64,000 bases of DNA from Maribacter sp. ACAM166 (GTDB lineage: Bacteria > Bacteroidota > Bacteroidia > Flavobacteriales > Flavobacteriaceae): the NCBI RefSeq assembly GCF_005771495.1, contig NZ_VAUW01000001.1, positions 62,001-126,000 of the forward strand. Direction: 5' to 3'. Below are positions 1 through 64,000 of this stretch, in pieces. The translations under genes and the position numbers were made by a program. How positions within the stretch are numbered: position 1 is the first letter of the stretch; the number at the start of each line of letters is the position of its first letter. The notes under the pieces were generated by a model, which was not told the origin of the DNA, ran no database searches, and worked only from the letters and a program-made list of their open reading frames with translations.

Positions 1-55
1 CGCTTCTGGTGCTTTGTCCATAGCTGAAGGAGATAAAAAGAAAAAAGATGATTAA
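1..55 (+). CDS. C-terminal end of an unidentified protein (5' truncated)
   Basis: Frame 2 is open from the window edge to a TAA at 53-55 and encodes a tail reading ASGALSIAEGDKKKKDD. A lysine/aspartate-rich charged tail is common at the C-terminus of cytoplasmic proteins, but 17 residues are too few to name a family. No hairpin with a T-run follows on this strand before the convergent gene. It could also be a chance open frame. Confidence 0.4.
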   Translation, partial: ASGALSIAEGDKKKKDD

Positions 56-170
56 GTAAAGGTGCTTCATACGCTACTACCATACAAATTGTATACCACA
101 AATATATGAATATTGATTACTGAAAGTCAAGGTGGTAGACCTATTATTTTGCATTTTTTCGATGAAACGC

Positions 171-199
171 AAAAAAGCCCACAATTTGCGGGCTCTTTC
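171..199 (-). terminator. Rho-independent terminator of the TonB receptor/lipoprotein operon
   Basis: Read on the minus strand the sequence is AGAGCCCGC, a short AT loop, GTGGGCT and then a run of six T. The stem has one mismatch. It lies about 20 bp after the stop codon of the lipoprotein gene, the expected place for the end of this minus-strand operon. Confidence 0.75.
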
Positions 200-219
200 T
201 TAAACTTAGGTGCTTATTA

Positions 220-2448
220 TTAGTTAATTCCAGTTGTCCAACCAGCTGCCCATGTTGGTTCGCTAGCGCCTGCGCCTGCTCCAGTGTTATCACCAGTAGT
301 GATAAATGTAGTATTAGCACCTGTATAATCAGTTTGAATAAATTCAGGTGCAGGAGTATCAAATTGAATCGGATTAATTGTTAGAGCATCGGCTTCAATA
401 CGAACGCCTGCTTCTGTATCAGTATCTTTTACCTTAACACCTAGATCAACACCTGAAGTGTAGAAATTAGTAATGGTAAAAGAACCACCACCTTCTTTGA
501 AATAAAGTGCACCCTCAGATACAGGACCTACTACAGTTATGTTAGTTAAAGTAGTTGTTGTTACTGGAGAGGCATCGCCATCATCACCATTGTTTGAACC
601 TTCTATTCCAGCTTTAGCACCGCCTTTTATGTACCAGTTAGTACCATTACCTGTCCATCCATCAGCAAAGTCAATTGAATCGTCACCACTTCCTATTGAT
701 ACTAGATTAACTCCATCAACAGCTCCACCGAAGAATTCGATTCCGTCATCACCTCCCATATAAGATTGTACGTTTTCGAATTTTGTGCCTGAACCAACTC
801 CAAATAAAGAGACACCGTTAAACTCTTTGTCATTAGAAAAAGTAGCACCAGTATACTCAACTCTTAAATAGGTGATATCACCAGAATCGTCATCATTTTC
901 GGTTCCGCCGTAAGTTAAATCACCAACCTCGGTAGTAACGTCAACACCTTTGTTAGTAGCTGCATTACCAGCAATTACCAAACCGCCCCAATCGCCAGCT
1001 GCTGGTGTATCTGAACCAGATGTCATTATAACAGGAGCAGTAGCTGTGCCGTTTATAAAAATCTGAGCTCCTCTTTCAACACCTACGAAAGCGGCTGTGC
1101 CACCTGTCGCCTTAATTAGAGTACCAGCAGGGATAGTTAATGATCCACCAGTTTTTACTACAAAACCATTTGTAAGAATGTATTCAATACTAGCATCTAA
1201 AGAAACATCACCTGTAACTTCACCCGCTAAATTTTGTTGGGTTGAAGCAGCACTATTGCTTAATCCAGTTGTCCAGCCAGCTGCCCAGTCAGGAGCGGCC
1301 GCACCGTTACCAGCGCCAGTTGCTAAACCTTCAACAAAGAAGTCTAAATTGGTGCCGATATAATCAGTTGCAGTAAATTCAGCAGGAGTATCAGCAAATT
1401 GAATATTTGAAATTGCTAGATTATCAGCATCTATTCTAGCGTTTGCTTCGATGTCAGTATCCTTAACTTTAATACCTAAATCTGCACCACTTATATAGAA
1501 ATTTTCAATTGTAAAGTTTCCACCACCTTCTTTGAAGTATAACGCTCCTTCGCTTACAGGACCTACTACGGTAATGTTACTTAGCGTTGTTGTTGTTACA
1601 GGAGTAGCGTTTCCATCATCTCCGTTATTTGAACCTTCGATTCCAGCTTTAGCACCACCAGCAATATACCAGTTAGAGCCACTACCTATCCATCCATCGG
1701 CAAAGTCAATTGAATCGTCACCACTTCCTATGGAAACTAAGTTGTTTCCTGTTACAGAACCACCGAAGAATTCAATTCCGTCATCACCTCCATTAAAAGA
1801 TTGAACATACTCGAATGTAGTACCTGAACCTACACCAAATAAAGAAACTCCGTTAAATTCTTTATCATTAGAAAATGTAGCGCCTGTATATTCTACTCTT
1901 AAGTAAGTAATTTCTCCTGAATTATCTGAAGAGTTTGAACCTCCGTAGGTTAGGTCACCCACTTCTGTGGTTACATCTACACCTTTATTCGTTGGTGCAT
2001 CACCAGCAATAACTAAACCACCCCAATCACCAGCAGCAGCATTTGTAGCTCCAGAAGTCAGAATAACTGGAGCGGCAGCCGTACCGTTGATGAATATTTG
2101 AGCACCTCTTTCAACGCCAATAAATGCGGCAGTACCACCTGCAGCTTTAATTGTTGTACCAGCAGGAATTGTTAGAGAATAACCGGACTTAACTACATAT
2201 GCACCAGTAAGATTATATGCAATTGCAGCATCAAGTGTTGTATTTTCGGTTATATCACCAGTTAAATCTACAGATTCGACGGTACAGGCTGTACATGATC
2301 CACCACAATCAATACCTGTTTCATCACCATTTTTTATACCATCCGAGCATGTTGCTTCATTGGTAGGTATAGTATCATCATCACTACATGATGTTACAAA
2401 AGCCAAGGTTGATAAACCTAGCATTAAAGAGAAAATTGTTTTTTTCAT
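220..2448 (-). CDS. Surface lipoprotein with two tandem beta-helix-like domains
   Basis: 742 residues. The N-terminus is a lipoprotein signal (hydrophobic run ending FVTSC, Cys21). The residues after the Cys are SDDD, an acidic stretch like the lipoprotein export signal described for Flavobacteriia, so surface exposure is likely. Residues about 33-56 hold a Cys-rich CSDGIKNGDETGIDCGG-type motif seen in many Bacteroidetes secreted proteins. The rest is two copies of a domain of about 340 residues (roughly 62-400 and 410-742). Each begins with a TIPAGT..K..GGTAAF.GVERGAQ stretch, contains GGDDGIEFFGG and GDDSIDFADGW, and ends WAAGWTTG. The Gly/Asp/Asn-rich periodicity suggests a right-handed beta-helix. 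It starts 63 bp after the TonB receptor gene, so the pair is probably co-transcribed and the protein probably partners with the receptor at the cell surface. The ligand is unknown; the name 'multidrug transporter' sometimes attached to such proteins has no support here. Confidence 0.85.
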   Translation of the reverse strand: MKKTIFSLMLGLSTLAFVTSCSDDDTIPTNEATCSDGIKNGDETGIDCGGSCTACTVESVDLTGDITENTTLDAAIAYNLTGAYVVKSGYSLTIPAGTTIKAAGGTAAFIGVERGAQIFINGTAAAPVILTSGATNAAAGDWGGLVIAGDAPTNKGVDVTTEVGDLTYGGSNSSDNSGEITYLRVEYTGATFSNDKEFNGVSLFGVGSGTTFEYVQSFNGGDDGIEFFGGSVTGNNLVSIGSGDDSIDFADGWIGSGSNWYIAGGAKAGIEGSNNGDDGNATPVTTTTLSNITVVGPVSEGALYFKEGGGNFTIENFYISGADLGIKVKDTDIEANARIDADNLAISNIQFADTPAEFTATDYIGTNLDFFVEGLATGAGNGAAAPDWAAGWTTGLSNSAASTQQNLAGEVTGDVSLDASIEYILTNGFVVKTGGSLTIPAGTLIKATGGTAAFVGVERGAQIFINGTATAPVIMTSGSDTPAAGDWGGLVIAGNAATNKGVDVTTEVGDLTYGGTENDDDSGDITYLRVEYTGATFSNDKEFNGVSLFGVGSGTKFENVQSYMGGDDGIEFFGGAVDGVNLVSIGSGDDSIDFADGWTGNGTNWYIKGGAKAGIEGSNNGDDGDASPVTTTTLTNITVVGPVSEGALYFKEGGGSFTITNFYTSGVDLGVKVKDTDTEAGVRIEADALTINPIQFDTPAPEFIQTDYTGANTTFITTGDNTGAGAGASEPTWAAGWTTGIN

Positions 2449-2511
2449 GTTTACAAATTTTAATTTATTTTTAATTGAGACCTATGTTAAAATAGTTAGG
2501 TATTCTTTTTA

Positions 2512-5358
2512 TTAGAAACGATAGGTGAGTGATAGTGATAGATCCATCCCTCTTTTATAGGATAATACAGTTACAGGTCCATCCTCTAAAAAACCTGGTA
2601 CTGCTGGGTTGTCTAAATCAAGTTTTCCTTCGGCATTTTCATTCACTCTTTCTACAAGAGGATTCAATAAGTTTCTAAGGTTTAATCCAACGGCAAGATG
2701 TTTGCCAAATTCTGCCTTCGAAATCAAATCAAGCGTTACATAGCCCTTATCTACTAAGTGACCTCTGCCTGTGCTTCCTAAAGCGAAAAGACGTTCTGAG
2801 AAATAATTGGCAGCTAGTGTAGATCTAAAATTCTTTTCTTTAGCGAATTCTATGTAATAGCTTAAATCACCATTTAGAAGTACATCGGATGCACCTTGTA
2901 ATGGGGCTTCAGTATTTGTAAATGCGGCTGATAAACGAGTTTCATCGGCAACTTTCTGCGAATCTAATTCTTGATTTGTTTTTAGGTAAGAAACGTTACC
3001 GCCAAAACTTAATGTTTCCTTTAAAAAAGCATTTTCGGTTTCTTTTTCCTTTTCTATAACATTTAATCTAAGTTCTAATTCAGCACCAAAAGCAGTGGCA
3101 CTATCACCGGTATTAGCATAACTCAAATCATTAGCTGCAGAAACTACCAAGAAGGTATTGATTGGGTCTTTAATGAGTTTTCCGAATACACCGAAAGAAA
3201 GAAGTTCACTAGCCGTAGGAAATAGCTCCCAACGAATGTCAAAGTTGTAATTGATGGAATTTGTCAAATCTGGATTACCAAAGGAGTCTTGATTTATTTC
3301 CTCTTGAAATAGGAATGGTGCACGTTCCTTAAATTGTGGTAAGGTATAGGTTCTACTTGCCGCAAATCGAAGGTTTTGCTTATCGTTTAATGAGTACTTA
3401 AGTGCTAACGATGGTAAGAATTCGAAAATATCCAAATTATTATTCCCCTCACCTTGAATTACGGTGTTCCAAGTAATATCTTGTTTAATTTGTTCACCTC
3501 GAGCTCCTGCGAACAATGTGAATTTTGGAGAGAAATTATACTCAAGGGTTATGAATCCTGCATTAATTTGTTGTTCTCCGCCAAAAGTTTGAGGAAGTAT
3601 AGCGTCAGCAAATGAAGCTGGGCCTCTAAAAGTTCTTATTTGATATAACCCTGAACTTAGTGGGTTTTGTTCAAAATAAGCATCAATATTTCTAGGGTCA
3701 ACAATAGGTTGTTCGTTAACCTTTAAGAATTGATAATTAAATTGTGTAGCATCAAAATCTACATTTTTAAACCTACCATTATACCCTAGGGTTACCTTGC
3801 CATTAAACTCCTCATCATTATTTTTTTCAAACTTATACATTGTTGAAATAGTAGCCGAAATTTCTTCTTCATCTAGTTCTTGATAGAATCTGTGGTTTTC
3901 AGATGCTGCGGAAACTAGAGCAAATGATTTTGGACCATCAGGCTGATTATTTCTTACAGGTAACAGGGTGTTTTGTCTTCTGTCTGGAATAACATTCTTA
4001 ACATAGTTATAAGCCCCTCCCCAGTTGATTTCTAAGTTTTCTCCAAATTTGTGTTCTCCCAAAAGTTGATGAATATAAAGGGTAGTTCTATCATAAGTTG
4101 ATCTCTGAATAAAGCCACCACCTTCTGGTGCATCATCTTCCCGGTCAATTATACCATTAAATTCTTCCTGCTTTTGACTTGAATTGTTAAGCAACAAAAA
4201 ATTGTATTTAAAACTAGATTTGGTTCCCAATCTTAATCCTACATTACCCATTAAGGTAGTCGAGGTATTATAGCTAAATCTTTCGTACTCAAAATCTGAG
4301 TTTGGTAAGCCGTTTCCAACATTTGGTGCGCCTCTATTGACACCTTGTCTATAAGCATTGTCATTACCAAAGGATCCCACGGCAAAGAAGTTTAATCGTG
4401 TTTCTTCACCTAGGTTATAGGAATCTCCGCCTTTTAATGAGAAGCTTGAGTTTATAGGTGTAGCACTTTGTTCTCTATCCCAACTGGTTGAGAAAGTATT
4501 TGAAAATGGATTGTTTGGAATAGCCGCGTTGTAAAATCCTGAAAAATCAGGACCATTATTCAAATAGAAGCTATCGACACCAATAGCCTCAGTGTTTGCA
4601 CCGGATTGAGTAGTTAGCTCGAAAAACCCAGAACCATTATAATCTCTTGATAATATATTGATATTGGCTCCGCCAAAATCACCATAGTTACTGGCATTAA
4701 AAGTTTTATCAATTCCTATTGATTCTATTATGCTAGTGCTAAAAATACTAAGGTCAATATTCTTTTTAGAAGTATTGTTCGAAGGTATTGGCAACCCGTT
4801 TAGGGTAGTGATATTAAATCTATCACCAAGTCCACGAACGTAAACATTGCCAGATCCTTCTTCTTTAGAAATGCCAGTTACTTTACTTACGGCGGTAGCT
4901 GCATCACTAGCACCTTTTCTAGCTAGTTCTTGTGCCCCTATAGCAGTTTCGAGAGTAACTTTCTTTTTCTGGTCTAATAATAGAGCAGTTTCAGAATCTT
5001 TACGTGCTATTGTTGTTACGGTTACTTCATCTAAGGAAACTCCTTCTGATGCACTTAATGGTACATCTATGGTAGTTACTTTTCCTGCTATTACTTCTAC
5101 TGCTGGAATTTCAACAGTTTCATATCCTAAATAGCTATACGAAACAGTATATGTTCCAGGTGCTACATTTGATATTTCATATAATCCATCAAAATCTGAA
5201 GTGGTTCCTTTTGTGGTTCCTTTTAATAATATGTTAGCGAATGCTAAGGGCTCATCACTGACTTCCTTATCAATTAATTTTCCAACAATGTTTCCAGAGT
5301 CTTGAGCGGTAACATTTACCAAGACAAAAAGGAATGTAAATAACAATAATTTGTTCAT
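2512..5358 (-). CDS. TonB-dependent outer-membrane receptor with N-terminal carboxypeptidase-regulatory-like domain
   Basis: 948 residues, the usual size for a non-SusC-length TonB receptor. A signal peptide (MNKLLLFTFLFVLVNVTAQ) is followed at about 22-105 by a beta-sandwich repeat (GKLIDKEVSDEPLAFANILLKG... DFDGLYEISNVAPGTYTVSY). The plug follows, with the VYVRGLGDRFNITTLNGLPI motif near 170-190. The remainder is a 22-strand barrel ending in the aromatic LSLTYRF terminus typical of BAM substrates. It imports a scarce solute using TonB energy. Its promoter region is shared with the divergent phoB-like gene and carries an 11-bp-phased operator-like array, which suggests induction by phosphate limitation; the true ligand cannot be read from the sequence. 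First gene of the operon with the duplicated lipoprotein. Confidence 0.93.
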   Translation of the reverse strand: MNKLLLFTFLFVLVNVTAQDSGNIVGKLIDKEVSDEPLAFANILLKGTTKGTTSDFDGLYEISNVAPGTYTVSYSYLGYETVEIPAVEVIAGKVTTIDVPLSASEGVSLDEVTVTTIARKDSETALLLDQKKKVTLETAIGAQELARKGASDAATAVSKVTGISKEEGSGNVYVRGLGDRFNITTLNGLPIPSNNTSKKNIDLSIFSTSIIESIGIDKTFNASNYGDFGGANINILSRDYNGSGFFELTTQSGANTEAIGVDSFYLNNGPDFSGFYNAAIPNNPFSNTFSTSWDREQSATPINSSFSLKGGDSYNLGEETRLNFFAVGSFGNDNAYRQGVNRGAPNVGNGLPNSDFEYERFSYNTSTTLMGNVGLRLGTKSSFKYNFLLLNNSSQKQEEFNGIIDREDDAPEGGGFIQRSTYDRTTLYIHQLLGEHKFGENLEINWGGAYNYVKNVIPDRRQNTLLPVRNNQPDGPKSFALVSAASENHRFYQELDEEEISATISTMYKFEKNNDEEFNGKVTLGYNGRFKNVDFDATQFNYQFLKVNEQPIVDPRNIDAYFEQNPLSSGLYQIRTFRGPASFADAILPQTFGGEQQINAGFITLEYNFSPKFTLFAGARGEQIKQDITWNTVIQGEGNNNLDIFEFLPSLALKYSLNDKQNLRFAASRTYTLPQFKERAPFLFQEEINQDSFGNPDLTNSINYNFDIRWELFPTASELLSFGVFGKLIKDPINTFLVVSAANDLSYANTGDSATAFGAELELRLNVIEKEKETENAFLKETLSFGGNVSYLKTNQELDSQKVADETRLSAAFTNTEAPLQGASDVLLNGDLSYYIEFAKEKNFRSTLAANYFSERLFALGSTGRGHLVDKGYVTLDLISKAEFGKHLAVGLNLRNLLNPLVERVNENAEGKLDLDNPAVPGFLEDGPVTVLSYKRGMDLSLSLTYRF

Positions 5359-5403
5359 TAGATATATTGATTCTTTAATCAGCGGTAAAGGACGTTAGTG
5401 GTT

Positions 5404-5462
5404 GTAAAGGTCGAGTTACGTATATGTTAAACCTTTATTTTCTTAGTGTTACCTAATTGTTA
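5404..5462 (-). promoter_or_regulatory. Candidate PhoB-type operator: 11-bp-phased TAAC array
   Basis: On the minus strand TAAC occurs at the positions complementary to 5459-5462, 5448-5451, 5426-5429 and 5415-5418, with TTAC at 5404-5407. The starts are 11, 22, 11 and 11 bp apart, so every site is in the same 11-bp register and one register position is empty. PhoB-family regulators bind head-to-tail half-sites with an 11-bp period. The array sits between the TonB receptor start (5358) and the phoB-like start (5541), closer to the receptor. The assignment is inferred; the half-site differs from the E. coli TGTCA. Confidence 0.5.
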
Positions 5463-5509
5463 CTACATTAAATCAATGTTAACTCCCGCTTCAGTAACAG
5501 TATTATCTT

Positions 5510-5517
5510 TACTTTTG
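5510..5517 (+). promoter_or_regulatory. Bacteroidetes-type -7 promoter element of the phoB-like gene
   Basis: TACTTTTG matches the TAnnTTTG -7 consensus of Bacteroidetes primary-sigma promoters exactly. Transcription would begin about 5522-5524, leaving a leader of under 20 nt before the ATG at 5541. No good -33 TTTG is visible at the right distance, which fits a promoter that depends on an activator such as PhoB bound upstream. Confidence 0.4.
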
Positions 5518-5540
5518 AGCGAAATAAACTAACTGAGACC

Positions 5541-6227
5541 ATGAAAAAAAAGGATATAAGAATACTTTTAGTAGATGATGAACCTGATATTCTTGAGATA
5601 GTTAGTTATAACCTTTCTGCGGAAGGTTACGAAGTTTTTACGGCTAAAAATGGTGCTGATGGTGTAGCTAAGGCCAAAAAGAAATTGCCTCATTTAATTA
5701 TTTTAGATGTGATGATGCCCGAGATGGATGGTATTGAAGCTTGTGAGATTTTGAGAAAGACTCCTGGTATGGAGAATACCATTATCACTTTTTTAACGGC
5801 TAGGGGAGAAGACTATTCTCAGGTGGCTGGTTTTGACGCAGGCGCAGATGATTACATTACCAAACCTATAAAGCCGAAAGTATTGGTAAGTAAAGTGAAT
5901 GCCCTTTTAAGACGTCTAAAAAAGGAAGAAAATACCCAAGAAGATATTGTTAAGGTAGGGGATATAGTAATCAACAGAGAGGAATACAAAATTATTAAAA
6001 AAGGGGTAGAGATTATTTTACCCAGAAAAGAATTTGAACTTCTTGCACTTCTGACCTCTAAGCCTAGTAAGGTTTTCAAAAGAGATGTAATTCTTGATAG
6101 AGTTTGGGGTAATGAAGTTGTTGTTGGCGGCCGTACTATTGATGTTCATATTAGAAAACTTCGCGAAAAGATTGGTGAGGACCATTTTAAAACGGTAAAG
6201 GGAGTAGGTTATAAGTTCGTACTATAA
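5541..6227 (+). CDS. phoB: OmpR/PhoB-family response regulator
   Basis: 228 residues. Receiver domain at 1-125 with the acidic pair D12/D13, phosphoacceptor D56 (LIILDVMMPEMDG), the Thr of FLTARGED and the Lys of YITKPI. A winged-helix DNA-binding domain follows at about 135-228, ending in RTIDVHIRKLREKIG and VKGVGYKFVL, the typical OmpR/PhoB C-terminus. The stop codon is immediately followed by the ATG of its cognate kinase (0 bp gap), so the two are co-translated. The PhoB assignment rests on the domain type, the PhoR-like neighbour and the 11-bp-phased array upstream. Another OmpR-family role is possible. Confidence 0.85.
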   Translation: MKKKDIRILLVDDEPDILEIVSYNLSAEGYEVFTAKNGADGVAKAKKKLPHLIILDVMMPEMDGIEACEILRKTPGMENTIITFLTARGEDYSQVAGFDAGADDYITKPIKPKVLVSKVNALLRRLKKEENTQEDIVKVGDIVINREEYKIIKKGVEIILPRKEFELLALLTSKPSKVFKRDVILDRVWGNEVVVGGRTIDVHIRKLREKIGEDHFKTVKGVGYKFVL

Positions 6228-7280
6228 ATGGCAGCTCATCTACGCTCTAAAAAATCGTACCGTTTTGCATTTCGCTCTTCAATATATATCGCCATAATAG
6301 CCATAATTTTTTTGGTTTTATTGTTCTGGTCCTTCAATATGCTAAATTGGGTGGTATTGATTTTGGTCGGAATTATTTTCTTTGCAACTTCATTTGTTAC
6401 GCTACAACTTCGAATAGATAAATTCATTTACAAAAAGATAAAAAAAATCTATGATGACGTAGCGTTGTTGGAATCTTCCACTATACCATCTTATCCCGTA
6501 ACTACTGATATGCAAACTTTGACGGCAGAAATTGAAAAGTTTGCGAAGGATAAGAAAATAGAAATAGACACTTTAAAAATTCGGGAAGAATACCGAAAGG
6601 ATTTTTTAGGGAATGTTTCACATGAACTTAAAACTCCACTGTTTACAGTTCAAGGTTATTTAGAAACGTTATTAGATGGTGCCATCGATGATAAAAACGT
6701 AAGAAAGAAATACATCATTCGTGCAAATAAAGCGGTTGACCGTTTAATTTATATCGTAAAAGACCTTGATCTCATTACCAAATTAGAAGTAGGTGACCTT
6801 AACCTCGAGAAGAAATCTTTTAATGTCGTTGAACTAATTCGAAATGTCTTTGATTTATTGGAAATGAAAGCAGACAAAAAGAATATCACGCTTACATTTG
6901 ATATTGTATATGCTAAACCGATTATGGTGTTTGCAGATAAGGAGAAGATTCAACAGGTGCTCACAAATTTGTTAGTGAACTCGATTAAATATGGAAATGA
7001 CAATGGTACTACAGAGGTGAGTGTTGAAAATTTGGTTAAAAATAAGGTTATTGTAAGGGTAACGGATAATGGCGAAGGCATACCAGCAGCCTACATACCA
7101 AGACTTTTCGAACGTTTTTACAGGGTTGACCAAAGTGGTAGTAGACGCGAAGGCGGCTCTGGATTAGGGTTGGCTATCGTTAAGCATGTAATTGAGGCTC
7201 ACGGTGAAAAAATCTATATTGAAAGTGCCGTTGAGGTAGGGTCTGAATTTTCATTTACCCTTGAAAAAAGTTCTATCTAA
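6228..7280 (+). CDS. phoR: PhoR-like membrane sensor histidine kinase
   Basis: 350 residues. Two adjacent N-terminal membrane segments (about 16-36 and 39-62) leave almost no periplasmic loop, as in PhoR, where sensing depends on other proteins. There is a short linker, then the HisKA dimerisation domain with phosphorylated H132 in NVSHELKTPL. The HATPase_c domain has the N box (QVLTNLLVNSIKYG), G1 (VTDNGEGIP), F box (RFYRVD) and G2 (GGSGLGLAIVKHV). No PAS domain is obvious between the membrane segments and HisKA, unlike E. coli PhoR. It would phosphorylate the preceding regulator. No Pst transporter or PhoU gene is in the window. Confidence 0.85.
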   Translation: MAAHLRSKKSYRFAFRSSIYIAIIAIIFLVLLFWSFNMLNWVVLILVGIIFFATSFVTLQLRIDKFIYKKIKKIYDDVALLESSTIPSYPVTTDMQTLTAEIEKFAKDKKIEIDTLKIREEYRKDFLGNVSHELKTPLFTVQGYLETLLDGAIDDKNVRKKYIIRANKAVDRLIYIVKDLDLITKLEVGDLNLEKKSFNVVELIRNVFDLLEMKADKKNITLTFDIVYAKPIMVFADKEKIQQVLTNLLVNSIKYGNDNGTTEVSVENLVKNKVIVRVTDNGEGIPAAYIPRLFERFYRVDQSGSRREGGSGLGLAIVKHVIEAHGEKIYIESAVEVGSEFSFTLEKSSI

Positions 7281-7320
7281 TTAGTGGACAAGCAATAATC
7301 TTTAACCCTCTCTTTTTTCT

Positions 7321-7328
7321 TAGATTTG
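7321..7328 (+). promoter_or_regulatory. -7 promoter element for trmB operon
   Basis: TAGATTTG is a perfect TAnnTTTG match 22 bp before the GTG start of trmB. Transcription would start about 7335. A -33 element is not clear. It would separate trmB-LysE-ATL transcription from the kinase gene upstream. Confidence 0.35.
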
Positions 7329-7350
7329 TCACAGTTTAGAATTAATAATT

Positions 7351-8019
7351 GTGGGAAGTAAAAATAAATTAAAACGATTTCAGGAAAACGAGACTTTTCC
7401 AAATGTAATTCAACCTACTAGGGAAGAAATAGTAAGCGGATTTTCACTTAAGGGAAAATGGAATACCCATTTTAAGAATGACAACCCCATTGTGTTGGAA
7501 CTGGGTTGTGGAAAAGGGGAATATACCGTCGGCTTAGCAAAAAGATTTCCAAACAAAAATTTTATTGGTATCGATATCAAAGGGGCACGTTTTTGGAAAG
7601 GTGCCAAAACCGCTATTGAAGAAGGTTTGACCAATGTAACCTTTGTACGTACTCAAATAGAATTGGTAGATCTAGTTTTTGGAGAAGAAGAAGTAACTGA
7701 AATATGGATTACTTTTCCTGATCCTCAAATCAAGTATAAGCGTACCAAGCATCGCATGACGAACAGTGAGTTTTTAAAGCGATACAAACAGATTTTGACA
7801 CCTACCGGTACTGTGAATCTAAAAACGGATAGTGAATTCATGCATGGGTATACATTAGGGTTGCTTCATGGGCTTGGATTAGAGGTGCTTTACGCCAATC
7901 ACGATGTTTATAAAAATGAAGGCAGTCCGCAAGAAGTAATTGAAATTCAGACTTTCTATGAAAATCAGTATCTTGAAAAAGGAAAACCAATTACCTTTAT
8001 TAGGTTCAGGGTAAACTGA
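7351..8019 (+). CDS. trmB: tRNA (guanine-N7-)-methyltransferase TrmB
   Basis: 222 residues. Methylates G46 in the variable loop of tRNAs using S-adenosylmethionine, in the cytoplasm. The SAM-binding motif VLELGCGKGEYTVGLA is at about 49-64, the acidic loop FIGIDIKGARFWKGAKTA follows, and the family signature WITFPDPQ.KYKRTKHR lies at about 125-140. The start is GTG: the resulting MGSKNKLKRF N-terminus is the one normally seen in flavobacterial TrmB, and no ATG lies near. It heads a tight group with the LysE-like gene (4 bp downstream). Confidence 0.95.
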   Translation: MGSKNKLKRFQENETFPNVIQPTREEIVSGFSLKGKWNTHFKNDNPIVLELGCGKGEYTVGLAKRFPNKNFIGIDIKGARFWKGAKTAIEEGLTNVTFVRTQIELVDLVFGEEEVTEIWITFPDPQIKYKRTKHRMTNSEFLKRYKQILTPTGTVNLKTDSEFMHGYTLGLLHGLGLEVLYANHDVYKNEGSPQEVIEIQTFYENQYLEKGKPITFIRFRVN

Positions 8020-8023
8020 TTCT

Positions 8024-8650
8024 ATGCAACAATTAGTAACTTTATTTGTATTCACCTCTGCTGCTGCCTTTATAGCATCATTGCCACCGGGTCTACTAAA
8101 TTTGAATGCGGCTAAAACCGGTGTCGAGAAGGGGAAATCTAATGGAGTTATTTTCGGTTTAGGCGTGTCGGTTGCAGTAATGCTTCAAACATATCTTGCT
8201 GTTCGTATTGCTAAATATATTTCTAGAAATCAACATGTTATAGAAGTACTAATGCAAATAGCCTTAGTACTGTTTTTTGTGTTGGCAATTTATTTTTTTG
8301 TTAAAGCAAAAAAACAACATAGAGAGCCTTTTGTAGTTGTAGAAGCAAAGAAACGTAATAGCTTCTCTAAAGGGGTGTTTTTAGCTTTAATTAATCTGCT
8401 GGCGATACCTTATTACAGCGGCTTGAATACTATATTTCAAGCGCAAGGGTTCATGAGTTATAACATTGTCGACGAAATTATATTCATAATTGCGACGGGT
8501 AGTGGAACGTTCTTAGCCATGTATCTCTACGTTTTCTATTTTGATAGAATGGAGCATAAAACAAATGCATTCTCCAAAAACAGTAATTATATTTTAAGTG
8601 CTTTAATGGTGCTTCTATTTATTATTACATGCGTTAGATTATTTAATTAA
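8024..8650 (+). CDS. LysE/RhtB-family amino-acid exporter-like membrane protein
   Basis: 208 residues with about six hydrophobic segments (roughly 5-27, 40-62, 75-95, 115-135, 145-168, 185-206). The family N-terminal signature region PPGLLNLNAAKTGVEKG is at 21-38. LysE-type proteins export amino acids or small metabolites by secondary transport. The substrate cannot be told. It begins 4 bp after trmB and ends 7 bp before the alkyltransferase-like gene, so the three are probably one transcript. Confidence 0.8.
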   Translation: MQQLVTLFVFTSAAAFIASLPPGLLNLNAAKTGVEKGKSNGVIFGLGVSVAVMLQTYLAVRIAKYISRNQHVIEVLMQIALVLFFVLAIYFFVKAKKQHREPFVVVEAKKRNSFSKGVFLALINLLAIPYYSGLNTIFQAQGFMSYNIVDEIIFIIATGSGTFLAMYLYVFYFDRMEHKTNAFSKNSNYILSALMVLLFIITCVRLFN

Positions 8651-8657
8651 AGTTAGC

Positions 8658-9008
8658 ATGCCTATGAAACCTGAAAATGAAAATTTCTTTGAAAGGGTGT
8701 ATCAGGTGGCCAGATTGATTCCTGAAGGCCGAGTAACTTCTTATGGGGCTATTGCCAAATATTTAGGTGCCGCCCGAAGTGCTAGAATGGTTGGTTGGGC
8801 AATGAATGCTTCGCATACAATGGAAGATATTCCAGCCCATAGGGTCGTAAATAAAGCCGGACTGTTAACAGGGAAACATCATTTTGACGGAACTAACCTA
8901 ATGCAACAATTGTTGGAAGGAGAAGGTATTGAAATTATAGATCTTCAAATTGTGAATCTTGACACCTATTTCTGGGACCCTTTTAAGGAGCTTCAGGTAG
9001 ATATTTAA
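8658..9008 (+). CDS. Alkyltransferase-like (ATL) DNA-binding protein, MGMT homologue lacking the catalytic Cys
   Basis: 116 residues, the length of the isolated MGMT DNA-binding domain. The helix-turn-helix region reads GRVTSYGAIAKYLGAARSARMVGWAMNAS, with the Arg finger of MGMT conserved. The active-site motif PCHRV of true methyltransferases is PAHRVV here (about residues 49-54), so it cannot accept an alkyl group. ATL proteins bind O6-alkylguanine and hand the lesion to nucleotide excision repair; Ala-type ATLs are known (Thermus TTHA1564). Start could be Met3. It ends 3 bp from the convergent kinase gene. Confidence 0.88.
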   Translation: MPMKPENENFFERVYQVARLIPEGRVTSYGAIAKYLGAARSARMVGWAMNASHTMEDIPAHRVVNKAGLLTGKHHFDGTNLMQQLLEGEGIEIIDLQIVNLDTYFWDPFKELQVDI

Positions 9009-9011
9009 TAT

Positions 9012-10358
9012 TTATTCGAATGTTAGGGTAAAGGTAGTATTCCCGTTAGAGATTACACGAATACTACCACCATGCAATCGCATGATTTGCTTTGAAAGAC
9101 TTAAGCCAATTCCTGTACCTGTGTTTTTGGTGGTAAAGAAGGGGACAAAAATTTCATCAATAAGTTCAGGAGAAATCCCGGGTCCATTATCTTTTACGGT
9201 TATAAATTTTTTGCCCTGCTCGGCAATTCCTGCATGTATGACAATGCGGCCGTTTTCTTGACCATCTATTGCCTGTTGCGCATTTTTCCCCAAATTAAGT
9301 AGTATTTGGGTGAGCTGTTTTTCATCAATATAGAGCTCTAAATTTTCAGGATCACAATTCACATCCAAGGTTATATCATGGGCACTTGTATATTCCTGTA
9401 AAAGCAATCTCACTTTTTCTAAAATCTTTTTTGCTGGAATAAGTTCCCTATCGGGTTCGGGAACGCTTAAAAATGTTCGGTACGACTGTACAAAACTCAT
9501 TAAATCATTTCCCTGTTCTTTGATAACTTCCAACCCTTTTGCGGTATTCTTTATTTGAATTTCCCCAAACTCTTCTGCTGTAGCTAATTCCTTACCTTTT
9601 TTAAAATACTTTAGAATAGATTCTGAGATGGAGGTAATTGGGGTGATGGTATTCATAATCTCATGTGTTAGTACCCGTATCAGTTTCACCCAAGAATCAG
9701 TTTCCTTGTCATCCAATTCCTTTTGAATATCATGGATGATTACGAGCAAGAGTTTTTTTCCTTCAATCGTAATTGGGGTACACTTTAGTGTCAGTTCTTT
9801 TTTTCCTCGCTCATTGCCTAAAGAATATAAAGTGCTTTCAAAGGGCTCTAAGGCTTCAAATAAGCCATAAAGAGTAGGGTCGATTTGCTTGAGCTGTTTT
9901 ACATGGTTGAGTGGTCTATAGTTTAATAGATTTTGCACTGTGGGGTTCGCGTATAATATGTGGCCTTTAACATTAATAGTAAAAATACCAATATCTGCCT
10001 GTCGTAGAATTTCTTGATAGTACTGTTCTTGGGCTTGTTTTTTTAAATGAATATCTTGAATCATAATATTCAGCATATTCAAGCTATGGTTAAGCTCCTC
10101 CAACGATTTAACGCTCAATTTTTCAGGAAACCGTAAGGTGAAATCCTCATTTTTTATGGCATCAAAGAAATACGCAATTTTCCTATTGGTCTGGTTTACA
10201 TAACGAATCAAACTGTAGGCCTGCCAAATGAAGACCATACAAAGAAGGCTGCAAATGAGATAGTGCGCTCTAAAAAAGAGAAAAGCAAGCAAAAAGGCCG
10301 AAGCTGCAATAAGAATGATTCTAAAAATCAGTTGGTAGTAAATACTTTTGCTGACCAT
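9012..10358 (-). CDS. Membrane sensor histidine kinase, NtrB/NtrY-like, partner of the sigma-54 activator
   Basis: 448 residues. Two N-terminal membrane segments (about 8-28 and 31-48) are followed by a HAMP-like linker, a PAS-type domain at about 105-215 (EILRQADIGIFTINVKGHILYANP), and the H box LIRVLTHEIMNTITPI with H232. The HATPase_c domain has the N box ILLNLGKNAQQAI, G1 VKDNGPGI and G2 TGTGIGLSLSKQIM. There is essentially no periplasmic domain, so the signal is probably sensed in the membrane or cytoplasm. Its start overlaps the activator's stop by 1 bp. Second gene of the two-component operon divergent from the efflux block. Confidence 0.92.
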   Translation of the reverse strand: MVSKSIYYQLIFRIILIAASAFLLAFLFFRAHYLICSLLCMVFIWQAYSLIRYVNQTNRKIAYFFDAIKNEDFTLRFPEKLSVKSLEELNHSLNMLNIMIQDIHLKKQAQEQYYQEILRQADIGIFTINVKGHILYANPTVQNLLNYRPLNHVKQLKQIDPTLYGLFEALEPFESTLYSLGNERGKKELTLKCTPITIEGKKLLLVIIHDIQKELDDKETDSWVKLIRVLTHEIMNTITPITSISESILKYFKKGKELATAEEFGEIQIKNTAKGLEVIKEQGNDLMSFVQSYRTFLSVPEPDRELIPAKKILEKVRLLLQEYTSAHDITLDVNCDPENLELYIDEKQLTQILLNLGKNAQQAIDGQENGRIVIHAGIAEQGKKFITVKDNGPGISPELIDEIFVPFFTTKNTGTGIGLSLSKQIMRLHGGSIRVISNGNTTFTLTFE

Positions 10359-11722
10359 TATTTACCTGATTTTTTTAGTTTGTTATAAAGCGTCTGTCGA
10401 GAGATTCCCAATTGGTCGGCGGCTGCGCTGTAATTACCTTCATGCTCATCTAATGCCTTGTTTATCATTCTCAATTCCATCTCTTCTATGGTTTTCGGAC
10501 CATTCTCTGAAGAGACTGTCGTTTTTGTTTCCAAAAGAAAATCTATAGGTTTTAGTACGTTTCCTTCAGATAGAATTACCGCGCGTTCCATCGTATGCAG
10601 CAACTCCCTCACATTGCCAGGCCAGGCATAGTCCATCAGCTTTTCTTGGGCAGTTTGATTTATTTTTATGCTCGGTTTAACATATTTATTTGCAAATTTT
10701 TTCAAAAAGAAATCGGATAAAATCAAAATATCTCCTTCACGGTCTCTTAGTGCGGGTACTTCTATTTGTATCGTATTGATACGGTATAAAAGATCCTCTC
10801 TAAAAAGACCGTCTGTTACCATTTGGTCTAAGTTACAATTGGTGGCACAGATTAAACGAATATCTACAGGGATTGGTTTGTTGGACCCTACTCTTACCAC
10901 AACCCTATTTTGAATGACAGACAATAGTTTGGCCTGCATTTGTAAAGAAAGGTTTCCTATCTCATCTAAAAACAAAGTGCCGCCGTTTGCCGCTTCGAAT
11001 TTACCGGCACGATCATCTTTTGCATCCGTAAAAGAACCCTTTACGTGTCCGAAAAGTTCACTCTCAAATAAATTTTCTGAAATAGAACCCATATCTACAG
11101 TAATAAAGACTTCATTATTTCTGGCAGAAGATTTATGCAGTTCTCTGGCAATCAATTCTTTTCCGGTACCATTCTCACCAGTGACTAAAATATTGACATC
11201 TGTTTTGGCTACTTTCTGAACAAGGCTAAGAACATTATTTAGCGCTTTTGAATTCCCTATGATATAATTTTTATTCTGATTAATCACCTGTTTTAGATTG
11301 CTTTCTTTTTGTCGCAGCTGTAAAACCTCTTTCTGTGATTTTCTTAGTTCGTATGCCGATTTAACTGTGGTTAATAACCGTTCATTGTTCCATGGTTTCA
11401 AAACAAAATCTGATGCACCTTCTTTTAATGCTTCTACTGCAAGTTCAATGGCACCATAAGCGGTCATCATAATGACTGAAATATGCGGTGCTTTCTTTTT
11501 TATTTCACGCAGCCAGTAGAGACCTTCATTACCAGTATTGACCCCAGCTGAAAAATTCATGTCCAATAAAATGATATCTATTTCTACAAGATTAGGGAAT
11601 GATGAGAGTAGATTAGGATTGGAAATAGTTTGTACACTCTTATATTCAAATTGTAATAGTATTTCTAAAGCGCTCAGAACGCTTTTAGTGTCATCGACTA
11701 CAAGTATATTGGCATCAATCAT
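10358..11722 (-). CDS. NtrC-family sigma-54-dependent response regulator
   Basis: 454 residues. Receiver domain at 1-120 with D10/D11, phosphoacceptor D54 (IIILLDMNFS region) and the Lys of FVLKPWN. AAA+ central domain at about 150-390 with Walker A GENGTGKE, the sigma-54 contact loop GSFTDA at 229-234 (canonical GAFTGA), Walker B GGTLFLDEIG and the Arg-finger region. C-terminal Fis-type helix-turn-helix: YSAAADQLGISRQTLYNKLKK. It remodels the sigma-54 polymerase closed complex when phosphorylated. Six near-palindromic 17-bp sites in three intergenic regions of the neighbouring efflux block are its likely binding sites. The retained Thr of the loop argues that it is a functional activator. 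Confidence 0.93.
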   Translation of the reverse strand: MIDANILVVDDTKSVLSALEILLQFEYKSVQTISNPNLLSSFPNLVEIDIILLDMNFSAGVNTGNEGLYWLREIKKKAPHISVIMMTAYGAIELAVEALKEGASDFVLKPWNNERLLTTVKSAYELRKSQKEVLQLRQKESNLKQVINQNKNYIIGNSKALNNVLSLVQKVAKTDVNILVTGENGTGKELIARELHKSSARNNEVFITVDMGSISENLFESELFGHVKGSFTDAKDDRAGKFEAANGGTLFLDEIGNLSLQMQAKLLSVIQNRVVVRVGSNKPIPVDIRLICATNCNLDQMVTDGLFREDLLYRINTIQIEVPALRDREGDILILSDFFLKKFANKYVKPSIKINQTAQEKLMDYAWPGNVRELLHTMERAVILSEGNVLKPIDFLLETKTTVSSENGPKTIEEMELRMINKALDEHEGNYSAAADQLGISRQTLYNKLKKSGK

Positions 11723-11783
11723 TGGCGATATAAAGTTTACTTCTACATAAAGCTACATATAGAAGCGTATGAATTTCACAAAG

Positions 11784-11822
11784 TGTCAAAATATTTTACA
11801 TTATCTGTACAACATTTTTACA
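11784..11822 (+). promoter_or_regulatory. Paired 17-bp activator sites upstream of the tolC unit
   Basis: TGTCAAAATATTTTACA (11784-11800) and TGTACAACATTTTTACA (11806-11822) are two TGT-N11-ACA sites with centres 22 bp apart, that is, on the same face of the helix. The same pair with the same spacing recurs at 22929-22967 and 30710-30748. The centre of the second site lies 73 bp before the GG of the sigma-54-like element at 11886. Probable enhancer for the adjacent NtrC-family regulator; the same sites could also autoregulate the divergent two-component operon. Confidence 0.7.
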
Positions 11823-11885
11823 GTCTATCTAAATTTGAATTAATATGAAATATATAAGAAGCTGATAAGCAACGAATTAGAATCT

Positions 11886-11900
11886 TGGCACATATATAGT
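11886..11900 (+). promoter_or_regulatory. Sigma-54-like promoter of the tolC unit
   Basis: TGGCAC-ATATA-TAGT keeps the -24 element TGGCAC and the 5-bp spacer. The -12 element is TAGT where TTGC is usual, so only T and G agree. It predicts transcription from about 11912, 15 nt before the ATG at 11927. That makes the TTG at 11909 unusable as a start codon. Confidence 0.6.
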
Positions 11901-11926
11901 AATGTGTATTGCATACCATTATAGAA

Positions 11927-13273
11927 ATGAATCAAAAAATTAAAATAACAACCATTTTACTCTTCTCCATGTGGAGTTCCATCTTTTCTCAAGAAACATG
12001 GACGTTAGATGAATGTGTGTCCTTTGCATTAGAGCATAATTTACAAATCAATGACTTTGAATATAACAACGAATCTAACAGGGAGACGTACAGACAATCA
12101 ATCCGTAATTTATTACCATCAGTTAATGCCAGTACTAATTATAATGTCAGTTTTGGTAGAGCAGAAGATCCGAATACGGGAACATTCGTTAATCAAGATT
12201 TTTACTCTAATAATTATTCTTTAGAATCGTCGATTGATTTGTTTCAAGGATTTCAGAAAATCAATTCCATCAAAGCGTCAAAGTTTTTATTTAAGGCAAC
12301 GCAAGAAGAAGTATTGCAGCAAAAATATTTATTGGCCTTTAGGGTTATGCAGGCTTTTTATGATATTCAGTTCTTTGAAGGGCTGGTCGCTATATCGAAA
12401 GAGCAGTTAACCGTTTCCCAATCCAATTATGATTTGGTAGAGAAGCAAATAGAATTAGGGCTAAAAGCCGGTGCCGATTTGTACGAAGCGGAATCGTTAT
12501 TATTGACCGATAAGTTGAATGTGACACAAAGTAATAATCAATTAGCTGGTGCCAAGCTTGCACTTATTCAAGAGATGAATTTGGAAAATGTTTCAGATAT
12601 TTTAATTCAAGAAGATTTCGATACTATGACTGATGTGTTAAAGGATGAGGAACTAAAATCAGATTCTATTTACATTGAGGCTAGGGAGTTTTTACCTTTA
12701 ATTAAGGCACAAGAAATGAGGGCAAAAGCCGCTAAAAAGCAAGTAGCGATATCAAGAGGAAGACTCTATCCATCACTTTCACTATTTGCTGGTGTGGGTA
12801 CAGGCTATTTTGAAACTACACGAGATACATTAGGGAATACATTACCCTTTAGAGAGCAGTTTAGAGATAATACATCACAATATATAGGTGTGAATCTAAA
12901 TGTCCCTATAAGCAATGGTTGGTCTGCAAGGTCTAGAGTGAAACAATCAAAAATAGAACGACTTAGGGTAGAGAATAATTTGAAGACCCAAGAACAGGAG
13001 CTTTTTCAGGCAATTCAGAAATTAGTTCAAGAATATAATTCATTACTGGTTGAACTGGTACAGAGCAATCAAAAAATGGAAGCGCAAAACCTTGCGTTCA
13101 CCATTGCACAAAAAAGATATGAAAAAGGGATGATAAATGCATTGGAGTTATTCACCGCAAAGAATTTGTTTGCAAGTGCACAAAATGAAAATTTACAGGT
13201 AAAGCTTCGCTCAGAAATAAATAAAAGTACGTTAGATTTTTACAGGGGTTTACCAGTATTTAATATAAACTAA
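11927..13273 (+). CDS. TolC-family outer-membrane efflux protein
   Basis: 448 residues from the ATG at 11927. A longer frame from a TTG at 11909 is rejected because it spoils the signal peptide (hydrophobic stretch ending SSIFSQ) and starts before the predicted transcript. Two outer-membrane-efflux repeats occupy about 30-220 and 245-440, rich in the long helices of the periplasmic tunnel (LAFRVMQAFYDIQFFEGLV; LFQAIQKLVQEYNSLL). Conserved features are WTLDECVSFALEHN at the start and YEKGMINALELFTAKN near the end. It would be the outer-membrane channel of the tripartite exporter encoded downstream and is the only TolC in the block. First gene of sigma-54 unit 1. Confidence 0.93.
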   Translation: MNQKIKITTILLFSMWSSIFSQETWTLDECVSFALEHNLQINDFEYNNESNRETYRQSIRNLLPSVNASTNYNVSFGRAEDPNTGTFVNQDFYSNNYSLESSIDLFQGFQKINSIKASKFLFKATQEEVLQQKYLLAFRVMQAFYDIQFFEGLVAISKEQLTVSQSNYDLVEKQIELGLKAGADLYEAESLLLTDKLNVTQSNNQLAGAKLALIQEMNLENVSDILIQEDFDTMTDVLKDEELKSDSIYIEAREFLPLIKAQEMRAKAAKKQVAISRGRLYPSLSLFAGVGTGYFETTRDTLGNTLPFREQFRDNTSQYIGVNLNVPISNGWSARSRVKQSKIERLRVENNLKTQEQELFQAIQKLVQEYNSLLVELVQSNQKMEAQNLAFTIAQKRYEKGMINALELFTAKNLFASAQNENLQVKLRSEINKSTLDFYRGLPVFNIN

Positions 13274-13289
13274 TTAAAAAAAAGGAAAT

Positions 13290-13370
13290 ATGATGTCTTT
13301 GCTAAGTACGAAGCAAACTGTTTATAAATCACTTCGTCTGGCTTTTAATAATAGAACAACGAACAACTAA
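13290..13370 (+). CDS. Possible 26-residue small protein between tolC and hlyD
   Basis: ATG at 13290 to TAA at 13368-13370 encodes MMSLLSTKQTVYKSLRLAFN followed by NRTTNN. A purine run (AAAAAAAAGGAAAT) precedes the ATG, and the frame fills the otherwise unexplained gap between the two efflux genes, stopping 3 bp before the adaptor ATG. It could be a translational coupler, a small partner protein, or chance. No family recognised. Confidence 0.25.
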   Translation: MMSLLSTKQTVYKSLRLAFNNRTTNN

Positions 13371-13373
13371 ATA

Positions 13374-14624
13374 ATGGATATAAAATTAGAAAAGAAAAAA
13401 GGATTAAAGCCCAAGCATTATGGGTACATCGCAATAGGTTTATTGATTCTATTTGTGGGATATAAACTTCTGTTTGCAAGCTCGGTTTCAACCTTTAGAA
13501 CGGAAAAGGACAAGCTATCAATAGCAGATGTGACAGCTGGCAAATTCGATGATTACATTACCATTAATGGTAATGTAGCTCCTATAGCCACAATTTATAT
13601 GGATGCTTACGAAGGTGGACGTGTAGAGGAAAAATTAATGGAAGAGGGTGCAATGGTCAAAAAGGGTGAGATTATTCTGAAATTGGATAATATTAATCTC
13701 TATGAGCAGATATTACAGAGTGAAAGTGGATTGGCATTAAAACAGAACGATTTGCGACAAACTAAATTGAATTTTGATTCAAGACAGGTAGAAGGCAGAA
13801 AATCTTTGGCAACGGCCAGCACCGAACTTCAAAGGTTAAAAAGAAATTTTGAACAGAACCAGGCTCTGTTCAAAGAAGAATTGATTTCGAAGGAAGTATA
13901 TCAGATATCAAAGGAAAACTTTGAACTATCGCAAAAACAATATGAAATTGTAAAAGTACAGACAGAGAACGATAATGAGTTAAGAGAAACATCATTGCCG
14001 GTACTGGAAACAGATTTAAATCGTATGCAAGAAACACTTGGTATGGTCTACCAACGTTTGGACCACCTAAACGTCCGCGCGCCAGCAGATGGCCAATTAG
14101 GGTTTTTAGATGCCGAAATTGGACAAAGTATTACACAAGGCCAACGTATCGGAGAAATCAATGTATTAACCGATTTCAAAATAAAAGCGAACATAGACGA
14201 ACACTATCTTGACCGGGTCGTAAAAGATTTGACTGCACTTTTAGATCGAAACGGTAAAGAATATCCACTTCGATTGCGAAAAGTTTTTCCCCAAGTGAAT
14301 AACGGAAAGTTTGAGGTAGAATTAGTCTTTACAAAATATAAACCTGAAACTATTAGAACCGGGCAGAGTTATAACATCAAATTACAGTTGGGAGAATCTA
14401 ACGATGCCCTTTTATTACCAAAAGGGAGCTTTTTTCAAAGTACCGGTGGTCAATGGATTTTTGTAGTAGGACCAAATGGCGATGAGGCTATCAAAAGAAA
14501 CATTCGAATAGGAAAACAGAACTCTAGATTTTACGAAGTATTGGAAGGTTTAGAAGCAGGGGAAAAAGTAATTACAAGTAACTATGATAATTTCGGAGAG
14601 GCCGAAAGAATAGTATTAAAATAG
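13374..14624 (+). CDS. HlyD/MacA-family periplasmic adaptor protein
   Basis: 416 residues. A single N-terminal membrane anchor lies at about 18-36 (YGYIAIGLLILFVGYKLLFA). A biotinyl-lipoyl-like hairpin half (GGRVEEKLMEEGAMVKKGEIILKLD) follows at about 82-106, then a long coiled coil about 115-225, the second lipoyl half (VRAPADGQLGFLDAEIGQSI), a beta-barrel and a membrane-proximal domain ending GEKVITSNYDNFG. It bridges inner-membrane permease and TolC. It is the only adaptor for all nine permeases, so it would have to be shared if they act as tripartite pumps. Confidence 0.93.
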   Translation: MDIKLEKKKGLKPKHYGYIAIGLLILFVGYKLLFASSVSTFRTEKDKLSIADVTAGKFDDYITINGNVAPIATIYMDAYEGGRVEEKLMEEGAMVKKGEIILKLDNINLYEQILQSESGLALKQNDLRQTKLNFDSRQVEGRKSLATASTELQRLKRNFEQNQALFKEELISKEVYQISKENFELSQKQYEIVKVQTENDNELRETSLPVLETDLNRMQETLGMVYQRLDHLNVRAPADGQLGFLDAEIGQSITQGQRIGEINVLTDFKIKANIDEHYLDRVVKDLTALLDRNGKEYPLRLRKVFPQVNNGKFEVELVFTKYKPETIRTGQSYNIKLQLGESNDALLLPKGSFFQSTGGQWIFVVGPNGDEAIKRNIRIGKQNSRFYEVLEGLEAGEKVITSNYDNFGEAERIVLK

Positions 14625-14632
14625 AATCAAAC

Positions 14633-14659
14633 TGTCACATCGAGCAGTGCAGAGCTGTC
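14633..14659. repeat. Intergenic short repeat, degenerate copy
   Basis: TGTCACATCGAGCAGTGCAG with the adjoining AGCTGTC belongs to the 'TGTCA-nnTCGAGnGCAGTCGAG' type of short intergenic repeat common in flavobacterial genomes. It lies in the 64-bp gap between adaptor and ATPase. The match is by eye and from general knowledge of such repeats. Confidence 0.35.
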
Positions 14660-14688
14660 TTTTACATAACAATTAAAATCAATTAAAA

Positions 14689-15384
14689 ATGATAACCATT
14701 ACGAATCTAAAAAAGAGCTTTAAAACAGAAGAAGTAGAAACTTTGGCTTTGAACAACGTCAATCTTAAAGTTGAGGATGGTGAGTTTGTTGCTATTATGG
14801 GGCCTTCTGGTTGCGGTAAATCTACGCTTCTAAATATAATAGGCATGTTGGATAACCCTACTGATGGTAGTTACAATTTTGCCGGTAACGAGGTTGGTGG
14901 CTTAAAAGAAAGTCAACGTACACAATTACGAAAAGGAAATCTGGGGTTCGTATTTCAAAGTTTTAATCTAATAGATGAACTTACTGTTTATGAAAATGTA
15001 GAACTGCCTTTAATCTATTTGAAAATGGGGAAAGCAGAACGTAAAGAGAAAGTAATGAAGGTTTTGGAGCGTATGAAGATTGCCCATCGAGAAAAGCATT
15101 TTCCGCAGCAATTGTCGGGTGGTCAACAGCAACGTGTTGCTATTTCAAGAGCGGTGGTAACTAACCCAAAACTGATATTGGCCGATGAGCCTACAGGTAA
15201 TCTAGATTCTAAGAATGGATTGGAGGTCATGAATCTATTAACAGAATTAAATCAAGAAGGAACCACAATAGTAATGGTTACCCACTCAGACCATGATTCT
15301 CATTTTGCCCATAGAATAGTCAACCTATTCGATGGTCAAATTGTAACTGAAAGTCAGAATAGGGCTATAGGCGCAATGATATAA
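14689..15384 (+). CDS. ABC transporter ATPase, MacB/LolD type (ATPase 1)
   Basis: 231 residues, a single nucleotide-binding domain with no membrane part. Walker A GPSGCGKST at 38-46, Q loop FVFQSFNL, signature LSGGQQQRVAISRA, Walker B LILADEPTGNLDS, switch His in MVTHSDHD. The sequence type is that of ATPases serving FtsX/MacB permeases, and three such permeases follow in the same unit. Each 800-residue permease is a fused pseudo-dimer, so two copies of the ATPase per complex are expected. A homologue closes the block at 38322. Confidence 0.95.
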   Translation: MITITNLKKSFKTEEVETLALNNVNLKVEDGEFVAIMGPSGCGKSTLLNIIGMLDNPTDGSYNFAGNEVGGLKESQRTQLRKGNLGFVFQSFNLIDELTVYENVELPLIYLKMGKAERKEKVMKVLERMKIAHREKHFPQQLSGGQQQRVAISRAVVTNPKLILADEPTGNLDSKNGLEVMNLLTELNQEGTTIVMVTHSDHDSHFAHRIVNLFDGQIVTESQNRAIGAMI

Positions 15385-15409
15385 TAAGAGAGTTTATTCA
15401 TCAATAAAA

Positions 15410-15455
15410 CTTGTACTGAGCGCAACCACTGAGCGTAGCCGAAGTGAAGTCGAAG
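15410..15455. repeat. Intergenic repeat (TGAGCG..AGCGTAGCCGAAG type)
   Basis: Contains CTTGTACTGAGCG, CTGAGCGTAGCCGAAG and AAGTCGAAG, variants of the short GAGCG-rich repeat found also at 20353-20380, 23068-23113 and 44473-44500. It lies in the gap before permease 1. Such elements may form hairpins in mRNA; here no T-run follows, so a terminator is not supported. Confidence 0.5.
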
Positions 15456-15522
15456 AACCAGCCAACCAAATGTATCCCTTAATCACGGATGTTCAGTAAG
15501 AAAACGAACAAAAAAGCAAACC

Positions 15523-17871
15523 ATGTTTAAAAACTATATCAAAATCGCTTGGCGAAATCTCTGGAAGAATAAAGGGTATAGTTTGCTCAATATTTTTGGC
15601 TTGGCAATAGGGATTACCTGTGCAGCCATGATACTGCTTTGGGTAGAGGATGAGGTTGGTTTTGATAGCAATTTTTCGAAACAAGATGTTGTGTATTATG
15701 TGCCTACCAATCAGCAATATGATGGGGAATGGCGAACGTTTTTTCAGGCAACTCCGGGTCCGTTGGCTCAAGAGTTGAAAGATGAGGTTCCGGGTATTGT
15801 CGGTGCTGCCAGAACAAAGGGAGAGGATTTGCTGTTTCAAGTAGATGACAAATCTATCAATAAAAACGGACGGTTTGCTGATCCAGATTTTCTAAACATG
15901 TTCAGTCTTTCTTTTGTGGAGGGGAGTTTAGAAAACGCTTTCAATGAAGTAGATGCAATTGTAATTTCAAAGAAAGCAGCCACGCAACTTTATGGGAAAC
16001 ATACAGCAGCTTTAGGAAAAGTGGTTAAAGTTAATAACGATACCAATTATACCATATCAGGAGTTTTTGAAGATTTGCCGAGCAATGTAACGTATAGTTT
16101 TGATTGGGTTGCTCCATTTGAACGATATGCCGTTGGTAAAGATTGGATGCTGGAATATGGTTCTCTTTTCTCAGATACATTTGTAGAACTTTCTCCAGAA
16201 GCAGATTTTAATACCGTGAATAGTACGGTAGAAAAAATACTACCAGCAAAGACGGAAGATGAAGAAACCTATGCATTTTTGCATGCAATGAAAGATTGGC
16301 ATTTAAGGTCAACCTTTGAAGGCGGAAAAAAAATTGGAGGACAAATTATATATGTACGGTTATTTGGACTTATAGCCCTTATTATACTATTGATAGCGTG
16401 TATTAATTTTATGAACCTAGCTACCGCTAGAAGCGAAAAGCGGGCCAATGAAGTTGGGGTAAGAAAGGTATTAGGGTCAGGCAGAAAAGGACTAATTTCT
16501 CAATTTATGGCCGAAGCGGTTATTACTGCTTCTTTATCTGCCATGGTGAGTGTAGTGTTGTTAAAACTACTTATTCCTCAGTTTAATTTGCTTATTGATA
16601 AACAATTGGAGCTTGGTTTGTTTAACCCAGTACACGTGTTTACAATACTAGGAATAACATTGGTTTGTGGTGTAATTGCAGGTTGGTATCCTGCATTCTA
16701 TTTATCCTCTTTTAAACCTGTAGATGTACTTAAAGGATCTCTTAGTAACCAAGGTAGTGCACCCTTAATACGAAAAGGATTAGTTGCAACTCAATTTATT
16801 ATTTCCATAGTATTTATTATCAGTACTATAATAGTATATCAGCAGGTACAGCACGTTAAGGGAAGAGATTTGGGATATGAAAAGGAAAATCTAGTTAAAA
16901 TTCCTGTGAACGGAGATATCATCAAAAATTTTGAGGTTATAAAACAAGACATGATTGCATCGGGCATGATTAAAAATTTGGGTCTCAATAATTCTGAAAT
17001 CTTATCAGGAGGTAATAATACATCTGGCTTAGAATGGCAGGGTGGTGTAGATACTGAAAATGTGTTAGTTTCAACGCGGTATATAAGTTCAGGTTTTTTT
17101 GATACTGCTGGTATGGAAATAGTTGAGGGTAGAGGGTTTAGTAGTAATCCTTTGAAGGATAGTACCAACCTTATTGTTAGCGAGTCGTTTGCAAAGTTAA
17201 TGGGAGCGGGTAGTGCTATTGGTAAAACAGTAGAAAATGATTACCCCGTAATAGGTGTTGTTAAAGACTATTTATATGATGACATGTATGGTTCTAGTGA
17301 TCCAGTACTATTTTTCAATTACCATGGTGAGGCGCGTTTTCTATATGTAAAAGCCAAGTCTGGTATAGCAACAGCTTCGGCCTTGTCTGCGATGAAAGTG
17401 ACCTTGGAAAAATATAATCCGGCGTATCCATTTGAGTATGAATTCGTAGATGATGCATTTAATGCCAAATTTAAAAGTGAAAAATTAATAGGAAGCCTTT
17501 CTCAAATTTTCGCTTTGCTGGCAATTATTATTTCTTGTTTAGGTCTATTTGGATTATCGGCATTTACTGCAGATCAGCGTCGTAAAGAAATTGGTGTTCG
17601 TAAAGTTTTAGGGTCTAGTATTACCAGTATTGTTAGCTTATTGTCAAAAGATTTTATGCAATTGGTAGCTATCGCTATTTTAATTGCAAGCCCTATTGCT
17701 TGGTTGCTCATGCAAAACTGGTTGGAGAGTTTTGCCTATCGTATTTCTATTAATATTTGGGTTTTTGTTATTGCTGGTATGGTTGCAATGGTCATCGCGT
17801 TGCTTACCGTAAGTTTTCAAGCTATCAAAGCGGCAAGAGCAAACCCTGTAAAAAGTTTACGTACACAATGA
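15523..17871 (+). CDS. FtsX/MacB-type ABC permease 1 of the array
   Basis: 782 residues, shortest of the nine. All nine share one plan, described here. Membrane segment 1 (about 20-43) is followed by a MacB-type periplasmic core domain (about 45-270), three segments (about 277-300, 325-350, 370-395), segment 5 (about 420-445), a second periplasmic core (about 446-655) and three more segments (about 660-685, 710-730, 742-765). The cytoplasmic coupling motifs are EVGVRKVLG after segment 2 and EIGVRKVLG after segment 6. The protein is therefore two FtsX modules in one chain, and needs a separate ATPase, supplied by the preceding gene. The C-terminal tag is NPVKSLRTQ. The first 60 bp of the gene are nearly identical to those of permease 5, evidence of duplication. 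Substrate unknown. Confidence 0.93.
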   Translation: MFKNYIKIAWRNLWKNKGYSLLNIFGLAIGITCAAMILLWVEDEVGFDSNFSKQDVVYYVPTNQQYDGEWRTFFQATPGPLAQELKDEVPGIVGAARTKGEDLLFQVDDKSINKNGRFADPDFLNMFSLSFVEGSLENAFNEVDAIVISKKAATQLYGKHTAALGKVVKVNNDTNYTISGVFEDLPSNVTYSFDWVAPFERYAVGKDWMLEYGSLFSDTFVELSPEADFNTVNSTVEKILPAKTEDEETYAFLHAMKDWHLRSTFEGGKKIGGQIIYVRLFGLIALIILLIACINFMNLATARSEKRANEVGVRKVLGSGRKGLISQFMAEAVITASLSAMVSVVLLKLLIPQFNLLIDKQLELGLFNPVHVFTILGITLVCGVIAGWYPAFYLSSFKPVDVLKGSLSNQGSAPLIRKGLVATQFIISIVFIISTIIVYQQVQHVKGRDLGYEKENLVKIPVNGDIIKNFEVIKQDMIASGMIKNLGLNNSEILSGGNNTSGLEWQGGVDTENVLVSTRYISSGFFDTAGMEIVEGRGFSSNPLKDSTNLIVSESFAKLMGAGSAIGKTVENDYPVIGVVKDYLYDDMYGSSDPVLFFNYHGEARFLYVKAKSGIATASALSAMKVTLEKYNPAYPFEYEFVDDAFNAKFKSEKLIGSLSQIFALLAIIISCLGLFGLSAFTADQRRKEIGVRKVLGSSITSIVSLLSKDFMQLVAIAILIASPIAWLLMQNWLESFAYRISINIWVFVIAGMVAMVIALLTVSFQAIKAARANPVKSLRTQ

Positions 17872-17927
17872 AGTAAAAATAAAATGCGGTGAGTTTATCG
17901 CATTATCAATCATCAAAAACGAGAATC

Positions 17928-20345
17928 ATGTTTAGAAATCATATTAAAATAGCTTGGCGAAGCATAAAAAAAGATAAGCTTTTTACCACCATTAAAATTG
18001 GTGGTTTTGCGGTTGGTATTGCAGCCTGTTTGTTGATTGCCTTGTTCATTCGAAATGAAGTAGGTTATGACCAGCATTATAAGAATAAAAATCAAATATA
18101 TAGGGTAGTAATGCAGGGCTTATTTAATAGCGAAACTGTTAAAAGCACCCATTTTCAATTACCACTTGCTGATGCACTACAATCAGATTTTCCTGAAATA
18201 ATTAAAGCAGGTAAGGTAAATAATATCGAAATCTTTGGCGCCGGTAAACGTGGTATGCGTCTTGAAGGTTTTAATCAGAATAATTTTGAGGATGGTTTTC
18301 TACTTGCAGATCAAGAGGCCTTTGAAATTTTAGAAATCAACTTAGAGCAGGGTAATCCTGAAACCGCGTTATCCAATCCAAAAAGTATTGTCATTTCTAA
18401 AACGAAGGCGGCTAAATATTTCAAAGACGGTAAAGTATTAGGAGAAACCATTATTTTGGACAATGATTCTTCAACGCCTTATACGGTAACAGGAGTGATG
18501 AAAGATATTCCGAAGAACTCACATCTTAATTTTGATTTTCTGCTTCCCATAGAAGATACCCGAATGAGTTGGACAAATCAAAACTACTTTACCTATGTTT
18601 TGGTTGACCCGAATACCAATATTCAAGAATTGGAGAAAAAGATGATTTCCATTGTTGAAGACTATGTTATTCCCGCACAATTAGACCGAGGTCGCGCACC
18701 AGATTTTATAGACGTTCTTAGAACTATTGAATATAAGCTTCAACCGGTAACCGATATCCATCTGTATTCCGATATTAAAATGGCAGACGGTTTAAAACAT
18801 GGAGATATCCGTTTTGTATGGTTATTTGCCGCCATTGCCGGTTTCGTTTTGTTATTGGCGGTCATAAATTTCATTAATTTATCTACAGCAAAATCAGCCA
18901 ATAGAGCCAAAGAGGTTGGCCTTAGAAAGACCATTGGAGCATTTAAAAGTAACTTAATTTTCCAATTTCTGACCGAATCTATAATGTTTAGTCTAGTCTC
19001 TTTTCTGCTTGGTATTCTGCTAGCGTGGTTGTTACTTCCTTCGTTTAATTCAATTGCCTCTAAAACAATTACAATGCCATGGACAGTATGGTGGTTTTTA
19101 CCCATGGTCTTAGTTTCTGCGCTATTGGTTGGGGCAATCGCTGGGCTATATCCTGCATTTTATTTATCATCCTTTAAACCTGTCAATGTATTAAAAGGAA
19201 GTTTAAGTCTAGGAGGTAAAAGTGGGAAACTAAGAAGTGGTCTAGTTATATTTCAATTTACTACTTCGGTCATCTTAATTATTGGAACCCTAATCATTTA
19301 TCAACAAATGGACTTTATCCTTAAAAAGGAATTGGGGTATGATAAAGAGCACGTAGTTATTCTTGAAGGAACCAATGTTTTAGGTAAAAGTACCGAAGCG
19401 TTCAAAGCTCAACTACTACAATTACCAATGGTTAAGGAGGTTACCGTAACAAATTATTTACCAGTTGATGGGGCGAGTAGAAACGGGAATACGTTTAGGC
19501 GGGCTGATGAAGGGAATGAAGGTAGGGGTGTGCCAGCTCAAATTTGGAGAGTAGATTACGATTACATTAAAACATTGGGGATGAAGTTAAAAGAAGGTAG
19601 GGATTTTTCTAAAAAGTTCGCTTCCGATTCTTTAAACGCTATTATTATCAACGCTAGTATGGAACACGAACTTGGGTTAACCAATGCTATAGGCCAAGAA
19701 ATTGACAATAACGGGCAAATGTTTAAAATCATTGGCATTGTTGAAGATTTTCATTTTAAGTCTTTAAAAGAAGATATTTCATCACTGTCACTAGTTATAG
19801 GTAAAGATACTGGTGCGATATCGGTAAAACTTGAAAAAGGAAATGTTAACCAAGCATTAGCATCCATAGAATCTCTTTGGAATAAAAATATTCCAAATCA
19901 ATCTATCAATTATAACTTTTTAGATCAAGAGTTTACACGTATGCATGATGATGTTCAACGCATGGGCAAAATATTCAACAGTTTCGCGCTCTTCGCCATT
20001 TTCGTAGCATGTTTAGGCCTCTTTGCACTATCTGCTTTCATGGTAGAACAACGAAAAAAAGAAATTAGCATACGGTTAGTTTTAGGTGCTCCTTTTAAAA
20101 GTATTTACCAATTGCTAACGCTTGATTTTATGAAGTTGATATTTATTTCAATCTGTATTGCAATTCCGATAGGTTGGTATTTAATGAACCGTTGGCTACA
20201 AGATTTTGCATATCATATTACTATTGGCTGGGGCACATTTTTAGTAGCCTCACTCATTGCTTTAACCATAGCTATACTTACCATCAGCTATCAGTCTGTA
20301 AGTGCGGCACTCATAAAACCTTTAAAAGGGTTAAGAACAGAATAA
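17928..20345 (+). CDS. FtsX/MacB-type ABC permease 2 of the array
   Basis: 805 residues from ATG 17928. An in-frame GTG at 17889 would add 13 polar residues and is rejected because the N-terminus MFRNHIKIAWRSIKKD then aligns with the other permeases. First coupling motif EVGLRKTIG. The second is EISIRLVLG, where the usual Gly-Ile-Arg-Lys is altered (Lys to Leu), and the C-terminal tag is KPLKGLRTE instead of NPVKSLRTE. Its second module is therefore the most divergent at the ATPase-contact side. Two periplasmic core domains are present. 56 bp after permease 1, same unit. Confidence 0.92.
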   Translation: MFRNHIKIAWRSIKKDKLFTTIKIGGFAVGIAACLLIALFIRNEVGYDQHYKNKNQIYRVVMQGLFNSETVKSTHFQLPLADALQSDFPEIIKAGKVNNIEIFGAGKRGMRLEGFNQNNFEDGFLLADQEAFEILEINLEQGNPETALSNPKSIVISKTKAAKYFKDGKVLGETIILDNDSSTPYTVTGVMKDIPKNSHLNFDFLLPIEDTRMSWTNQNYFTYVLVDPNTNIQELEKKMISIVEDYVIPAQLDRGRAPDFIDVLRTIEYKLQPVTDIHLYSDIKMADGLKHGDIRFVWLFAAIAGFVLLLAVINFINLSTAKSANRAKEVGLRKTIGAFKSNLIFQFLTESIMFSLVSFLLGILLAWLLLPSFNSIASKTITMPWTVWWFLPMVLVSALLVGAIAGLYPAFYLSSFKPVNVLKGSLSLGGKSGKLRSGLVIFQFTTSVILIIGTLIIYQQMDFILKKELGYDKEHVVILEGTNVLGKSTEAFKAQLLQLPMVKEVTVTNYLPVDGASRNGNTFRRADEGNEGRGVPAQIWRVDYDYIKTLGMKLKEGRDFSKKFASDSLNAIIINASMEHELGLTNAIGQEIDNNGQMFKIIGIVEDFHFKSLKEDISSLSLVIGKDTGAISVKLEKGNVNQALASIESLWNKNIPNQSINYNFLDQEFTRMHDDVQRMGKIFNSFALFAIFVACLGLFALSAFMVEQRKKEISIRLVLGAPFKSIYQLLTLDFMKLIFISICIAIPIGWYLMNRWLQDFAYHITIGWGTFLVASLIALTIAILTISYQSVSAALIKPLKGLRTE

Positions 20346-20352
20346 AAAAATT

Positions 20353-20380
20353 TTGTTGAGCGAGTTCATTCAGCGTAGTC
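20353..20380. repeat. Short intergenic repeat, partial copy
   Basis: TTGTTGAGCGAGTTCATTCA then GCGTAGTC resembles the GAGCG...CTGAGCGTAG repeat at 15410 and 23068, with mutations. It lies between permeases 2 and 3. Confidence 0.4.
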
Positions 20381-20413
20381 TTAATAAAAAACATCAATCA
20401 TCAAAAATAAACC

Positions 20414-22888
20414 ATGTTTAAAAATTATTTAAAAGTAGCATTTAGAAATTCGTTGAGACATAAAAGCAATAGTATAATAAACATAGCTGGTCTTGTTATA
20501 GGTTTAACGTGTGTAATATTAATAGCCTTATTTGTTACCGATGAATTAAGGTATGATCGTTTTTTTGAAAATGCCGACCAAATTTATAGAGTTAATATAA
20601 ATGGTAAAATGGGTGATGGAGAATTTCATGCCGGATATACGCCACCACCCGCTGGTTTAACACTTACAGAAAATTTTCCCGAAATAGAGAGCTATACCAG
20701 AATATATAGACCAGGTGTAGATGTCCTCGAATTTGAAGGTAATAATGAAAAAAAGACCTTTAATGAAAATAAGATTTATGCTGTAGATACTAACTTTCTT
20801 GATGTTTTCAGCTATCCTTTACTGAAAGGAAATTCTAAGAGCTGTCTTCAAGAAACAAATAGTGTAGTTCTTACCAATAGTATTGCAAAGAAATATTTTG
20901 GAGATGTTGACCCCATGGGTAAAATTCTTTTCTATGGGAAACAAAGACAACCGTTAAAAGTAACCGGAGTATTGAAAGATATAACCACCCTTCCGGTTTC
21001 TGTAAAGTTTGATTTTTTAATACCTGTTAAAAATATTGAAAGTGTTACTCGTTTTAATTGGAGTTGGGTATGGTTACAAATGGCAACTTATGTGAAATTA
21101 ACTGATAAAGCAGCTGAAAATCCAGATATACTAAATCATTTAGAAGCCCAATTTCCAGCAATGGTAAAGGTACACGCCGCTAATGCTTTCGATAGAATTG
21201 GACAACCTTTTGAGGAGTTTTTAGAAAATGGAAATAAATGGGACTTTCACTTACAGGCCTTAACCGATATACATTTATATTCAGGTGTAATAGAATCTTC
21301 TATTACCGAGCAAAACAATATTAATAATTTATATATTTTCGGAATTATTGCATTCTTTTTAATTGTACTAGCTTGTGTTAATTTCGTTAATCTATCCACT
21401 GCACAAGCATCAAAAAGAGGTAAAGAAATTGGAATCCGTAAAGTTTTAGGGTCATATAGAAGCCAGTTAATAAAGCAATTTCTTGCTGAAGCAGTTTTTT
21501 ATACGATAATATCTACAGTTTTAGCAGTTGTGTTGGTTTGGGCATTGTTGCCACTATTTAATCAGTTGTCAGGCAAAACCCTTCTGTTTCAATATATATT
21601 TAAAGATGGTATTTGGTTATTTATACTATGTCTCAGTATTTTAACTGCGTTTTTAGCAGGTATTTACCCAGCTTTTTATCTTACGTCTTATAAACCTGTT
21701 AATATTTTAAAAGGAGATACTAGTTTATCGAATAAAAAAGGTGGCTTTATAAGAAATGGACTCGTAGTTTTTCAATTTACTATTGCCATTATTATGGTCA
21801 TAGCCACATGCATTGTTTATTTACAATTAAACTATACCCAAAATAGAGATTTAGGCTATGACAAAGAAAATTTAGTAGTAATTCAAAACACCGAAAAATT
21901 AGAAAGAAGCGAAGAAACTTTTAGGCAAGAACTAGAAGCGCTAACAGAGGTTAAAAGTGCTGCCATTTCTTCGGGTATGCTCACTAAAGGTAATTTTGGT
22001 GATTTTTATGTACCAGAAACTTCTAATACAGAAGATAATATTGCAAAAGATATATCATTACAATCATATCTTGTCGATGAGCATTTTATCTCAACTTTAA
22101 ACTTAAACCTCATAGAAGGCCGCGATTTTAATAATAAGTTTAACGATTCGCTATCGGTTGTAATAAATGAGGCTACTGCTAAACAGATAGGGTGGGAGAA
22201 CCCTATTGGAAACATGATTCGTTACCCAGGCGGAAGAATGGAGTCGTATAAGGTGATTGGGGTTTTAAAAGATTTTAATTTAGAATCGTTACACAGTCAT
22301 ATTACACCGTTTGCATTATTTTCAAAAACATCGGAAAGTTATGATACAGGTGTATCTTATATAACTTTAAAAATTAAATCAGATAACACAGGAAAAATTT
22401 TAGAGGCCATCGAAAATAAGTGGAATGGCTATCAATCAGGTATTCCGTTTGAGTATTCTTTTCTTGATGACGATTTAAATACGGCTTATATAGCAGACAA
22501 AAGGCAAGCTAATTTATTTGGTATTTTTTCATTCTTAACCATTTTTATTGCTTGTATGGGCTTGCTTGGTTTAATTTCATTTGTCGCCCAACAGAAAACA
22601 AAAGAAATAGGAATTAGAAAAGTATTGGGTGCGAGTATAGTAGAGATTGTTCAGCTTCTAGCTATAGATTTTGTAAAGTTGATTTTTATAGCCTTACTTA
22701 TTGCTATTCCATTCGCTTGGTTTTATATGAATAAATGGTTGCAAAATTTTGCATATAAAATTGAAATTCCTTGGTGGGTTTTTATATTTTCAGGAGTCAT
22801 GGCTTTAGTTATAGCAATGGTTACAATGGGCTTTCAAGCGATTAAAGCAGCAATTGCAAATCCGGTAAAAAGCTTAAGAAACGAATAA
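20414..22888 (+). CDS. FtsX/MacB-type ABC permease 3 of the array
   Basis: 824 residues, the longest of the set; the extra length is in the first periplasmic domain (around 60-270). Coupling motifs are EIGIRKVLGSYRSQLIKQFL after segment 2 and EIGIRKVLGAS after segment 6. The tag is NPVKSLRNE. Last gene of unit 1: the 243-bp gap after it contains the activator sites and promoter of unit 2. More AT-rich than permease 4, which suggests the copies are old or came from different sources. Confidence 0.92.
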   Translation: MFKNYLKVAFRNSLRHKSNSIINIAGLVIGLTCVILIALFVTDELRYDRFFENADQIYRVNINGKMGDGEFHAGYTPPPAGLTLTENFPEIESYTRIYRPGVDVLEFEGNNEKKTFNENKIYAVDTNFLDVFSYPLLKGNSKSCLQETNSVVLTNSIAKKYFGDVDPMGKILFYGKQRQPLKVTGVLKDITTLPVSVKFDFLIPVKNIESVTRFNWSWVWLQMATYVKLTDKAAENPDILNHLEAQFPAMVKVHAANAFDRIGQPFEEFLENGNKWDFHLQALTDIHLYSGVIESSITEQNNINNLYIFGIIAFFLIVLACVNFVNLSTAQASKRGKEIGIRKVLGSYRSQLIKQFLAEAVFYTIISTVLAVVLVWALLPLFNQLSGKTLLFQYIFKDGIWLFILCLSILTAFLAGIYPAFYLTSYKPVNILKGDTSLSNKKGGFIRNGLVVFQFTIAIIMVIATCIVYLQLNYTQNRDLGYDKENLVVIQNTEKLERSEETFRQELEALTEVKSAAISSGMLTKGNFGDFYVPETSNTEDNIAKDISLQSYLVDEHFISTLNLNLIEGRDFNNKFNDSLSVVINEATAKQIGWENPIGNMIRYPGGRMESYKVIGVLKDFNLESLHSHITPFALFSKTSESYDTGVSYITLKIKSDNTGKILEAIENKWNGYQSGIPFEYSFLDDDLNTAYIADKRQANLFGIFSFLTIFIACMGLLGLISFVAQQKTKEIGIRKVLGASIVEIVQLLAIDFVKLIFIALLIAIPFAWFYMNKWLQNFAYKIEIPWWVFIFSGVMALVIAMVTMGFQAIKAAIANPVKSLRNE

Positions 22889-22928
22889 GAATTATTGTTC
22901 GTCATAAGCAGGTTGATGATTATTTTAT

Positions 22929-22967
22929 TGTAAATATATTAGACATCCTTTGTCCAAATATTTTACA
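22929..22967 (+). promoter_or_regulatory. Paired 17-bp activator sites upstream of unit 2
   Basis: TGTAAATATATTAGACA (22929-22945, matching the consensus in reverse) and TGTCCAAATATTTTACA (22951-22967) have centres 22 bp apart, as in the other two copies. The second site's centre is 62 bp before the GG of the TGGCAT element, 11 bp (one helical turn) less than in units 1 and 3. Confidence 0.7.
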
Positions 22968-23019
22968 GTTTAAAAATAGTAATTAATTTAAATAATTAAT
23001 AATCAATACATTAGGTGTG

Positions 23020-23034
23020 TGGCATGAAATTAGT
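23020..23034 (+). promoter_or_regulatory. Sigma-54-like promoter of unit 2
   Basis: TGGCAT-GAAAT-TAGT: -24 element nearly perfect, 5-bp spacer, weak -12 (TAGT, as in unit 1). Start predicted near 23046, giving a leader of about 86 nt that contains an intergenic repeat. Confidence 0.55.
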
Positions 23035-23067
23035 CTTTCGTATATAGATAATAGGTGTTATCATCAA

Positions 23068-23113
23068 CTTGTGCTGAGCGCATTCACTGAACGAAATAGA
23101 AGCGTAGCCGAAG
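23068..23113. repeat. Intergenic repeat within the unit 2 leader
   Basis: Begins CTTGTGCTGAGCGCATTCAC and ends AGCGTAGCCGAAG, the clearest relative of the copy at 15410-15455. Located inside the predicted 5' untranslated leader of permease 4. Confidence 0.5.
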
Positions 23114-23131
23114 CATCAAAAAACGACAATC

Positions 23132-25564
23132 ATGTTTGCAAACTATTTTAAAATCGCTTGGAGAAGTTTAAAAAAGCAATCTTTTTTTACATTTCTCAAC
23201 ATAATTGGTCTTTCCATTGGTATCACGGGAGCATTGTTGATTACGCTATATGTAGTTGATGAAGTAAATCATGATACGATGTTCAAAGATGTGGACCGGA
23301 TTTATCGCATAGATACGGACATCAAGTTCGGCGGTGTGGAAATGAAAGCCGCCGAAGCTGCTGCGCCCATGGCGGCAGCCATGAAAAAAGATTTTCCGCA
23401 AGTGAAGCAAACCGTTAGATTACGCACTAGAGGAAGTGCCCTTGTAAGGCCAGTGGGCGAGCAAGCGAACGCCAAGGAAACGAACGTAGCTTTTGCCGAT
23501 GCCTTTTTTTTTGATTTTTTCGGGATTGATGTAGTATCTGGCGATGCCAAGACGGCGTTGTCCGAACCCAAAACATTAGTCCTGACAAAAACTGCGGCCG
23601 AAAAGCATTTTGGTAAGGAATCTGCGTTAGGAAAGCGGCTGTTGCTTAATAACACGGATACGTATACCGTAAGTGGGGTTATAGATGATCTTCCAAAAAA
23701 CTCAATTCTTAGGGATTATTCCATTTTTATGGCTATGGAAGGCTATCCTGCATCTAAGGAAAATAATTGGGGAGGCAGTAATTTTGTCACATTTATAAAA
23801 CTGGCATCAGGTGCCGATATTGAAGATTTTCAAGAGCCTTTGCAAGGTATGTTGGAAGATTATATGTTGCCTTGGGCACAGAAGTATTTTCCGGGAATGA
23901 CAGGTGAAACCTTTGAAGCTTCTGGTAATTATATACGCTATCATACCATGCCCTTAGCTGACATTCATCTTTATTCACAACGCGACCAAGAAATGAGTGC
24001 CAATGGTAGTATTCAAAACGTGTATATCTTATCGTTTATAGGACTCTTTCTCATGATATTGGCCAGTGTGAACTTTATGAACCTGTCTACGGCGCATTCC
24101 CTAAAAAGGGCAAAAGAGATTGGCGTGCGAAAAACGCTGGGGTCTAGCACCCGAGATTTAGTATGGCAGTTTTTAACCGAATCGGTATTGATTTCGTTTC
24201 TATCCCTCGTGGCGGGCATGCTATTAAGTGCAGCGTTACTTCCATATTTCAATCAACTTTCCGGAAAGGAGATTTCCATACCGTTTACTAATGCTACTTT
24301 TTGGATAATTATTTTAGCGGCCACAGTTTTATTGGGTCTTTTTTCAGGTAGTTATCCTGCTTCTTTTATGTCTCAATTTGAGCCGGTAAAAACCCTTCAA
24401 GGTGGAGGACAAAGTAGTGTTGGCGGAGGTAAGGTGAGAAATGCATTGGTTGTGTTTCAATTCGGAATTTCCGTTTTTCTGATCGTAGGAACATTAGTGG
24501 TATTTCAACAATTGAATTTTATTCAGAGTAAGGACCTAGGCTTTACCAAGGATCAAATTTTGATCTTGGAGGATACGTTTAGTCTAGGCAATCAGATTAC
24601 TGTATTTAAGGATGAAATTAAGGAGTTGAGTCAGGTGGAGAACGCTACAGTAAGCGGCTTTTTACCGACGCCATCATGGCGATCAAATAGTTCTTATTTT
24701 GAGGAAGGAGCTAGAGATCAAGAAAGTGCCATTTCTATTCAGACATGGAAAGTAGATGACGATTATATGTCAACATTGAATATGGAACTTATTGCAGGTC
24801 GCGATTTTGATAAAAAAATAATAGCCGATTCTCTTTCGGTCATTATTAACGAGGCCACGTTGCCCATTATGGGGGTAAATGCCACCGAGGCATTGGGAAT
24901 GCGTATTTCTGAAGATATCGAAAAAGAGATTCCCCAATATTTTAAGGTAATCGGGGTGGTAAAGAATTTTCACTTTGAGTCTTTAAAGGAGAATATTCAA
25001 CCTTTAGGACTCTTTATGGGCGCATCAACAGGTACTATGGCGGTTAAATTAAAAGCAGGGGACTTTTCAGAAGCCCTTGCAGGTATCGAAGGTATTTGGA
25101 ATAATATGGCACCGGGGCAACCCTTTAGTTATCGGTTTATGGATGAATCGTTCAACGCTACCTATGATGCAGAACAACGCCTGGGCAAAATATTCACTGT
25201 ATTTACTTTTTTATCCATTCTAATCGCCTGTCTCGGGTTGTTCGGATTGGCAGCCTTCAACGCACAAAAACGAACTAAGGAAATAGGCATACGAAAAGTA
25301 TTGGGTGCCAGTGTCGGTCAAATCAGTTTCCGACTTACGACCGATTTTTTAAAAATGGTAGGTATAGCAATTCTTATTGCAATGCCATTAGGCTGGTACG
25401 TGATGAACAAATGGCTAGAAGATTTTTCCTACCGTATTGAAATTGGCTTCGGGGTATTTGCTTTAGCCGCCTTTTTGGCAATTACGGTAGCAGTTGTGAC
25501 GGTAAGTTTTCAAAGTATTAAAGCGGCCATTGTAAACCCAGTAAAAAGTTTACGGTCAGAATGA
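23132..25564 (+). CDS. FtsX/MacB-type ABC permease 4 of the array
   Basis: 810 residues, first gene of unit 2. N-terminus MFANYFKIAWRSLKKQSFF matches the family. Coupling motifs EIGVRKTLGSS and EIGIRKVLGAS, tag NPVKSLRSE. The stretch 23330-23660 in the first periplasmic domain is visibly richer in G and C (Ala-rich coding) than the flanking permeases. The periplasmic cores differ strongly from those of permeases 1-3 while the membrane parts match, as expected if the cores determine specificity. Confidence 0.92.
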   Translation: MFANYFKIAWRSLKKQSFFTFLNIIGLSIGITGALLITLYVVDEVNHDTMFKDVDRIYRIDTDIKFGGVEMKAAEAAAPMAAAMKKDFPQVKQTVRLRTRGSALVRPVGEQANAKETNVAFADAFFFDFFGIDVVSGDAKTALSEPKTLVLTKTAAEKHFGKESALGKRLLLNNTDTYTVSGVIDDLPKNSILRDYSIFMAMEGYPASKENNWGGSNFVTFIKLASGADIEDFQEPLQGMLEDYMLPWAQKYFPGMTGETFEASGNYIRYHTMPLADIHLYSQRDQEMSANGSIQNVYILSFIGLFLMILASVNFMNLSTAHSLKRAKEIGVRKTLGSSTRDLVWQFLTESVLISFLSLVAGMLLSAALLPYFNQLSGKEISIPFTNATFWIIILAATVLLGLFSGSYPASFMSQFEPVKTLQGGGQSSVGGGKVRNALVVFQFGISVFLIVGTLVVFQQLNFIQSKDLGFTKDQILILEDTFSLGNQITVFKDEIKELSQVENATVSGFLPTPSWRSNSSYFEEGARDQESAISIQTWKVDDDYMSTLNMELIAGRDFDKKIIADSLSVIINEATLPIMGVNATEALGMRISEDIEKEIPQYFKVIGVVKNFHFESLKENIQPLGLFMGASTGTMAVKLKAGDFSEALAGIEGIWNNMAPGQPFSYRFMDESFNATYDAEQRLGKIFTVFTFLSILIACLGLFGLAAFNAQKRTKEIGIRKVLGASVGQISFRLTTDFLKMVGIAILIAMPLGWYVMNKWLEDFSYRIEIGFGVFALAAFLAITVAVVTVSFQSIKAAIVNPVKSLRSE

Positions 25565-25644
25565 AACATTTGAATATTAAATCACTCTTTATAGTAGAAT
25601 GAATTAATAATAAGAAACATCAATCAAATCAAAAAACGAGAATC

Positions 25645-28044
25645 ATGTTTAAAAACTATGTAAAAATCGCTTGGCGAAATCTTTGGAAGAACAAGGGGTA
25701 TACTTTTATAAATGTTGGGGGTCTCGCATTGGGTATGGCCGTAACACTGATTATCGGGCTTTGGATACAGGATGAACAATCCCATAATAGTTATTTTAAA
25801 AATAGGGATAGCATCGCCCAAGTCTATCAATCACAGACTTTGAATGGAGAAACAGAGAGCGGACCTGCGATTCCTAGACCTTTAGAAAAGGCCTTGAGGG
25901 ATGGTTATGATGACAATTTTAAACATTTGACCATGTGTTCTTGGACCAATAATCATTATTTAAAATATGGCGAGACAAGTATATCTAGACCTGGTAATTA
26001 TATGCAACAGGTGGGGCCAGAACTATTTGGTCTAGAAATAATTAGAGGAGAGAAAGACGGACTTCGAGAAATTAACTCCATCATGCTGTCCGAATCTACT
26101 GCCGCGGCACTATTTGCTAGCGAAGATCCGATTGGAAAAACAGTTACAGTAAGTAATGAACACAAATTAAATGTAAGTGCAATCTATACCGATATCCCTT
26201 TTAACAATACGTTTAATGACACCGATTTTATAATTCCTTGGGAGAAATATTTGGCAAGTAATGAATGGATTCGAAATGCAGAAGACCAATGGGGTAATAA
26301 TTCTTTTCAAATGTTCGTTCAATTGGCCGACAATACAACATTCGATAAAGTCACCAATACAATCAAGGATGTAAAAAAGAATCTTAATGAGGATACAGCT
26401 CAATTTAATCCTCAGATTTTCCTTTTCCCTATGAAAGACTGGTATTTGCGTAATAATTTTGAGAACGGGAAACAAGTAGGTGGTCGTATTAAATATGTAT
26501 GGCTTTTTGGTATTATCGGGGCTTTTGTACTGCTTCTGGCATGTATTAATTTCATGAATTTAAGTACGGCTAGATCAGAGAAACGTGGTAAAGAAGTTGG
26601 CATTCGAAAAGCAATAGGATCACAGAGAGGTCAATTAATATATCAATTTTTAAGTGAATCTTTTTTAGTTGTTTTATTTGCTTTTTTCTTAGCCATGTTG
26701 CTTGTAATTCTATCCTTGAGCGGATTTAATGAATTGTCGAGAAAGGAAATTTCGTTTCCTTGGGATAATGGCACTTTTTGGCTGATTTCCATCGTATTCA
26801 TTCTATTCACCTCATTATTGGCAGGTAGTTATCCGGCGTTGTATCTATCTTCTTTTAAGCCTGTAGATGTTTTAAAGGGAACTTTTAAAGTGGGAAAATA
26901 TGCAGGTTTGCCGAGAAAGATAATGGTTGTGGTACAGTTTACCGTTTCAGTAGCTTTTATCATTGGTACGGTGATTGTAATGCAGCAAATAAATCATGCT
27001 AAGAACCGTCCGGTTGGTTATGATAAGGAAGGTCTCATACAAATTCCGACATTTAGTCAAGATTTTTTAGGTAAATATGATTTGATTCGAACTGAGTTTT
27101 TAGGTTCGGGAGCCGTTGTAGAAATGTCAACTTCTAGTAGTCCGACTACACAAATTTGGTCTAATAGAGGAGGTTTTACATGGGAAGGAAAACCAGAAGG
27201 ATTTCAAGAAGATTTAGCATGGACAGAAGTCTCGCCAGAGTATGCAAAATCCTTAAATCTCAAAATTATAGAAGGAAGAGATTTTTCAAGAGATTTTGCT
27301 ACGGATTCTTTAGGAGTACTCATTAATGAAACGGCGAAGAAATATTTAGGTATGGAAAACCCTGTGGGTCAACTTTTAAGAGACGATGACGAAGAAGATC
27401 CGGGACCATCGTTGAAAATTATTGGTGTGGTACAAGATATGATAACTCAATCTCCTTATGAACCGGTTAAACAGGGTGTTTATGTATATGATAGGTTCAA
27501 TAATTCGAGTTACTATAATCTAAGGCTAAACCCAAATCATAGTGCTACTCAAAACATTGTTGAAATTGAACGGGTTTTTAAAGAGCATTTTCCAGACATC
27601 CCTTTTGAATACGAATTTGTAGATGGACAATACGGAGAAAAATTTGCATCAGAAGAGCGTATAGGTACACTTTCGGGCATTTTCACTGCACTGGCTATAC
27701 TAATTAGTTGTTTGGGGCTATTTGGTCTTACCTCATTTGTGGCAGAACAACGAAAGAAAGAAATAGGAGTACGAAAAGTATTGGGAGCATCGATATTTAA
27801 TGTGTGGAATATGCTTTCAAAAGACTTTCTGAAACTAGTGATTACCTCTTGCTTTATAGCAGTACCCATCGCATACTACGTTATGAATGGCTGGTTGCAA
27901 GCATATCCATATAGAGTAGTATTACAGTGGTGGATTTTCGCATCGGCCATGGTGGGAGCTATGTTAGTAACCCTTTTAACGGTTAGTTTTCAAGCAATTA
28001 AGGCCGCCAAGACTAATCCGGTAAAGAGTTTAAGGACGGAGTGA
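25645..28044 (+). CDS. FtsX/MacB-type ABC permease 5 of the array
   Basis: 799 residues. N-terminus MFKNYVKIAWRNLWKNKGYT is almost the same as permease 1 at DNA level. Coupling motifs EVGIRKAIGSQ and EIGVRKVLGAS; tag NPVKSLRTE. The leader CATCAATCAAATC...GAGAATC before the ATG resembles those of permeases 2 and 3, so the duplication unit may include the leader. Second gene of unit 2, 80 bp after permease 4. Confidence 0.92.
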   Translation: MFKNYVKIAWRNLWKNKGYTFINVGGLALGMAVTLIIGLWIQDEQSHNSYFKNRDSIAQVYQSQTLNGETESGPAIPRPLEKALRDGYDDNFKHLTMCSWTNNHYLKYGETSISRPGNYMQQVGPELFGLEIIRGEKDGLREINSIMLSESTAAALFASEDPIGKTVTVSNEHKLNVSAIYTDIPFNNTFNDTDFIIPWEKYLASNEWIRNAEDQWGNNSFQMFVQLADNTTFDKVTNTIKDVKKNLNEDTAQFNPQIFLFPMKDWYLRNNFENGKQVGGRIKYVWLFGIIGAFVLLLACINFMNLSTARSEKRGKEVGIRKAIGSQRGQLIYQFLSESFLVVLFAFFLAMLLVILSLSGFNELSRKEISFPWDNGTFWLISIVFILFTSLLAGSYPALYLSSFKPVDVLKGTFKVGKYAGLPRKIMVVVQFTVSVAFIIGTVIVMQQINHAKNRPVGYDKEGLIQIPTFSQDFLGKYDLIRTEFLGSGAVVEMSTSSSPTTQIWSNRGGFTWEGKPEGFQEDLAWTEVSPEYAKSLNLKIIEGRDFSRDFATDSLGVLINETAKKYLGMENPVGQLLRDDDEEDPGPSLKIIGVVQDMITQSPYEPVKQGVYVYDRFNNSSYYNLRLNPNHSATQNIVEIERVFKEHFPDIPFEYEFVDGQYGEKFASEERIGTLSGIFTALAILISCLGLFGLTSFVAEQRKKEIGVRKVLGASIFNVWNMLSKDFLKLVITSCFIAVPIAYYVMNGWLQAYPYRVVLQWWIFASAMVGAMLVTLLTVSFQAIKAAKTNPVKSLRTE

Positions 28045-28148
28045 ATTAATAAGCTGTGTTCAGTAATCAGTTAACAGAATTTAGTTGTTTGTAATCTGGG
28101 AAAATGTAAACAATAAGTAATAGGATTGTCTAAGCGAACAAATCTAAA

Positions 28149-30569
28149 ATGATGACTACACTTTATTTAAAAATTGCTTTTAGGTACCTACTAAAAAATG
28201 GGCTGTACTCATTTATAAATATTTTTGGGCTGGCAATAGGTATCGCTTCGTTTGTACTTATTTCGATGTACGTAAATTACGAATACGCTTATGATACCTT
28301 TGAAGGCTCTGAAAATGTACAACGGGTTTACATGGACTATACCGAAGAAGGTGTGTTTGTTCCTGGGGATGCGCAGACTTATAATTTGAGCGGACCTACT
28401 TTGAAAGAAGCATTTCCTGAAATCAAAGAATTCACACGGTTAAGTCATATTACCAATGTTACATTTAAACATGAAAATAAACTGATTAATGGGGAGAAAG
28501 GGGCACTGGCGGATCCATCTTACGTCACTGTTTTTAAGTATCCCTTACTTAAGGGTGATTATAATACCGTTTTAAAAGATCCCTACACTATTGTATTGAC
28601 GGAATCGCTTGCCAAAAAGATTTTCGGGAATCTGAATCCTATGGGTAAATCGGTACAAATTTTTTATGGTGGGGAAAAAGTGTTTACGGTAAATGGCGTT
28701 TTGGAAGATCTGCCAAAGAACACCCATATGAAAAATGATTTCTTAATTTCATTCAACACAGCACTAACTTGGGAGGGGTATCGAGATAATCCAGAACCTA
28801 ACTGGAGTGGTAATAATATATTTACCTATATCAAACTTGGCGAAAATGCAGATATAGCTCTTTTGAAGAAAAAGATAATGGCTTTTAAAGTGGATGCCTT
28901 GCCCTTTGAAAGACATAATATTGAACCTTTAGAAGATATTCATTTATATTCGGATAAACCGTATGAGGCAGAGGCAAATGGAAGTATACGTAGGGTTCGT
29001 TTTTTATTGGCGATTGCACTGATTATCATTATCCTTTCTTGGTTGAACTATGTGAATCTTTCGACCGCAAAATCTTTGGAGCGTGTAAAGGAAACCGGTA
29101 TACGTAAAGTGGCTGGTGCTAAAAAATCTCAGATCATTTTGCAATCACTCTTAGAATCCTCATTATTGAATTTGGTTGCTATTGTCATGGCCACTGTTAT
29201 AATATTAATTACGCTACCAATTTTTAATAGGTATATAGGTAAAGAATTAATTGTTGGTCTTTCGACGATTCAGCATTTTATACCAATGATTGGATTCATT
29301 CTTTTTGGAACATTGCTGTCTGGATTGTATCCAGCTTTTATTCTTAGCAATTTTACCACCGCCAACGCCTTGAAAGGAAAGATACGTGCTTCAAGCAGTG
29401 GGCTTACATTACGAAAAACCTTAATTATGGGTCAATTTTTAGCAACCATAATATTGCTGATAGGGACAATTACGATTACAAAGCAAATAGATTTTTTACA
29501 AGATCAACCTATTGGTGCAACTTTAAACCAAGTGCTAGCAGTAAATGGAAAAATTATGGGTAATAAATCCGATTCCATTAGAAGAAATGAAATAGAAGAA
29601 TTAAAAAACGAAATCAGGAACTTATCCTATGTTAAAACCACCGTCCTGGCACAGACCTATCCCGGCGGAGAATATGACAACCTTTCTTCTAATGTAGGCA
29701 TAACCTTTCCGAATGGTAGAAGAGATGAAACACGTATTTGGTATAACTACGCCGTCGGTCCTGAATATTTTCAGTTGATGGATATGGAATTTGTGGCGGG
29801 TAATTCTTTTATAAAAAATTCAAAAGGGTATAGTAATCAAATTGTTTTAAACGAACGCTTTGTGAAACATATGGGAATATTGAATATGGAGAATGCCATA
29901 GGCAAAACGGTAAAATTCTTTGAGGAAGATTGGATTATTTCTGGAGTTATAGAAGACTATCATCATTTTGGTTTGAAAACAAGTATTGAGCCGATGCTTT
30001 TACGTTACGACAAGAATGTAAGCAACATACTTATAAAAATAGACCAGAATGCTGTTTCAATAGGAGGTGTGAACGGGGCAATTAGCCAAATTGAGAGTAA
30101 ATGGATGGAAAGGTTTCCTGAAAGCACATTCAATTATACATTTTTGGACCAAAAATTCGAAGCGCAATATAATGAGGATAGGGCCTTTGGTTCGGCCTTT
30201 CAAATATTTGCAATTTTGGCGATACTTATTGCTTCTATGGGCCTATTTGGTCTTACTTCTTACACCGTGGTACAGCGTAAAAAAGAAATTGGCATACGAA
30301 AAGTAAATGGAGCCACTATTAGGCAAGTACTTGTTCTTTTGAACAAAGACTTTGTAAAATGGGTCGGGTTGGCTTTTATCATTGCTGTTCCTATCGCTTG
30401 GTTTGCTATGAATCATTGGTTGATGGATTTTGCATATAGAACCACAATGAATTGGTGGATTTTTGCTTTGGCAGGGATTATTGCCTTGACAATAGCCATG
30501 CTTACGGTAAGCTGGCAAAGTTATACTGCAGCAAGGGCCAATCCAGTAAAAAGTTTGAGAACGGAATAA
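28149..30569 (+). CDS. FtsX/MacB-type ABC permease 6 of the array
   Basis: 806 residues, starting MMTTLYLKIAFRYLLKNGLY, a less conserved N-terminus than its neighbours. The coupling motifs ETGIRKVAGAK and EIGIRKVNGAT have lost the usual Leu before Gly in both modules. The tag NPVKSLRTE is kept. No activator sites or -24 element are visible in the 104-bp gap before it, so it should belong to unit 2 as its last gene. Confidence 0.92.
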   Translation: MMTTLYLKIAFRYLLKNGLYSFINIFGLAIGIASFVLISMYVNYEYAYDTFEGSENVQRVYMDYTEEGVFVPGDAQTYNLSGPTLKEAFPEIKEFTRLSHITNVTFKHENKLINGEKGALADPSYVTVFKYPLLKGDYNTVLKDPYTIVLTESLAKKIFGNLNPMGKSVQIFYGGEKVFTVNGVLEDLPKNTHMKNDFLISFNTALTWEGYRDNPEPNWSGNNIFTYIKLGENADIALLKKKIMAFKVDALPFERHNIEPLEDIHLYSDKPYEAEANGSIRRVRFLLAIALIIIILSWLNYVNLSTAKSLERVKETGIRKVAGAKKSQIILQSLLESSLLNLVAIVMATVIILITLPIFNRYIGKELIVGLSTIQHFIPMIGFILFGTLLSGLYPAFILSNFTTANALKGKIRASSSGLTLRKTLIMGQFLATIILLIGTITITKQIDFLQDQPIGATLNQVLAVNGKIMGNKSDSIRRNEIEELKNEIRNLSYVKTTVLAQTYPGGEYDNLSSNVGITFPNGRRDETRIWYNYAVGPEYFQLMDMEFVAGNSFIKNSKGYSNQIVLNERFVKHMGILNMENAIGKTVKFFEEDWIISGVIEDYHHFGLKTSIEPMLLRYDKNVSNILIKIDQNAVSIGGVNGAISQIESKWMERFPESTFNYTFLDQKFEAQYNEDRAFGSAFQIFAILAILIASMGLFGLTSYTVVQRKKEIGIRKVNGATIRQVLVLLNKDFVKWVGLAFIIAVPIAWFAMNHWLMDFAYRTTMNWWIFALAGIIALTIAMLTVSWQSYTAARANPVKSLRTE

Positions 30570-30709
30570 TTTGACAGAATGATATTAATTAGAATTTTCA
30601 GCCAATCTTTTAAAATAAGTAGGTAATTTAATTTTTTATTTTGAGGCGATTGAAAGTAAAATTTTTAGCGTGCTACAATTAACTTGACCTAAAAAGATTA
30701 CTAATTCAT
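30570..30709. other. AT-rich spacer after permease 6
   Basis: First part of the 383-bp gap before permease 7. No open frame, hairpin with a T-run, or recognised repeat is seen here; the regulatory sites begin at 30710. Confidence 0.5.
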
Positions 30710-30748
30710 TGTAAAATTTTTATACAAAAACTGTCCAAAAATTTTACA
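30710..30748 (+). promoter_or_regulatory. Paired 17-bp activator sites upstream of unit 3
   Basis: TGTAAAATTTTTATACA (30710-30726, reverse orientation) and TGTCCAAAAATTTTACA (30732-30748), centres 22 bp apart. The second differs from the unit 2 site by one base. Its centre is 73 bp before the GG of the -24 element, exactly as in unit 1. Confidence 0.7.
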
Positions 30749-30811
30749 TTATTGAGTTTTGTCCTACCAATAATATAGTATAACTATCAGATTTACAATA
30801 GGTTGAGAATA

Positions 30812-30826
30812 TGGCATGAAAATCGA
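30812..30826 (+). promoter_or_regulatory. Sigma-54-like promoter of unit 3
   Basis: TGGCAT-GAAAA-TCGA. The -24 half and spacer equal those of unit 2 (TGGCATGAAA is shared). The -12 half retains only T and G. Predicted start near 30838, leader about 115 nt. Confidence 0.55.
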
Positions 30827-30952
30827 TTTCATTTAGAAGTGACCAAGAGGATAACTTTTGAAGATCGTAGATTTTTTGACATAAATTAATAGATTTCCTT
30901 CTTTACTGAAACAAGTTCAGCACAAGCGCAGGAATGACTAAAGAACATACTG

Positions 30953-33337
30953 ATGCTACTGAACCACTTAAGATTATCGTTTAGAAACTTATGGAAGAAC
31001 AGATTGCTCTCCTTCCTAAATCTTTTGGGGCTGAGCATCGGTATAGGCAGTGTTTTAACGCTGATGTTTTCGGTTTATGCCTTTTATATAGCCGATAACA
31101 ATATCCCCGAACACGAGCAAATTTACTACGTTAAAACCCATCTTACGGATGGGAACGACTATATGGAGGCCGCTTATCCGTTAATGGATAAAATAATTAG
31201 TACATCTCCAGAAGTAGAAGCGGGTACCCATTTACATGGTTGGGGTAATGTTTGGTTGGAAGTAGGAGATAAAGAATTTCAAAAAGAGACGAATTATGCC
31301 GATCCTGAGTTTTTTGAAGTTTTTGGACTGCCATTCAAACACGGAAATCAAAGCACCGCATTAAAGGAAAAGTATTCTATTGTTTTGACAGATAAGGTAA
31401 GCCAGCAACTATTTGGGGATACGAACCCTGTTGGGAAATCCCTGATAGCAGCAGATACCCTAAACCTGACCATAACTGGTGTTTTGGAACCTATAAGTCC
31501 CTATTCTTCTTTCCGATTGGGCGTTTTACTGCCGAATACCTTATTAAAGGATAATCCCGGGTTTAAGCGACAAATAAATTGGGGTGATAGTTTTTCGCCC
31601 ATCTTTCTAAAATTACGGCCAGATGTTGATATTGCACAATTGGAAAGCAGAATTGACCAATTGGTTCACAACAACTATTCGGATCCCTCGGTTATTTCGA
31701 GAATGGAAATAATTCCCCACTCAAAAATGAGGATGGATGCGATACCTGTGGTTGGAATAATTATTGGCGGTAACATTGCAACCTCTTTTTTTGTCTTGCT
31801 TTTGGTACTGGTAAACTTATTGAATTTGAATACTTCAACCATGTTCAGAAGAACTAAGGATATTGCGATAAGGAAAATATTGGGTGGGAGTAGCAAAGGT
31901 GTCATTACCCAGTTTTGTTTGGAAAATGGTATTTTAGTTTTGTTGTCTATATTAATTTCTGGCGGACTCTTCCTTGGCGTTTTATTGCCTCAATTGAACG
32001 ATGTCTTTGGTGCCGATTTTGGCAAGATTAATTTTAGCTTTACCGATGATTACCTTGTGGTTTTAGGTGCTATTACATTAGGAATAGCCGTAACCCTTGT
32101 GGTGGGTATACTTCCTACCTTACGATTTGTATCTCTGCCAGTTTCTCAAGGGATAAAAGGGAAAATAAATAGTGTAAAAGGGAATTTCTTCTTTAAAAAC
32201 GCTTTTATCATTCTTCAGTTTTCCATCGCCATACTTTTTATCTGCATTGCTATTATTTTGAATAGTCAAATCGGGTTTATGAAAAAGGCCGATTTAGGCT
32301 TTGAGCGGGAAAATGTCATCGTGGGAAACATCGACCTTGATTATAAAAACATTGATGCCGCCAATTCCAGTTTTAAGGTGCTGTTAGATAATCTGAAGGC
32401 TAATCCCTATGTCACGAATGTGAGCACGAGTCAGGCAATTCCATCCGATTATTACTTTAATTACACCAATTTTTACGATGCGAATACAGATACCGATGTA
32501 CGCATTCGCCGCTCTTATACGGATCAAGGTTATCTTAAAACCCTTAAAATTCCGCTTTTGGAAGGCCGAGATTTTGATAGTACCTTGGATAATGGAGAGG
32601 AGTTATCCGTCATCATTAACCGCAGTGCTATGGAAGCTTTTGGGTGGAACTCCATTGAAGGAAAACGCCTAAAGTGGAAGAATGATGATTCTAAGGGCCA
32701 CCGAATTGTGGGGTTGATGAAGGATTTTCATTATCAAGATTTGCAGAATGCTGTAGAACCCTTGGTACATTATTACAATGACGAAAAAGATTTAGCGGCA
32801 CATCGCTACCTATCCGTCCGTGTGATGGAAGGGGAGGAAAAAGGGGTACAAGATATCATGACAGCTGCCTTTGCCAAAATAGATTCTAGAAAAACCTTTG
32901 CCCAAAGTTTTCTGACCGAAAAAGTAAGTGGTCAATACCGCTTAATAGAAGGTATGCTGAAAACAATAAATATTGTGGCACTTTTGACCATTTTTATCTC
33001 CTGCTTGGGCATGTTCGGACTTATTTCATTCATGGCAAAAAGAAGGATTAAAGAAATTGGAATCCGTAAGGTCTTGGGTGCTGGTGTACTGAAAATTGTA
33101 GTATTACTTTCTAAGGATTATATCATATTAGTAAGTATAGGGGCTTTAATTGCTTTTCCGATTGCTTGGTATATGATGAATGCATGGTTGGGCAGTTTCG
33201 CTTATAGTATTGCTATTCAGTGGTGGATGTTTGTATTATCAGGATTAATAGCTCTTTTCATTACCGCATTCACATTAGGAATTCAAGCTATAAAATCAGC
33301 AACGGCAAATCCTGTACAAAGTTTACGAACAGAATAA
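30953..33337 (+). CDS. FtsX/MacB-type ABC permease 7 of the array (divergent member)
   Basis: 794 residues, first gene of unit 3. N-terminus MLLNHLRLSFRNLWKNRLLS lacks the MFKNY-type start. The first coupling motif is DIAIRKILGGS, the second EIGIRKVLGAG. The 'FKPVDVLKG' stretch that follows segment 4 in the others is replaced by LPVSQGIKG, and the tag is NPVQSLRTE. These changes make it one of the most divergent copies, though length, eight membrane segments and both periplasmic cores are intact, so it is not a decaying gene. Confidence 0.92.
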   Translation: MLLNHLRLSFRNLWKNRLLSFLNLLGLSIGIGSVLTLMFSVYAFYIADNNIPEHEQIYYVKTHLTDGNDYMEAAYPLMDKIISTSPEVEAGTHLHGWGNVWLEVGDKEFQKETNYADPEFFEVFGLPFKHGNQSTALKEKYSIVLTDKVSQQLFGDTNPVGKSLIAADTLNLTITGVLEPISPYSSFRLGVLLPNTLLKDNPGFKRQINWGDSFSPIFLKLRPDVDIAQLESRIDQLVHNNYSDPSVISRMEIIPHSKMRMDAIPVVGIIIGGNIATSFFVLLLVLVNLLNLNTSTMFRRTKDIAIRKILGGSSKGVITQFCLENGILVLLSILISGGLFLGVLLPQLNDVFGADFGKINFSFTDDYLVVLGAITLGIAVTLVVGILPTLRFVSLPVSQGIKGKINSVKGNFFFKNAFIILQFSIAILFICIAIILNSQIGFMKKADLGFERENVIVGNIDLDYKNIDAANSSFKVLLDNLKANPYVTNVSTSQAIPSDYYFNYTNFYDANTDTDVRIRRSYTDQGYLKTLKIPLLEGRDFDSTLDNGEELSVIINRSAMEAFGWNSIEGKRLKWKNDDSKGHRIVGLMKDFHYQDLQNAVEPLVHYYNDEKDLAAHRYLSVRVMEGEEKGVQDIMTAAFAKIDSRKTFAQSFLTEKVSGQYRLIEGMLKTINIVALLTIFISCLGMFGLISFMAKRRIKEIGIRKVLGAGVLKIVVLLSKDYIILVSIGALIAFPIAWYMMNAWLGSFAYSIAIQWWMFVLSGLIALFITAFTLGIQAIKSATANPVQSLRTE

Positions 33338-33437
33338 ATCAATTTGCAGTGTACAGTAAACAGAAATTGTTTTTCATTCATAAGAATACTAAAAGTAACG
33401 AACTGCGAGCACCAAATTACTAATTCTCTATAAAACT

Positions 33438-35846
33438 ATGTTTAAGAATTATTTCAAAATTGCCTGGAGAACGCTACTAAAGGATAAAACGAACACAAGT
33501 TTGAATGTGATAGGTTTATCTGTAGCATTTGCGGTTGCCATTTTACTGGGAATGGCAGCATTGTTTCAACTTTCATATGATGGTTTTCATAAGAATAGGG
33601 AATCCATCTACAAAATAGTAAAAACGCAACAAACACCTAAGGGTCCGGAAGCCGTGACATCACAACCAGCTCCACTTTCACCTTCTTTAGCAACAGAAGT
33701 GCCTGGTATAAAGCGAATCACAAGATATTTACAAGACGGTATGCTTGCAATACAAGCGGAGAAAGAAATGGACATGGATATCATTTGGGTAGACAAAGAT
33801 TTCTTTTCTATGTTTAGTTTTCCAATAACCAATGGAGATGGAAACACCTCTTTAAGTGATTTATCGTCGGTTGTATTGACAAAAAAATCGGCGACTAATT
33901 TGTTTGGTTCAACAGACGTTATAGGAAAGACATTCAGCCTTTTAGTGAATGGGATAGAACAACCATTTACAGTCAGTGCTATTGCAGATGATATACTTCC
34001 AGAAAGTAATTTGGATTTTGAAATAGCCGCCCGTTTTGAAAGTCATCAAGATTATTCCGAGAATAAAGAAGCATGGGATTCCCAATATCATGATGTGTAT
34101 GTAGAGCTCGAAGAAGGTGTGACCGCGTCAAGTTTTGAGAAAAGTAGTGAGTCGTTCATTGACCTTCATTATAAAGAAGGTATTGATATGTTAAAAAGGG
34201 ATGGTGCATCTGCTGATAAAAACGGACGTTTTATAAATTTAAAATTGGTTCCCTTAAATGACGTTCATTTTACAAATCTTAAAAATGGTTTTGTTGAAAT
34301 AAGTAGAAGTTTGCCCTACCTTATTCTAGGCATTGCTTTTTTAATTCTGTTTATTGCCTGTGTGAACTACATTAATATGAGTATTGCAAAATCTGCCAAA
34401 CGCCTTAAGGAAATAGGCATGCGCAAAACCTTGGGTGCTCAAAAAAATGAACTGTTTTTTCAGTTTTGGAGCGAAAGTCTTTTAGTTTTTCTAGTATCCA
34501 TAAGTATAGGGGTGCTACTCAGTGTAGTGTTTTTGAATGATTTTAAAACAATGTTCAATACCCAAGTTTCATCAGAAATGCTTTTACAACCTACCGTTTT
34601 AATCCTATTTGTTGGCGTTATAATGCTCATCACGCTATTGGTTGGAGGCTATCCTGCTTTATTGATGAGCCGTTTAGGAACGATTCAATCCTTGAAAGGA
34701 AAATTACAATCAACTGGGAGTAATAAGGTAAGGGATATGCTTATGGTATTTCAGTTTGGTATTGCCATACTCTTGATAACCGGTACATTAATATTGTGGA
34801 GCCAGATTGAATACATGCGTAATAAAGATTTGGGCTATGATAAGGAGCAGGTAGTTTCCTTTCCTTTGAACGGCAAACGGAATAGTAATGATGTAGTAGC
34901 ATTGCTACGTGATGAATTAAAAGGTGATCCAAATATTCTTTCTATTAGCGGTGCTGATAGTAATTTAGGATTAGGAAAAGATGGCAGTAGGTCTTCAAGT
35001 AAAATAGGTTTTGAATATAAGGGACGCGTAGTACAAACCAATTTTTTGGTAGTAGATCATGAGTATGTGCAAACGTTGGGGATAAAAATGGTATCAGGAA
35101 GAAACTTCCAGAGTCCTTCAGATAGTTTAGGGGTTGTCATTAATGAAACTATGGCCAAAGAGTTGGCGGAGCAGGATCCATTGACTGCACAATTGGAAAT
35201 AAGTGACGGAGTATATTTTCCTGTTCTAGGTGTTATTAAGGATTATAATTTTAACGACTTGGATAGGGCCATTGAGCCAATCACTTTTTATATGAGTAAG
35301 GAATGGGGGCTAACCTATGCCTATGCTAAGGTTTCTCCGACCAATATGGCCAATTCTTTTACAGTTCTCGAAAGCGCTTGGAAAAAACTAGAACCAAATG
35401 CCGAATTTTTAGGTTCATTTTTAGATGAAAACATAGATAGAACCTTTAGGCGCGAAAAAACCACGGCTAAAATGATAGCAAGTGGTTCCATAATAGCAAT
35501 TATATTAAGCTGTATGGGGCTTTTCGCAATGTCTTTATTAATTGTTTCGCAACGTACGAAGGAGATAGGAATTAGAAAAGTGGTAGGGGCGAGTGTAACG
35601 TCTATTACATATATACTCACAAAAGATTTTTTAAAATTGGTTTTGGTTGCATTCTTAATTGCATCTCCTGTTGCGTGGTGGGTAATGAGCGAGTGGCTGC
35701 AGAATTATGCCTATCGAATTGACCTTAGTGTTTGGTTCTTTGTGGGAGCGGGAGCGATTGCAGTGCTAATTGCTTTACTAACCATTGGATCACGAACTGT
35801 AAGGGCTGCTAGGGCCAACCCTGTAAAAAGTTTACGGACAGAGTAA
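33438..35846 (+). CDS. FtsX/MacB-type ABC permease 8 of the array
   Basis: 802 residues. N-terminus MFKNYFKIAWRTLLKDKTNT; coupling motifs EIGMRKTLGAQ and EIGIRKVVGAS; tag NPVKSLRTE. Segment 4 ends LLVGGYPALLMS. The 100-bp gap before it shows no activator site. Permease 9 begins 12 bp downstream, the tightest spacing in the array, so 8 and 9 are almost certainly co-translated. Confidence 0.92.
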   Translation: MFKNYFKIAWRTLLKDKTNTSLNVIGLSVAFAVAILLGMAALFQLSYDGFHKNRESIYKIVKTQQTPKGPEAVTSQPAPLSPSLATEVPGIKRITRYLQDGMLAIQAEKEMDMDIIWVDKDFFSMFSFPITNGDGNTSLSDLSSVVLTKKSATNLFGSTDVIGKTFSLLVNGIEQPFTVSAIADDILPESNLDFEIAARFESHQDYSENKEAWDSQYHDVYVELEEGVTASSFEKSSESFIDLHYKEGIDMLKRDGASADKNGRFINLKLVPLNDVHFTNLKNGFVEISRSLPYLILGIAFLILFIACVNYINMSIAKSAKRLKEIGMRKTLGAQKNELFFQFWSESLLVFLVSISIGVLLSVVFLNDFKTMFNTQVSSEMLLQPTVLILFVGVIMLITLLVGGYPALLMSRLGTIQSLKGKLQSTGSNKVRDMLMVFQFGIAILLITGTLILWSQIEYMRNKDLGYDKEQVVSFPLNGKRNSNDVVALLRDELKGDPNILSISGADSNLGLGKDGSRSSSKIGFEYKGRVVQTNFLVVDHEYVQTLGIKMVSGRNFQSPSDSLGVVINETMAKELAEQDPLTAQLEISDGVYFPVLGVIKDYNFNDLDRAIEPITFYMSKEWGLTYAYAKVSPTNMANSFTVLESAWKKLEPNAEFLGSFLDENIDRTFRREKTTAKMIASGSIIAIILSCMGLFAMSLLIVSQRTKEIGIRKVVGASVTSITYILTKDFLKLVLVAFLIASPVAWWVMSEWLQNYAYRIDLSVWFFVGAGAIAVLIALLTIGSRTVRAARANPVKSLRTE

Positions 35847-35858
35847 AATTAGGTTGAT

Positions 35859-38309
35859 ATGTTACGTAATTATTTAAAGATTGCTTTTCGTACTATTTGG
35901 AAAAACAAGGTGTTTTCCATTATTAATATTTTAGGTCTTTCCATTGGCCTAAGTGCTGCTTTTGTGATTGGTGCTATGGTTGTTTATGACCTTTCCTTTG
36001 ATAAATTCCACCCAGGTGGTGATCGAATCTATAGAGTCACCACTGCATTTAAAAGTCCCGATGGCGATTTTTATAACGCAGGTGTAACGGTACCCTTGGC
36101 GCAAGCGCTAAAAGATCTTAATATGGAAGAATTAGAAACGGTAGCTCCTTTTTTTACTACCTATCCCTTATTTGTTGAAAATCAAGAAACCGGAAATCGA
36201 TTTAAAAATCCAGAATTCGTAATCTATACAGAACCTTCATTTTTTCAAACATTTAAATATGATTGGCTGGCAGGCGACGCGCAAAGTGCCTTGGAAGAGC
36301 CTAACAATGTAGTGTTATCAGAAGAACGTGCAAAAAAATATTTTCCTAACCAAGACTTGGACGACATCCTTGGAAAATCAGTAGTTTATAACGATACAAT
36401 TCCAGCTAAGATATCCGGGATTGTAGCTAATTTTAAAGATAGAACAGACATCGTATTTGAAGAGTTTATATCCTTAAAAACAGCAGCTACTCAAGATATG
36501 ACCAATGCGGTATATGAAGCCAATTGGAACAATACCAACTCTGCCTCCCAATTGTTCATTAAGCTATCAGAAAAAACAGACCCAACTAAGGTTCAAAAAA
36601 CCCTAACACAAATAGCAAAAGAGCATGATGAACCAGAAATGGTAGCAGTTGTCAGAAGCAATACATATAATATTCAGCCACTGGCAGATATTCATTTGAA
36701 TCCAGATTATGGCACTTTTGATTTTAGTGAGAGTCGCACCACTATATCAGCTTTAAAAAGCCTGTTATTATTGGCTACTATTTTGGTTCTATTAGGGTGT
36801 ATAAACTTTATCAATTTAAATACCGCCCAAGCCATGCAACGAGCAAAGGAAATTGGGATACGAAAAACCTTGGGTAGCTCTAGAAGGCAGCTGATATTTC
36901 AGTTTTTAGGAGAAACATTTTTATTGACTTTAGCCGCGACCTTACTTTCAGTACTCTTAGCTAAATGGCTAGTGCATTTATTTTCAGATTTTATTCCAGA
37001 AGGTCTAAGTTTTGAGCTTTTTTGGAATCCCTTGATTATAATAGGCATGGCCGTAATGGTTTTGGTAGTGACTTTGTTTTCGGGCTTTTATCCAGCATTG
37101 GTGTTGTCAAAATATAAACCCGTATCGGTATTTAAACAACAAGTTATACCGAACTCCGATAAAGGCACATTACGTAAGTACTTAACCATTTTTCAATTTG
37201 TAATAGCCCAAGTTTTTATAATAGCCACATTGTTGGTTGGTAAGCAGTTGAATTATGTGATGAAAAAAGATATGGGTTTTAAGACGGAGGCAATTGCTTA
37301 TTTTAAGACGCCTTGGCGAGATACATCTGCTACAAAGCGAGCGAGGTTTGTTCGTGAAATGGAAGATTTGCCAGGAATATCTAAAGTTGTGCTTTCTGGA
37401 AATCCACCTGCTTCATTTTCTACAATGAGCATGGGCGCCTTATTTGTAGATGGAGAAAAGGAAGTGAATTCAGATATACAATTACTATATGGGAATGCAC
37501 ATTTTTTTAATTTATATGATTTAAAATTAGTGGCGGGTAGGATGCCTTTAAATGATTCTATTCGGGAATATGTAGTAAATACCTCTTATTTAAAGGTTTT
37601 AGGTATAAGTAATCCAGAAAATGTAGTTGGTAAGGCGATAAGGGCAGACAATGAAAATTCACCTATCGTTGGCGTGATGAACGATTTCAATCAACACTCC
37701 TTAAAATATGGTGTAGCACCAATGGCATTTACAGGTGGTTCTTATAATGGTAAGTGGACACAATTTAGAACGATACATTTTAAACTTGAAAGCTTAGACA
37801 CTAACGATTGGTCGAGTTCAATTGCACAAATTGAAACAATATGGAAAGCTATATATCCAGATGCTGATTTCGAATATAATTTTATGGACGATACTGTAAA
37901 AAAATTTTATGAAAAGGAACAAAAAACTTCTATTCTTTTGCAATGGGCAACTGGTTTGGCAATACTTATTAGTTGTTTAGGATTATTAGGTTTGGTAATT
38001 CATACTACGGAACGTAGAACTAAAGAGATAGGAGTTCGAAAAATACTTGGCGCTTCAATCTTTCAATTAAACCTATTGTTGTCAAAAGACTTTTTAAAAT
38101 TAGTACTGATTGCCTTTTTAATTGCTACACCAATCGCATGGTACGGATTAACTTACTGGCTTGAAGGTTTTGCAAATAAAACTATCTTAAGTTGGTGGAT
38201 TTTTACATTGAGTGGATTTGCTATGGTTATGATAGCGCTTTTAATCATGAGTATCAAAATAATTGCTTCTGCTAATACTAACCCCGTCAAAAGCTTACGA
38301 ACAGAATAA
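35859..38309 (+). CDS. FtsX/MacB-type ABC permease 9 of the array
   Basis: 816 residues. Coupling motifs EIGIRKTLGSS and EIGVRKILGAS; tag NPVKSLRTE. It is spaced 12 bp from permease 8 and 12 bp from ATPase 2, so ATPase 2 is most likely its dedicated motor. The second periplasmic core (about 460-670) has little in common with the others by eye. Confidence 0.92.
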   Translation: MLRNYLKIAFRTIWKNKVFSIINILGLSIGLSAAFVIGAMVVYDLSFDKFHPGGDRIYRVTTAFKSPDGDFYNAGVTVPLAQALKDLNMEELETVAPFFTTYPLFVENQETGNRFKNPEFVIYTEPSFFQTFKYDWLAGDAQSALEEPNNVVLSEERAKKYFPNQDLDDILGKSVVYNDTIPAKISGIVANFKDRTDIVFEEFISLKTAATQDMTNAVYEANWNNTNSASQLFIKLSEKTDPTKVQKTLTQIAKEHDEPEMVAVVRSNTYNIQPLADIHLNPDYGTFDFSESRTTISALKSLLLLATILVLLGCINFINLNTAQAMQRAKEIGIRKTLGSSRRQLIFQFLGETFLLTLAATLLSVLLAKWLVHLFSDFIPEGLSFELFWNPLIIIGMAVMVLVVTLFSGFYPALVLSKYKPVSVFKQQVIPNSDKGTLRKYLTIFQFVIAQVFIIATLLVGKQLNYVMKKDMGFKTEAIAYFKTPWRDTSATKRARFVREMEDLPGISKVVLSGNPPASFSTMSMGALFVDGEKEVNSDIQLLYGNAHFFNLYDLKLVAGRMPLNDSIREYVVNTSYLKVLGISNPENVVGKAIRADNENSPIVGVMNDFNQHSLKYGVAPMAFTGGSYNGKWTQFRTIHFKLESLDTNDWSSSIAQIETIWKAIYPDADFEYNFMDDTVKKFYEKEQKTSILLQWATGLAILISCLGLLGLVIHTTERRTKEIGVRKILGASIFQLNLLLSKDFLKLVLIAFLIATPIAWYGLTYWLEGFANKTILSWWIFTLSGFAMVMIALLIMSIKIIASANTNPVKSLRTE

Positions 38310-38321
38310 AAACAATAAACT

Positions 38322-38987
38322 ATGCTACTACAATTAAATAATATTTTCAAATGGGTTCAACAAGGCGGGCAGCGCGTATTCTTGCTAAAAGATATAAATC
38401 TAGAAGTTGAGGATGGTGAGTTTATTTCCATAATGGGACCATCGGGCTCTGGAAAATCTACTTTGCTAAATGTGATTGGCATGTTGGACACTTTTGATGA
38501 AGGTGAGTATGATTTTTTGAATGAATCAGTGCATACTTTAAAAGAGAAATATCGCTCTAATTTATACAAGGAGTATATTGGTTTTGTATTTCAATCCTAT
38601 CATTTATTGGATGAACTTACTGTTGAGGAAAATTTAGAAATGCCTCTATTGTATAAAAAAGTAAAGGGCTCTGAACGAAAAGCCTTAGTTGCCGATATGT
38701 TAGATAGATTCAATATTGTTGGTAAAAAAGATTTATTCCCTACACAGCTTAGTGGTGGTCAGCAGCAATTAGTTGGTGTGGCACGCGCATTGATTGGAAA
38801 ACCTAAATTGATTTTAGCAGATGAGCCTACAGGAAATTTAAATTCCCAACAAAGTGAGGAAATCATGGAGCTATTTCAGAACTTGAACAAAGAAGATGGT
38901 GTCACCATTATACAGGTTACCCATTCAGAAAAGAATGCAGAATACGGTTCACGTATTCTTAACCTGTTAGATGGAAGAAAGATTTAA
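38322..38987 (+). CDS. ABC transporter ATPase, MacB/LolD type (ATPase 2)
   Basis: 221 residues. Walker A GPSGSGKST at 39-47, Q loop FVFQSYHL, signature LSGGQQQLVGVARA, Walker B LILADEPTGNLNS, switch region VTHSEKN. Compared with ATPase 1 the signature helix carries Leu-Val-Gly where Arg-Val-Ala is usual, and the D-loop Asp is Asn (NLNS). Core ATP-binding residues are all present. It closes unit 3, and no further gene follows on this strand for 2 kb. Confidence 0.94.
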   Translation: MLLQLNNIFKWVQQGGQRVFLLKDINLEVEDGEFISIMGPSGSGKSTLLNVIGMLDTFDEGEYDFLNESVHTLKEKYRSNLYKEYIGFVFQSYHLLDELTVEENLEMPLLYKKVKGSERKALVADMLDRFNIVGKKDLFPTQLSGGQQQLVGVARALIGKPKLILADEPTGNLNSQQSEEIMELFQNLNKEDGVTIIQVTHSEKNAEYGSRILNLLDGRKI

Positions 38988-39062
38988 AATTTACGACTAA
39001 TCATCACAAATATTATATCCTAACCTGTTGTGCATTTTGATAGAATCTTTTAACTAGCAGGG

Positions 39063-39186
39063 GTCAGTTCGAGTGTTTTTTCGAAATACAATGAAGAAAA
39101 AATTATCGAAAACCATTTGGTTTATTAAGGTTCTTGATACATGTAAATACCAATAAAAAAATTGATATTTAAACACTCGGACTGAC
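39063..39186. repeat. Palindromic intergenic element (about 124 bp)
   Basis: GTCAGTTCGAGTGTTT (39063-39078) is the inverted complement of AAACACTCGGACTGAC (39171-39186) with one mismatch; 92 bp lie between. The interior holds TTTCGAAATACAATGAAGAA and further TCGAAAA motifs. This is the style of the GTCA-nnTCGAG short repeats of Flavobacteriaceae. It stands between the convergent ends of ATPase 2 and the amidase gene and may fold as a bidirectional transcription barrier. Confidence 0.6.
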
Positions 39187-39207
39187 ATGCTTACTCAAAA
39201 ATGAAAC

Positions 39208-40881
39208 CTAATCAGTATATCCTTTAGGATGCATTTCATCAAATTCGGTATTTTCTTGAAAAGCTTTTGCCAATAAAAGAATACTGGCCTCATCATATAA
39301 ATTACCTACGAGCGTAATGCTCGTTGGGTGTTTTTCTTTATCCAATCCCGTTGGAATAGAAATTACCGGATGCCCAGTAAGGTTAGTAATTACTAATTGT
39401 TTATTCCCAAATGTTGGAGAAATAAGAATGTCATAATTTTTCATGATAGCCTCCATTTTTTCAATAAGTACTTGGCGGTGTCTGTTGGCTTGTAAGTATT
39501 CTACTGCGGGTATAAAGCGAGCTTGGCGTAACGAATTTGCCCTTGAACTCTGATCTTGTTCTACCATTTTGTCCACGTCGCCTGAGCGAACCAATTCATC
39601 AAAGAATGCACCGGCTTCAGCTCTTAAAATCACATCAAAACTTTTATAGGGCAAATCTTCTGGTAATTCAACCTCGTTTAAGGTAAGACCCATTTTTTTA
39701 AAGGTTTCCAATGCATTTTCCAAATTACCCTTACTTAAGGAGGTATCTTTTTCGATATCCTTTTTTAAGTATCCAATACGGAGTTTTGTTATGTCTTTAT
39801 TAGGTTCAAAACCATCGGGGTAATCAGTGGTCGTAGCGTCTTTTGGGTCCTTTCCTGTGATAACACTATATACTATGGCACAATCTTCAGCACTTCGTGC
39901 CATGGGTCCTACTTTATCCATAGACCAACTCAAACTCATAACTCCATGCCTACTTACTCTGCCGTACGTGGGGCGTAATCCTGTAACTCCATTTCTGGTA
40001 CTTGGTGAGGTTATAGAACCTAAGGTTTCTGTTCCTAGTGCAAAAGGTACTAATCCAGCAGCGGTGGCAGAGCCAGAACCCGCAGATGACCCCGTGGCAC
40101 CTTGCTCTGTATCCCAAGGATTTTTTGTCTTTCCGTCAAACCAAACATCTCCTCGAGCTAAAGAACCAGAAACTAATTTAGCAACCAAAACGCCACCAGC
40201 ATTTTGTAATTTTTCAACTACGGTTGCCGTCATTTCAATTTTCTGATTTCTATACGGTTCAGCTCCCCATGTGGTTTTGTATCCATCAACCGCCATTAAA
40301 TCTTTAACTCCGTAAGGTATACCGTGTAGAATTCCACGGTAAGTTCCGGTAGCTAATTCTTGGTCCATTTTTTTTGCTTGTTCCAATGCCATTTCCTCGG
40401 TAATGGTAATGGTACATTGTAAAATAGGATTGTACTTTTTTAATCGTTCAATGAAAAACTGGGTCAGTTCATAAGAACTTATTTTTTTACTTTTAATTAA
40501 AGAGGCAAGTTGTGGAATGTTATAATAGGCCAAATCTGACTCTTTCTTGGGGAGCTGTACGTCTTCCGGAATTTCCCAATCAGGAAAACCGGGCTGTGGT
40601 TTTGGCGAGAAGTTAAGTGGTAAAGGGTCGAATCGAATGGCAGGAAAAACATCATTACCTAATGTGTGTTTTCTTAAAGTATCAAAACCTTCCTTATTAC
40701 GTTTTAGGTAGGGATATATAGTGTCAATATGCTTTTTATTGAATTCAAGCCCAATTAATTTTTGGGATTTAAGAACATCCTTTTTGGAGAATTCTGTTTT
40801 AGAACTAGAACAGGCGGTCAATAAAATAACAATTGAATTTAACGCAAATAGGCGGCTTAAACTTCTCATGGATTTGAACAT
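39208..40881 (-). CDS. Amidase-signature-family lipoprotein
   Basis: 557 residues. Lipoprotein signal ending LLTACSSSK; Met5 is an alternative start. The amidase signature domain spans about 110-545: catalytic Lys in GIPYGVKDLMAV, then GATGSSAGSGSATAAGLVPFA with the cis-Ser and the nucleophilic Ser of ETLGSITSPS. These enzymes hydrolyse C-N bonds of amides; a secreted or outer-membrane-anchored member would act on extracellular amides or peptides. It is not GatA, because it has a signal peptide and the window lacks gatB/gatC. It stands alone, convergent to the efflux block. Confidence 0.9.
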   Translation of the reverse strand: MFKSMRSLSRLFALNSIVILLTACSSSKTEFSKKDVLKSQKLIGLEFNKKHIDTIYPYLKRNKEGFDTLRKHTLGNDVFPAIRFDPLPLNFSPKPQPGFPDWEIPEDVQLPKKESDLAYYNIPQLASLIKSKKISSYELTQFFIERLKKYNPILQCTITITEEMALEQAKKMDQELATGTYRGILHGIPYGVKDLMAVDGYKTTWGAEPYRNQKIEMTATVVEKLQNAGGVLVAKLVSGSLARGDVWFDGKTKNPWDTEQGATGSSAGSGSATAAGLVPFALGTETLGSITSPSTRNGVTGLRPTYGRVSRHGVMSLSWSMDKVGPMARSAEDCAIVYSVITGKDPKDATTTDYPDGFEPNKDITKLRIGYLKKDIEKDTSLSKGNLENALETFKKMGLTLNEVELPEDLPYKSFDVILRAEAGAFFDELVRSGDVDKMVEQDQSSRANSLRQARFIPAVEYLQANRHRQVLIEKMEAIMKNYDILISPTFGNKQLVITNLTGHPVISIPTGLDKEKHPTSITLVGNLYDEASILLLAKAFQENTEFDEMHPKGYTD

Positions 40882-41046
40882 GTACTATTAATTTTTATAA
40901 GTGTTCTAAATTACGGTTTTTGTATAGTTTCTATTACCGTCTATGGAATAAATGAAAAAGAATTTAAATTCTACTAATAACAGGATCTGTTTATAATGAC
41001 ATCTTCATTTTCAATACGCTAACTTCATAATCTCCTATCTAAGGAG

Positions 41047-41054
41047 TACCTTTG
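41047..41054 (+). promoter_or_regulatory. -7 promoter element for the mrp operon
   Basis: TACCTTTG fits TAnnTTTG and lies 22 bp before the mrp ATG. No convincing -33 element. Confidence 0.35.
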
Positions 41055-41076
41055 TTGTTTAGAATGAATTTATATA

Positions 41077-42219
41077 ATGAAGATAGAAAAAAATGACATT
41101 TTGAAGGCTTTGGAACATATTACAGTTCCCGGTGAAGGCCAGAATATGGTAGAGAGTGGAGCAGTAACTAATATTCAGATATTTGGTGATGAGGTAGAGG
41201 TGGATATTACCATTAAAAACCCTAGTCTACAAGCCCGTAAAAAGACAGAGGTAGAGATTTTAAAGATTATCCATAAAGAGGTTTATGAGAAGGCAAAAAT
41301 CAAGATTAACGTCAAGGTAGAAGCACCAGTTAAATCCAACAAGGTAAATGAAATAAAAGGGAAGCCAATACCTGGTATTACCAATATCATTGCCGTAGCT
41401 TCAGGTAAAGGCGGTGTGGGTAAATCGACGGTAACTGCAAATCTTGCAGTTACTTTAGCAAAAATGGGCTTTAAAGTAGGTTTGTTGGATGCTGATATTT
41501 ATGGACCTTCAATGCCTATTATGTTTGATGTAGCTAATGAAAAGCCACTCGCAGTAAATATAGAAGGTAAATCGAAAATGAAACCTGTTGAAAGTTATGG
41601 TGTAAAAATGTTGTCTATAGGCTTTTTTACTCAACGGGATCAGGCAGTAATCTGGAGAGGTCCGATGGCTTCTAAAGCGTTGAACCAAATGATTTTTGAT
41701 GCACATTGGGGTGACTTGGATTTTATGTTGATTGACTTACCACCAGGTACAGGAGATATTCATTTGAGTATTATGCAATCATTACCGGTAACGGGTGCTG
41801 TAGTAGTAAGTACACCACAAGAAGTTGCTCTTGCAGACGCAAGAAAGGGAGTGGCAATGTTTCAACAAGATTCCATTAACGTACCAGTGTTGGGGATTAT
41901 AGAGAACATGGCCTATTTTACACCAGCGGAATTGCCAGAGAATAAATACTATATATTTGGCAAAGAAGGGGCCAAACATTTAGCAGAAGATTTGAAAGTA
42001 CCTTTCCTTGGCGAGATACCTTTGGTGCAAAGTATACGTGAGGCAGGTGATATAGGTAGGCCTGCTGCATTACAGAGTGGGACACCTGTAGAGGCTGCTT
42101 TTGAAGAGATTACGAAACAGGTGGTGATGGAAGTTGTAGGAAGAAATAAAACACTACCTCCAACAGAAGCAATAAAGATTACAACAATGGCGGGATGTTC
42201 CGCTGTTAAGAAAAAATAA
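41077..42219 (+). CDS. mrp: Mrp/ApbC-type P-loop ATPase, iron-sulfur cluster carrier
   Basis: 380 residues. N-terminal MIP18/DUF59 domain at about 5-85; P-loop SGKGGVGKSTVTANLA with a deviant Walker A near 108-120; ADIYGPSMP and LIDLPPGTGDIHL motifs typical of Mrp/Nbp35. The Cys-X2-Cys pair present in many Mrp proteins after ENMAYF is absent (ENMAYFTPAELPENKYYIFG), which to my knowledge is usual for Bacteroidetes members. A Cys remains in the C-terminal MAGCSAVKKK tail. Cytoplasmic; delivers Fe-S clusters. 2 bp from the NFU gene, so same operon. Confidence 0.93.
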   Translation: MKIEKNDILKALEHITVPGEGQNMVESGAVTNIQIFGDEVEVDITIKNPSLQARKKTEVEILKIIHKEVYEKAKIKINVKVEAPVKSNKVNEIKGKPIPGITNIIAVASGKGGVGKSTVTANLAVTLAKMGFKVGLLDADIYGPSMPIMFDVANEKPLAVNIEGKSKMKPVESYGVKMLSIGFFTQRDQAVIWRGPMASKALNQMIFDAHWGDLDFMLIDLPPGTGDIHLSIMQSLPVTGAVVVSTPQEVALADARKGVAMFQQDSINVPVLGIIENMAYFTPAELPENKYYIFGKEGAKHLAEDLKVPFLGEIPLVQSIREAGDIGRPAALQSGTPVEAAFEEITKQVVMEVVGRNKTLPPTEAIKITTMAGCSAVKKK

Positions 42220-42221
42220 AT

Positions 42222-42467
42222 ATGACGCCGGAAGAACTAAAATTAAATGTTGAAAAAGCATTGGAGGAAATTAGACCATTTTTACAAAGTGATGGTGGTG
42301 ATATCACCTTGATTTCCATTGATGATGAACACTCCGTGAAAGTAAGATTAGAAGGTGCCTGCGTAGGATGCAGCGTCAACCAAATGACCCTAAAAAGTGG
42401 TGTAGAAATGACCATTAAAAAATATGCTCCTCAAATAGATGAAGTAATTAGTATAGCAGGACTTTAA
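42222..42467 (+). CDS. NFU-domain (NifU C-terminal-like) Fe-S scaffold protein
   Basis: 81 residues, a lone NFU domain. The cluster-binding CVGCSVNQMTLKSGVE motif is at about 46-61 with both Cys present. It transfers 4Fe-4S clusters, consistent with its mrp neighbour. Start follows the mrp stop by 2 bp. Confidence 0.93.
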   Translation: MTPEELKLNVEKALEEIRPFLQSDGGDITLISIDDEHSVKVRLEGACVGCSVNQMTLKSGVEMTIKKYAPQIDEVISIAGL

Positions 42468-42537
42468 CCTGATATATGTCATAATATTTACTTCTGTAGT
42501 AGGATAACTTTGAAGGGTTTTTTAAAAAGATTTTTTA

Positions 42538-43596
42538 ATGATTAAGACCGATATACTAATAATTGGTGCAGGACCTACAGGTCTTTTTGCAGTTTTTGAA
42601 GCAGGATTACTAAAATTAAAATGCCATTTAATTGATGCGCTACCTCAGGCAGGTGGTCAGTGTTCAGAAATATACCCCAAAAAACCTATTTACGATATTC
42701 CTGGTTTTCCTGAAGTTCTTGCTGGTGCTTTGGTAGACAATCTTATGGAGCAGATTAAGCCATTTCAACCTGGTTTTACATTGGGTGAACGTGCTGAAAC
42801 TATCAAGAAATTAGACGATGGCTCTTTTGTTGTTACGACCAATAAGGGAACGCAACACAATGCGCCAATAGTAGCAATTGCTGGTGGTTTGGGGAGTTTT
42901 GAACCTAGAAAACCGTTATTGGAGAACTTATCAAAATATGAGGATAATGGCCTTGCTTATATGATAAAGGATCCCGAGGTGTACCGCAACAAGAAAGTAG
43001 TTATTGCTGGTGGTGGAGACTCTGCCCTTGATTGGAGTATATTCTTGGCTAATATTGCAGCACAAGTTACCTTGGTACACAGAAGAACCGAATTTAGAGG
43101 AGCCTTAGATTCGGTTGATAAGGTACAGGAACTAAAAGATCAAGGTAAATTAAACTTGATTACTCCTGCAGAAATTATAGGTCTCAACGGAGACGAAGTA
43201 CTAGAGTCTGTTTTGATACGGAAAATCAGTGATGCGAAAGAGGATATAATTTTAGAAGTAGATTCCTTTATTCCTTTATTCGGACTTTCCCCTAAATTAG
43301 GACCTATTGGAGATTGGGGCTTTGAAATAGAAAAAAATGCCATTAAGGTAGATACTTTCGATTATCAAACTAATATTCCTGGTATATATGCCATTGGTGA
43401 TGTGAATACATACCCCGGCAAATTAAAATTAATATTATGTGGCTTTCATGAAGCTACGTTAATGTGCCAAAGTGCCTTTCAGAAAATATTTCCAGATAAA
43501 AAATATGTTATGAAGTATACTACTGTAGGTGGTATAAACGGATTTGATGGAAGTAAAAAAGAAGCGCCAAAGGCAGTTATAAAAGCGATAGATTGA
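42538..43596 (+). CDS. Thioredoxin-reductase-like ferredoxin-NADP+ reductase
   Basis: 352 residues. FAD-binding GAGPTGLFAVFEAG near the N-terminus and QAGGQCSEIYPKKPIYDIPGF at about 38-58; NAD(P) motif GGGDSALDW near 160; FAD closing motif AIGDVNTYPGKLKL. No CxxC redox pair, so it is not a thioredoxin reductase but the FNR branch of the family. It should reduce the ferredoxin encoded at 44018. The two genes are separated by a pseudogene that seems to have been inserted between them. Confidence 0.9.
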   Translation: MIKTDILIIGAGPTGLFAVFEAGLLKLKCHLIDALPQAGGQCSEIYPKKPIYDIPGFPEVLAGALVDNLMEQIKPFQPGFTLGERAETIKKLDDGSFVVTTNKGTQHNAPIVAIAGGLGSFEPRKPLLENLSKYEDNGLAYMIKDPEVYRNKKVVIAGGGDSALDWSIFLANIAAQVTLVHRRTEFRGALDSVDKVQELKDQGKLNLITPAEIIGLNGDEVLESVLIRKISDAKEDIILEVDSFIPLFGLSPKLGPIGDWGFEIEKNAIKVDTFDYQTNIPGIYAIGDVNTYPGKLKLILCGFHEATLMCQSAFQKIFPDKKYVMKYTTVGGINGFDGSKKEAPKAVIKAID

Positions 43597-43633
43597 AAGG
43601 AGTCAGGAACCACGAGATAAGGAAATAGTAAAA

Positions 43634-43981
43634 ATGGCTGTAAAGAAATTCGAAGATTTAATAGTTTGGTAGAAATCTCAAGATTTTGCTGTACTTATTT
43701 ATCAAGACTTTTCTGGTTAAAAAGATAATTCCTTTAAAGACCAAATCTCAAGAGCTTCTGTTTCGATTTCCAATAATATAGCAGAGGGTTTTGATAGAAA
43801 AACTAATCCTGATTTTATAAGATTTCTATATTTTTCCATTAGCTCAAATGGTGAAGTAAGACCAATGTTATATTTGTCCGAGAGATTGAAATATTTACAT
43901 AAGGAAAGAACAAATGAGTTAATTGAAAATTCGAATGAAATTTCTAGAATGCTTTACGGACTAATTCAATCAATGAAATAA
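43634..43981 (+). pseudogene. Four-helix-bundle (S23/IVP-family) protein gene with two nonsense codons
   Basis: 116 codons from ATG 43634 to TAA 43979-43981 in one unbroken reading frame, except for TAG at 43670-43672 (codon 13, after MAVKKFEDLIVW) and TAA at 43718-43720 (codon 29, after IYQDFSG). The flanking residues match the four-helix-bundle family closely: SFKDQISRASVSISNNIAEG, then FIRFLYFSISSNGEVR, LYLSERLKYLHKERTNEL and a C-terminal MLYGLIQSMK. The frame is kept throughout, so the loss is recent. Family members occur as intervening sequences in 23S rRNA genes and as stray intergenic genes, with unclear function. It is too short and interrupted to appear as an open frame. Confidence 0.85.
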
Positions 43982-44017
43982 ACTAGTTCACTAAATCCTA
44001 ACTACTAAATCCTTTTA

Positions 44018-44347
44018 ATGGATATTAAAATAAAAATTACTGATCGCAAAGGAGTATTGCATGAAATAGATGCGCCAACTGATATGAATATGAACCTTAT
44101 GGAAGTGGTTCGTGCTTTTGAATTAGCCCCAGAAGGTACGATTGGTATTTGTGGTGGTATGGCAATGTGTGCCTCCTGCCAATGTTATGTTAAGTCTGAT
44201 CACCAACTACCAGAAATGTCTGATGATGAAGAAGCAATGCTTTCCGAAGCTTTCAATGTAAAGGATAATTCAAGATTAGGTTGTCAATTACACATCTCTG
44301 AAGATATGGATGGTCTTGAGGTAGAATTGGCACCAGAGGAACTTTGA
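44018..44347 (+). CDS. Adrenodoxin-type 2Fe-2S ferredoxin
   Basis: 109 residues. The cluster ligands are C45, C51, C54 (CGGMAMCASCQC) and C89 (RLGCQL), the C-X5-C-X2-C-Xn-C spacing of vertebrate-type ferredoxins. The acidic stretch SDDEEAML between them and a very acidic C-terminus (VELAPEEL) suit docking to a reductase. Probable partner of the reductase at 42538. Confidence 0.93.
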   Translation: MDIKIKITDRKGVLHEIDAPTDMNMNLMEVVRAFELAPEGTIGICGGMAMCASCQCYVKSDHQLPEMSDDEEAMLSEAFNVKDNSRLGCQLHISEDMDGLEVELAPEEL

Positions 44348-44472
44348 TTGCTACTTTATGAGGAGTGTTTTTAGCAACTAAGTAATATGTTATATTTGGT
44401 GCTCCAAGCCAACTTTTAGCCACGCTGCACTAGCTAAGACGTCAATAAATACTGATTTCATCAACGTCATTG

Positions 44473-44500
44473 CGAGGTGCTTCGACTGCGCTCAGTATAA
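44473..44500. repeat. Intergenic repeat (CTTCGACTGCGCTCAG type)
   Basis: CGAGGTGCTTCGACTGCGCT then CAGTATAA, the reverse-orientation form of the GAGCGnAGTCGAAG repeats at 15410 and 23068. It is the most canonical copy in the window. Confidence 0.5.
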
Positions 44501-44546
44501 CCTTTGGTTCTAAATTCAGCTCGAATGAATTGTTTTTTTTATTTTA

Positions 44547-44651
44547 CCATCAACCATCAACCATCAACCATCAACCATCAACCATCAACCATCAACCATC
44601 AACCATCAACCATCAACCATCAACCATCAACCATCAACCATCAACCATCAA
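44547..44651. repeat. Heptanucleotide tandem repeat, 15 copies of CCATCAA
   Basis: Fifteen uninterrupted identical 7-bp units (105 bp); a partial sixteenth (CCAA) follows. It starts beyond the ferredoxin gene and ends 5 bp before the stop codon of the minus-strand exporter, so it would be in that gene's 3' untranslated RNA as TTGATGG repeats. All three frames read through (HQPSTIN-type peptide), but there is no coding evidence. Perfect identity implies active slippage or recent expansion. With the repeat at 44473, it accounts for most of the 309-bp gap 44348-44656. Confidence 0.97.
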
Positions 44652-44656
44652 CCAAA

Positions 44657-46393
44657 TTATATCCTCGCTTGATATGTAAACAGATTGTGGTATCTACCTT
44701 CTGTAGCAATTAGTTCGTCATGCGTACCTTGCTCTGCAATACGTCCGTTTTCAATCACTAAAATTTGATTTGCTTTTCTAATCGTGCTTAAACGGTGCGC
44801 AATGACAAAAGTGGTTCTTCCCTTAGTCAGTTCTGCCAAACTTTTTTGAATCAATGCTTCACTTTCGGTATCGAGGTTAGAAGTAGCTTCGTCCAATATT
44901 AAAATTCTTGGGTTGGCTAAAACAGCTCTGGCAATGGCGATACGTTGTCTTTGTCCACCAGATAATTTTACTCCGCGTTCACCAATCAAGGTTTCCAATC
45001 CATCTTCAAAACGATCTGTAAATTCATTTACGTAGGCGGCATTTACCGCAGCGGTCAATTCTCCTTCTGTCGCATCTGGTCTAGGAAACAGAATGTTCTG
45101 ACGAATAGTACCTTCAAAAAGAAATTCGTCTTGCAATACAACGCCTAAATGTTTTCTAAAACTACCCAAGTTCACTTTGGCAATATCTTCACCATCAACC
45201 GTAATCATACCCGATTGCGGATTTAAAAAAGTAGCAGCTAAACCGGCAATAGTACTTTTGCCTGATCCAGAACTACCCACCAAGGCAATGACTTCACCAG
45301 ATTTTGCTTCAAAACTAATATTATGTAGCACTTCTTTATCCTCTTCATAAGCAAATGAAACATCATCGAAAATAATATTGCCTTCCAGGTTTTTTATGAA
45401 TTTGGTTCTGTTCTCTTCATCGGATTCCGGTGTCATATTCATTAATTCTTCCGTACGATCTAAACCAGCTAGAGCTTCGGTCAGTTGACTTCCAATATTA
45501 CTCATTTGAACAATTGGCGCTACCATTAGTCCCAATAAAAAGGTGAATGTTAAGAAATTTCCAATGGTCAATTCATCCATCATAATTTTATATCCACCTA
45601 TACCCATTATACCTGTTGTTGCCAACCCCAATAAAAATGTTGAGGAACTGGTCATGAATGCGGTGGCTGTCAAACTCTTTTTTACATTTAGAAAAAGACG
45701 CTCCACACCTTCTTCAAATATTTTATTTTCTTGGTCCTCTGCATTAAACCCTTTGATCACACGTACGCCACCTAAAGTTTCGGTCAATCTACCAGTTACT
45801 TCGGCATTGATTTTTCCTCTATTTCTAAATATTGGACGAATTATTTTAAACGCTTTTAATGCAATCAACGCAAAAACAGCGAGTGGTACTAAGGTGAATA
45901 AAGTCATCGTCCAGCTAATGTTTAAAAGTAAAATCAGGGAAACTACGGCAGTAATAGTGCCTCCAACCAATTGAACTAACCCAGTACCTATTAGGTTTCG
46001 TACGCCTTCCACATCACTCATAATTCGGGAAACCAATGCACCAGATTTTGTGTTGTCAAAAAAGCGAATGGGAAGGGAAAGTACCTTTTTCTGTACTTGT
46101 GCTCTTAACTCCGAAATCAAATATTGGGCTTGAACACTTAAAATTTTGGTCAATAAAAAAGACGTTACCGATTGAACTAATATGGCTAATGCAACTGCAC
46201 CAACCAATAACTTTAATAGTTCAATATTTTTGTTGGGGATAATATCATCCATTAAGTATTTAAGGGATAAGGGGGCAACAAAACTAGCTGCTTTACTAAT
46301 AACGATTAACAGTAAGCCAACGAAAACGAGTTTTCTTCTGGGCCAAATTATTGTTTTGAATGCTGTAAGAATACTAACTTTTTTTTCGGACAT
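44657..46393 (-). CDS. MsbA-like ABC exporter (fused membrane and ATPase domains)
   Basis: 578 residues from the ATG at 46393, giving MSEKKVSILTAFKTIIWPRR; an upstream in-frame ATG at 46420 would add nine residues and is less likely. Six-helix ABC membrane domain at about 15-315, then the ATPase domain: Walker A ALVGSSGSGKST, signature KLSGGQRQRIAIARA, Walker B ILILDEATSNLD, switch VIAHRLSTI. Homodimeric half-transporter of the lipid A/multidrug exporter type; substrate unknown. No neighbouring partner gene. Confidence 0.92.
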   Translation of the reverse strand: MSEKKVSILTAFKTIIWPRRKLVFVGLLLIVISKAASFVAPLSLKYLMDDIIPNKNIELLKLLVGAVALAILVQSVTSFLLTKILSVQAQYLISELRAQVQKKVLSLPIRFFDNTKSGALVSRIMSDVEGVRNLIGTGLVQLVGGTITAVVSLILLLNISWTMTLFTLVPLAVFALIALKAFKIIRPIFRNRGKINAEVTGRLTETLGGVRVIKGFNAEDQENKIFEEGVERLFLNVKKSLTATAFMTSSSTFLLGLATTGIMGIGGYKIMMDELTIGNFLTFTFLLGLMVAPIVQMSNIGSQLTEALAGLDRTEELMNMTPESDEENRTKFIKNLEGNIIFDDVSFAYEEDKEVLHNISFEAKSGEVIALVGSSGSGKSTIAGLAATFLNPQSGMITVDGEDIAKVNLGSFRKHLGVVLQDEFLFEGTIRQNILFPRPDATEGELTAAVNAAYVNEFTDRFEDGLETLIGERGVKLSGGQRQRIAIARAVLANPRILILDEATSNLDTESEALIQKSLAELTKGRTTFVIAHRLSTIRKANQILVIENGRIAEQGTHDELIATEGRYHNLFTYQARI

Positions 46394-46518
46394 GAAAAGG
46401 TGATTTTTAAAAGCCTGCAAGGTACTGTAATTCGATGCAAAAAGCCTTCATATTATATTTGGAAGCTTAACGGTTTTAAATGATTGGCTGTATCTTGTAG
46501 GTTCAAAAAAATCAAAGT

Positions 46519-48693
46519 ATGAAATATATTTATTTTCTATCGGCTTTCCTTGTGTTTTCCTGCGTAAAGGAAAAAACAAATGGTGATGTAGAACGATGGG
46601 AGGCTCAAGCAGCTAGTATCGAAATTATTAGGGATAATTACGGAGTTCCGCATATATATGGCAAAACAGATGCAGATGCTGTTTTTGGACTTCTATATGC
46701 ACAATGCGAAGATGATTTTAACCGAGTAGAGCAAAATTATATTTGGGCAACAGGTAGGTTAGCAGAAGTTGAAGGGGAAGAAGCTTTGTACAGTGATTTA
46801 CGGGCTAAATTATTTATGAGTGAGGAAGAAGCTAAAGCCAATTATGAAAAAAGTCCGGCTTGGTTAAAGAAACTATGTGATGCCTTTGCCGATGGCGTGA
46901 ATTATTACCTCTATACCCATCCAGAAGTTACCCCAAAATTATTGACCCATTTTGAACCTTGGATGCCTATGTACTTTAGTGAAGGCTCTATTGGTGGTGA
47001 TATTGAACGCATATCCATCAAAAAGATAGCTGCGTTTTACGAAAGTGATATGGAAATTCCTGAGCTAGAAGAATTACAGTTGAAAAAGGAGATAGAAGCA
47101 GAAGAGCCACAAGGGTCAAATGGTATTGCTATTTCCGGAAAATTGACGCAGTCAGGTAATTCAATGTTATTAATTAATCCGCATACCTCATTTTTTTTTA
47201 GGGGAGAAGTTCATATGGTATCTGAGGAAGGATTAAATGCATATGGTGCGGTAACCTGGGGACAGTTTTTTGTATACCAAGGGTTCAATGAAAAAACTGG
47301 ATGGATGCATACCTCTACCTATACCGATGTGATGGATGAATTCAAGGAAACGATTATCAAGAACGATGATACTATGTTCTATCAATATGGGGAGGAACTT
47401 CGATCTGTAAAATCAACTGAGATTGTTTTAAAATATACAGATGGTGACCAGATTAAAGAAAAGGTATTCCCAGCCTACAGAACTCATCACGGACCAATAA
47501 CCCATGTGGCAGAGGGTCAATGGACCGCTTCAGCCATGATGTGGGAACCCGTTAAAGCTTTAGAACAGTCGTTCATTAGAACCAAACAAGATGGTTATAA
47601 AGGATTTAAGGAGATGATGGATATTCGAACTAATTCAAGTAATAATACAGTATATGCCGATGCTGAAGGGAACATTGCGTATTTCCATGGAAATTTTGTT
47701 CCTAAAAGAGATGTGAGCTTCAATTATTCAGAACCTGTGGATGGTAGTAATCCTAAAACAGATTGGCAAGGGTTGCATACCGTAGATGAAAATATTTTGG
47801 TGTTGAATCCCAAAAATGGATGGATACAGAATTGTAATTCCACGCCTTATACCTCGGCTTTGGAATTCAGTCCGAAAAAGAAAGATTACCCTTATTATAT
47901 GTCTAAAGACCAAGAGAATTTTAGAGGAGTGCATGCCATTGAATTATTGACTGATAGAAAGGGTTATACAATTGACAGTTTAATTCAAATGGCACATGAC
48001 CCTTATTTGCCGGCTTTTGAAGCCTTGATTCCTGGGTTGGTTAAAGCCTATGACGCCAGTCCTAAAAGGGAATTAAGAGAAGCTATAGAAGTATTCCGTA
48101 ATTGGGATTATAAGACTTCAAAAGAATCTGTTGCAATGACGTTGGGCCACTTTTATGGAACCTTGAGTTACCAAAAGGCCGTTAGACCAGAAGGTATGAA
48201 TAGTATGGAATTGGTGGAGTATTGGGGGGGTGATTCACCTAATGCAGAAAAATTAGCCTTATTTGAAGAGACATTGGAAACATTGCAAACTGATTTTGGA
48301 AAATGGCAAATGCCTTGGGGTGATATTAATCGATACCAACGGTTGAATGGTGATGTTAAGCAAGCGTTTAATGATAGTCTACCAAGTGTTGGAGTTGGTT
48401 TTGCTTCAGGAACTTGGGGTGCGTTGGCTGCTTATGGAGCACGATATACCGCTCCCAGTGCTAAAAAAATATACGGTACACGAGGAAATAGTTTTGTAGC
48501 GGCAGTAGAATTTGGGGATAAGGTTAAAGCAAAAACCATCTTGGCAGGTGGCCAAAGCGGCGACTCAAAATCATCCCATTTTAATGACCAGACCGAAAAA
48601 TATATTAATATAGATTGGAAGGATGCTGCCTTTTATAGAGATGATGTTTTAAACGGGGCGAAGGAAACGTATAGCCCCGGGAAAAGAAAGTAG
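46519..48693 (+). CDS. Penicillin-acylase-family (Ntn hydrolase) lipoprotein
   Basis: 724 residues. Short lipoprotein signal ending FLVFSC, followed by VKEK. An alpha chain at about 40-185 begins IEIIRDNYGVPHIYGKTDADAVF. A spacer follows, then the autocatalytic cut site before S200 (PQGSNGIAISG), the N-terminal nucleophile of the beta chain. The beta chain contains the oxyanion-region Asn (RTNSSNNTVYADAEGNIAYFH) and the VGFASGTWGALAAYGAR and QSGDSKSSHFNDQ motifs near the end. The family hydrolyses amide bonds of penicillins, cephalosporin side chains, or acyl-homoserine lactones; substrate cannot be assigned. Located upstream of an ABC-2 gene pair, 60 bp gap, possibly co-transcribed. Confidence 0.92.
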   Translation: MKYIYFLSAFLVFSCVKEKTNGDVERWEAQAASIEIIRDNYGVPHIYGKTDADAVFGLLYAQCEDDFNRVEQNYIWATGRLAEVEGEEALYSDLRAKLFMSEEEAKANYEKSPAWLKKLCDAFADGVNYYLYTHPEVTPKLLTHFEPWMPMYFSEGSIGGDIERISIKKIAAFYESDMEIPELEELQLKKEIEAEEPQGSNGIAISGKLTQSGNSMLLINPHTSFFFRGEVHMVSEEGLNAYGAVTWGQFFVYQGFNEKTGWMHTSTYTDVMDEFKETIIKNDDTMFYQYGEELRSVKSTEIVLKYTDGDQIKEKVFPAYRTHHGPITHVAEGQWTASAMMWEPVKALEQSFIRTKQDGYKGFKEMMDIRTNSSNNTVYADAEGNIAYFHGNFVPKRDVSFNYSEPVDGSNPKTDWQGLHTVDENILVLNPKNGWIQNCNSTPYTSALEFSPKKKDYPYYMSKDQENFRGVHAIELLTDRKGYTIDSLIQMAHDPYLPAFEALIPGLVKAYDASPKRELREAIEVFRNWDYKTSKESVAMTLGHFYGTLSYQKAVRPEGMNSMELVEYWGGDSPNAEKLALFEETLETLQTDFGKWQMPWGDINRYQRLNGDVKQAFNDSLPSVGVGFASGTWGALAAYGARYTAPSAKKIYGTRGNSFVAAVEFGDKVKAKTILAGGQSGDSKSSHFNDQTEKYINIDWKDAAFYRDDVLNGAKETYSPGKRK

Positions 48694-48753
48694 TATATTT
48701 ACCTAGTAATCAATGGAATAAGAGTATCATGCATAAAACCAAAACAACCAACC

Positions 48754-49641
48754 ATGGAACTGAAAATTGAGAATCTAAGTAAAACCTATTCAAATGGGGT
48801 ACATGCACTAAAGGATATTACATTGACCATTCCACAGGGAATGTTTGGATTATTAGGGCCAAATGGTGCTGGAAAATCCTCGTTAATGAGAACTATGGCT
48901 ACGCTGCAACAGGCAGATTCAGGAACCATTACCATGGGAGATGTGGATATTTTAAAAGACACCGATAAAGTGAGGGAGATGTTGGGATATTTACCTCAAG
49001 AATTTGGGGTTTATCCTAAAGTTACTTCGTATAAGATGCTTGATCATATCGCTTCGCTAAAAGGGGTTTCCAATAAAGGGGAGCGAAAGCAACTTGTGGA
49101 GGCTTTATTGAATAAAACAAATTTATGGCATGTTCGAAATAAAAGTTTAGGCACCTATTCCGGTGGAATGAAACAACGTTTTGGTATTGCTCAGGCATTG
49201 ATAGGGTCTCCAAAATTGATTATTGTAGATGAGCCTACTGCAGGCTTAGATCCTGCTGAACGTGTTCGATTCCATAATTTATTGAGTGAAATAGGAGAGA
49301 ATACAATTATTATTTTATCTACACATATTGTGGAAGATGTTGCCAACCTGTGTAAAAATATGGCAATTATCTGTTTAGGAGAAGTGGTAGCTCAAGGAAA
49401 CCCGACGGAACTTATACAAGGTATACATGGTAAGATTTGGAAGAAAATGATTGACAAGAAAGAGTTGGATGGTTATAAATCTAATTTCCAGGTCATATCT
49501 ACCCATTTAAAAGCGGGTCGTACCATAATTCATGTGCACAGTGCGACTAGGCCAGATGATACTTTTGAACCAAGTCCGGCAAATTTAGAAGATGTTTATT
49601 TTACCGAAATAACCACTCGTCTAAATGAAGTAACGGTATAA
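48754..49641 (+). CDS. ABC-2-type transporter ATPase
   Basis: 295 residues. Walker A GLLGPNGAGKSS, Q loop YLPQEFGVYP, signature TYSGGMKQRFGIAQALIG, Walker B LIIVDEPTAGLDP, switch LSTHIVED. The order and sequence are of the CcmA/NatA branch serving ABC-2 permeases. The C-terminal 80 residues form the extra domain of this branch, ending ANLEDVYFTEIT. It starts 34 bp before the fused permease-peptidase and would drive it. Confidence 0.93.
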   Translation: MELKIENLSKTYSNGVHALKDITLTIPQGMFGLLGPNGAGKSSLMRTMATLQQADSGTITMGDVDILKDTDKVREMLGYLPQEFGVYPKVTSYKMLDHIASLKGVSNKGERKQLVEALLNKTNLWHVRNKSLGTYSGGMKQRFGIAQALIGSPKLIIVDEPTAGLDPAERVRFHNLLSEIGENTIIILSTHIVEDVANLCKNMAIICLGEVVAQGNPTELIQGIHGKIWKKMIDKKELDGYKSNFQVISTHLKAGRTIIHVHSATRPDDTFEPSPANLEDVYFTEITTRLNEVTV

Positions 49642-49675
49642 GGTTCAATCTCATCAACCTAAAAAATCATCCACC

Positions 49676-52600
49676 ATGTTCACTGAAATATTTTTATTTG
49701 AATTAAAATACCGATTAAGGAGGCCTGCTACCTGGGCTTATTTCGGAATATTGTTTGTTTACGCCTTATTTCTCTCGATTGGGGGTCTTGATGGTGGTTC
49801 CGAAAAAGTTTTTTTAAATGCACCGGCATCCTTGGCATCAACGTTGAATGTTATAAGCATATTCGGTATTATGTTGGCAAGTGCCATTATGGGCGTGCCC
49901 GTTTATAGAGATATTGAACATGGAACCCAAAACTATTTATTCAGTTATCCAATTAGTGAGAAAGGCTATATCTTAGGTCGGTTTGCCGGCTCTATGGCTA
50001 CATTATTCGTAGTGAGTTTTGGTCTTATTCTTGGTTTTATGATTGGTTATGCAATTGGGCCGTACGCCGGCTATGAACCGGCAGAGCGCTATGCGAGTTT
50101 TAATCTTTGGTATTATTTACAACCTTCCTTAATATTCTACTGGTCAAATTTTTTCTTTACGGGTTGTATATTTTTTGCATTGGTTGCACTTACAAAGCGT
50201 ATCATGCTCGCCTATGCTGGCGGGGCCATATTGTTTATAATTTATTTGGTGACCTTAACCTTGACCCAAGATATTGAAAATAAGGAATTGGTGAGTTTAT
50301 TAGATCCGTTTGGTTTTGGTGCTTTGAATAATACTATCCAATATTGGACGCCAGAAGAACAAAATACACTAACCATACCCTTCAAGGGTACCGTTCTGTG
50401 GAATCGCATATTATGGTTGGGTATAGGCGTTTTAATTTTTATTTTTACGCTTTTTAAATTTGATTTTCAGCGCTTTCTTAATAAAAAATTAGGCTCAAAA
50501 AAGGAGGGTATTGATGATAATGAAGTTTCATCTGCGGCAGTATTTACTAAAATACCCAAAGTCTCCCAAGTTTTTAGTGGAAGCAATAATTTTAAATTAT
50601 TATTCAGCTTGTCTTGGATGGAGTTTAGAAATATTACTAAAGACCTATTCTTCAAGGCTATTTTAATAGCGGCCGTGGCATTTCTATTTTTTGATGGTTG
50701 GTTTGGTAACCCCACTTATGGTACGCCAATGTTACCGATGACCTATTATATGTTAGAGATAAAGGATTTTACGTATGTAATTCTCATATTCATTCTTATC
50801 GTTTTCATGACTGGGGAAGTATTGCATCGTGAAAGAGGTGTGAAATATGAACAGATTTATGGGGCGCTTCCATTGCCAAATTGGGTGATTTATGGATCAA
50901 AATTTTGGGCCTTGGTATTTGTCTGTTTCATATTGGTGAACATGATTCTGATTAGCGGTTTACTTAACCAAGTACTCCAAGGATACTTCAATTTTGAATT
51001 TGCAATGTATTTTACCGATCTCTATTTAATCGAGTTTCCGAAATATATAACCTACGTCATGTTGGCATTTTTTATTCATGCCCTAATTGCTAAAAAGTTT
51101 TTGGGTCATGTAATTACAATCGCCATCTGGGCTGGAATGTTTGCAATAAATAGCCTAGCAGATATCGATTACAATATGGTGCTATATGGGTATGCGCCCG
51201 GTTATACTATTTCTGACATGAATGGTTTTGGGCATTTTTTGGCCGCACAAAATTGGTTTAGACTTTACTGGTTAGGATTTGGAACTATTTTAACGGTTAT
51301 AGGGCTTTTATTCTGGAAGCGCGGTACCGATTCTGGCTTAAAGTCCCGTTGGAAAGAGGCAAGCCAACGGTTTGGAGGTAAAGCTAAAATTGTTATGGGG
51401 CTAGGTGCCTTAGTGTGGCTAGGTGCTGGAGCATATATCTATTATAATGTAAGTATGGTAAACTCTTATAAGAATGTAAAGGAAGGAAGAGTGCTATCGG
51501 CGAATTACGAGAAAGAACTGAGTAAGTACAATTACATAAATCAACCAAAATTTACAGATATAAAAGTAGATGTCGATTTAGTTCCTGAAGAACGCAATGC
51601 AACCATGTCGGGTGTTTTTACAATGGTAAATAAAGGAGATGAGCCTATCGACTCGCTACATATTAATTGGGGATATGATCAATTGCTGCAAACCGAGCTA
51701 CTGAAATTAGCGGTTAATGATATTGATTTAAAAGAGGGAAAGGTATACGAGAAGTTTGATTATAAAATTTATAAACTCCCAAAAAGAATGATGCCGGGCG
51801 ATACGGTCATAATGAAATTGGCACTTAAACGTGGGTATAAAGGTTTTCCAAATGAAGGCAGTGGGTCTGATATTGTCTATAATGGCACATTCTTAAATAA
51901 CGGATTTTTTCCTTCATTTGGCTATAATCAACAATCTGAACTTACTAGTGATAAATACAGGAAAGAGTATGATTTGGTTGAAAAAGAATATTCTGTACCG
52001 CCACAAGATGATAAATGGGGTCTAAGTAATTTATTGTTTAATGATGATGCTGATTATGTAACTTTTGAAGGAACTGTAAGTACAGCCCCAGACCAAATTG
52101 CAATTATGCCTGGGTATTTGCAAAAGGAATGGGAAGATAATGGTAGAAAATACTATCATTATAAAATGGAAGGTGAAATGGATTACTTCTTTAATGTTTC
52201 TTCTGCGAAGTATGATATTTATAAAGAGGAATGGCAAGGCGAAAATGGAGAGAAAGTAGCTGTTGAAATTTTCCATCACCCTAGTCACAACTATAATGTG
52301 GAACGATTTGCTAAGGCAGTCAGGCATTCATTTGATTATTTTTCTGAAAATTATGGCCCTTATCAATATCGCCAGATGAGAATTATTGAATTTCCAAGAT
52401 ATCAATCATTTGCACAATCTTTTCCAAATACGGTTCCGTACGCTGAAAGTTTTGGCTGGACTGCTGATTTTAGCGACCCCGAAGATTTAGATTACGCATA
52501 TATGGTAACGTCACATGAGGTAGCACATCAATGGTGGGGACATCAGATAACACCTTCAGCTACGAGAGGGGCAAATCAAATATCAGAGTCCATGGCAGAA

Positions 52601-53323
52601 TATTCATCATTGATGGTAATGAAAAAAGAGTATGGTGTTGATGCTATGCAAGACTTCTTAAAGCGTGAACTTGACAGCTACTTAAGAGGGAGAGCGGGTG
52701 AAAATAAATTTGAAAAAACATTGCTTGACAATGATACGCAGGGTTATGTATGGTATCAAAAAGGAGGGTTGGTTTTATATGGTCTTCAAGACTATATAGG
52801 TGAGAAAAATTTGAATAATGGATTCAAAAAATTTATCGATAGTGCAGCGTTTAGGCCAAAAGCACCCTTTGCAACGTCGAATGAGTGGTATAGCTATATT
52901 AAGGAAGTGACACCAGATTCATTACAGTATTATCTAGAAGATAGTTTTGAGAAAATCACCTTATATACCAACAAGGTAAGTGAAGCAACATTTAAAAAGC
53001 TTGAGAATAATACGTTCGAAGTTCAGCTTACCGTTGAAAGCTCGAAGAATTATTATGATGGTAATGGAAAAGAGTTGGGTTCTCCTAAACGTGCTAATCT
53101 ATTGGATATAGGTGTGTTTCAAAACGATACCATAATCGATGGAAAAACAAAAAAAGTTCCCTTGATATTAGAGAGAAAATGGATGAAACCGGGAACCAGT
53201 ACATTTACGTTTATAACCAAAAAGTTGCCGGTAAAAGCGGGTATAGATCCCTATAATAAAATGATCGATAGAATTCCTGATGACAATGTACAGGATATAG
53301 AAGAACAAGAGCTATCTTATTAG
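49676..53323 (+). CDS. ABC-2 permease fused to an M1-family aminopeptidase domain
   Basis: 1215 residues. Two blocks of six membrane segments (about 15-260 and 320-570) make an ABC-2 permease duplicated in one chain; a further segment at about 575-595 leads to an extracytoplasmic gluzincin domain. The zinc site is H947-E948-V-A-H951 (SHEVAHQWWGHQ) and the third ligand is E971 in QISESMAEYSS, aligned with the NEGFAEY of M1 peptidases; the Gly is Ser. Upstream there is no clear GxMEN exopeptidase motif. The fusion family is known in Bacteroidetes. The substrate is unknown; the architecture suggests a peptidase acting at the mouth of a transporter. Ends in an acidic tail. Confidence 0.9.
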   Translation: MFTEIFLFELKYRLRRPATWAYFGILFVYALFLSIGGLDGGSEKVFLNAPASLASTLNVISIFGIMLASAIMGVPVYRDIEHGTQNYLFSYPISEKGYILGRFAGSMATLFVVSFGLILGFMIGYAIGPYAGYEPAERYASFNLWYYLQPSLIFYWSNFFFTGCIFFALVALTKRIMLAYAGGAILFIIYLVTLTLTQDIENKELVSLLDPFGFGALNNTIQYWTPEEQNTLTIPFKGTVLWNRILWLGIGVLIFIFTLFKFDFQRFLNKKLGSKKEGIDDNEVSSAAVFTKIPKVSQVFSGSNNFKLLFSLSWMEFRNITKDLFFKAILIAAVAFLFFDGWFGNPTYGTPMLPMTYYMLEIKDFTYVILIFILIVFMTGEVLHRERGVKYEQIYGALPLPNWVIYGSKFWALVFVCFILVNMILISGLLNQVLQGYFNFEFAMYFTDLYLIEFPKYITYVMLAFFIHALIAKKFLGHVITIAIWAGMFAINSLADIDYNMVLYGYAPGYTISDMNGFGHFLAAQNWFRLYWLGFGTILTVIGLLFWKRGTDSGLKSRWKEASQRFGGKAKIVMGLGALVWLGAGAYIYYNVSMVNSYKNVKEGRVLSANYEKELSKYNYINQPKFTDIKVDVDLVPEERNATMSGVFTMVNKGDEPIDSLHINWGYDQLLQTELLKLAVNDIDLKEGKVYEKFDYKIYKLPKRMMPGDTVIMKLALKRGYKGFPNEGSGSDIVYNGTFLNNGFFPSFGYNQQSELTSDKYRKEYDLVEKEYSVPPQDDKWGLSNLLFNDDADYVTFEGTVSTAPDQIAIMPGYLQKEWEDNGRKYYHYKMEGEMDYFFNVSSAKYDIYKEEWQGENGEKVAVEIFHHPSHNYNVERFAKAVRHSFDYFSENYGPYQYRQMRIIEFPRYQSFAQSFPNTVPYAESFGWTADFSDPEDLDYAYMVTSHEVAHQWWGHQITPSATRGANQISESMAEYSSLMVMKKEYGVDAMQDFLKRELDSYLRGRAGENKFEKTLLDNDTQGYVWYQKGGLVLYGLQDYIGEKNLNNGFKKFIDSAAFRPKAPFATSNEWYSYIKEVTPDSLQYYLEDSFEKITLYTNKVSEATFKKLENNTFEVQLTVESSKNYYDGNGKELGSPKRANLLDIGVFQNDTIIDGKTKKVPLILERKWMKPGTSTFTFITKKLPVKAGIDPYNKMIDRIPDDNVQDIEEQELSY

Positions 53324-53480
53324 GATCTGTTGGGATTAGTTCACCTATATAATTCTCCTAATTTTTATGATTTCCGCAGGTTACAGCATGTTGTAGTGAT
53401 ATGACGAGTTTTTAACAGCTTATAATTTTGTGGTACTTATTTATTCCAATTGGCTTACACAGGAATGAAGATATTAATTA

Positions 53481-54128
53481 TTATTCCTTGGTAACAATTA
53501 AAGTAGCCTTAGATCCAGAAGACAATAACCATTTATTGGAGTAGATTAATTTTCCGGTATCGTCATACACATCTACCTGTGCCGTATTCGGTGCAGAAGA
53601 ACCATGGTTTAGGGCTTCAAAATCTAAACGGTTAAAACCGTCTTGTAAATCGACATTGATGCCTTTAAACGCCCCTGTTAATAGTAGATTTGGCTCAACG
53701 ACCATATCATTCATGTAAATTTTGACACGGTCACCATCTACATATTCATGATCTCTACAAACAATACCTATGAATTTGCCTTTACTTTTTACATCTCCCA
53801 AATACTGATCAGCAAAAAACTGTCCTGAACCTCCCAAACGTTCGCCAGGGCCAATGCGAGGGTCGATTTTCATACCGGCACCTGCTTGTACTAGTTCCTC
53901 ATCACGTAACATCTTAACAGGGTTAGGGTCTTTCATATTTACATTAGGTTGCTCTTTAATTAAAGAAGGTATATTCAAAACAGGGCCTGCGCTAGGTGCA
54001 CCTTTTGGTTCTATAGGGTTAGCCGCTTCAATCTTAAGTGGTTTGGACGTAGGTAGGTCGGTTTGCGCAGATACGACAACCACAGTGCAACAGAACAGAA
54101 TTATAAAAAGAAAAAAAGGTTTTCTCAT
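53481..54128 (-). CDS. Conserved secreted protein of unknown function
   Basis: 215 residues from the Met at 54128, giving a good signal peptide (MRKPFFLFIILFCCTVVVVS, then AQ); the 15-residue extension from 54173 is rejected because its start would bury the signal. A Pro-rich linker (about 25-75) holds NPIEPKGAPSAGPVLNIPSL. A compact domain follows at about 100-215 (QFFADQYLGDVKSKGKF, CRDHEYVDGDRVKIYMND) that looks beta-rich, ending SNKWLLSSGSKATLIVTKE. I do not recognise a function. It lies downstream of the D-amino-acid operon on the same strand, 104 bp away. Confidence 0.8.
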   Translation of the reverse strand: MRKPFFLFIILFCCTVVVVSAQTDLPTSKPLKIEAANPIEPKGAPSAGPVLNIPSLIKEQPNVNMKDPNPVKMLRDEELVQAGAGMKIDPRIGPGERLGGSGQFFADQYLGDVKSKGKFIGIVCRDHEYVDGDRVKIYMNDMVVEPNLLLTGAFKGINVDLQDGFNRLDFEALNHGSSAPNTAQVDVYDDTGKLIYSNKWLLSSGSKATLIVTKE

Positions 54129-54232
54129 TGGGTCATCAATATGATGAAATAAAGATAACAAATACCCTGCCATGGCAACTTAAGGCTTCGTTAAAATTAT
54201 TTTAATGATAACTATATTCGATAAACGAAGTA

Positions 54233-55300
54233 TTACTGACTAAGATTTCGCTTTAGAAAATGGATGAAATTACCGTTCATTATATTTTCAACATCCTGCT
54301 GGGAGTACCCTCTATTTTTTAATAAATCAGGAACCTTTTGAAGGTCGGCAATGGTGTCTAAATCTGCAGGGCCTTGTTCATTTCCAAAACCACCATCTAA
54401 ATCAGAACCTATCCCAACATGATCAGTATTACCTGCCAATTGGCATATATGGTCGATGTTATCTAGCATTTTTTCTAGGCTGACACCAGCAGAAGTAGGC
54501 GTTGAAACACCTCGTTCCCAATTCGGAACCATCATCCAAGCATCTAAAACTACCCCGACTACTCCTTTTCGTGCTATAATTTCCTTCAATTGCTCATCGG
54601 TAAATTGCCTATGGTGGTCAACCAAGGTTCTGCAATTGTTATGACTAGCCCATAGAGGTCCGTCATAATTCACCATGGTTTCCCAAAAACTGAGATCACA
54701 TAAATGGGTCACATCAAGTATAAGTCCCAATCGTTGTATTTCCTTTAAAAGCTCTCTTCCCTTTACACCAATTCCACCTGAAGAATTGGTGCCGTGAGCA
54801 TAGGTGCCTGGTCCGTAATGAGCAGGACCAATAGCTCGTAGACCTTGGTCGAAAGATTTTTGTAAGTAGGAAATGTCAATAATAGAATCTGCCCCTTCAA
54901 GGCTCATCAAATAACCTATCGGTTTTTTTTCTTGGTCAGATTTCCAAAGTTCTAAGTGGGCTTCTAATTGTGTGCCGTTCGTAATCTGCACCATTTCGCC
55001 TAAATCTTCCATGCTTTTATACCAAGCCAATTGGCCTTGTGTGTGTGCCCATGCCTGTTGTGCTGAGTTCCATCCTGGTAGGGGATTAGTCTTGTGGACA
55101 TAGCGGGCAATTTGGGTGGCCATACAAAGTCCGATATTGCCTTTTCTCATGGCATCTAAAGAAACGGTATTGTTGCCACGGTCAGGCTTATCAGTTAAAC
55201 CCTGTTCACTTTTTCTTATCTCCTCTACGGGCCATGTGAGGTCTCGGTTCCATTCCATAGCATTCATGGAAAGGTCTAAATGGGCATCAAATATGAACAT
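54233..55300 (-). CDS. Membrane-dipeptidase-type (M19) metallopeptidase
   Basis: 355 residues from the Met at 55300 (MFIFDAHLDLSMNAMEWNRD), 2 bp after the preceding stop; the longer frame from 55342 would overlap the aldolase gene by 40 bp. Zinc ligands: DAHLD near the start, the Glu of MSLEGADSI, THLCDL, and SHNNCRTLVDHHRQ. The C-terminal motif is GIGSDLDGGFG. M19 enzymes cleave dipeptides, often with a D-residue at the second position. It has no signal peptide, so it acts in the cytoplasm, releasing amino acids for the neighbouring D-amino-acid enzymes. Confidence 0.92.
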   Translation of the reverse strand: MFIFDAHLDLSMNAMEWNRDLTWPVEEIRKSEQGLTDKPDRGNNTVSLDAMRKGNIGLCMATQIARYVHKTNPLPGWNSAQQAWAHTQGQLAWYKSMEDLGEMVQITNGTQLEAHLELWKSDQEKKPIGYLMSLEGADSIIDISYLQKSFDQGLRAIGPAHYGPGTYAHGTNSSGGIGVKGRELLKEIQRLGLILDVTHLCDLSFWETMVNYDGPLWASHNNCRTLVDHHRQFTDEQLKEIIARKGVVGVVLDAWMMVPNWERGVSTPTSAGVSLEKMLDNIDHICQLAGNTDHVGIGSDLDGGFGNEQGPADLDTIADLQKVPDLLKNRGYSQQDVENIMNGNFIHFLKRNLSQ

Positions 55301-55302
55301 GC

Positions 55303-56415
55303 TTAAACGGTTAATTTTTGATTTCTGGCAGTTACTTTCCAATGGTCAGTAACATTGCCATCTTTTATTACGGTAAGGGTGTCGTACTTTGCAACGGTTG
55401 GGCAAATATGTTTTGGTATTGCGTAATGAACATCACCAACTTCAGGGATGTTTATGTCATCATATTCTACCACTAAATGCTCCTCAGACTGACTAATTTG
55501 CCTACTATGATTTAAGTCTAAAAATTCAATCCTTGGAAAAGGCATCTCTGGTGCAATTGATTTATGGCCCAAATCGAAACATAGAATTCCTGTTGCAGGT
55601 TTACTTACTATTCGGGTCAATAAAACAGCGGCAGGTAAAAACCCCATTTCGGGAAATTGGGCACCATAACCTATATCCCACAATAGTGTTGTACCAGGGC
55701 TAGCATCTACATCTTTCCGTTTACAATGGAAAGGAAATGTAGGAGAGCCGCCGGCGATAATTTTAGGGCTGGGTATACCTTGGTCTTCAATATTCTTCTT
55801 CAATAATTCGACTGTTTTAAAGGCAGCGTTACAATCTTCTTCTCTTACTACTGGGTTGGAATTCCTTAAATGGCCGTCATATACATGTAGGCCTTGAGCA
55901 ATCAAATAGGGGTGTTTATGTATTTGAATATACAATTCCAAAGCTTTCCTATCAGGTGAAATACCTGTTCTATTCATACCGTTATTAATATCCACCCAAA
56001 GGTGAATTTTAGTAGTACTGGCTTTGGCTATAGCTCCTAAAATAGAAAGTATCTTTTCATTATCGACTACTGTAGAAAATTTCGAATTGGGGTATTTTTT
56101 TACTAGTTCTAGAAACCGATGGATATTCGGGCCAATAGGTTGCATAGCCAACAAAATATCAGGTGCATTACAATCCCCTAACAGTTCAGCCTCAGCAATG
56201 GTAGCGCATTTGAATTTTTTAATTCCTCGCTCCATCTGCATGTTGATGATATTGGCGTTTTTATAGGTTTTCACATGAGGGCGTAACCGGTTTACATCGC
56301 CTATCATTGAAATCATCAGGTCAATGTTATGTTGAATTCTATCAGGATATACCAATAAAGAAGGAGATATAACTTCCTCTGGATGATTTAAAGAATACCA
56401 ATTTTTGTTTTGCAT
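55303..56415 (-). CDS. D-threonine aldolase / D-serine dehydratase-like PLP enzyme
   Basis: 370 residues. Alanine-racemase-type barrel with the PLP lysine in RLRPHVKTYKNANI at about 43-57. The C-terminal DSD1-like domain holds the metal-binding HCKRKD region (FPFHCKRKD...) and the GHKSIAPEMPFPR motif. The family cleaves D-threonine to glycine and acetaldehyde or deaminates D-serine; the exact reaction cannot be separated by eye. Between RidA (6 bp upstream) and the dipeptidase (2 bp downstream), it is the core of a D-amino-acid catabolic operon. Confidence 0.88.
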   Translation of the reverse strand: MQNKNWYSLNHPEEVISPSLLVYPDRIQHNIDLMISMIGDVNRLRPHVKTYKNANIINMQMERGIKKFKCATIAEAELLGDCNAPDILLAMQPIGPNIHRFLELVKKYPNSKFSTVVDNEKILSILGAIAKASTTKIHLWVDINNGMNRTGISPDRKALELYIQIHKHPYLIAQGLHVYDGHLRNSNPVVREEDCNAAFKTVELLKKNIEDQGIPSPKIIAGGSPTFPFHCKRKDVDASPGTTLLWDIGYGAQFPEMGFLPAAVLLTRIVSKPATGILCFDLGHKSIAPEMPFPRIEFLDLNHSRQISQSEEHLVVEYDDINIPEVGDVHYAIPKHICPTVAKYDTLTVIKDGNVTDHWKVTARNQKLTV

Positions 56416-56421
56416 AGGTAG

Positions 56422-56889
56422 TTAGTGATGTAATTCAAAATGAGCTTCAATTTCAACAGGAATGCCACCAGGCAGAATCATACCAACAGCACTACGAACA
56501 CCTACACCATTTTCTGGGCCGAAAATATCTGCCATAAGTTCACTGAAACCATTGATGACCAAGGGGTGTTGTCCAAAATCTGGTGTAGAATTAACCATGC
56601 CTAAGGTTTTGACAATCCTTTTAATTTTATCGATATCTCCAAAATGAGTTTGTATCGTAGCTAACATAGTGAGTGCGACTTGCCTTGCGGCTCTTTTAGC
56701 CTCTTCCATATCCATGTCATAACCTGCACGGCCAATAATTAAGGAGCCATCATTGTTCATAGGACCCTGACCCGAAATATATAAAAAATGATCTACGACC
56801 AATACAGGTTTGTATAATCCTGCTGGAGGTGGTGCTGGAGGTAAAACCAGACCCAACTCTTTAATTCTTTCTGAAGGTTTCTTTTTCAT
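56422..56889 (-). CDS. RidA-family enamine/imine deaminase
   Basis: 155 residues, with an N-terminal extension of about 25 residues (PSERIKELGLVLPPAPPPAG) relative to E. coli RidA. The active-site region VRSAVGMILPGGIPVEIEAH keeps the Arg of the family, and the SGQGPMNNDG stretch corresponds to the substrate-pocket loop. RidA proteins hydrolyse reactive 2-aminoacrylate released by PLP enzymes, which fits a serine/threonine dehydratase-like partner in the next gene. 13 bp after the permease gene. Confidence 0.92.
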   Translation of the reverse strand: MKKKPSERIKELGLVLPPAPPPAGLYKPVLVVDHFLYISGQGPMNNDGSLIIGRAGYDMDMEEAKRAARQVALTMLATIQTHFGDIDKIKRIVKTLGMVNSTPDFGQHPLVINGFSELMADIFGPENGVGVRSAVGMILPGGIPVEIEAHFELHH

Positions 56890-56902
56890 AATAATCTAGA
56901 TT

Positions 56903-58219
56903 TTATATAAAAATATTAATAACTAAAACACCAACTAGGCCCATAACACCAACTGTAGTTTCCATAACGGTCCAGCTTTTTAAGGTGTCCTTGATAGAAA
57001 GATTAAAATATTCTTTGAATAGCCAAAATCCGCTGTCATTTACATGAGATAACATTAAACTTCCAGAACCAATTGCCAGTACCATTAATTCTGGACTAAC
57101 ACCAGTTCCATGAACAAGTGGCAATACAATGCCTGCTGCGGTTAAGCCAGCAACCGTGGCGGATCCAACACAAACCCGTATAACAGTAGCGATTAGCCAT
57201 GCCAAAATTAATGGAGAGATAGAAGACTCTTGTAGCATTGCACCAATATACTCACTTACACCACTATCAATAAGAACTTGTTTTAAGGCACCAGAACCAG
57301 CTATGATTAATAATACCATGGTAATTCCCGTAATTGCACTTCCCACAGAATCCATTACCTCTTTCATTTTTTTACCACGACCTAAGCCTAGAGTATAGAT
57401 AGCCACCAAAACGGAAATAAGCATAGCTATCGCCGGATTACCAATGAAAATCAAAGTTTTCTTAAGGAAGAAAGTATCTGGTAGAGCGAATTCTGCTAGT
57501 GCAGCAGTAGCAATTAGGATAACAGGCAAAAGTGCACTAATAATGCTGTTTGCCATACTAGGCATTTCTTCTTCCTTTAAAATAACCGGATTTAAAAATT
57601 CTTTAAGTGGAGTAGCGTTGATTCCTTTCAGGGTTCTGGAAAGTAATGGTCCCGCAACGATTATGGCTGGTATGGCTACCAGTATTCCGTATAATAATGT
57701 TTTACCAATATCTGCATTAAAAGTGGCTGCAATAGCTGTTGGTGCAGGATGTGGAGGTAAATAGCCGTGTGTTACCGATAAAGCCGCCAACATGGGCAAG
57801 CCTACATATAAAAGTGGTAGACCTGTTGCTGCAGCAATCGTAAAGACCAAGGGAACCAAAATTACAAATCCAACGGAATAAAACATAGGGATACCTACAA
57901 TAAATCCCGTGAGAACAACTGCCCATTGAATATTCTTTTTTCCAAATTTTTGAACCAATTTTGTTGTGATACGTTGTGCCGCTCCACTATCTGCAACTAG
58001 CTTACCTAACATGGCTCCAAGGCCCAAAATGATAACAAGGAAGCCGAGTATATTACCAATTCCTTTTTGAATGGAGTCCACCACCGATAAAGGTTCCATG
58101 CCTTCTGCAATACCAACGAATAACGAGACAATGATAAAAGTGATAAATGCATTCAGTTTGAACCGAGCAATTAGAACAAATAGGAGTAATATTCCTAAAA
58201 TGACAATGAATAAAGGCAT
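56903..58219 (-). CDS. GntP-family gluconate/D-amino-acid:H+ symporter
   Basis: 438 residues from Met at 58219 (MPLFIVILGILLLFVLIARF); a longer frame from 58276 adds a polar segment and is rejected. About 12-14 membrane segments. Family motifs LGAMLGKLVADSGAAQRI, YLPPHPAPTAIA and GSGSLMLSHVNDSGFWLFKEY are present. GntP members carry gluconate, D-serine (DsdX) or related acids. The operon context favours a D-amino acid rather than gluconate, since no gluconate kinase is near. First gene of the operon, with two inverted repeats upstream. Confidence 0.9.
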   Translation of the reverse strand: MPLFIVILGILLLFVLIARFKLNAFITFIIVSLFVGIAEGMEPLSVVDSIQKGIGNILGFLVIILGLGAMLGKLVADSGAAQRITTKLVQKFGKKNIQWAVVLTGFIVGIPMFYSVGFVILVPLVFTIAAATGLPLLYVGLPMLAALSVTHGYLPPHPAPTAIAATFNADIGKTLLYGILVAIPAIIVAGPLLSRTLKGINATPLKEFLNPVILKEEEMPSMANSIISALLPVILIATAALAEFALPDTFFLKKTLIFIGNPAIAMLISVLVAIYTLGLGRGKKMKEVMDSVGSAITGITMVLLIIAGSGALKQVLIDSGVSEYIGAMLQESSISPLILAWLIATVIRVCVGSATVAGLTAAGIVLPLVHGTGVSPELMVLAIGSGSLMLSHVNDSGFWLFKEYFNLSIKDTLKSWTVMETTVGVMGLVGVLVINIFI

Positions 58220-58263
58220 AGATTGGTTTTGTTGGATACGTTGAATAGCTAAATATACCATAA

Positions 58264-58308
58264 AAAATAGGCTCACGGTATTTTATAGAAACACGATGAG
58301 CCTATTTT
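58264..58308. promoter_or_regulatory. Inverted repeat upstream of GntP operon (leader side)
   Basis: AAAATAGGCTCA and TGAGCCTATTTT are exact complements of 12 bp, with 21 bp between. It lies 45 bp upstream of the permease start, probably in the transcript leader. It could be an operator or a terminator for the upstream gene; read on the minus strand the distal arm ends in TTTTTT, so a terminator function is quite possible. Confidence 0.6.
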
Positions 58309-58344
58309 AATTTAAGTTTTGAAATTAGAATCAAAACTTAAATT
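58309..58344. promoter_or_regulatory. Perfect 14-bp palindrome upstream of the GntP operon
   Basis: AATTTAAGTTTTGA and TCAAAACTTAAATT flank AATTAGAA, a perfect 14+14 bp inverted repeat. Adjacent to the first repeat. AT content is too high for a good terminator stem and there is no T-run, so a protein-binding site is more likely. No local regulator gene is present. Confidence 0.55.
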
Positions 58345-58565
58345 AATAGAGTAATAATGTTTGATTAAACAAGTACTAAAAAATAGGGAAGCAATAGCCA
58401 AAATGTGAGTCGAAAAATGAACAGACCAAATAATTTGATGCTTCACAATTCTAACACTTTATGAAATGCATAAAACAGATTTTGAACACCTCTTAATAAT
58501 ATAAGACTGAATGTGAGATTTGTATTAAAGGAATTTTTTCTATGAGCTTATTAAGCGTTTGCATA

Positions 58566-59465
58566 CTATTTTTTTGCTATATAGTCTTCCAATTTCTGTG
58601 GCCCCTCCAACAAAATTCGAACTACACGTAGCGTACCATCATCGGTGGTATTGATTTGCCATTTTATTAATGAGATATTACCTTGTTCAATTTCTATTCC
58701 TGTGATACTCCTTGGGTGAACACAACTACCATCATTAAACATAGGTATATCGCCAGGCTCAGGAAAACGAGGTCTATGGGTATGACCAACGACAGTTACT
58801 TTTAAATTGTTTTTAAGTATCCATTTCTTTATCCGCCGTTCCACTTTTATAAGTTCGGTGTAATTTTTTGCTGGTGATGTTGGATCGGCAATACCCCAAA
58901 CTTGCAGGGGTTTCCAAAGTACCCGTACCAGAAATCTTCCCCAACGCCAGAAGGTGTAATTCCACCAATCTGCTTGATGGCCGTGCGTTAGAAAAATTTC
59001 TTGTTGAGTTTTTGAATGTTTTAATATTAATGCCTCATTATATTTAATGCCCTCAAAGAGTGCCTTGTCTTTATCATCTATAGGTTCAAAGTAGCTAGAT
59101 AGATGCTTCTTTACATAGTCTTCATCTTTATAAACCATATCATGGTTACCCCAAATCATATGAAGTCTATGTTCTAAATGAAATTGCTTTAAAAGTTGAA
59201 AAATATTCTTATGGGCTTCAAAGATAGATTCGAAATGAATGTTTTCCCATAATTCATCACCATCCCCAAGTTCACAGTATTGAAATCCTTCTGAAAAGTA
59301 AAATTTAAGAGCGTGAAAATAGATGTTTCGGTTGTTGGCGAATTCATCGGCAAAACTGTTATCACCCCTATGACAATCACTAAAGAGAATGAATTTTGAG
59401 GTGTTGTCAAATGCAATGACCTTGGCATTGTTATAAGCTCTAGAGAGTCTACTATCCGATGACAT
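58566..59465 (-). CDS. Calcineurin-like metallophosphoesterase
   Basis: 299 residues, no signal peptide. Metal-binding motifs in order: FSDCHRGD (about 28-35), ELGDGDELW, IWGNHD (about 104-109), LTHGHQADWW, VVGHTHRPRFP. All dimetal ligands are present. The substrate is not evident; candidates include UDP-diacylglucosamine or protein phosphates. The central FWRWGRFLVRVLWKPLQV stretch is basic and aromatic and might contact the membrane. It is the only gene of its transcript before the 346-bp gap. Confidence 0.88.
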   Translation of the reverse strand: MSSDSRLSRAYNNAKVIAFDNTSKFILFSDCHRGDNSFADEFANNRNIYFHALKFYFSEGFQYCELGDGDELWENIHFESIFEAHKNIFQLLKQFHLEHRLHMIWGNHDMVYKDEDYVKKHLSSYFEPIDDKDKALFEGIKYNEALILKHSKTQQEIFLTHGHQADWWNYTFWRWGRFLVRVLWKPLQVWGIADPTSPAKNYTELIKVERRIKKWILKNNLKVTVVGHTHRPRFPEPGDIPMFNDGSCVHPRSITGIEIEQGNISLIKWQINTTDDGTLRVVRILLEGPQKLEDYIAKK

Positions 59466-59577
59466 GTGCTATTTTTTGTTAAATATCCGAAAATCCCGCT
59501 GACCATAGGGGGTAGAGGCACTAAAATAACAGGTATTGTTTTGTAACTTTATAGCAAATTAGTAGACTAATTTACGT

Positions 59578-61950
59578 ATGAATCATCTCGAGAATAAGTT
59601 AATGCCCATTAAGCACTTCATTTGTTTTGATAAACTTCTAAAGAAGTATGAGAAACATTTGGAAAGTGGTGATTCATTTTTAGCTGAGACAGCGAAACGT
59701 ATAGTAGATGCACAAAGTGGTTATCCTGAATTGCGTGAAGGTTTTTCTGATTTAAGATTATTAGATAAATACAGAGAGGTAATAGACAATATTTTACAGG
59801 ATACCTTCACCGAAGCCTTAAGCTCAAATGAAATAAAAGTGGCTTCCTTACCATATACAGATGTTATTATTAAAACATCAAAACGTTTTAAGCAAATTAT
59901 AAAGGAAGCCGGAGATAATTTTGAACCAGAACTTCGAAATTCGGGCGAGGGTATGGATTATATCATGAGCTGTGTGGTAATACTAAACGTTCATTATGGT
60001 TTTGACCTAGATTTTAGTCGTCCATTTTTTTATGATATTCCAGATTCGCAAGGAGTGATGAGGCATTACCGTATATTGTATAATGCAGATTTTATTGATA
60101 TAATCCCTACAGAAAAAGCAAAGAAAATTACCCAAGAAGATGTAGAAGAATTATTGGAAAACCCATACGATGTAACTCTTTGGAAGGATAAAATTCCGCC
60201 AGAGAGCTTTATTTCCAAAGGTTTTGTTATTGCCAATATGTTCGACGTTTCTGCAGAACAGGCCATTTCTGATATAAAATCAAAACTGATTTCTAAAGAT
60301 AATTTACGTTCCGGTAAGTTCATGCAAGAGTTACAAGAAACGTTTAGATCGTTTTTTAGACTACCGAACATTAAGGTGGGTCTCGCTTCCTATAATGAGC
60401 ATAGAGAACAGTTTGAGGAAATTGTGGGTATGGGTTTTGAAAGTTTTTTATTAAATGGTGAAGAAACTAAAAAGTGTAGTACCGTGCTATGCCAGGCTTC
60501 TTTTAAAAAATTAATTAAAGATAACTCTTACTTTACGATTACAGATGTGGAGCGTTATTTCGAAATGTCTGGTGGAAGCGATCTTTATAAAGGTTTGAAA
60601 GAACAAGAAGTACAAAGCGCCATATTTGCCCCGATAGCCTATGACGGTAGACTTTTGGCAATATTGGAGGTGGTCTCTGAGAAAAAAGGTGTGCTCAACG
60701 GTGTAAATGCAAAGAAGTTAGATGACGTTATGCCTTTTATTGTATCTGCGGTGGTGCGTTCTAAAAATGAAGAAAATAATAGAATAGACGCTGTAATTCA
60801 GAATGAATGTACGTCTGTACATTCTTCTGTTTATTGGAAATTTAAAGAAGAAGCCAAAAGATTTATTGGTGATCAATTGGAAGGTGGGTCACCAACTTTT
60901 AGGGAAATTATCTTTAAGGATGTATACCCATTATTTGGGCAAATTGATATTAAGGATTCTTCGAAAGCAAGAAACTTAGCCATTCAACGTGATTTAATGA
61001 TTCAGCTTTCTGAAATTAATGACGTATTGACGATAGCCTATGGCAAATGGAATTTGCCGATTTATGAAGAGTTGATGTTTAGGGTGAACAATCACCTCGA
61101 AAGCATTAAAGAAATGCTGCACACCAATAGTGAACAGGCAATTTTCGACTTTGTTAATGATGAGATTTCTCCGGTATTCAAACATCTTAAAAAGGCTGAT
61201 AATTCTTTAGAAAAACATATTTTAGCATACGAGTCTAAAATTGATATAGGCACAGATTCATATTATGATCATAGAAAGAATTATGACGAAAGTGTTATGT
61301 TGATTAATAAGAAACTTTCTGCAGTAATTGATAAAAGACAGGAAAGTGCTCAAGAAATGTATCCGCATTTTTATGAACGTTATAAAACGGATGGTGTAGA
61401 GCATAACCTGTACATAGGAGCTTCTATCTCTGAAAATTTGGAGTACGACAATCTATATCTCAATAATCTTAGATTGTGGCAACTACAGGTTATGTGTGAG
61501 ATGGAGAATGTTCACTATGCGTTAAAATCAGAATTACCCGTTCCGTTAGATGCTACATCGTTAATATTGGTTTATAATACATCATTGTCAATTCGTTTTA
61601 GAATGGATGAAAAACAATTTGATGTTGATGGTACTTATAATGCGCGTTATGAGGTGATTAAAAAAAGAATAGATAAGTCTTACATAAAGGGAACCGAACA
61701 ACGATTGACACAGAAAGGAATGCTTTCCATAGTTTATTCTCAGAAAAAGGATGAGTTGGAATATTTACGATACATTAAATTTCTAAAATCAAAAGGTTGT
61801 TTTACCAATAAAATCGAAATCGTAGAATTAGAAGGGTTACAAGGTGTTTCTGGATTGAAGGCCATACGCGCAGAAATTCTATATAAGACGGACAAGGCAT
61901 CTGAAAATACCTACACGTATGACGATTTGATAGAGGCTCTAAAAGACTAG
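59578..61950 (+). CDS. Large cytoplasmic GAF-domain protein of unknown role
   Basis: 790 residues; Met9 (59602) is an alternative start. No signal peptide or membrane segment. A GAF-like domain is likely at about 265-395 (STVLCQASFKKLIKDNSYFTITDVER; QEVQSAIFAPIAYDGRLLAILEVVSEKKG). The regions before it (about 20-240) and after it (about 400-790) are mostly helical with no domain I can name. The GAF fold usually binds cyclic nucleotides or other small ligands. The gene is divergent from the metallophosphoesterase and its last 12 bp overlap the end of the convergent HD/Pycsar-type gene. Confidence 0.8.
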   Translation: MNHLENKLMPIKHFICFDKLLKKYEKHLESGDSFLAETAKRIVDAQSGYPELREGFSDLRLLDKYREVIDNILQDTFTEALSSNEIKVASLPYTDVIIKTSKRFKQIIKEAGDNFEPELRNSGEGMDYIMSCVVILNVHYGFDLDFSRPFFYDIPDSQGVMRHYRILYNADFIDIIPTEKAKKITQEDVEELLENPYDVTLWKDKIPPESFISKGFVIANMFDVSAEQAISDIKSKLISKDNLRSGKFMQELQETFRSFFRLPNIKVGLASYNEHREQFEEIVGMGFESFLLNGEETKKCSTVLCQASFKKLIKDNSYFTITDVERYFEMSGGSDLYKGLKEQEVQSAIFAPIAYDGRLLAILEVVSEKKGVLNGVNAKKLDDVMPFIVSAVVRSKNEENNRIDAVIQNECTSVHSSVYWKFKEEAKRFIGDQLEGGSPTFREIIFKDVYPLFGQIDIKDSSKARNLAIQRDLMIQLSEINDVLTIAYGKWNLPIYEELMFRVNNHLESIKEMLHTNSEQAIFDFVNDEISPVFKHLKKADNSLEKHILAYESKIDIGTDSYYDHRKNYDESVMLINKKLSAVIDKRQESAQEMYPHFYERYKTDGVEHNLYIGASISENLEYDNLYLNNLRLWQLQVMCEMENVHYALKSELPVPLDATSLILVYNTSLSIRFRMDEKQFDVDGTYNARYEVIKKRIDKSYIKGTEQRLTQKGMLSIVYSQKKDELEYLRYIKFLKSKGCFTNKIEIVELEGLQGVSGLKAIRAEILYKTDKASENTYTYDDLIEALKD

Positions 61951-63156
61951 CACCTGACTTAATAATTCCAGTTTACGCTCAGGGCCGAAAAATTTAAAGG
62001 ATATAGCAAAAGCGATAACAGATAATATCATACCAATCATGAAAATGGTATAAGTCCAACGTAAGAGTGTATATTTTCTATTTAACACGATACCAAGAAA
62101 ATAAAGGTCCTTAGTTAAAGAGGTATAGATATAGTCTTTGTCTTTAATCATTTCTTGAATTGCCCACTCATATTCTCCCAATTTCATTTTATGAAAATTA
62201 CCGAAGAACAATAGGTTTACATTTTTATTCTCAACATCTTCCTTGGTGAATTCACCACTGGTAACATTGGGCCTGGTCGCCAAAACAGCTAGGATCATTG
62301 AAACAATAGCAAATAACACGAATATTACCGTTGGGTAAATTAAGTAGTCATTTGATGGGTTATCTAATTTCGGTATTAGGTTTGACAATGCCAACGAGAT
62401 TATAATCGCATTTACAGACAATAAAATGTTTGCCTTTGTATCTGCAATATCACTTAGTGTAATGTGATTTTTTAAGGTTACCCTGTACAAAGTCTGTATA
62501 CCACGATCCGGACTTTCTCCCTTAAATTGGGCTTTGAGTCTTTCTTTTTTAGCGATCTTTTTCTCAGATTTTTTATCCTTGATTAATTTTCTCAGATTTT
62601 TATCCTTCTTTATAAGCCAGTGCTCTTTAGCGTAATCGGTATAATATTGATGATTGGTTCTAAATACTTGTATGTTTTCTTGTAGCCATTCTTTTTGGCT
62701 ATAATTTTTAACGCCTAATAATTTCAGTTCTTCTCGTAATAACTCTGTAGTTTCAATATAACTACTTTGCGCAAAGTGAGAGGAATCTGCATCTCGTATG
62801 ATTTTTTCCATTAAATTAGTAGGCTTGGTATTCCATTTTGTAGCCCGAATGCACCCTTTTATTTTCTCAATTTTGTCAAGGGTATAACCTACTTTCGTTA
62901 GGAATTTCTCAGCTATTTCACAACTACTTTCCTCATGGTCTTCAATACCTTTTGTGTAGCCAGTGTCATGTAGCCAGGCTACTAGCTCCAAAATCTCCTT
63001 TTCCTGATTTGATAGAGAACATGATTCCAATAATTCTTTAGTACTTTTAACAACTCGTTGTGTATGTCTTAGGTTGTGGTATAAAAAGTTCTTATCCAAA
63101 TGATTGGTAAGTAATTCAACCACAAACTGTTGTGTCTTATCTAAGATATCTGACAT
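61939..63156 (-). CDS. HD-domain phosphohydrolase fused to a Pycsar-effector-type membrane domain (PycTM)
   Basis: 405 residues. HD domain at about 18-190 with YHNLRHTQRV, AWLHDTGYTKG, DHEESS and IIRDADSSH, so metal ligands are intact. Then a charged, Lys-rich linker (about 185-215), and the PycTM/DUF5706 domain at about 220-395: LKNHITLSDIADTKANILLS, membrane segments about 245-262, 275-297 and 365-388, and FFGNFHKMKLGEYEWAIQEM between the last two. PycTM proteins respond to cyclic pyrimidine nucleotides by damaging the inner membrane in Pycsar anti-phage defence. No PycC cyclase is adjacent, so a defence role is not established; an HD hydrolase could degrade a nucleotide signal. Confidence 0.85.
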   Translation of the reverse strand: MSDILDKTQQFVVELLTNHLDKNFLYHNLRHTQRVVKSTKELLESCSLSNQEKEILELVAWLHDTGYTKGIEDHEESSCEIAEKFLTKVGYTLDKIEKIKGCIRATKWNTKPTNLMEKIIRDADSSHFAQSSYIETTELLREELKLLGVKNYSQKEWLQENIQVFRTNHQYYTDYAKEHWLIKKDKNLRKLIKDKKSEKKIAKKERLKAQFKGESPDRGIQTLYRVTLKNHITLSDIADTKANILLSVNAIIISLALSNLIPKLDNPSNDYLIYPTVIFVLFAIVSMILAVLATRPNVTSGEFTKEDVENKNVNLLFFGNFHKMKLGEYEWAIQEMIKDKDYIYTSLTKDLYFLGIVLNRKYTLLRWTYTIFMIGMILSVIAFAISFKFFGPERKLELLSQVLVF

Positions 63157-63212
63157 AGAAAAAATTGGTTAGAATTACCCAAATTACGAAAATTTAAAGG
63201 GGGTTTATTGCT

Positions 63213-64000
63213 ATGAAAAAATATTATGCTTATTTATTGCTTTTACTGGTTATTACTGGTTGTGCCACCTATAGTACAAAGTATGTGGATGACAAATATG
63301 CTATCGACGTTATCGAGCTAAAAGAAGTTTCTCATACCTTTTATTTAGTAGGGGATGCAGGGCTGTCTCCAATGGGTGGAATGAACCCTGCCCTTAAAAT
63401 TTTCAAGGACAAATTGGATGAAGCAGATAAGAATAGTACTGCTATTTTTTTAGGGGACAATATCTACCCTGCAGGATTGCCAGACCCTAAAGATTCTACT
63501 GTAGCGTATTTGACAGCTAAAAATCATTTGGATGCACAATTGAAAACACTTGACAATTTTAAAGGCAGACCACTTTTTATACCAGGTAATCATGATTGGT
63601 ATACAGAAGGTTTAATCGGTTTGGAACGTGAAGAAGATTATATTAAAAAAGCTCTAAAGCAAAAAAATCCTTTCCTACCCGAGAATGGATGTCCTATCGA
63701 TGTTGTAGAAATAGGAGATGATGTTGCTATCATAACCATTGATACCGAGTGGTACTTGACGAATTGGGACAAGCGGCCTGATATAAATGATAAATGTAAT
63801 ATAAAAAGTAGGGAGAAGTTTTTCTTGGAGCTTGAAGATGCCATAAAAGATTACCGAGACCGAACTACGGTTATTGCCATGCACCATCCTACAAGTAGTT
63901 ATGGTCCACATGGTGGGCAATTTTCATTGAGAAAGCAATTTTATCCTAAAGAATTGCCTTTTCCAATACCGGTTTTAGGAACTTTTATCAATGTATTAAG
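63213..64000 (+). CDS. Metallophosphoesterase lipoprotein (3' truncated by the window end)
   Basis: 262 codons are visible with no stop. The N-terminus is a lipoprotein signal with lipobox VITGC (Cys18). Metal motifs: LVGDAGL (about 48-54), FLGDNIYPAGLP (about 86-97), IPGNHDWYT (about 127-135), AMHHPTSSYGPHGG (about 230-243). This pattern resembles extracytoplasmic purple-acid-phosphatase-like enzymes of Bacteroidetes. ATG 63213 is chosen because it opens the signal peptide. Divergent from the HD/PycTM gene with only 56 bp between. C-terminal domains cannot be seen. Confidence 0.85.
   Translation, partial: MKKYYAYLLLLLVITGCATYSTKYVDDKYAIDVIELKEVSHTFYLVGDAGLSPMGGMNPALKIFKDKLDEADKNSTAIFLGDNIYPAGLPDPKDSTVAYLTAKNHLDAQLKTLDNFKGRPLFIPGNHDWYTEGLIGLEREEDYIKKALKQKNPFLPENGCPIDVVEIGDDVAIITIDTEWYLTNWDKRPDINDKCNIKSREKFFLELEDAIKDYRDRTTVIAMHHPTSSYGPHGGQFSLRKQFYPKELPFPIPVLGTFINVL

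Follow-up and report, generated by a model that had tools for sequence, protein, structure and literature searches.

Transcription from sigma-54 promoters, whose canonical form is TGGCAC-N5-TTGC with the GG at -24 and the GC at -12, is typically arranged as an NtrC-type enhancer, an IHF site and the promoter itself, as in systems of the glnA, nif and Psp type. Judged from its sequence, the architecture found in Maribacter sp. ACAM166 is that of an NtrC-type sigma-54 regulon, a known one: the predicted elements include paired 17-bp dyads, an AAA+ response regulator with a Fis-type HTH, an IHF-consensus site between enhancer and promoter, and a -24/-12 promoter with normal spacing. Unlike the described systems, however, the dyads here are spaced by exactly 22 bp and have an A/T core, the second site lies only about 62-73 bp from the -24 element, the -12 element reads T-N-G without the conserved C, the sigma-54 contact loop of the regulator has the form GxFTDA, and the whole module is repeated along a single gene bank.

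The genes of this bank have several described relatives. As in MacAB-TolC (PDB 5nik, 5lil), the domain search identifies all the parts, namely a core permease with MacB_PCD and FtsX regions, an HlyD adaptor, TolC and a MacB-like ATPase, and the best match of permease 1 to MacB structures is at 4.5e-14; unlike in MacAB-TolC, the permease is separate from the ATPase and duplicated (about 800 aa), and there are nine permeases and two ATPases. For the two ATPases and the adaptor, the top equivalog models are those of the darobactin exporter DarBCD (NF038008, NF038010, NF038007; DarC in the case of the adaptor), which also supplies the second-best model for permease 1, all scoring under the respective cut-offs (300 vs 375 for ATPase 1, 239 vs 375 for ATPase 2, 198 vs 450 for the adaptor and 128 vs 700 for permease 1). 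The best model for permease 1, matched over nearly its full length, is ADOP (TIGR03434; 299.8 bits vs a cut-off of 622.3). ADOP permeases form large paralogous sets without an ATPase of their own, whereas those considered here are placed with an ATPase, an adaptor and TolC under a single predicted regulator.

By way of prior description we found only a statistical hint at the level of gene families, the sigma-54 promoter enrichment of COG0577 permeases in Bacteroidia, which was called the first evidence for FtsX-like permeases (PMC12316311); the available portion of that survey gives COG-level statistics without naming an activator or a locus and without mention of enhancer pairs or module geometry. 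Flavobacterium psychrophilum, of the same family, has one sigma-54, three predicted activators, and envelope-stress and surface genes among its sigma-54 promoters, and the sigma-54 selection in Table 2A of the part of that study available to us includes no gene of the exporter (PMC9723704). Among the literature matches listed, which leave subscription journals mostly outside, none gives an account of the regulon or of such permease banks, and none names GAFTGA together with GSFTDA.

The repeated module and the exporter genes

The window, that is, the whole stretch of 64,000 nucleotides that was analysed, contains the following features.

9012..10358, - strand: sensor histidine kinase (PAS + HATPase_c), partner of the activator (PF02518 1.3e-22, PAS 6e-05)
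10358..11722, - strand: NtrC-type response regulator, sigma-54 activator and predicted module binder (PF00158 1.6e-68, PF00072 1e-18, PF02954 2.7e-14)
11748..11755, - strand: TAGCTTTA, probable -7 box of the housekeeping promoter of the regulator gene, 28 nt from the enhancer pair
11784..11822, + strand: module 1, predicted enhancer pair (11784-11800 and 11806-11822) upstream of tolC, from the pattern search
11867..11879, + strand: module 1, IHF-consensus-like site AAGCAACGAATTA, one mismatch to WATCARNNNNTTR
11886..11899, + strand: module 1, predicted sigma-54 promoter TGGCAC-N5-TAG, GG 73 bp past the second centre
11909..11917, + strand: module 1, TTGCATACC, apparent decayed second TGGCAY copy, by comparison with tolC promoters of relatives
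11930..13273, + strand: TolC-like outer-membrane factor, first gene of unit 1 (PF02321 4e-47)
13374..14624, + strand: HlyD/MacA-type adaptor (PF13437 7.5e-10; over the TIGR01730 cut-off, 145.0 vs 94.9 bits)
14689..15384, + strand: ABC ATPase 1, MacB/LolD/DarD type (PF00005 4.1e-37)
15523..22888, + strand: permeases 1-3, end of unit 1 (duplicated MacB_PCD + FtsX halves, ADOP-like; permease 1 by domains and models, 2-3 by ORFs and relatives)
22929..22967, + strand: module 2, predicted enhancer pair (22929-22945 and 22951-22967) upstream of permease 4
23001..23013, + strand: module 2, IHF-consensus site AATCAATACATTA, exact match
23020..23033, + strand: module 2, predicted sigma-54 promoter TGGCAT-N5-TAG, GG 62 bp past the second centre
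23132..30569, + strand: permeases 4-6, unit 2 (permease 4 by domains, 5-6 by ORFs and relatives)
30710..30748, + strand: module 3, predicted enhancer pair (30710-30726 and 30732-30748) upstream of permease 7
30793-30805, + strand: module 3, IHF-like place, two mismatches, a poor site
30812..30825, + strand: module 3, predicted sigma-54 promoter TGGCAT-N5-TCG, GG 73 bp past the second centre
30953..38987, + strand: permeases 7-9 and ABC ATPase 2, unit 3 (permease 7 and ATPase 2 by domains, 8-9 by ORFs and relatives)

The six 17-bp TGT-N11-ACA sites with centres 22 bp apart that the first-pass annotation had described were all found in place, and so were the TGGCAY elements at its distances of 73, 62 and 73 bp (starting at 11886, 23020 and 30812); the common TGTnnAAAnATTTTACA or its inverse that it attributed to the sites holds with respect to TGT, ACA and the A/T-rich core, its longer form missing the site at 22929 (TGTAAATATATTAGACA). 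There are 11 TGT-N11-ACA sites in the window, and where two of them lie within 60 bp of each other, as happens three times, the spacing is always 22 bp. In the whole genome (4,920,497 bases), the exact pair is present only at the three modules, and the reversed pattern yields no places, so that the random genome-wide occurrence against which the annotation had weighed its claim is not seen. A 16-base version with up to two mismatches retrieves 6 places vs 2 for the reversed control, the three modules with no mismatches and the remaining 3 places with two each. With a tighter single-site pattern, 5 of 6 places fall within the modules; as the reversed control gives 4, it is the clustering that exceeds chance and not the count. 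A chance origin of the modules is rejected on the spacings in the window and the exact-pair, 16-base and clustering counts. The description of the regulon as local holds for the Maribacter genome; in one other genus, modules are dispersed as well and precede scattered permease genes.

Conservation in the genus, the family and the class

The genus sample comprised 36 genomes, of which 20 had their whole loci read (781 kb). The exact pair pattern occurs in 35 of the 36, at 93 places vs 9 for the reversed control, at least five of the listed places being chance matches by core (in G020, G021, G024 and G026, and one in G030). Pair scores are either above 27 or below -5, with none intermediate; at the sequence level, a high-scoring pair is present in 29 of the 36 genomes, with G030-G035 outside this check and none found in G025 (68% complete). 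The orthologous loci, where the annotation had proposed to look for the same module, contain 55 pairs. In these 20 loci, the spacing of 22 is seen 55 times, and no other one of 80 bp or less is seen more than once; because the loci were picked by the 22-bp pattern, the contrast with the other spacings is the evidence. A pair precedes tolC in all 20 loci, and TGGCAY follows each of the 55 pairs, with the GG at 73 bp in 20 tolC and 2 permease promoters, at 61-63 bp in 32 and at 57 bp in one. The deviation by one helical turn that was originally noticed among three modules recurs in the genus loci as two main distances, about 62 or 73 bp. Modules occupy 54 of 226 intergenic gaps, including none of the 138 gaps shorter than 100 bp and 32 of the 34 gaps of 200-300 bp, which places them at transcription-unit boundaries (gaps over 1500 bp are skipped, and G013, with its broken frames, is left out of this count and of the permease-content comparison).

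In the family, the regulator at 60% identity or more is found in 19 of 149 genomes, and 16 of these 19 have a pair scoring above 15, compared with one of the other 130 genomes, where the pair lies inside an ORF (Fisher p 1.3e-17 for co-occurrence). Of the three remaining genomes, one is truncated here at a contig end; the other two have near-miss pairs, with 1 mismatch and 2 mismatches, followed by TGGCACG at 74 and 73, so that regulator and pair go together in 18 of 18 testable genomes, two of them with mismatches. The exact pattern as such occurs at 68 places in 43 of the 149 genomes vs 30 for the reversed control, and given this chance background, only the core score separates true pairs; it was computed for 64 of the 68 (for G000 and G016, a single pair out of three was scored in each), and the training sites of the matrix came from the genus, those of G000 and G016 among them. 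Forty of the 68 places were read, 31 high-scoring and 9 others. Of the 31 high-scoring pairs, which are from other genera, 5 are without TGGCA at 72-75 bp (L185, L187, L198, L206, L212), and 3 stand before neither exporter nor regulator genes (L184, L187, L188); the pair of L193 is inside an open frame as called.

Regulator relatives (n=80) have an exact pair upstream in 60 cases, and for 56 of these the first TGGCA has its GG at 72-74; some of these loci are the same as genomes of the family sample, and the sets are accordingly not independent. No pair within one mismatch was found in 450 bp in 12 of the 80, 9 of which are only 50-59% identical and one of which (L108) has only 58 upstream bases. 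From 69 loci we assembled 65 tolC promoters, leaving out L108, L127 and L144 (no pair within one mismatch) and L109 (CGGCACG for TGGCA); among the 65 are a Bacteroidales MAG (L168) and a number of Maribacter loci shared with the genus genomes, so that these two sets are not independent either. A stringent class-wide pattern search matched 5 of 395 genomes, G000 and G067 among them. In G556, a regulator at 50% identity lies beside a TolC-like gene, with TGGCACG at 64; in G475 and G565, neither regulator nor TolC-like gene was found within 3 kb.

Regulator, promoter and alternative explanations

These comparisons strongly support the proposal of the first-pass annotation that an adjacent activator drives a three-operon sigma-54 regulon, binding and activation remaining predictions: activator-type sites stand before the member units and are not randomly present elsewhere, both in the genome itself and across the family. 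For the adjacent gene, the domain search indeed recovers the receiver, the sigma-54 AAA+ domain and the Fis-type HTH of an NtrC-family activator; its recognition helix reads SRQTLYNK, and the kinase gene adjoins it in the 20 genus loci.

Could another activator or a repressor bind the pairs, with this regulator merely neighbouring one of them? The genome encodes four strong whole-domain sigma-54 activator matches, so there are three further candidates, but these are only 36-44% identical to the module-adjacent protein over the aligned part, and the pairs track the latter across the family, near-miss pairs included. Moreover, in the four loci of paralogous regulators that were read (about 47% identity, another recognition helix), the 22-bp geometry is kept, with the GG at 63 in all four, and the core changes along with the helix. 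We therefore hold this alternative to be very unlikely.

A shade less probable still is that the adjacent protein binds the pairs to activate or repress housekeeping promoters in the ordinary way and that TGGCAY is incidental. This would agree with the absence of the C from the -12 element and with the contact loop, which reads GSFTDA instead of GAFTGA (F and T are retained). Across loci L103-L167 and L169-L171, GSFTDA or GAFTDA is present in 66 of 68, no match in 2 and GAFTGA in none, a count that favours the GSFTDA/GAFTDA form because SFTDAKDD was among the six peptides used to find these loci; GAFTGA is present in two of the three other activators of the genome. Furthermore, every one of the 20 genus loci has a TANNTTTA box on the regulator side of the tolC pair (28 nt away in 19 loci, 29 nt in the other), which makes some control of a housekeeping promoter plausible there. 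Against this alternative, TGGCAY accompanies every genus pair at two main distances one helical turn apart, and neither the T at +11 nor the G at +13 varies in the 55 genus promoters or in the 65 tolC promoters, for which TGGCA was an inclusion requirement and the T and G were not. The -12 half, which had been considered weak, is thus constant as T-N-G in both sets and does lack the usual C: the last C is not conserved, and the base preceding the G is mostly A. Canonical TGGCAY-N5-TTGC occurs at 18 places in the genome vs 11 in the reversed control, too few for its -12 element to be learned from them; rpoN is present in a single copy. Among the points counted against the main reading are the C-less -12 element, the GSFTDA loop and the poor IHF-like site of module 3.

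Finally, recent duplication of permease genes together with their promoters, devoid of regulatory meaning, fits the close mutual resemblance of the genus permease modules and the paralogy of the permeases but is hardly credible and is rejected, given that the same arrangement precedes tolC and permeases in other genera amid diverged sequence and that, within the genus, TGT/ACA, TGGCAY and T-N-G are constant while the linker and the promoter interior vary.

The idea that the regulator gene itself has a sigma-54 promoter was also rejected: TGGCA lies at 55-80 bp on the transcription side of 55 of 55 pairs and on the far side of 2 of 55; in front of the regulator gene, TANNTTTA is found instead. 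The consensus used for this -7 box is TAnnTTTG (PMC9723704). Since the tolC pair is just upstream of this housekeeping-type promoter, the regulator may govern its own level.

With respect to the segment between enhancer and promoter, WATCARNNNNTTR within one mismatch occupies a fixed place before the promoter in 16 of 20, 29 of 35 and 44 of 65 promoters, with shuffle expectations of 0.13, 0.22 and 0.24, the 65 being no independent test as the motif was first noticed on them; a further count, run without shuffles, gave 18 of 35. Two HU/IHF-family genes are present, both under the IHF and HU equivalog cut-offs, one of which (L282) is slightly nearer to IHF alpha (69.3 bits vs 65.3 for HU-alpha). 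The IHF-like site and the variant contact loop were both absent from the first-pass annotation.

In 41 of the 65 tolC promoters, TGGCAY recurs 23 bp further downstream; this second copy overlaps the predicted start point without a -12 partner, and permease promoters do not have it. A second complete sigma-54 promoter at +23 was rejected, T.G being at the -12 place in only one of the 41 second copies. This element might conceivably, although we regard this as unlikely, act after initiation on the RpoN polymerase, through start-proximal pausing or re-binding, comparably to the pause element for sigma-70 in late lambdoid promoters. The exporter core would in this way have its output adjusted against that of the permease units. 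If so, the second TGGCAY, the GxFTDA loop and the C-less -12 element would represent a co-diverged activator-promoter pair.

Probable control of the exporter bank

We thus consider it very probable, from the comparative evidence, that one two-component system controls a three-unit sigma-54 regulon encoding a tripartite exporter of the MacB type, for which many permeases are available as alternatives. The kinase would sense an envelope or toxic-compound signal; phosphorylated regulator dimers would occupy both sites, 22 bp or about two helical turns apart, and the AAA+ ring would assemble; an HU/IHF-family protein would bend the short DNA between enhancer and promoter, and the ring would open the RpoN-polymerase complex. 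If the loop has to stay in phase, enhancer-promoter distances that differ by a single helical turn, like the two main ones here of about 62 and 73 bp, are to be expected. Units 1-3 would be turned on together, such that TolC, the adaptor and the ATPases are made alongside the permeases that use them. With the same kind of pad ahead of each of the three gene groups and nowhere else in the genome, a single signal probably switches on the whole bank via sigma-54.

Banks of duplicated MacB/FtsX-type permeases are present in all 20 genus loci read and are larger in another genus; in G053, a bank of about 26 permeases has only the tolC module. Permease content varies between fixed flanks in the genus loci, and this variability among species, together with the constancy of TolC, the adaptor, the ATPases and the regulator, suggests that permeases can be swapped in an exporter and behind promoters that they share. 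For sigma-54 control outside Proteobacteria, the aligned modules (55 from the genus, the 65 of tolC promoters, which come mostly but not wholly from elsewhere, and the paralogous set, whose core is different) offer natural material on how enhancers are spaced and helically phased and on the specificity of the recognition helix. The permease banks, for their part, gain a shared candidate switch: one kinase-regulator pair, one short module and one sigma factor.

Paired sites within the genome and the genus

The first-pass annotation had proposed a local sigma-54 regulon of three operons, each headed by a pair of 17-bp TGT-N11-ACA sites with centres 22 bp apart and a downstream TGGCAY-N5-T-N-G promoter, and its positions for the three modules were reproduced exactly on re-reading the window:

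9012-10358, minus strand: PAS kinase gene
10358-11722, minus strand: NtrC-type activator gene (the regulator)
11784-11822: site pair before tolC
22929-22967: site pair before permease 4
30710-30748: site pair before permease 7

Random recurrence of the pair throughout the genome had been named as one of the observations that would count against this proposal. Across all 4.92 Mb of the genome, the only 3 occurrences of the exact pair TGT-N11-ACA-N5-TGT-N11-ACA are the window modules, and the reversed pattern has 0. Allowing up to 2 mismatches in a 16-base pattern adds three places in this genome, each with 2 mismatches, vs two for the reversed control, and the single-site pattern TGTNNAANNNTTTTACA has six matches there, five of them within the modules, vs four for its reversed control.

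The exact pair pattern is present in 35 of the 36 genus genomes, at 93 places in total vs 9 for the reversed control. At the sequence level, where the coverage of G030-G035 is one chance place in G030, a high-scoring pair is visible in 29/36; G025 has none. The genus loci examined in detail (19 genomes plus the window with its flanks, 781 kb together) contain 225 TGT-N11-ACA sites, among which the spacing of 22 occurs 55 times and no other spacing of 80 or less more than once; as these loci were chosen via the 22-bp pattern, it is the contrast with the other spacings that provides the fair reading. All 55 pairs stand before tolC or a permease, within a gene order that, inside the limits of each fetched stretch, runs kinase-regulator, pair, tolC, adaptor, ATPase 1, permease run, ATPase 2, amidase. 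In one genome (G010), an identical 39-bp pair is found on two contigs (L013 and G010:C77:80507), one copy starting 2 bases into its contig, so it may be a duplication made in assembly.

The best pair scores of the 226 gaps between neighbouring genes in 19 loci fall into two classes, above 27 in 54 gaps and below -5 in 172. Modules are absent from short gaps and frequent in long ones, and thus probably mark the starts of transcription units, as judged from gene layout; the seven module-free gaps of 200 bp or more all lie after ATPase 1.

Table. Modules by length of the gap between neighbouring genes
Under 100 bp: 0/138 gaps
100-150 bp: 3/22 gaps
150-200 bp: 13/21 gaps
200-300 bp: 32/34 gaps
Longer than 300 bp: 6/11 gaps

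Promoter structure

TGGCAY follows each of the 55 genus pairs, vs a TGGCA at 55-80 bp on the opposite side in 2/55. Counted from the second site centre, the GG lies at 73 bp in 20/20 tolC promoters and in two of the permease promoters, at 61-63 bp in 32 cases and at 57 bp in one; these two main distance classes fit the difference of one helical turn that had been suggested from three cases. In the -12 half, with the T of TGGCA as 0, T at +11 and G at +13 are invariant in the 55 genus promoters, the base between them being A in 43, G in 7 and C in 5, and the base after the G mostly T or A. The same T and G are invariant in 65 tolC promoters located via the regulator, for which TGGCA was required for inclusion. 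Thus, the -12 element is T-N-G, correctly spaced and without the canonical C.

The column profile of those 65 promoters further contains a conserved block before -24 equal to WATCARNNNNTTR, the E. coli IHF consensus, along with TTR at -9 to -7. A match within one mismatch occurs at the fixed place in 44/65 of them (0.24 expected by shuffling), in 16/20 genus tolC promoters (0.13) and in 29/35 genus permease promoters (0.22); because the motif was first noticed on tolC promoters, the permease promoters provide the cleanest test. A further 35 promoters, a set that carries no shuffle control, yield 18 matches. In the window, the site is exact at 23001, has one mismatch at 11867 and two at 30793. 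The genome encodes two HU/IHF-family proteins, both below the IHF and HU equivalog cut-offs, one of them (in L282) slightly nearer IHF alpha. We have moderate confidence in the bend (IHF-like) site as part of the module.

A second TGGCA stands over the predicted transcription start in tolC promoters, 23 bp after the first in 41/65 (L103-L171), 24 bp in 4 and 25 bp in 1, and is absent in 19; the bases between the two copies vary, and a -12 partner T.G for the second copy was found in 1/41. In the genus it is present in 17/20 tolC promoters and 0/35 permease promoters, and the window's copy at 11909-11917 has decayed to TTGCATACC.

The regulator and its predicted sites across the family

The regulator combines receiver, sigma-54 AAA+ and Fis-type HTH domains, and its nearest solved structure by sequence is the NtrC-family 4l4u. 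The genome has one RpoN gene and twelve matches to PF00158; four of these, the regulator among them, are strong and domain-spanning. The sigma-54 contact loop of the regulator is GSFTDA instead of GAFTGA, with GAFTGA in two of the other three activators and GAFTSA in the third; GSFTDA or GAFTDA is found in 66/68 relatives, with no match in 2, although SFTDAKDD, one of the peptides by which these relatives were located, favours this form. On the regulator side of the tolC pair, TANNTTTA lies 28 nt away in 19/20 genus loci and 29 nt in the remaining one. Given its resemblance to TAnnTTTG, the -7 box described for housekeeping promoters of flavobacteria (PMC9723704), the regulator is probably made from a promoter of that type, which has the pair immediately upstream, and could control its own expression.

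The best named relatives of the regulator are from Maribacter litoralis (91%) and a Maribacter MAG (90%), the nearest records possibly having been left out; this places the organism near Maribacter. The exact pair lies upstream of 60/80 named relatives, and the first TGGCA after it has its GG at 73 in 44, 72 in 10, 74 in 2 and elsewhere in 2, with no TGGCA in the last 2. Eight further relatives have a one-mismatch pair with TGGCA at 72-73, and 12/80, nine of them only 50-59% identical, have no upstream pair within one mismatch.

Among 149 evenly sampled family genomes, the exact pattern occurs in 43, at 68 places (reversed control, 30), and 19 carry the regulator with at least 60% identity. 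With a matrix built from 44 genus sites, 33 of the 64 pairs scored reach 29 or more, all in regulator genomes, and the next best (16.2, G141) lies inside an ORF. At a threshold of 15, a pair is present in 16/19 regulator genomes vs 1/130 others (Fisher p = 1.3e-17). Three regulator genomes are without one: in G072 a contig end interrupts the locus, G079 has a pair with 1 mismatch and TGGCACG at 74, and G114 a pair with 2 mismatches and TGGCACG at 73. In these stretches and the others fetched together with them, pairs scoring 14 or more number 8 at spacing 22, and no other spacing between 17 and 59 is seen more than once.

The gene context of 40 of these 68 places was examined, with flanks of about 3.5 kb. 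The 31 high-scoring pairs among the 40 lie at regulator/tolC (14), before an ~800-aa permease (12), before ATPase 2 (2) and before other genes (3), and TGGCA has its GG at 72-75 in 26, the exceptions being L185, L187, L198, L206 and L212. The three other genes, all in G053, encode a small HTH protein (L184, in our reading), a GldB/DUF2268-like protein (L187) and a DUF2807 protein (L188), and are possible further regulon members. Among the matches listed, roughly 26 duplicated permeases form a bank (L242-L245, about 67 kb) beside the regulator of G053, in which the tolC module is the only one, and more permeases are scattered elsewhere in that genome; 5/9 of the exact pairs of G053 precede scattered permeases. 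Of 13 stretches before other scattered permeases, 4 have a near-miss pair followed by TGGCAY at 72-74, 1 has such a pair but no TGGCA, and 8 have no pair.

Nine low-scoring pairs were read as well: L201 is probably due to chance, and L216-L219 fall within ORFs. L215, L220, L221 and L222 stand between an adaptor-first operon and the gene of a paralogous regulator (about 47% identity), and keep the 22-bp geometry with GG at 63 and a core other than A/T; the recognition helix there is TR[TA]ALYRR vs [ST]RQTLYNK. A common geometry, with a core that changes with the helix, is what direct recognition of the pair would predict. In another case, G556 (L278), from a different family of the class, a regulator of 50% identity is divergent from a TolC-like gene, with pair core CCAA/TTGG and TGGCACG at 64.

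The exporter and the predicted regulon

The adaptor passes the general TIGR01730 model, and the nearest equivalog models of the ATPases and adaptor are DarD and DarC, both below cut-offs, as are the nearest models of permease 1, the ADOP duplicated permeases followed by DarB. Between the fixed flanking genes (window 15523-38309; loci L033-L070), the 151 permeases of 19 loci cluster into 21 groups when 55% identity is required, a count from which tail permeases may be missing where loci were fetched short. Each genome has a different subset in similar order, so that content is strongly variable between species of the genus.

A survey, in its passages on COG0577 permeases, describes sigma-54 promoters enriched before these genes in Bacteroidia as first evidence, which lowers the novelty of the sigma-54-permease link; those passages give no activator or module (PMC12316311). 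The matches listed in our literature search include no published account of the regulon. We judge the predicted sigma-54 regulon to be real and well conserved, with an architecture of a known kind, and have high confidence in its regulator, sites and promoter. By analogy with MacAB (PMC5985334), we infer that the exporter may protect the cell from peptides or other amphiphiles, or release them.
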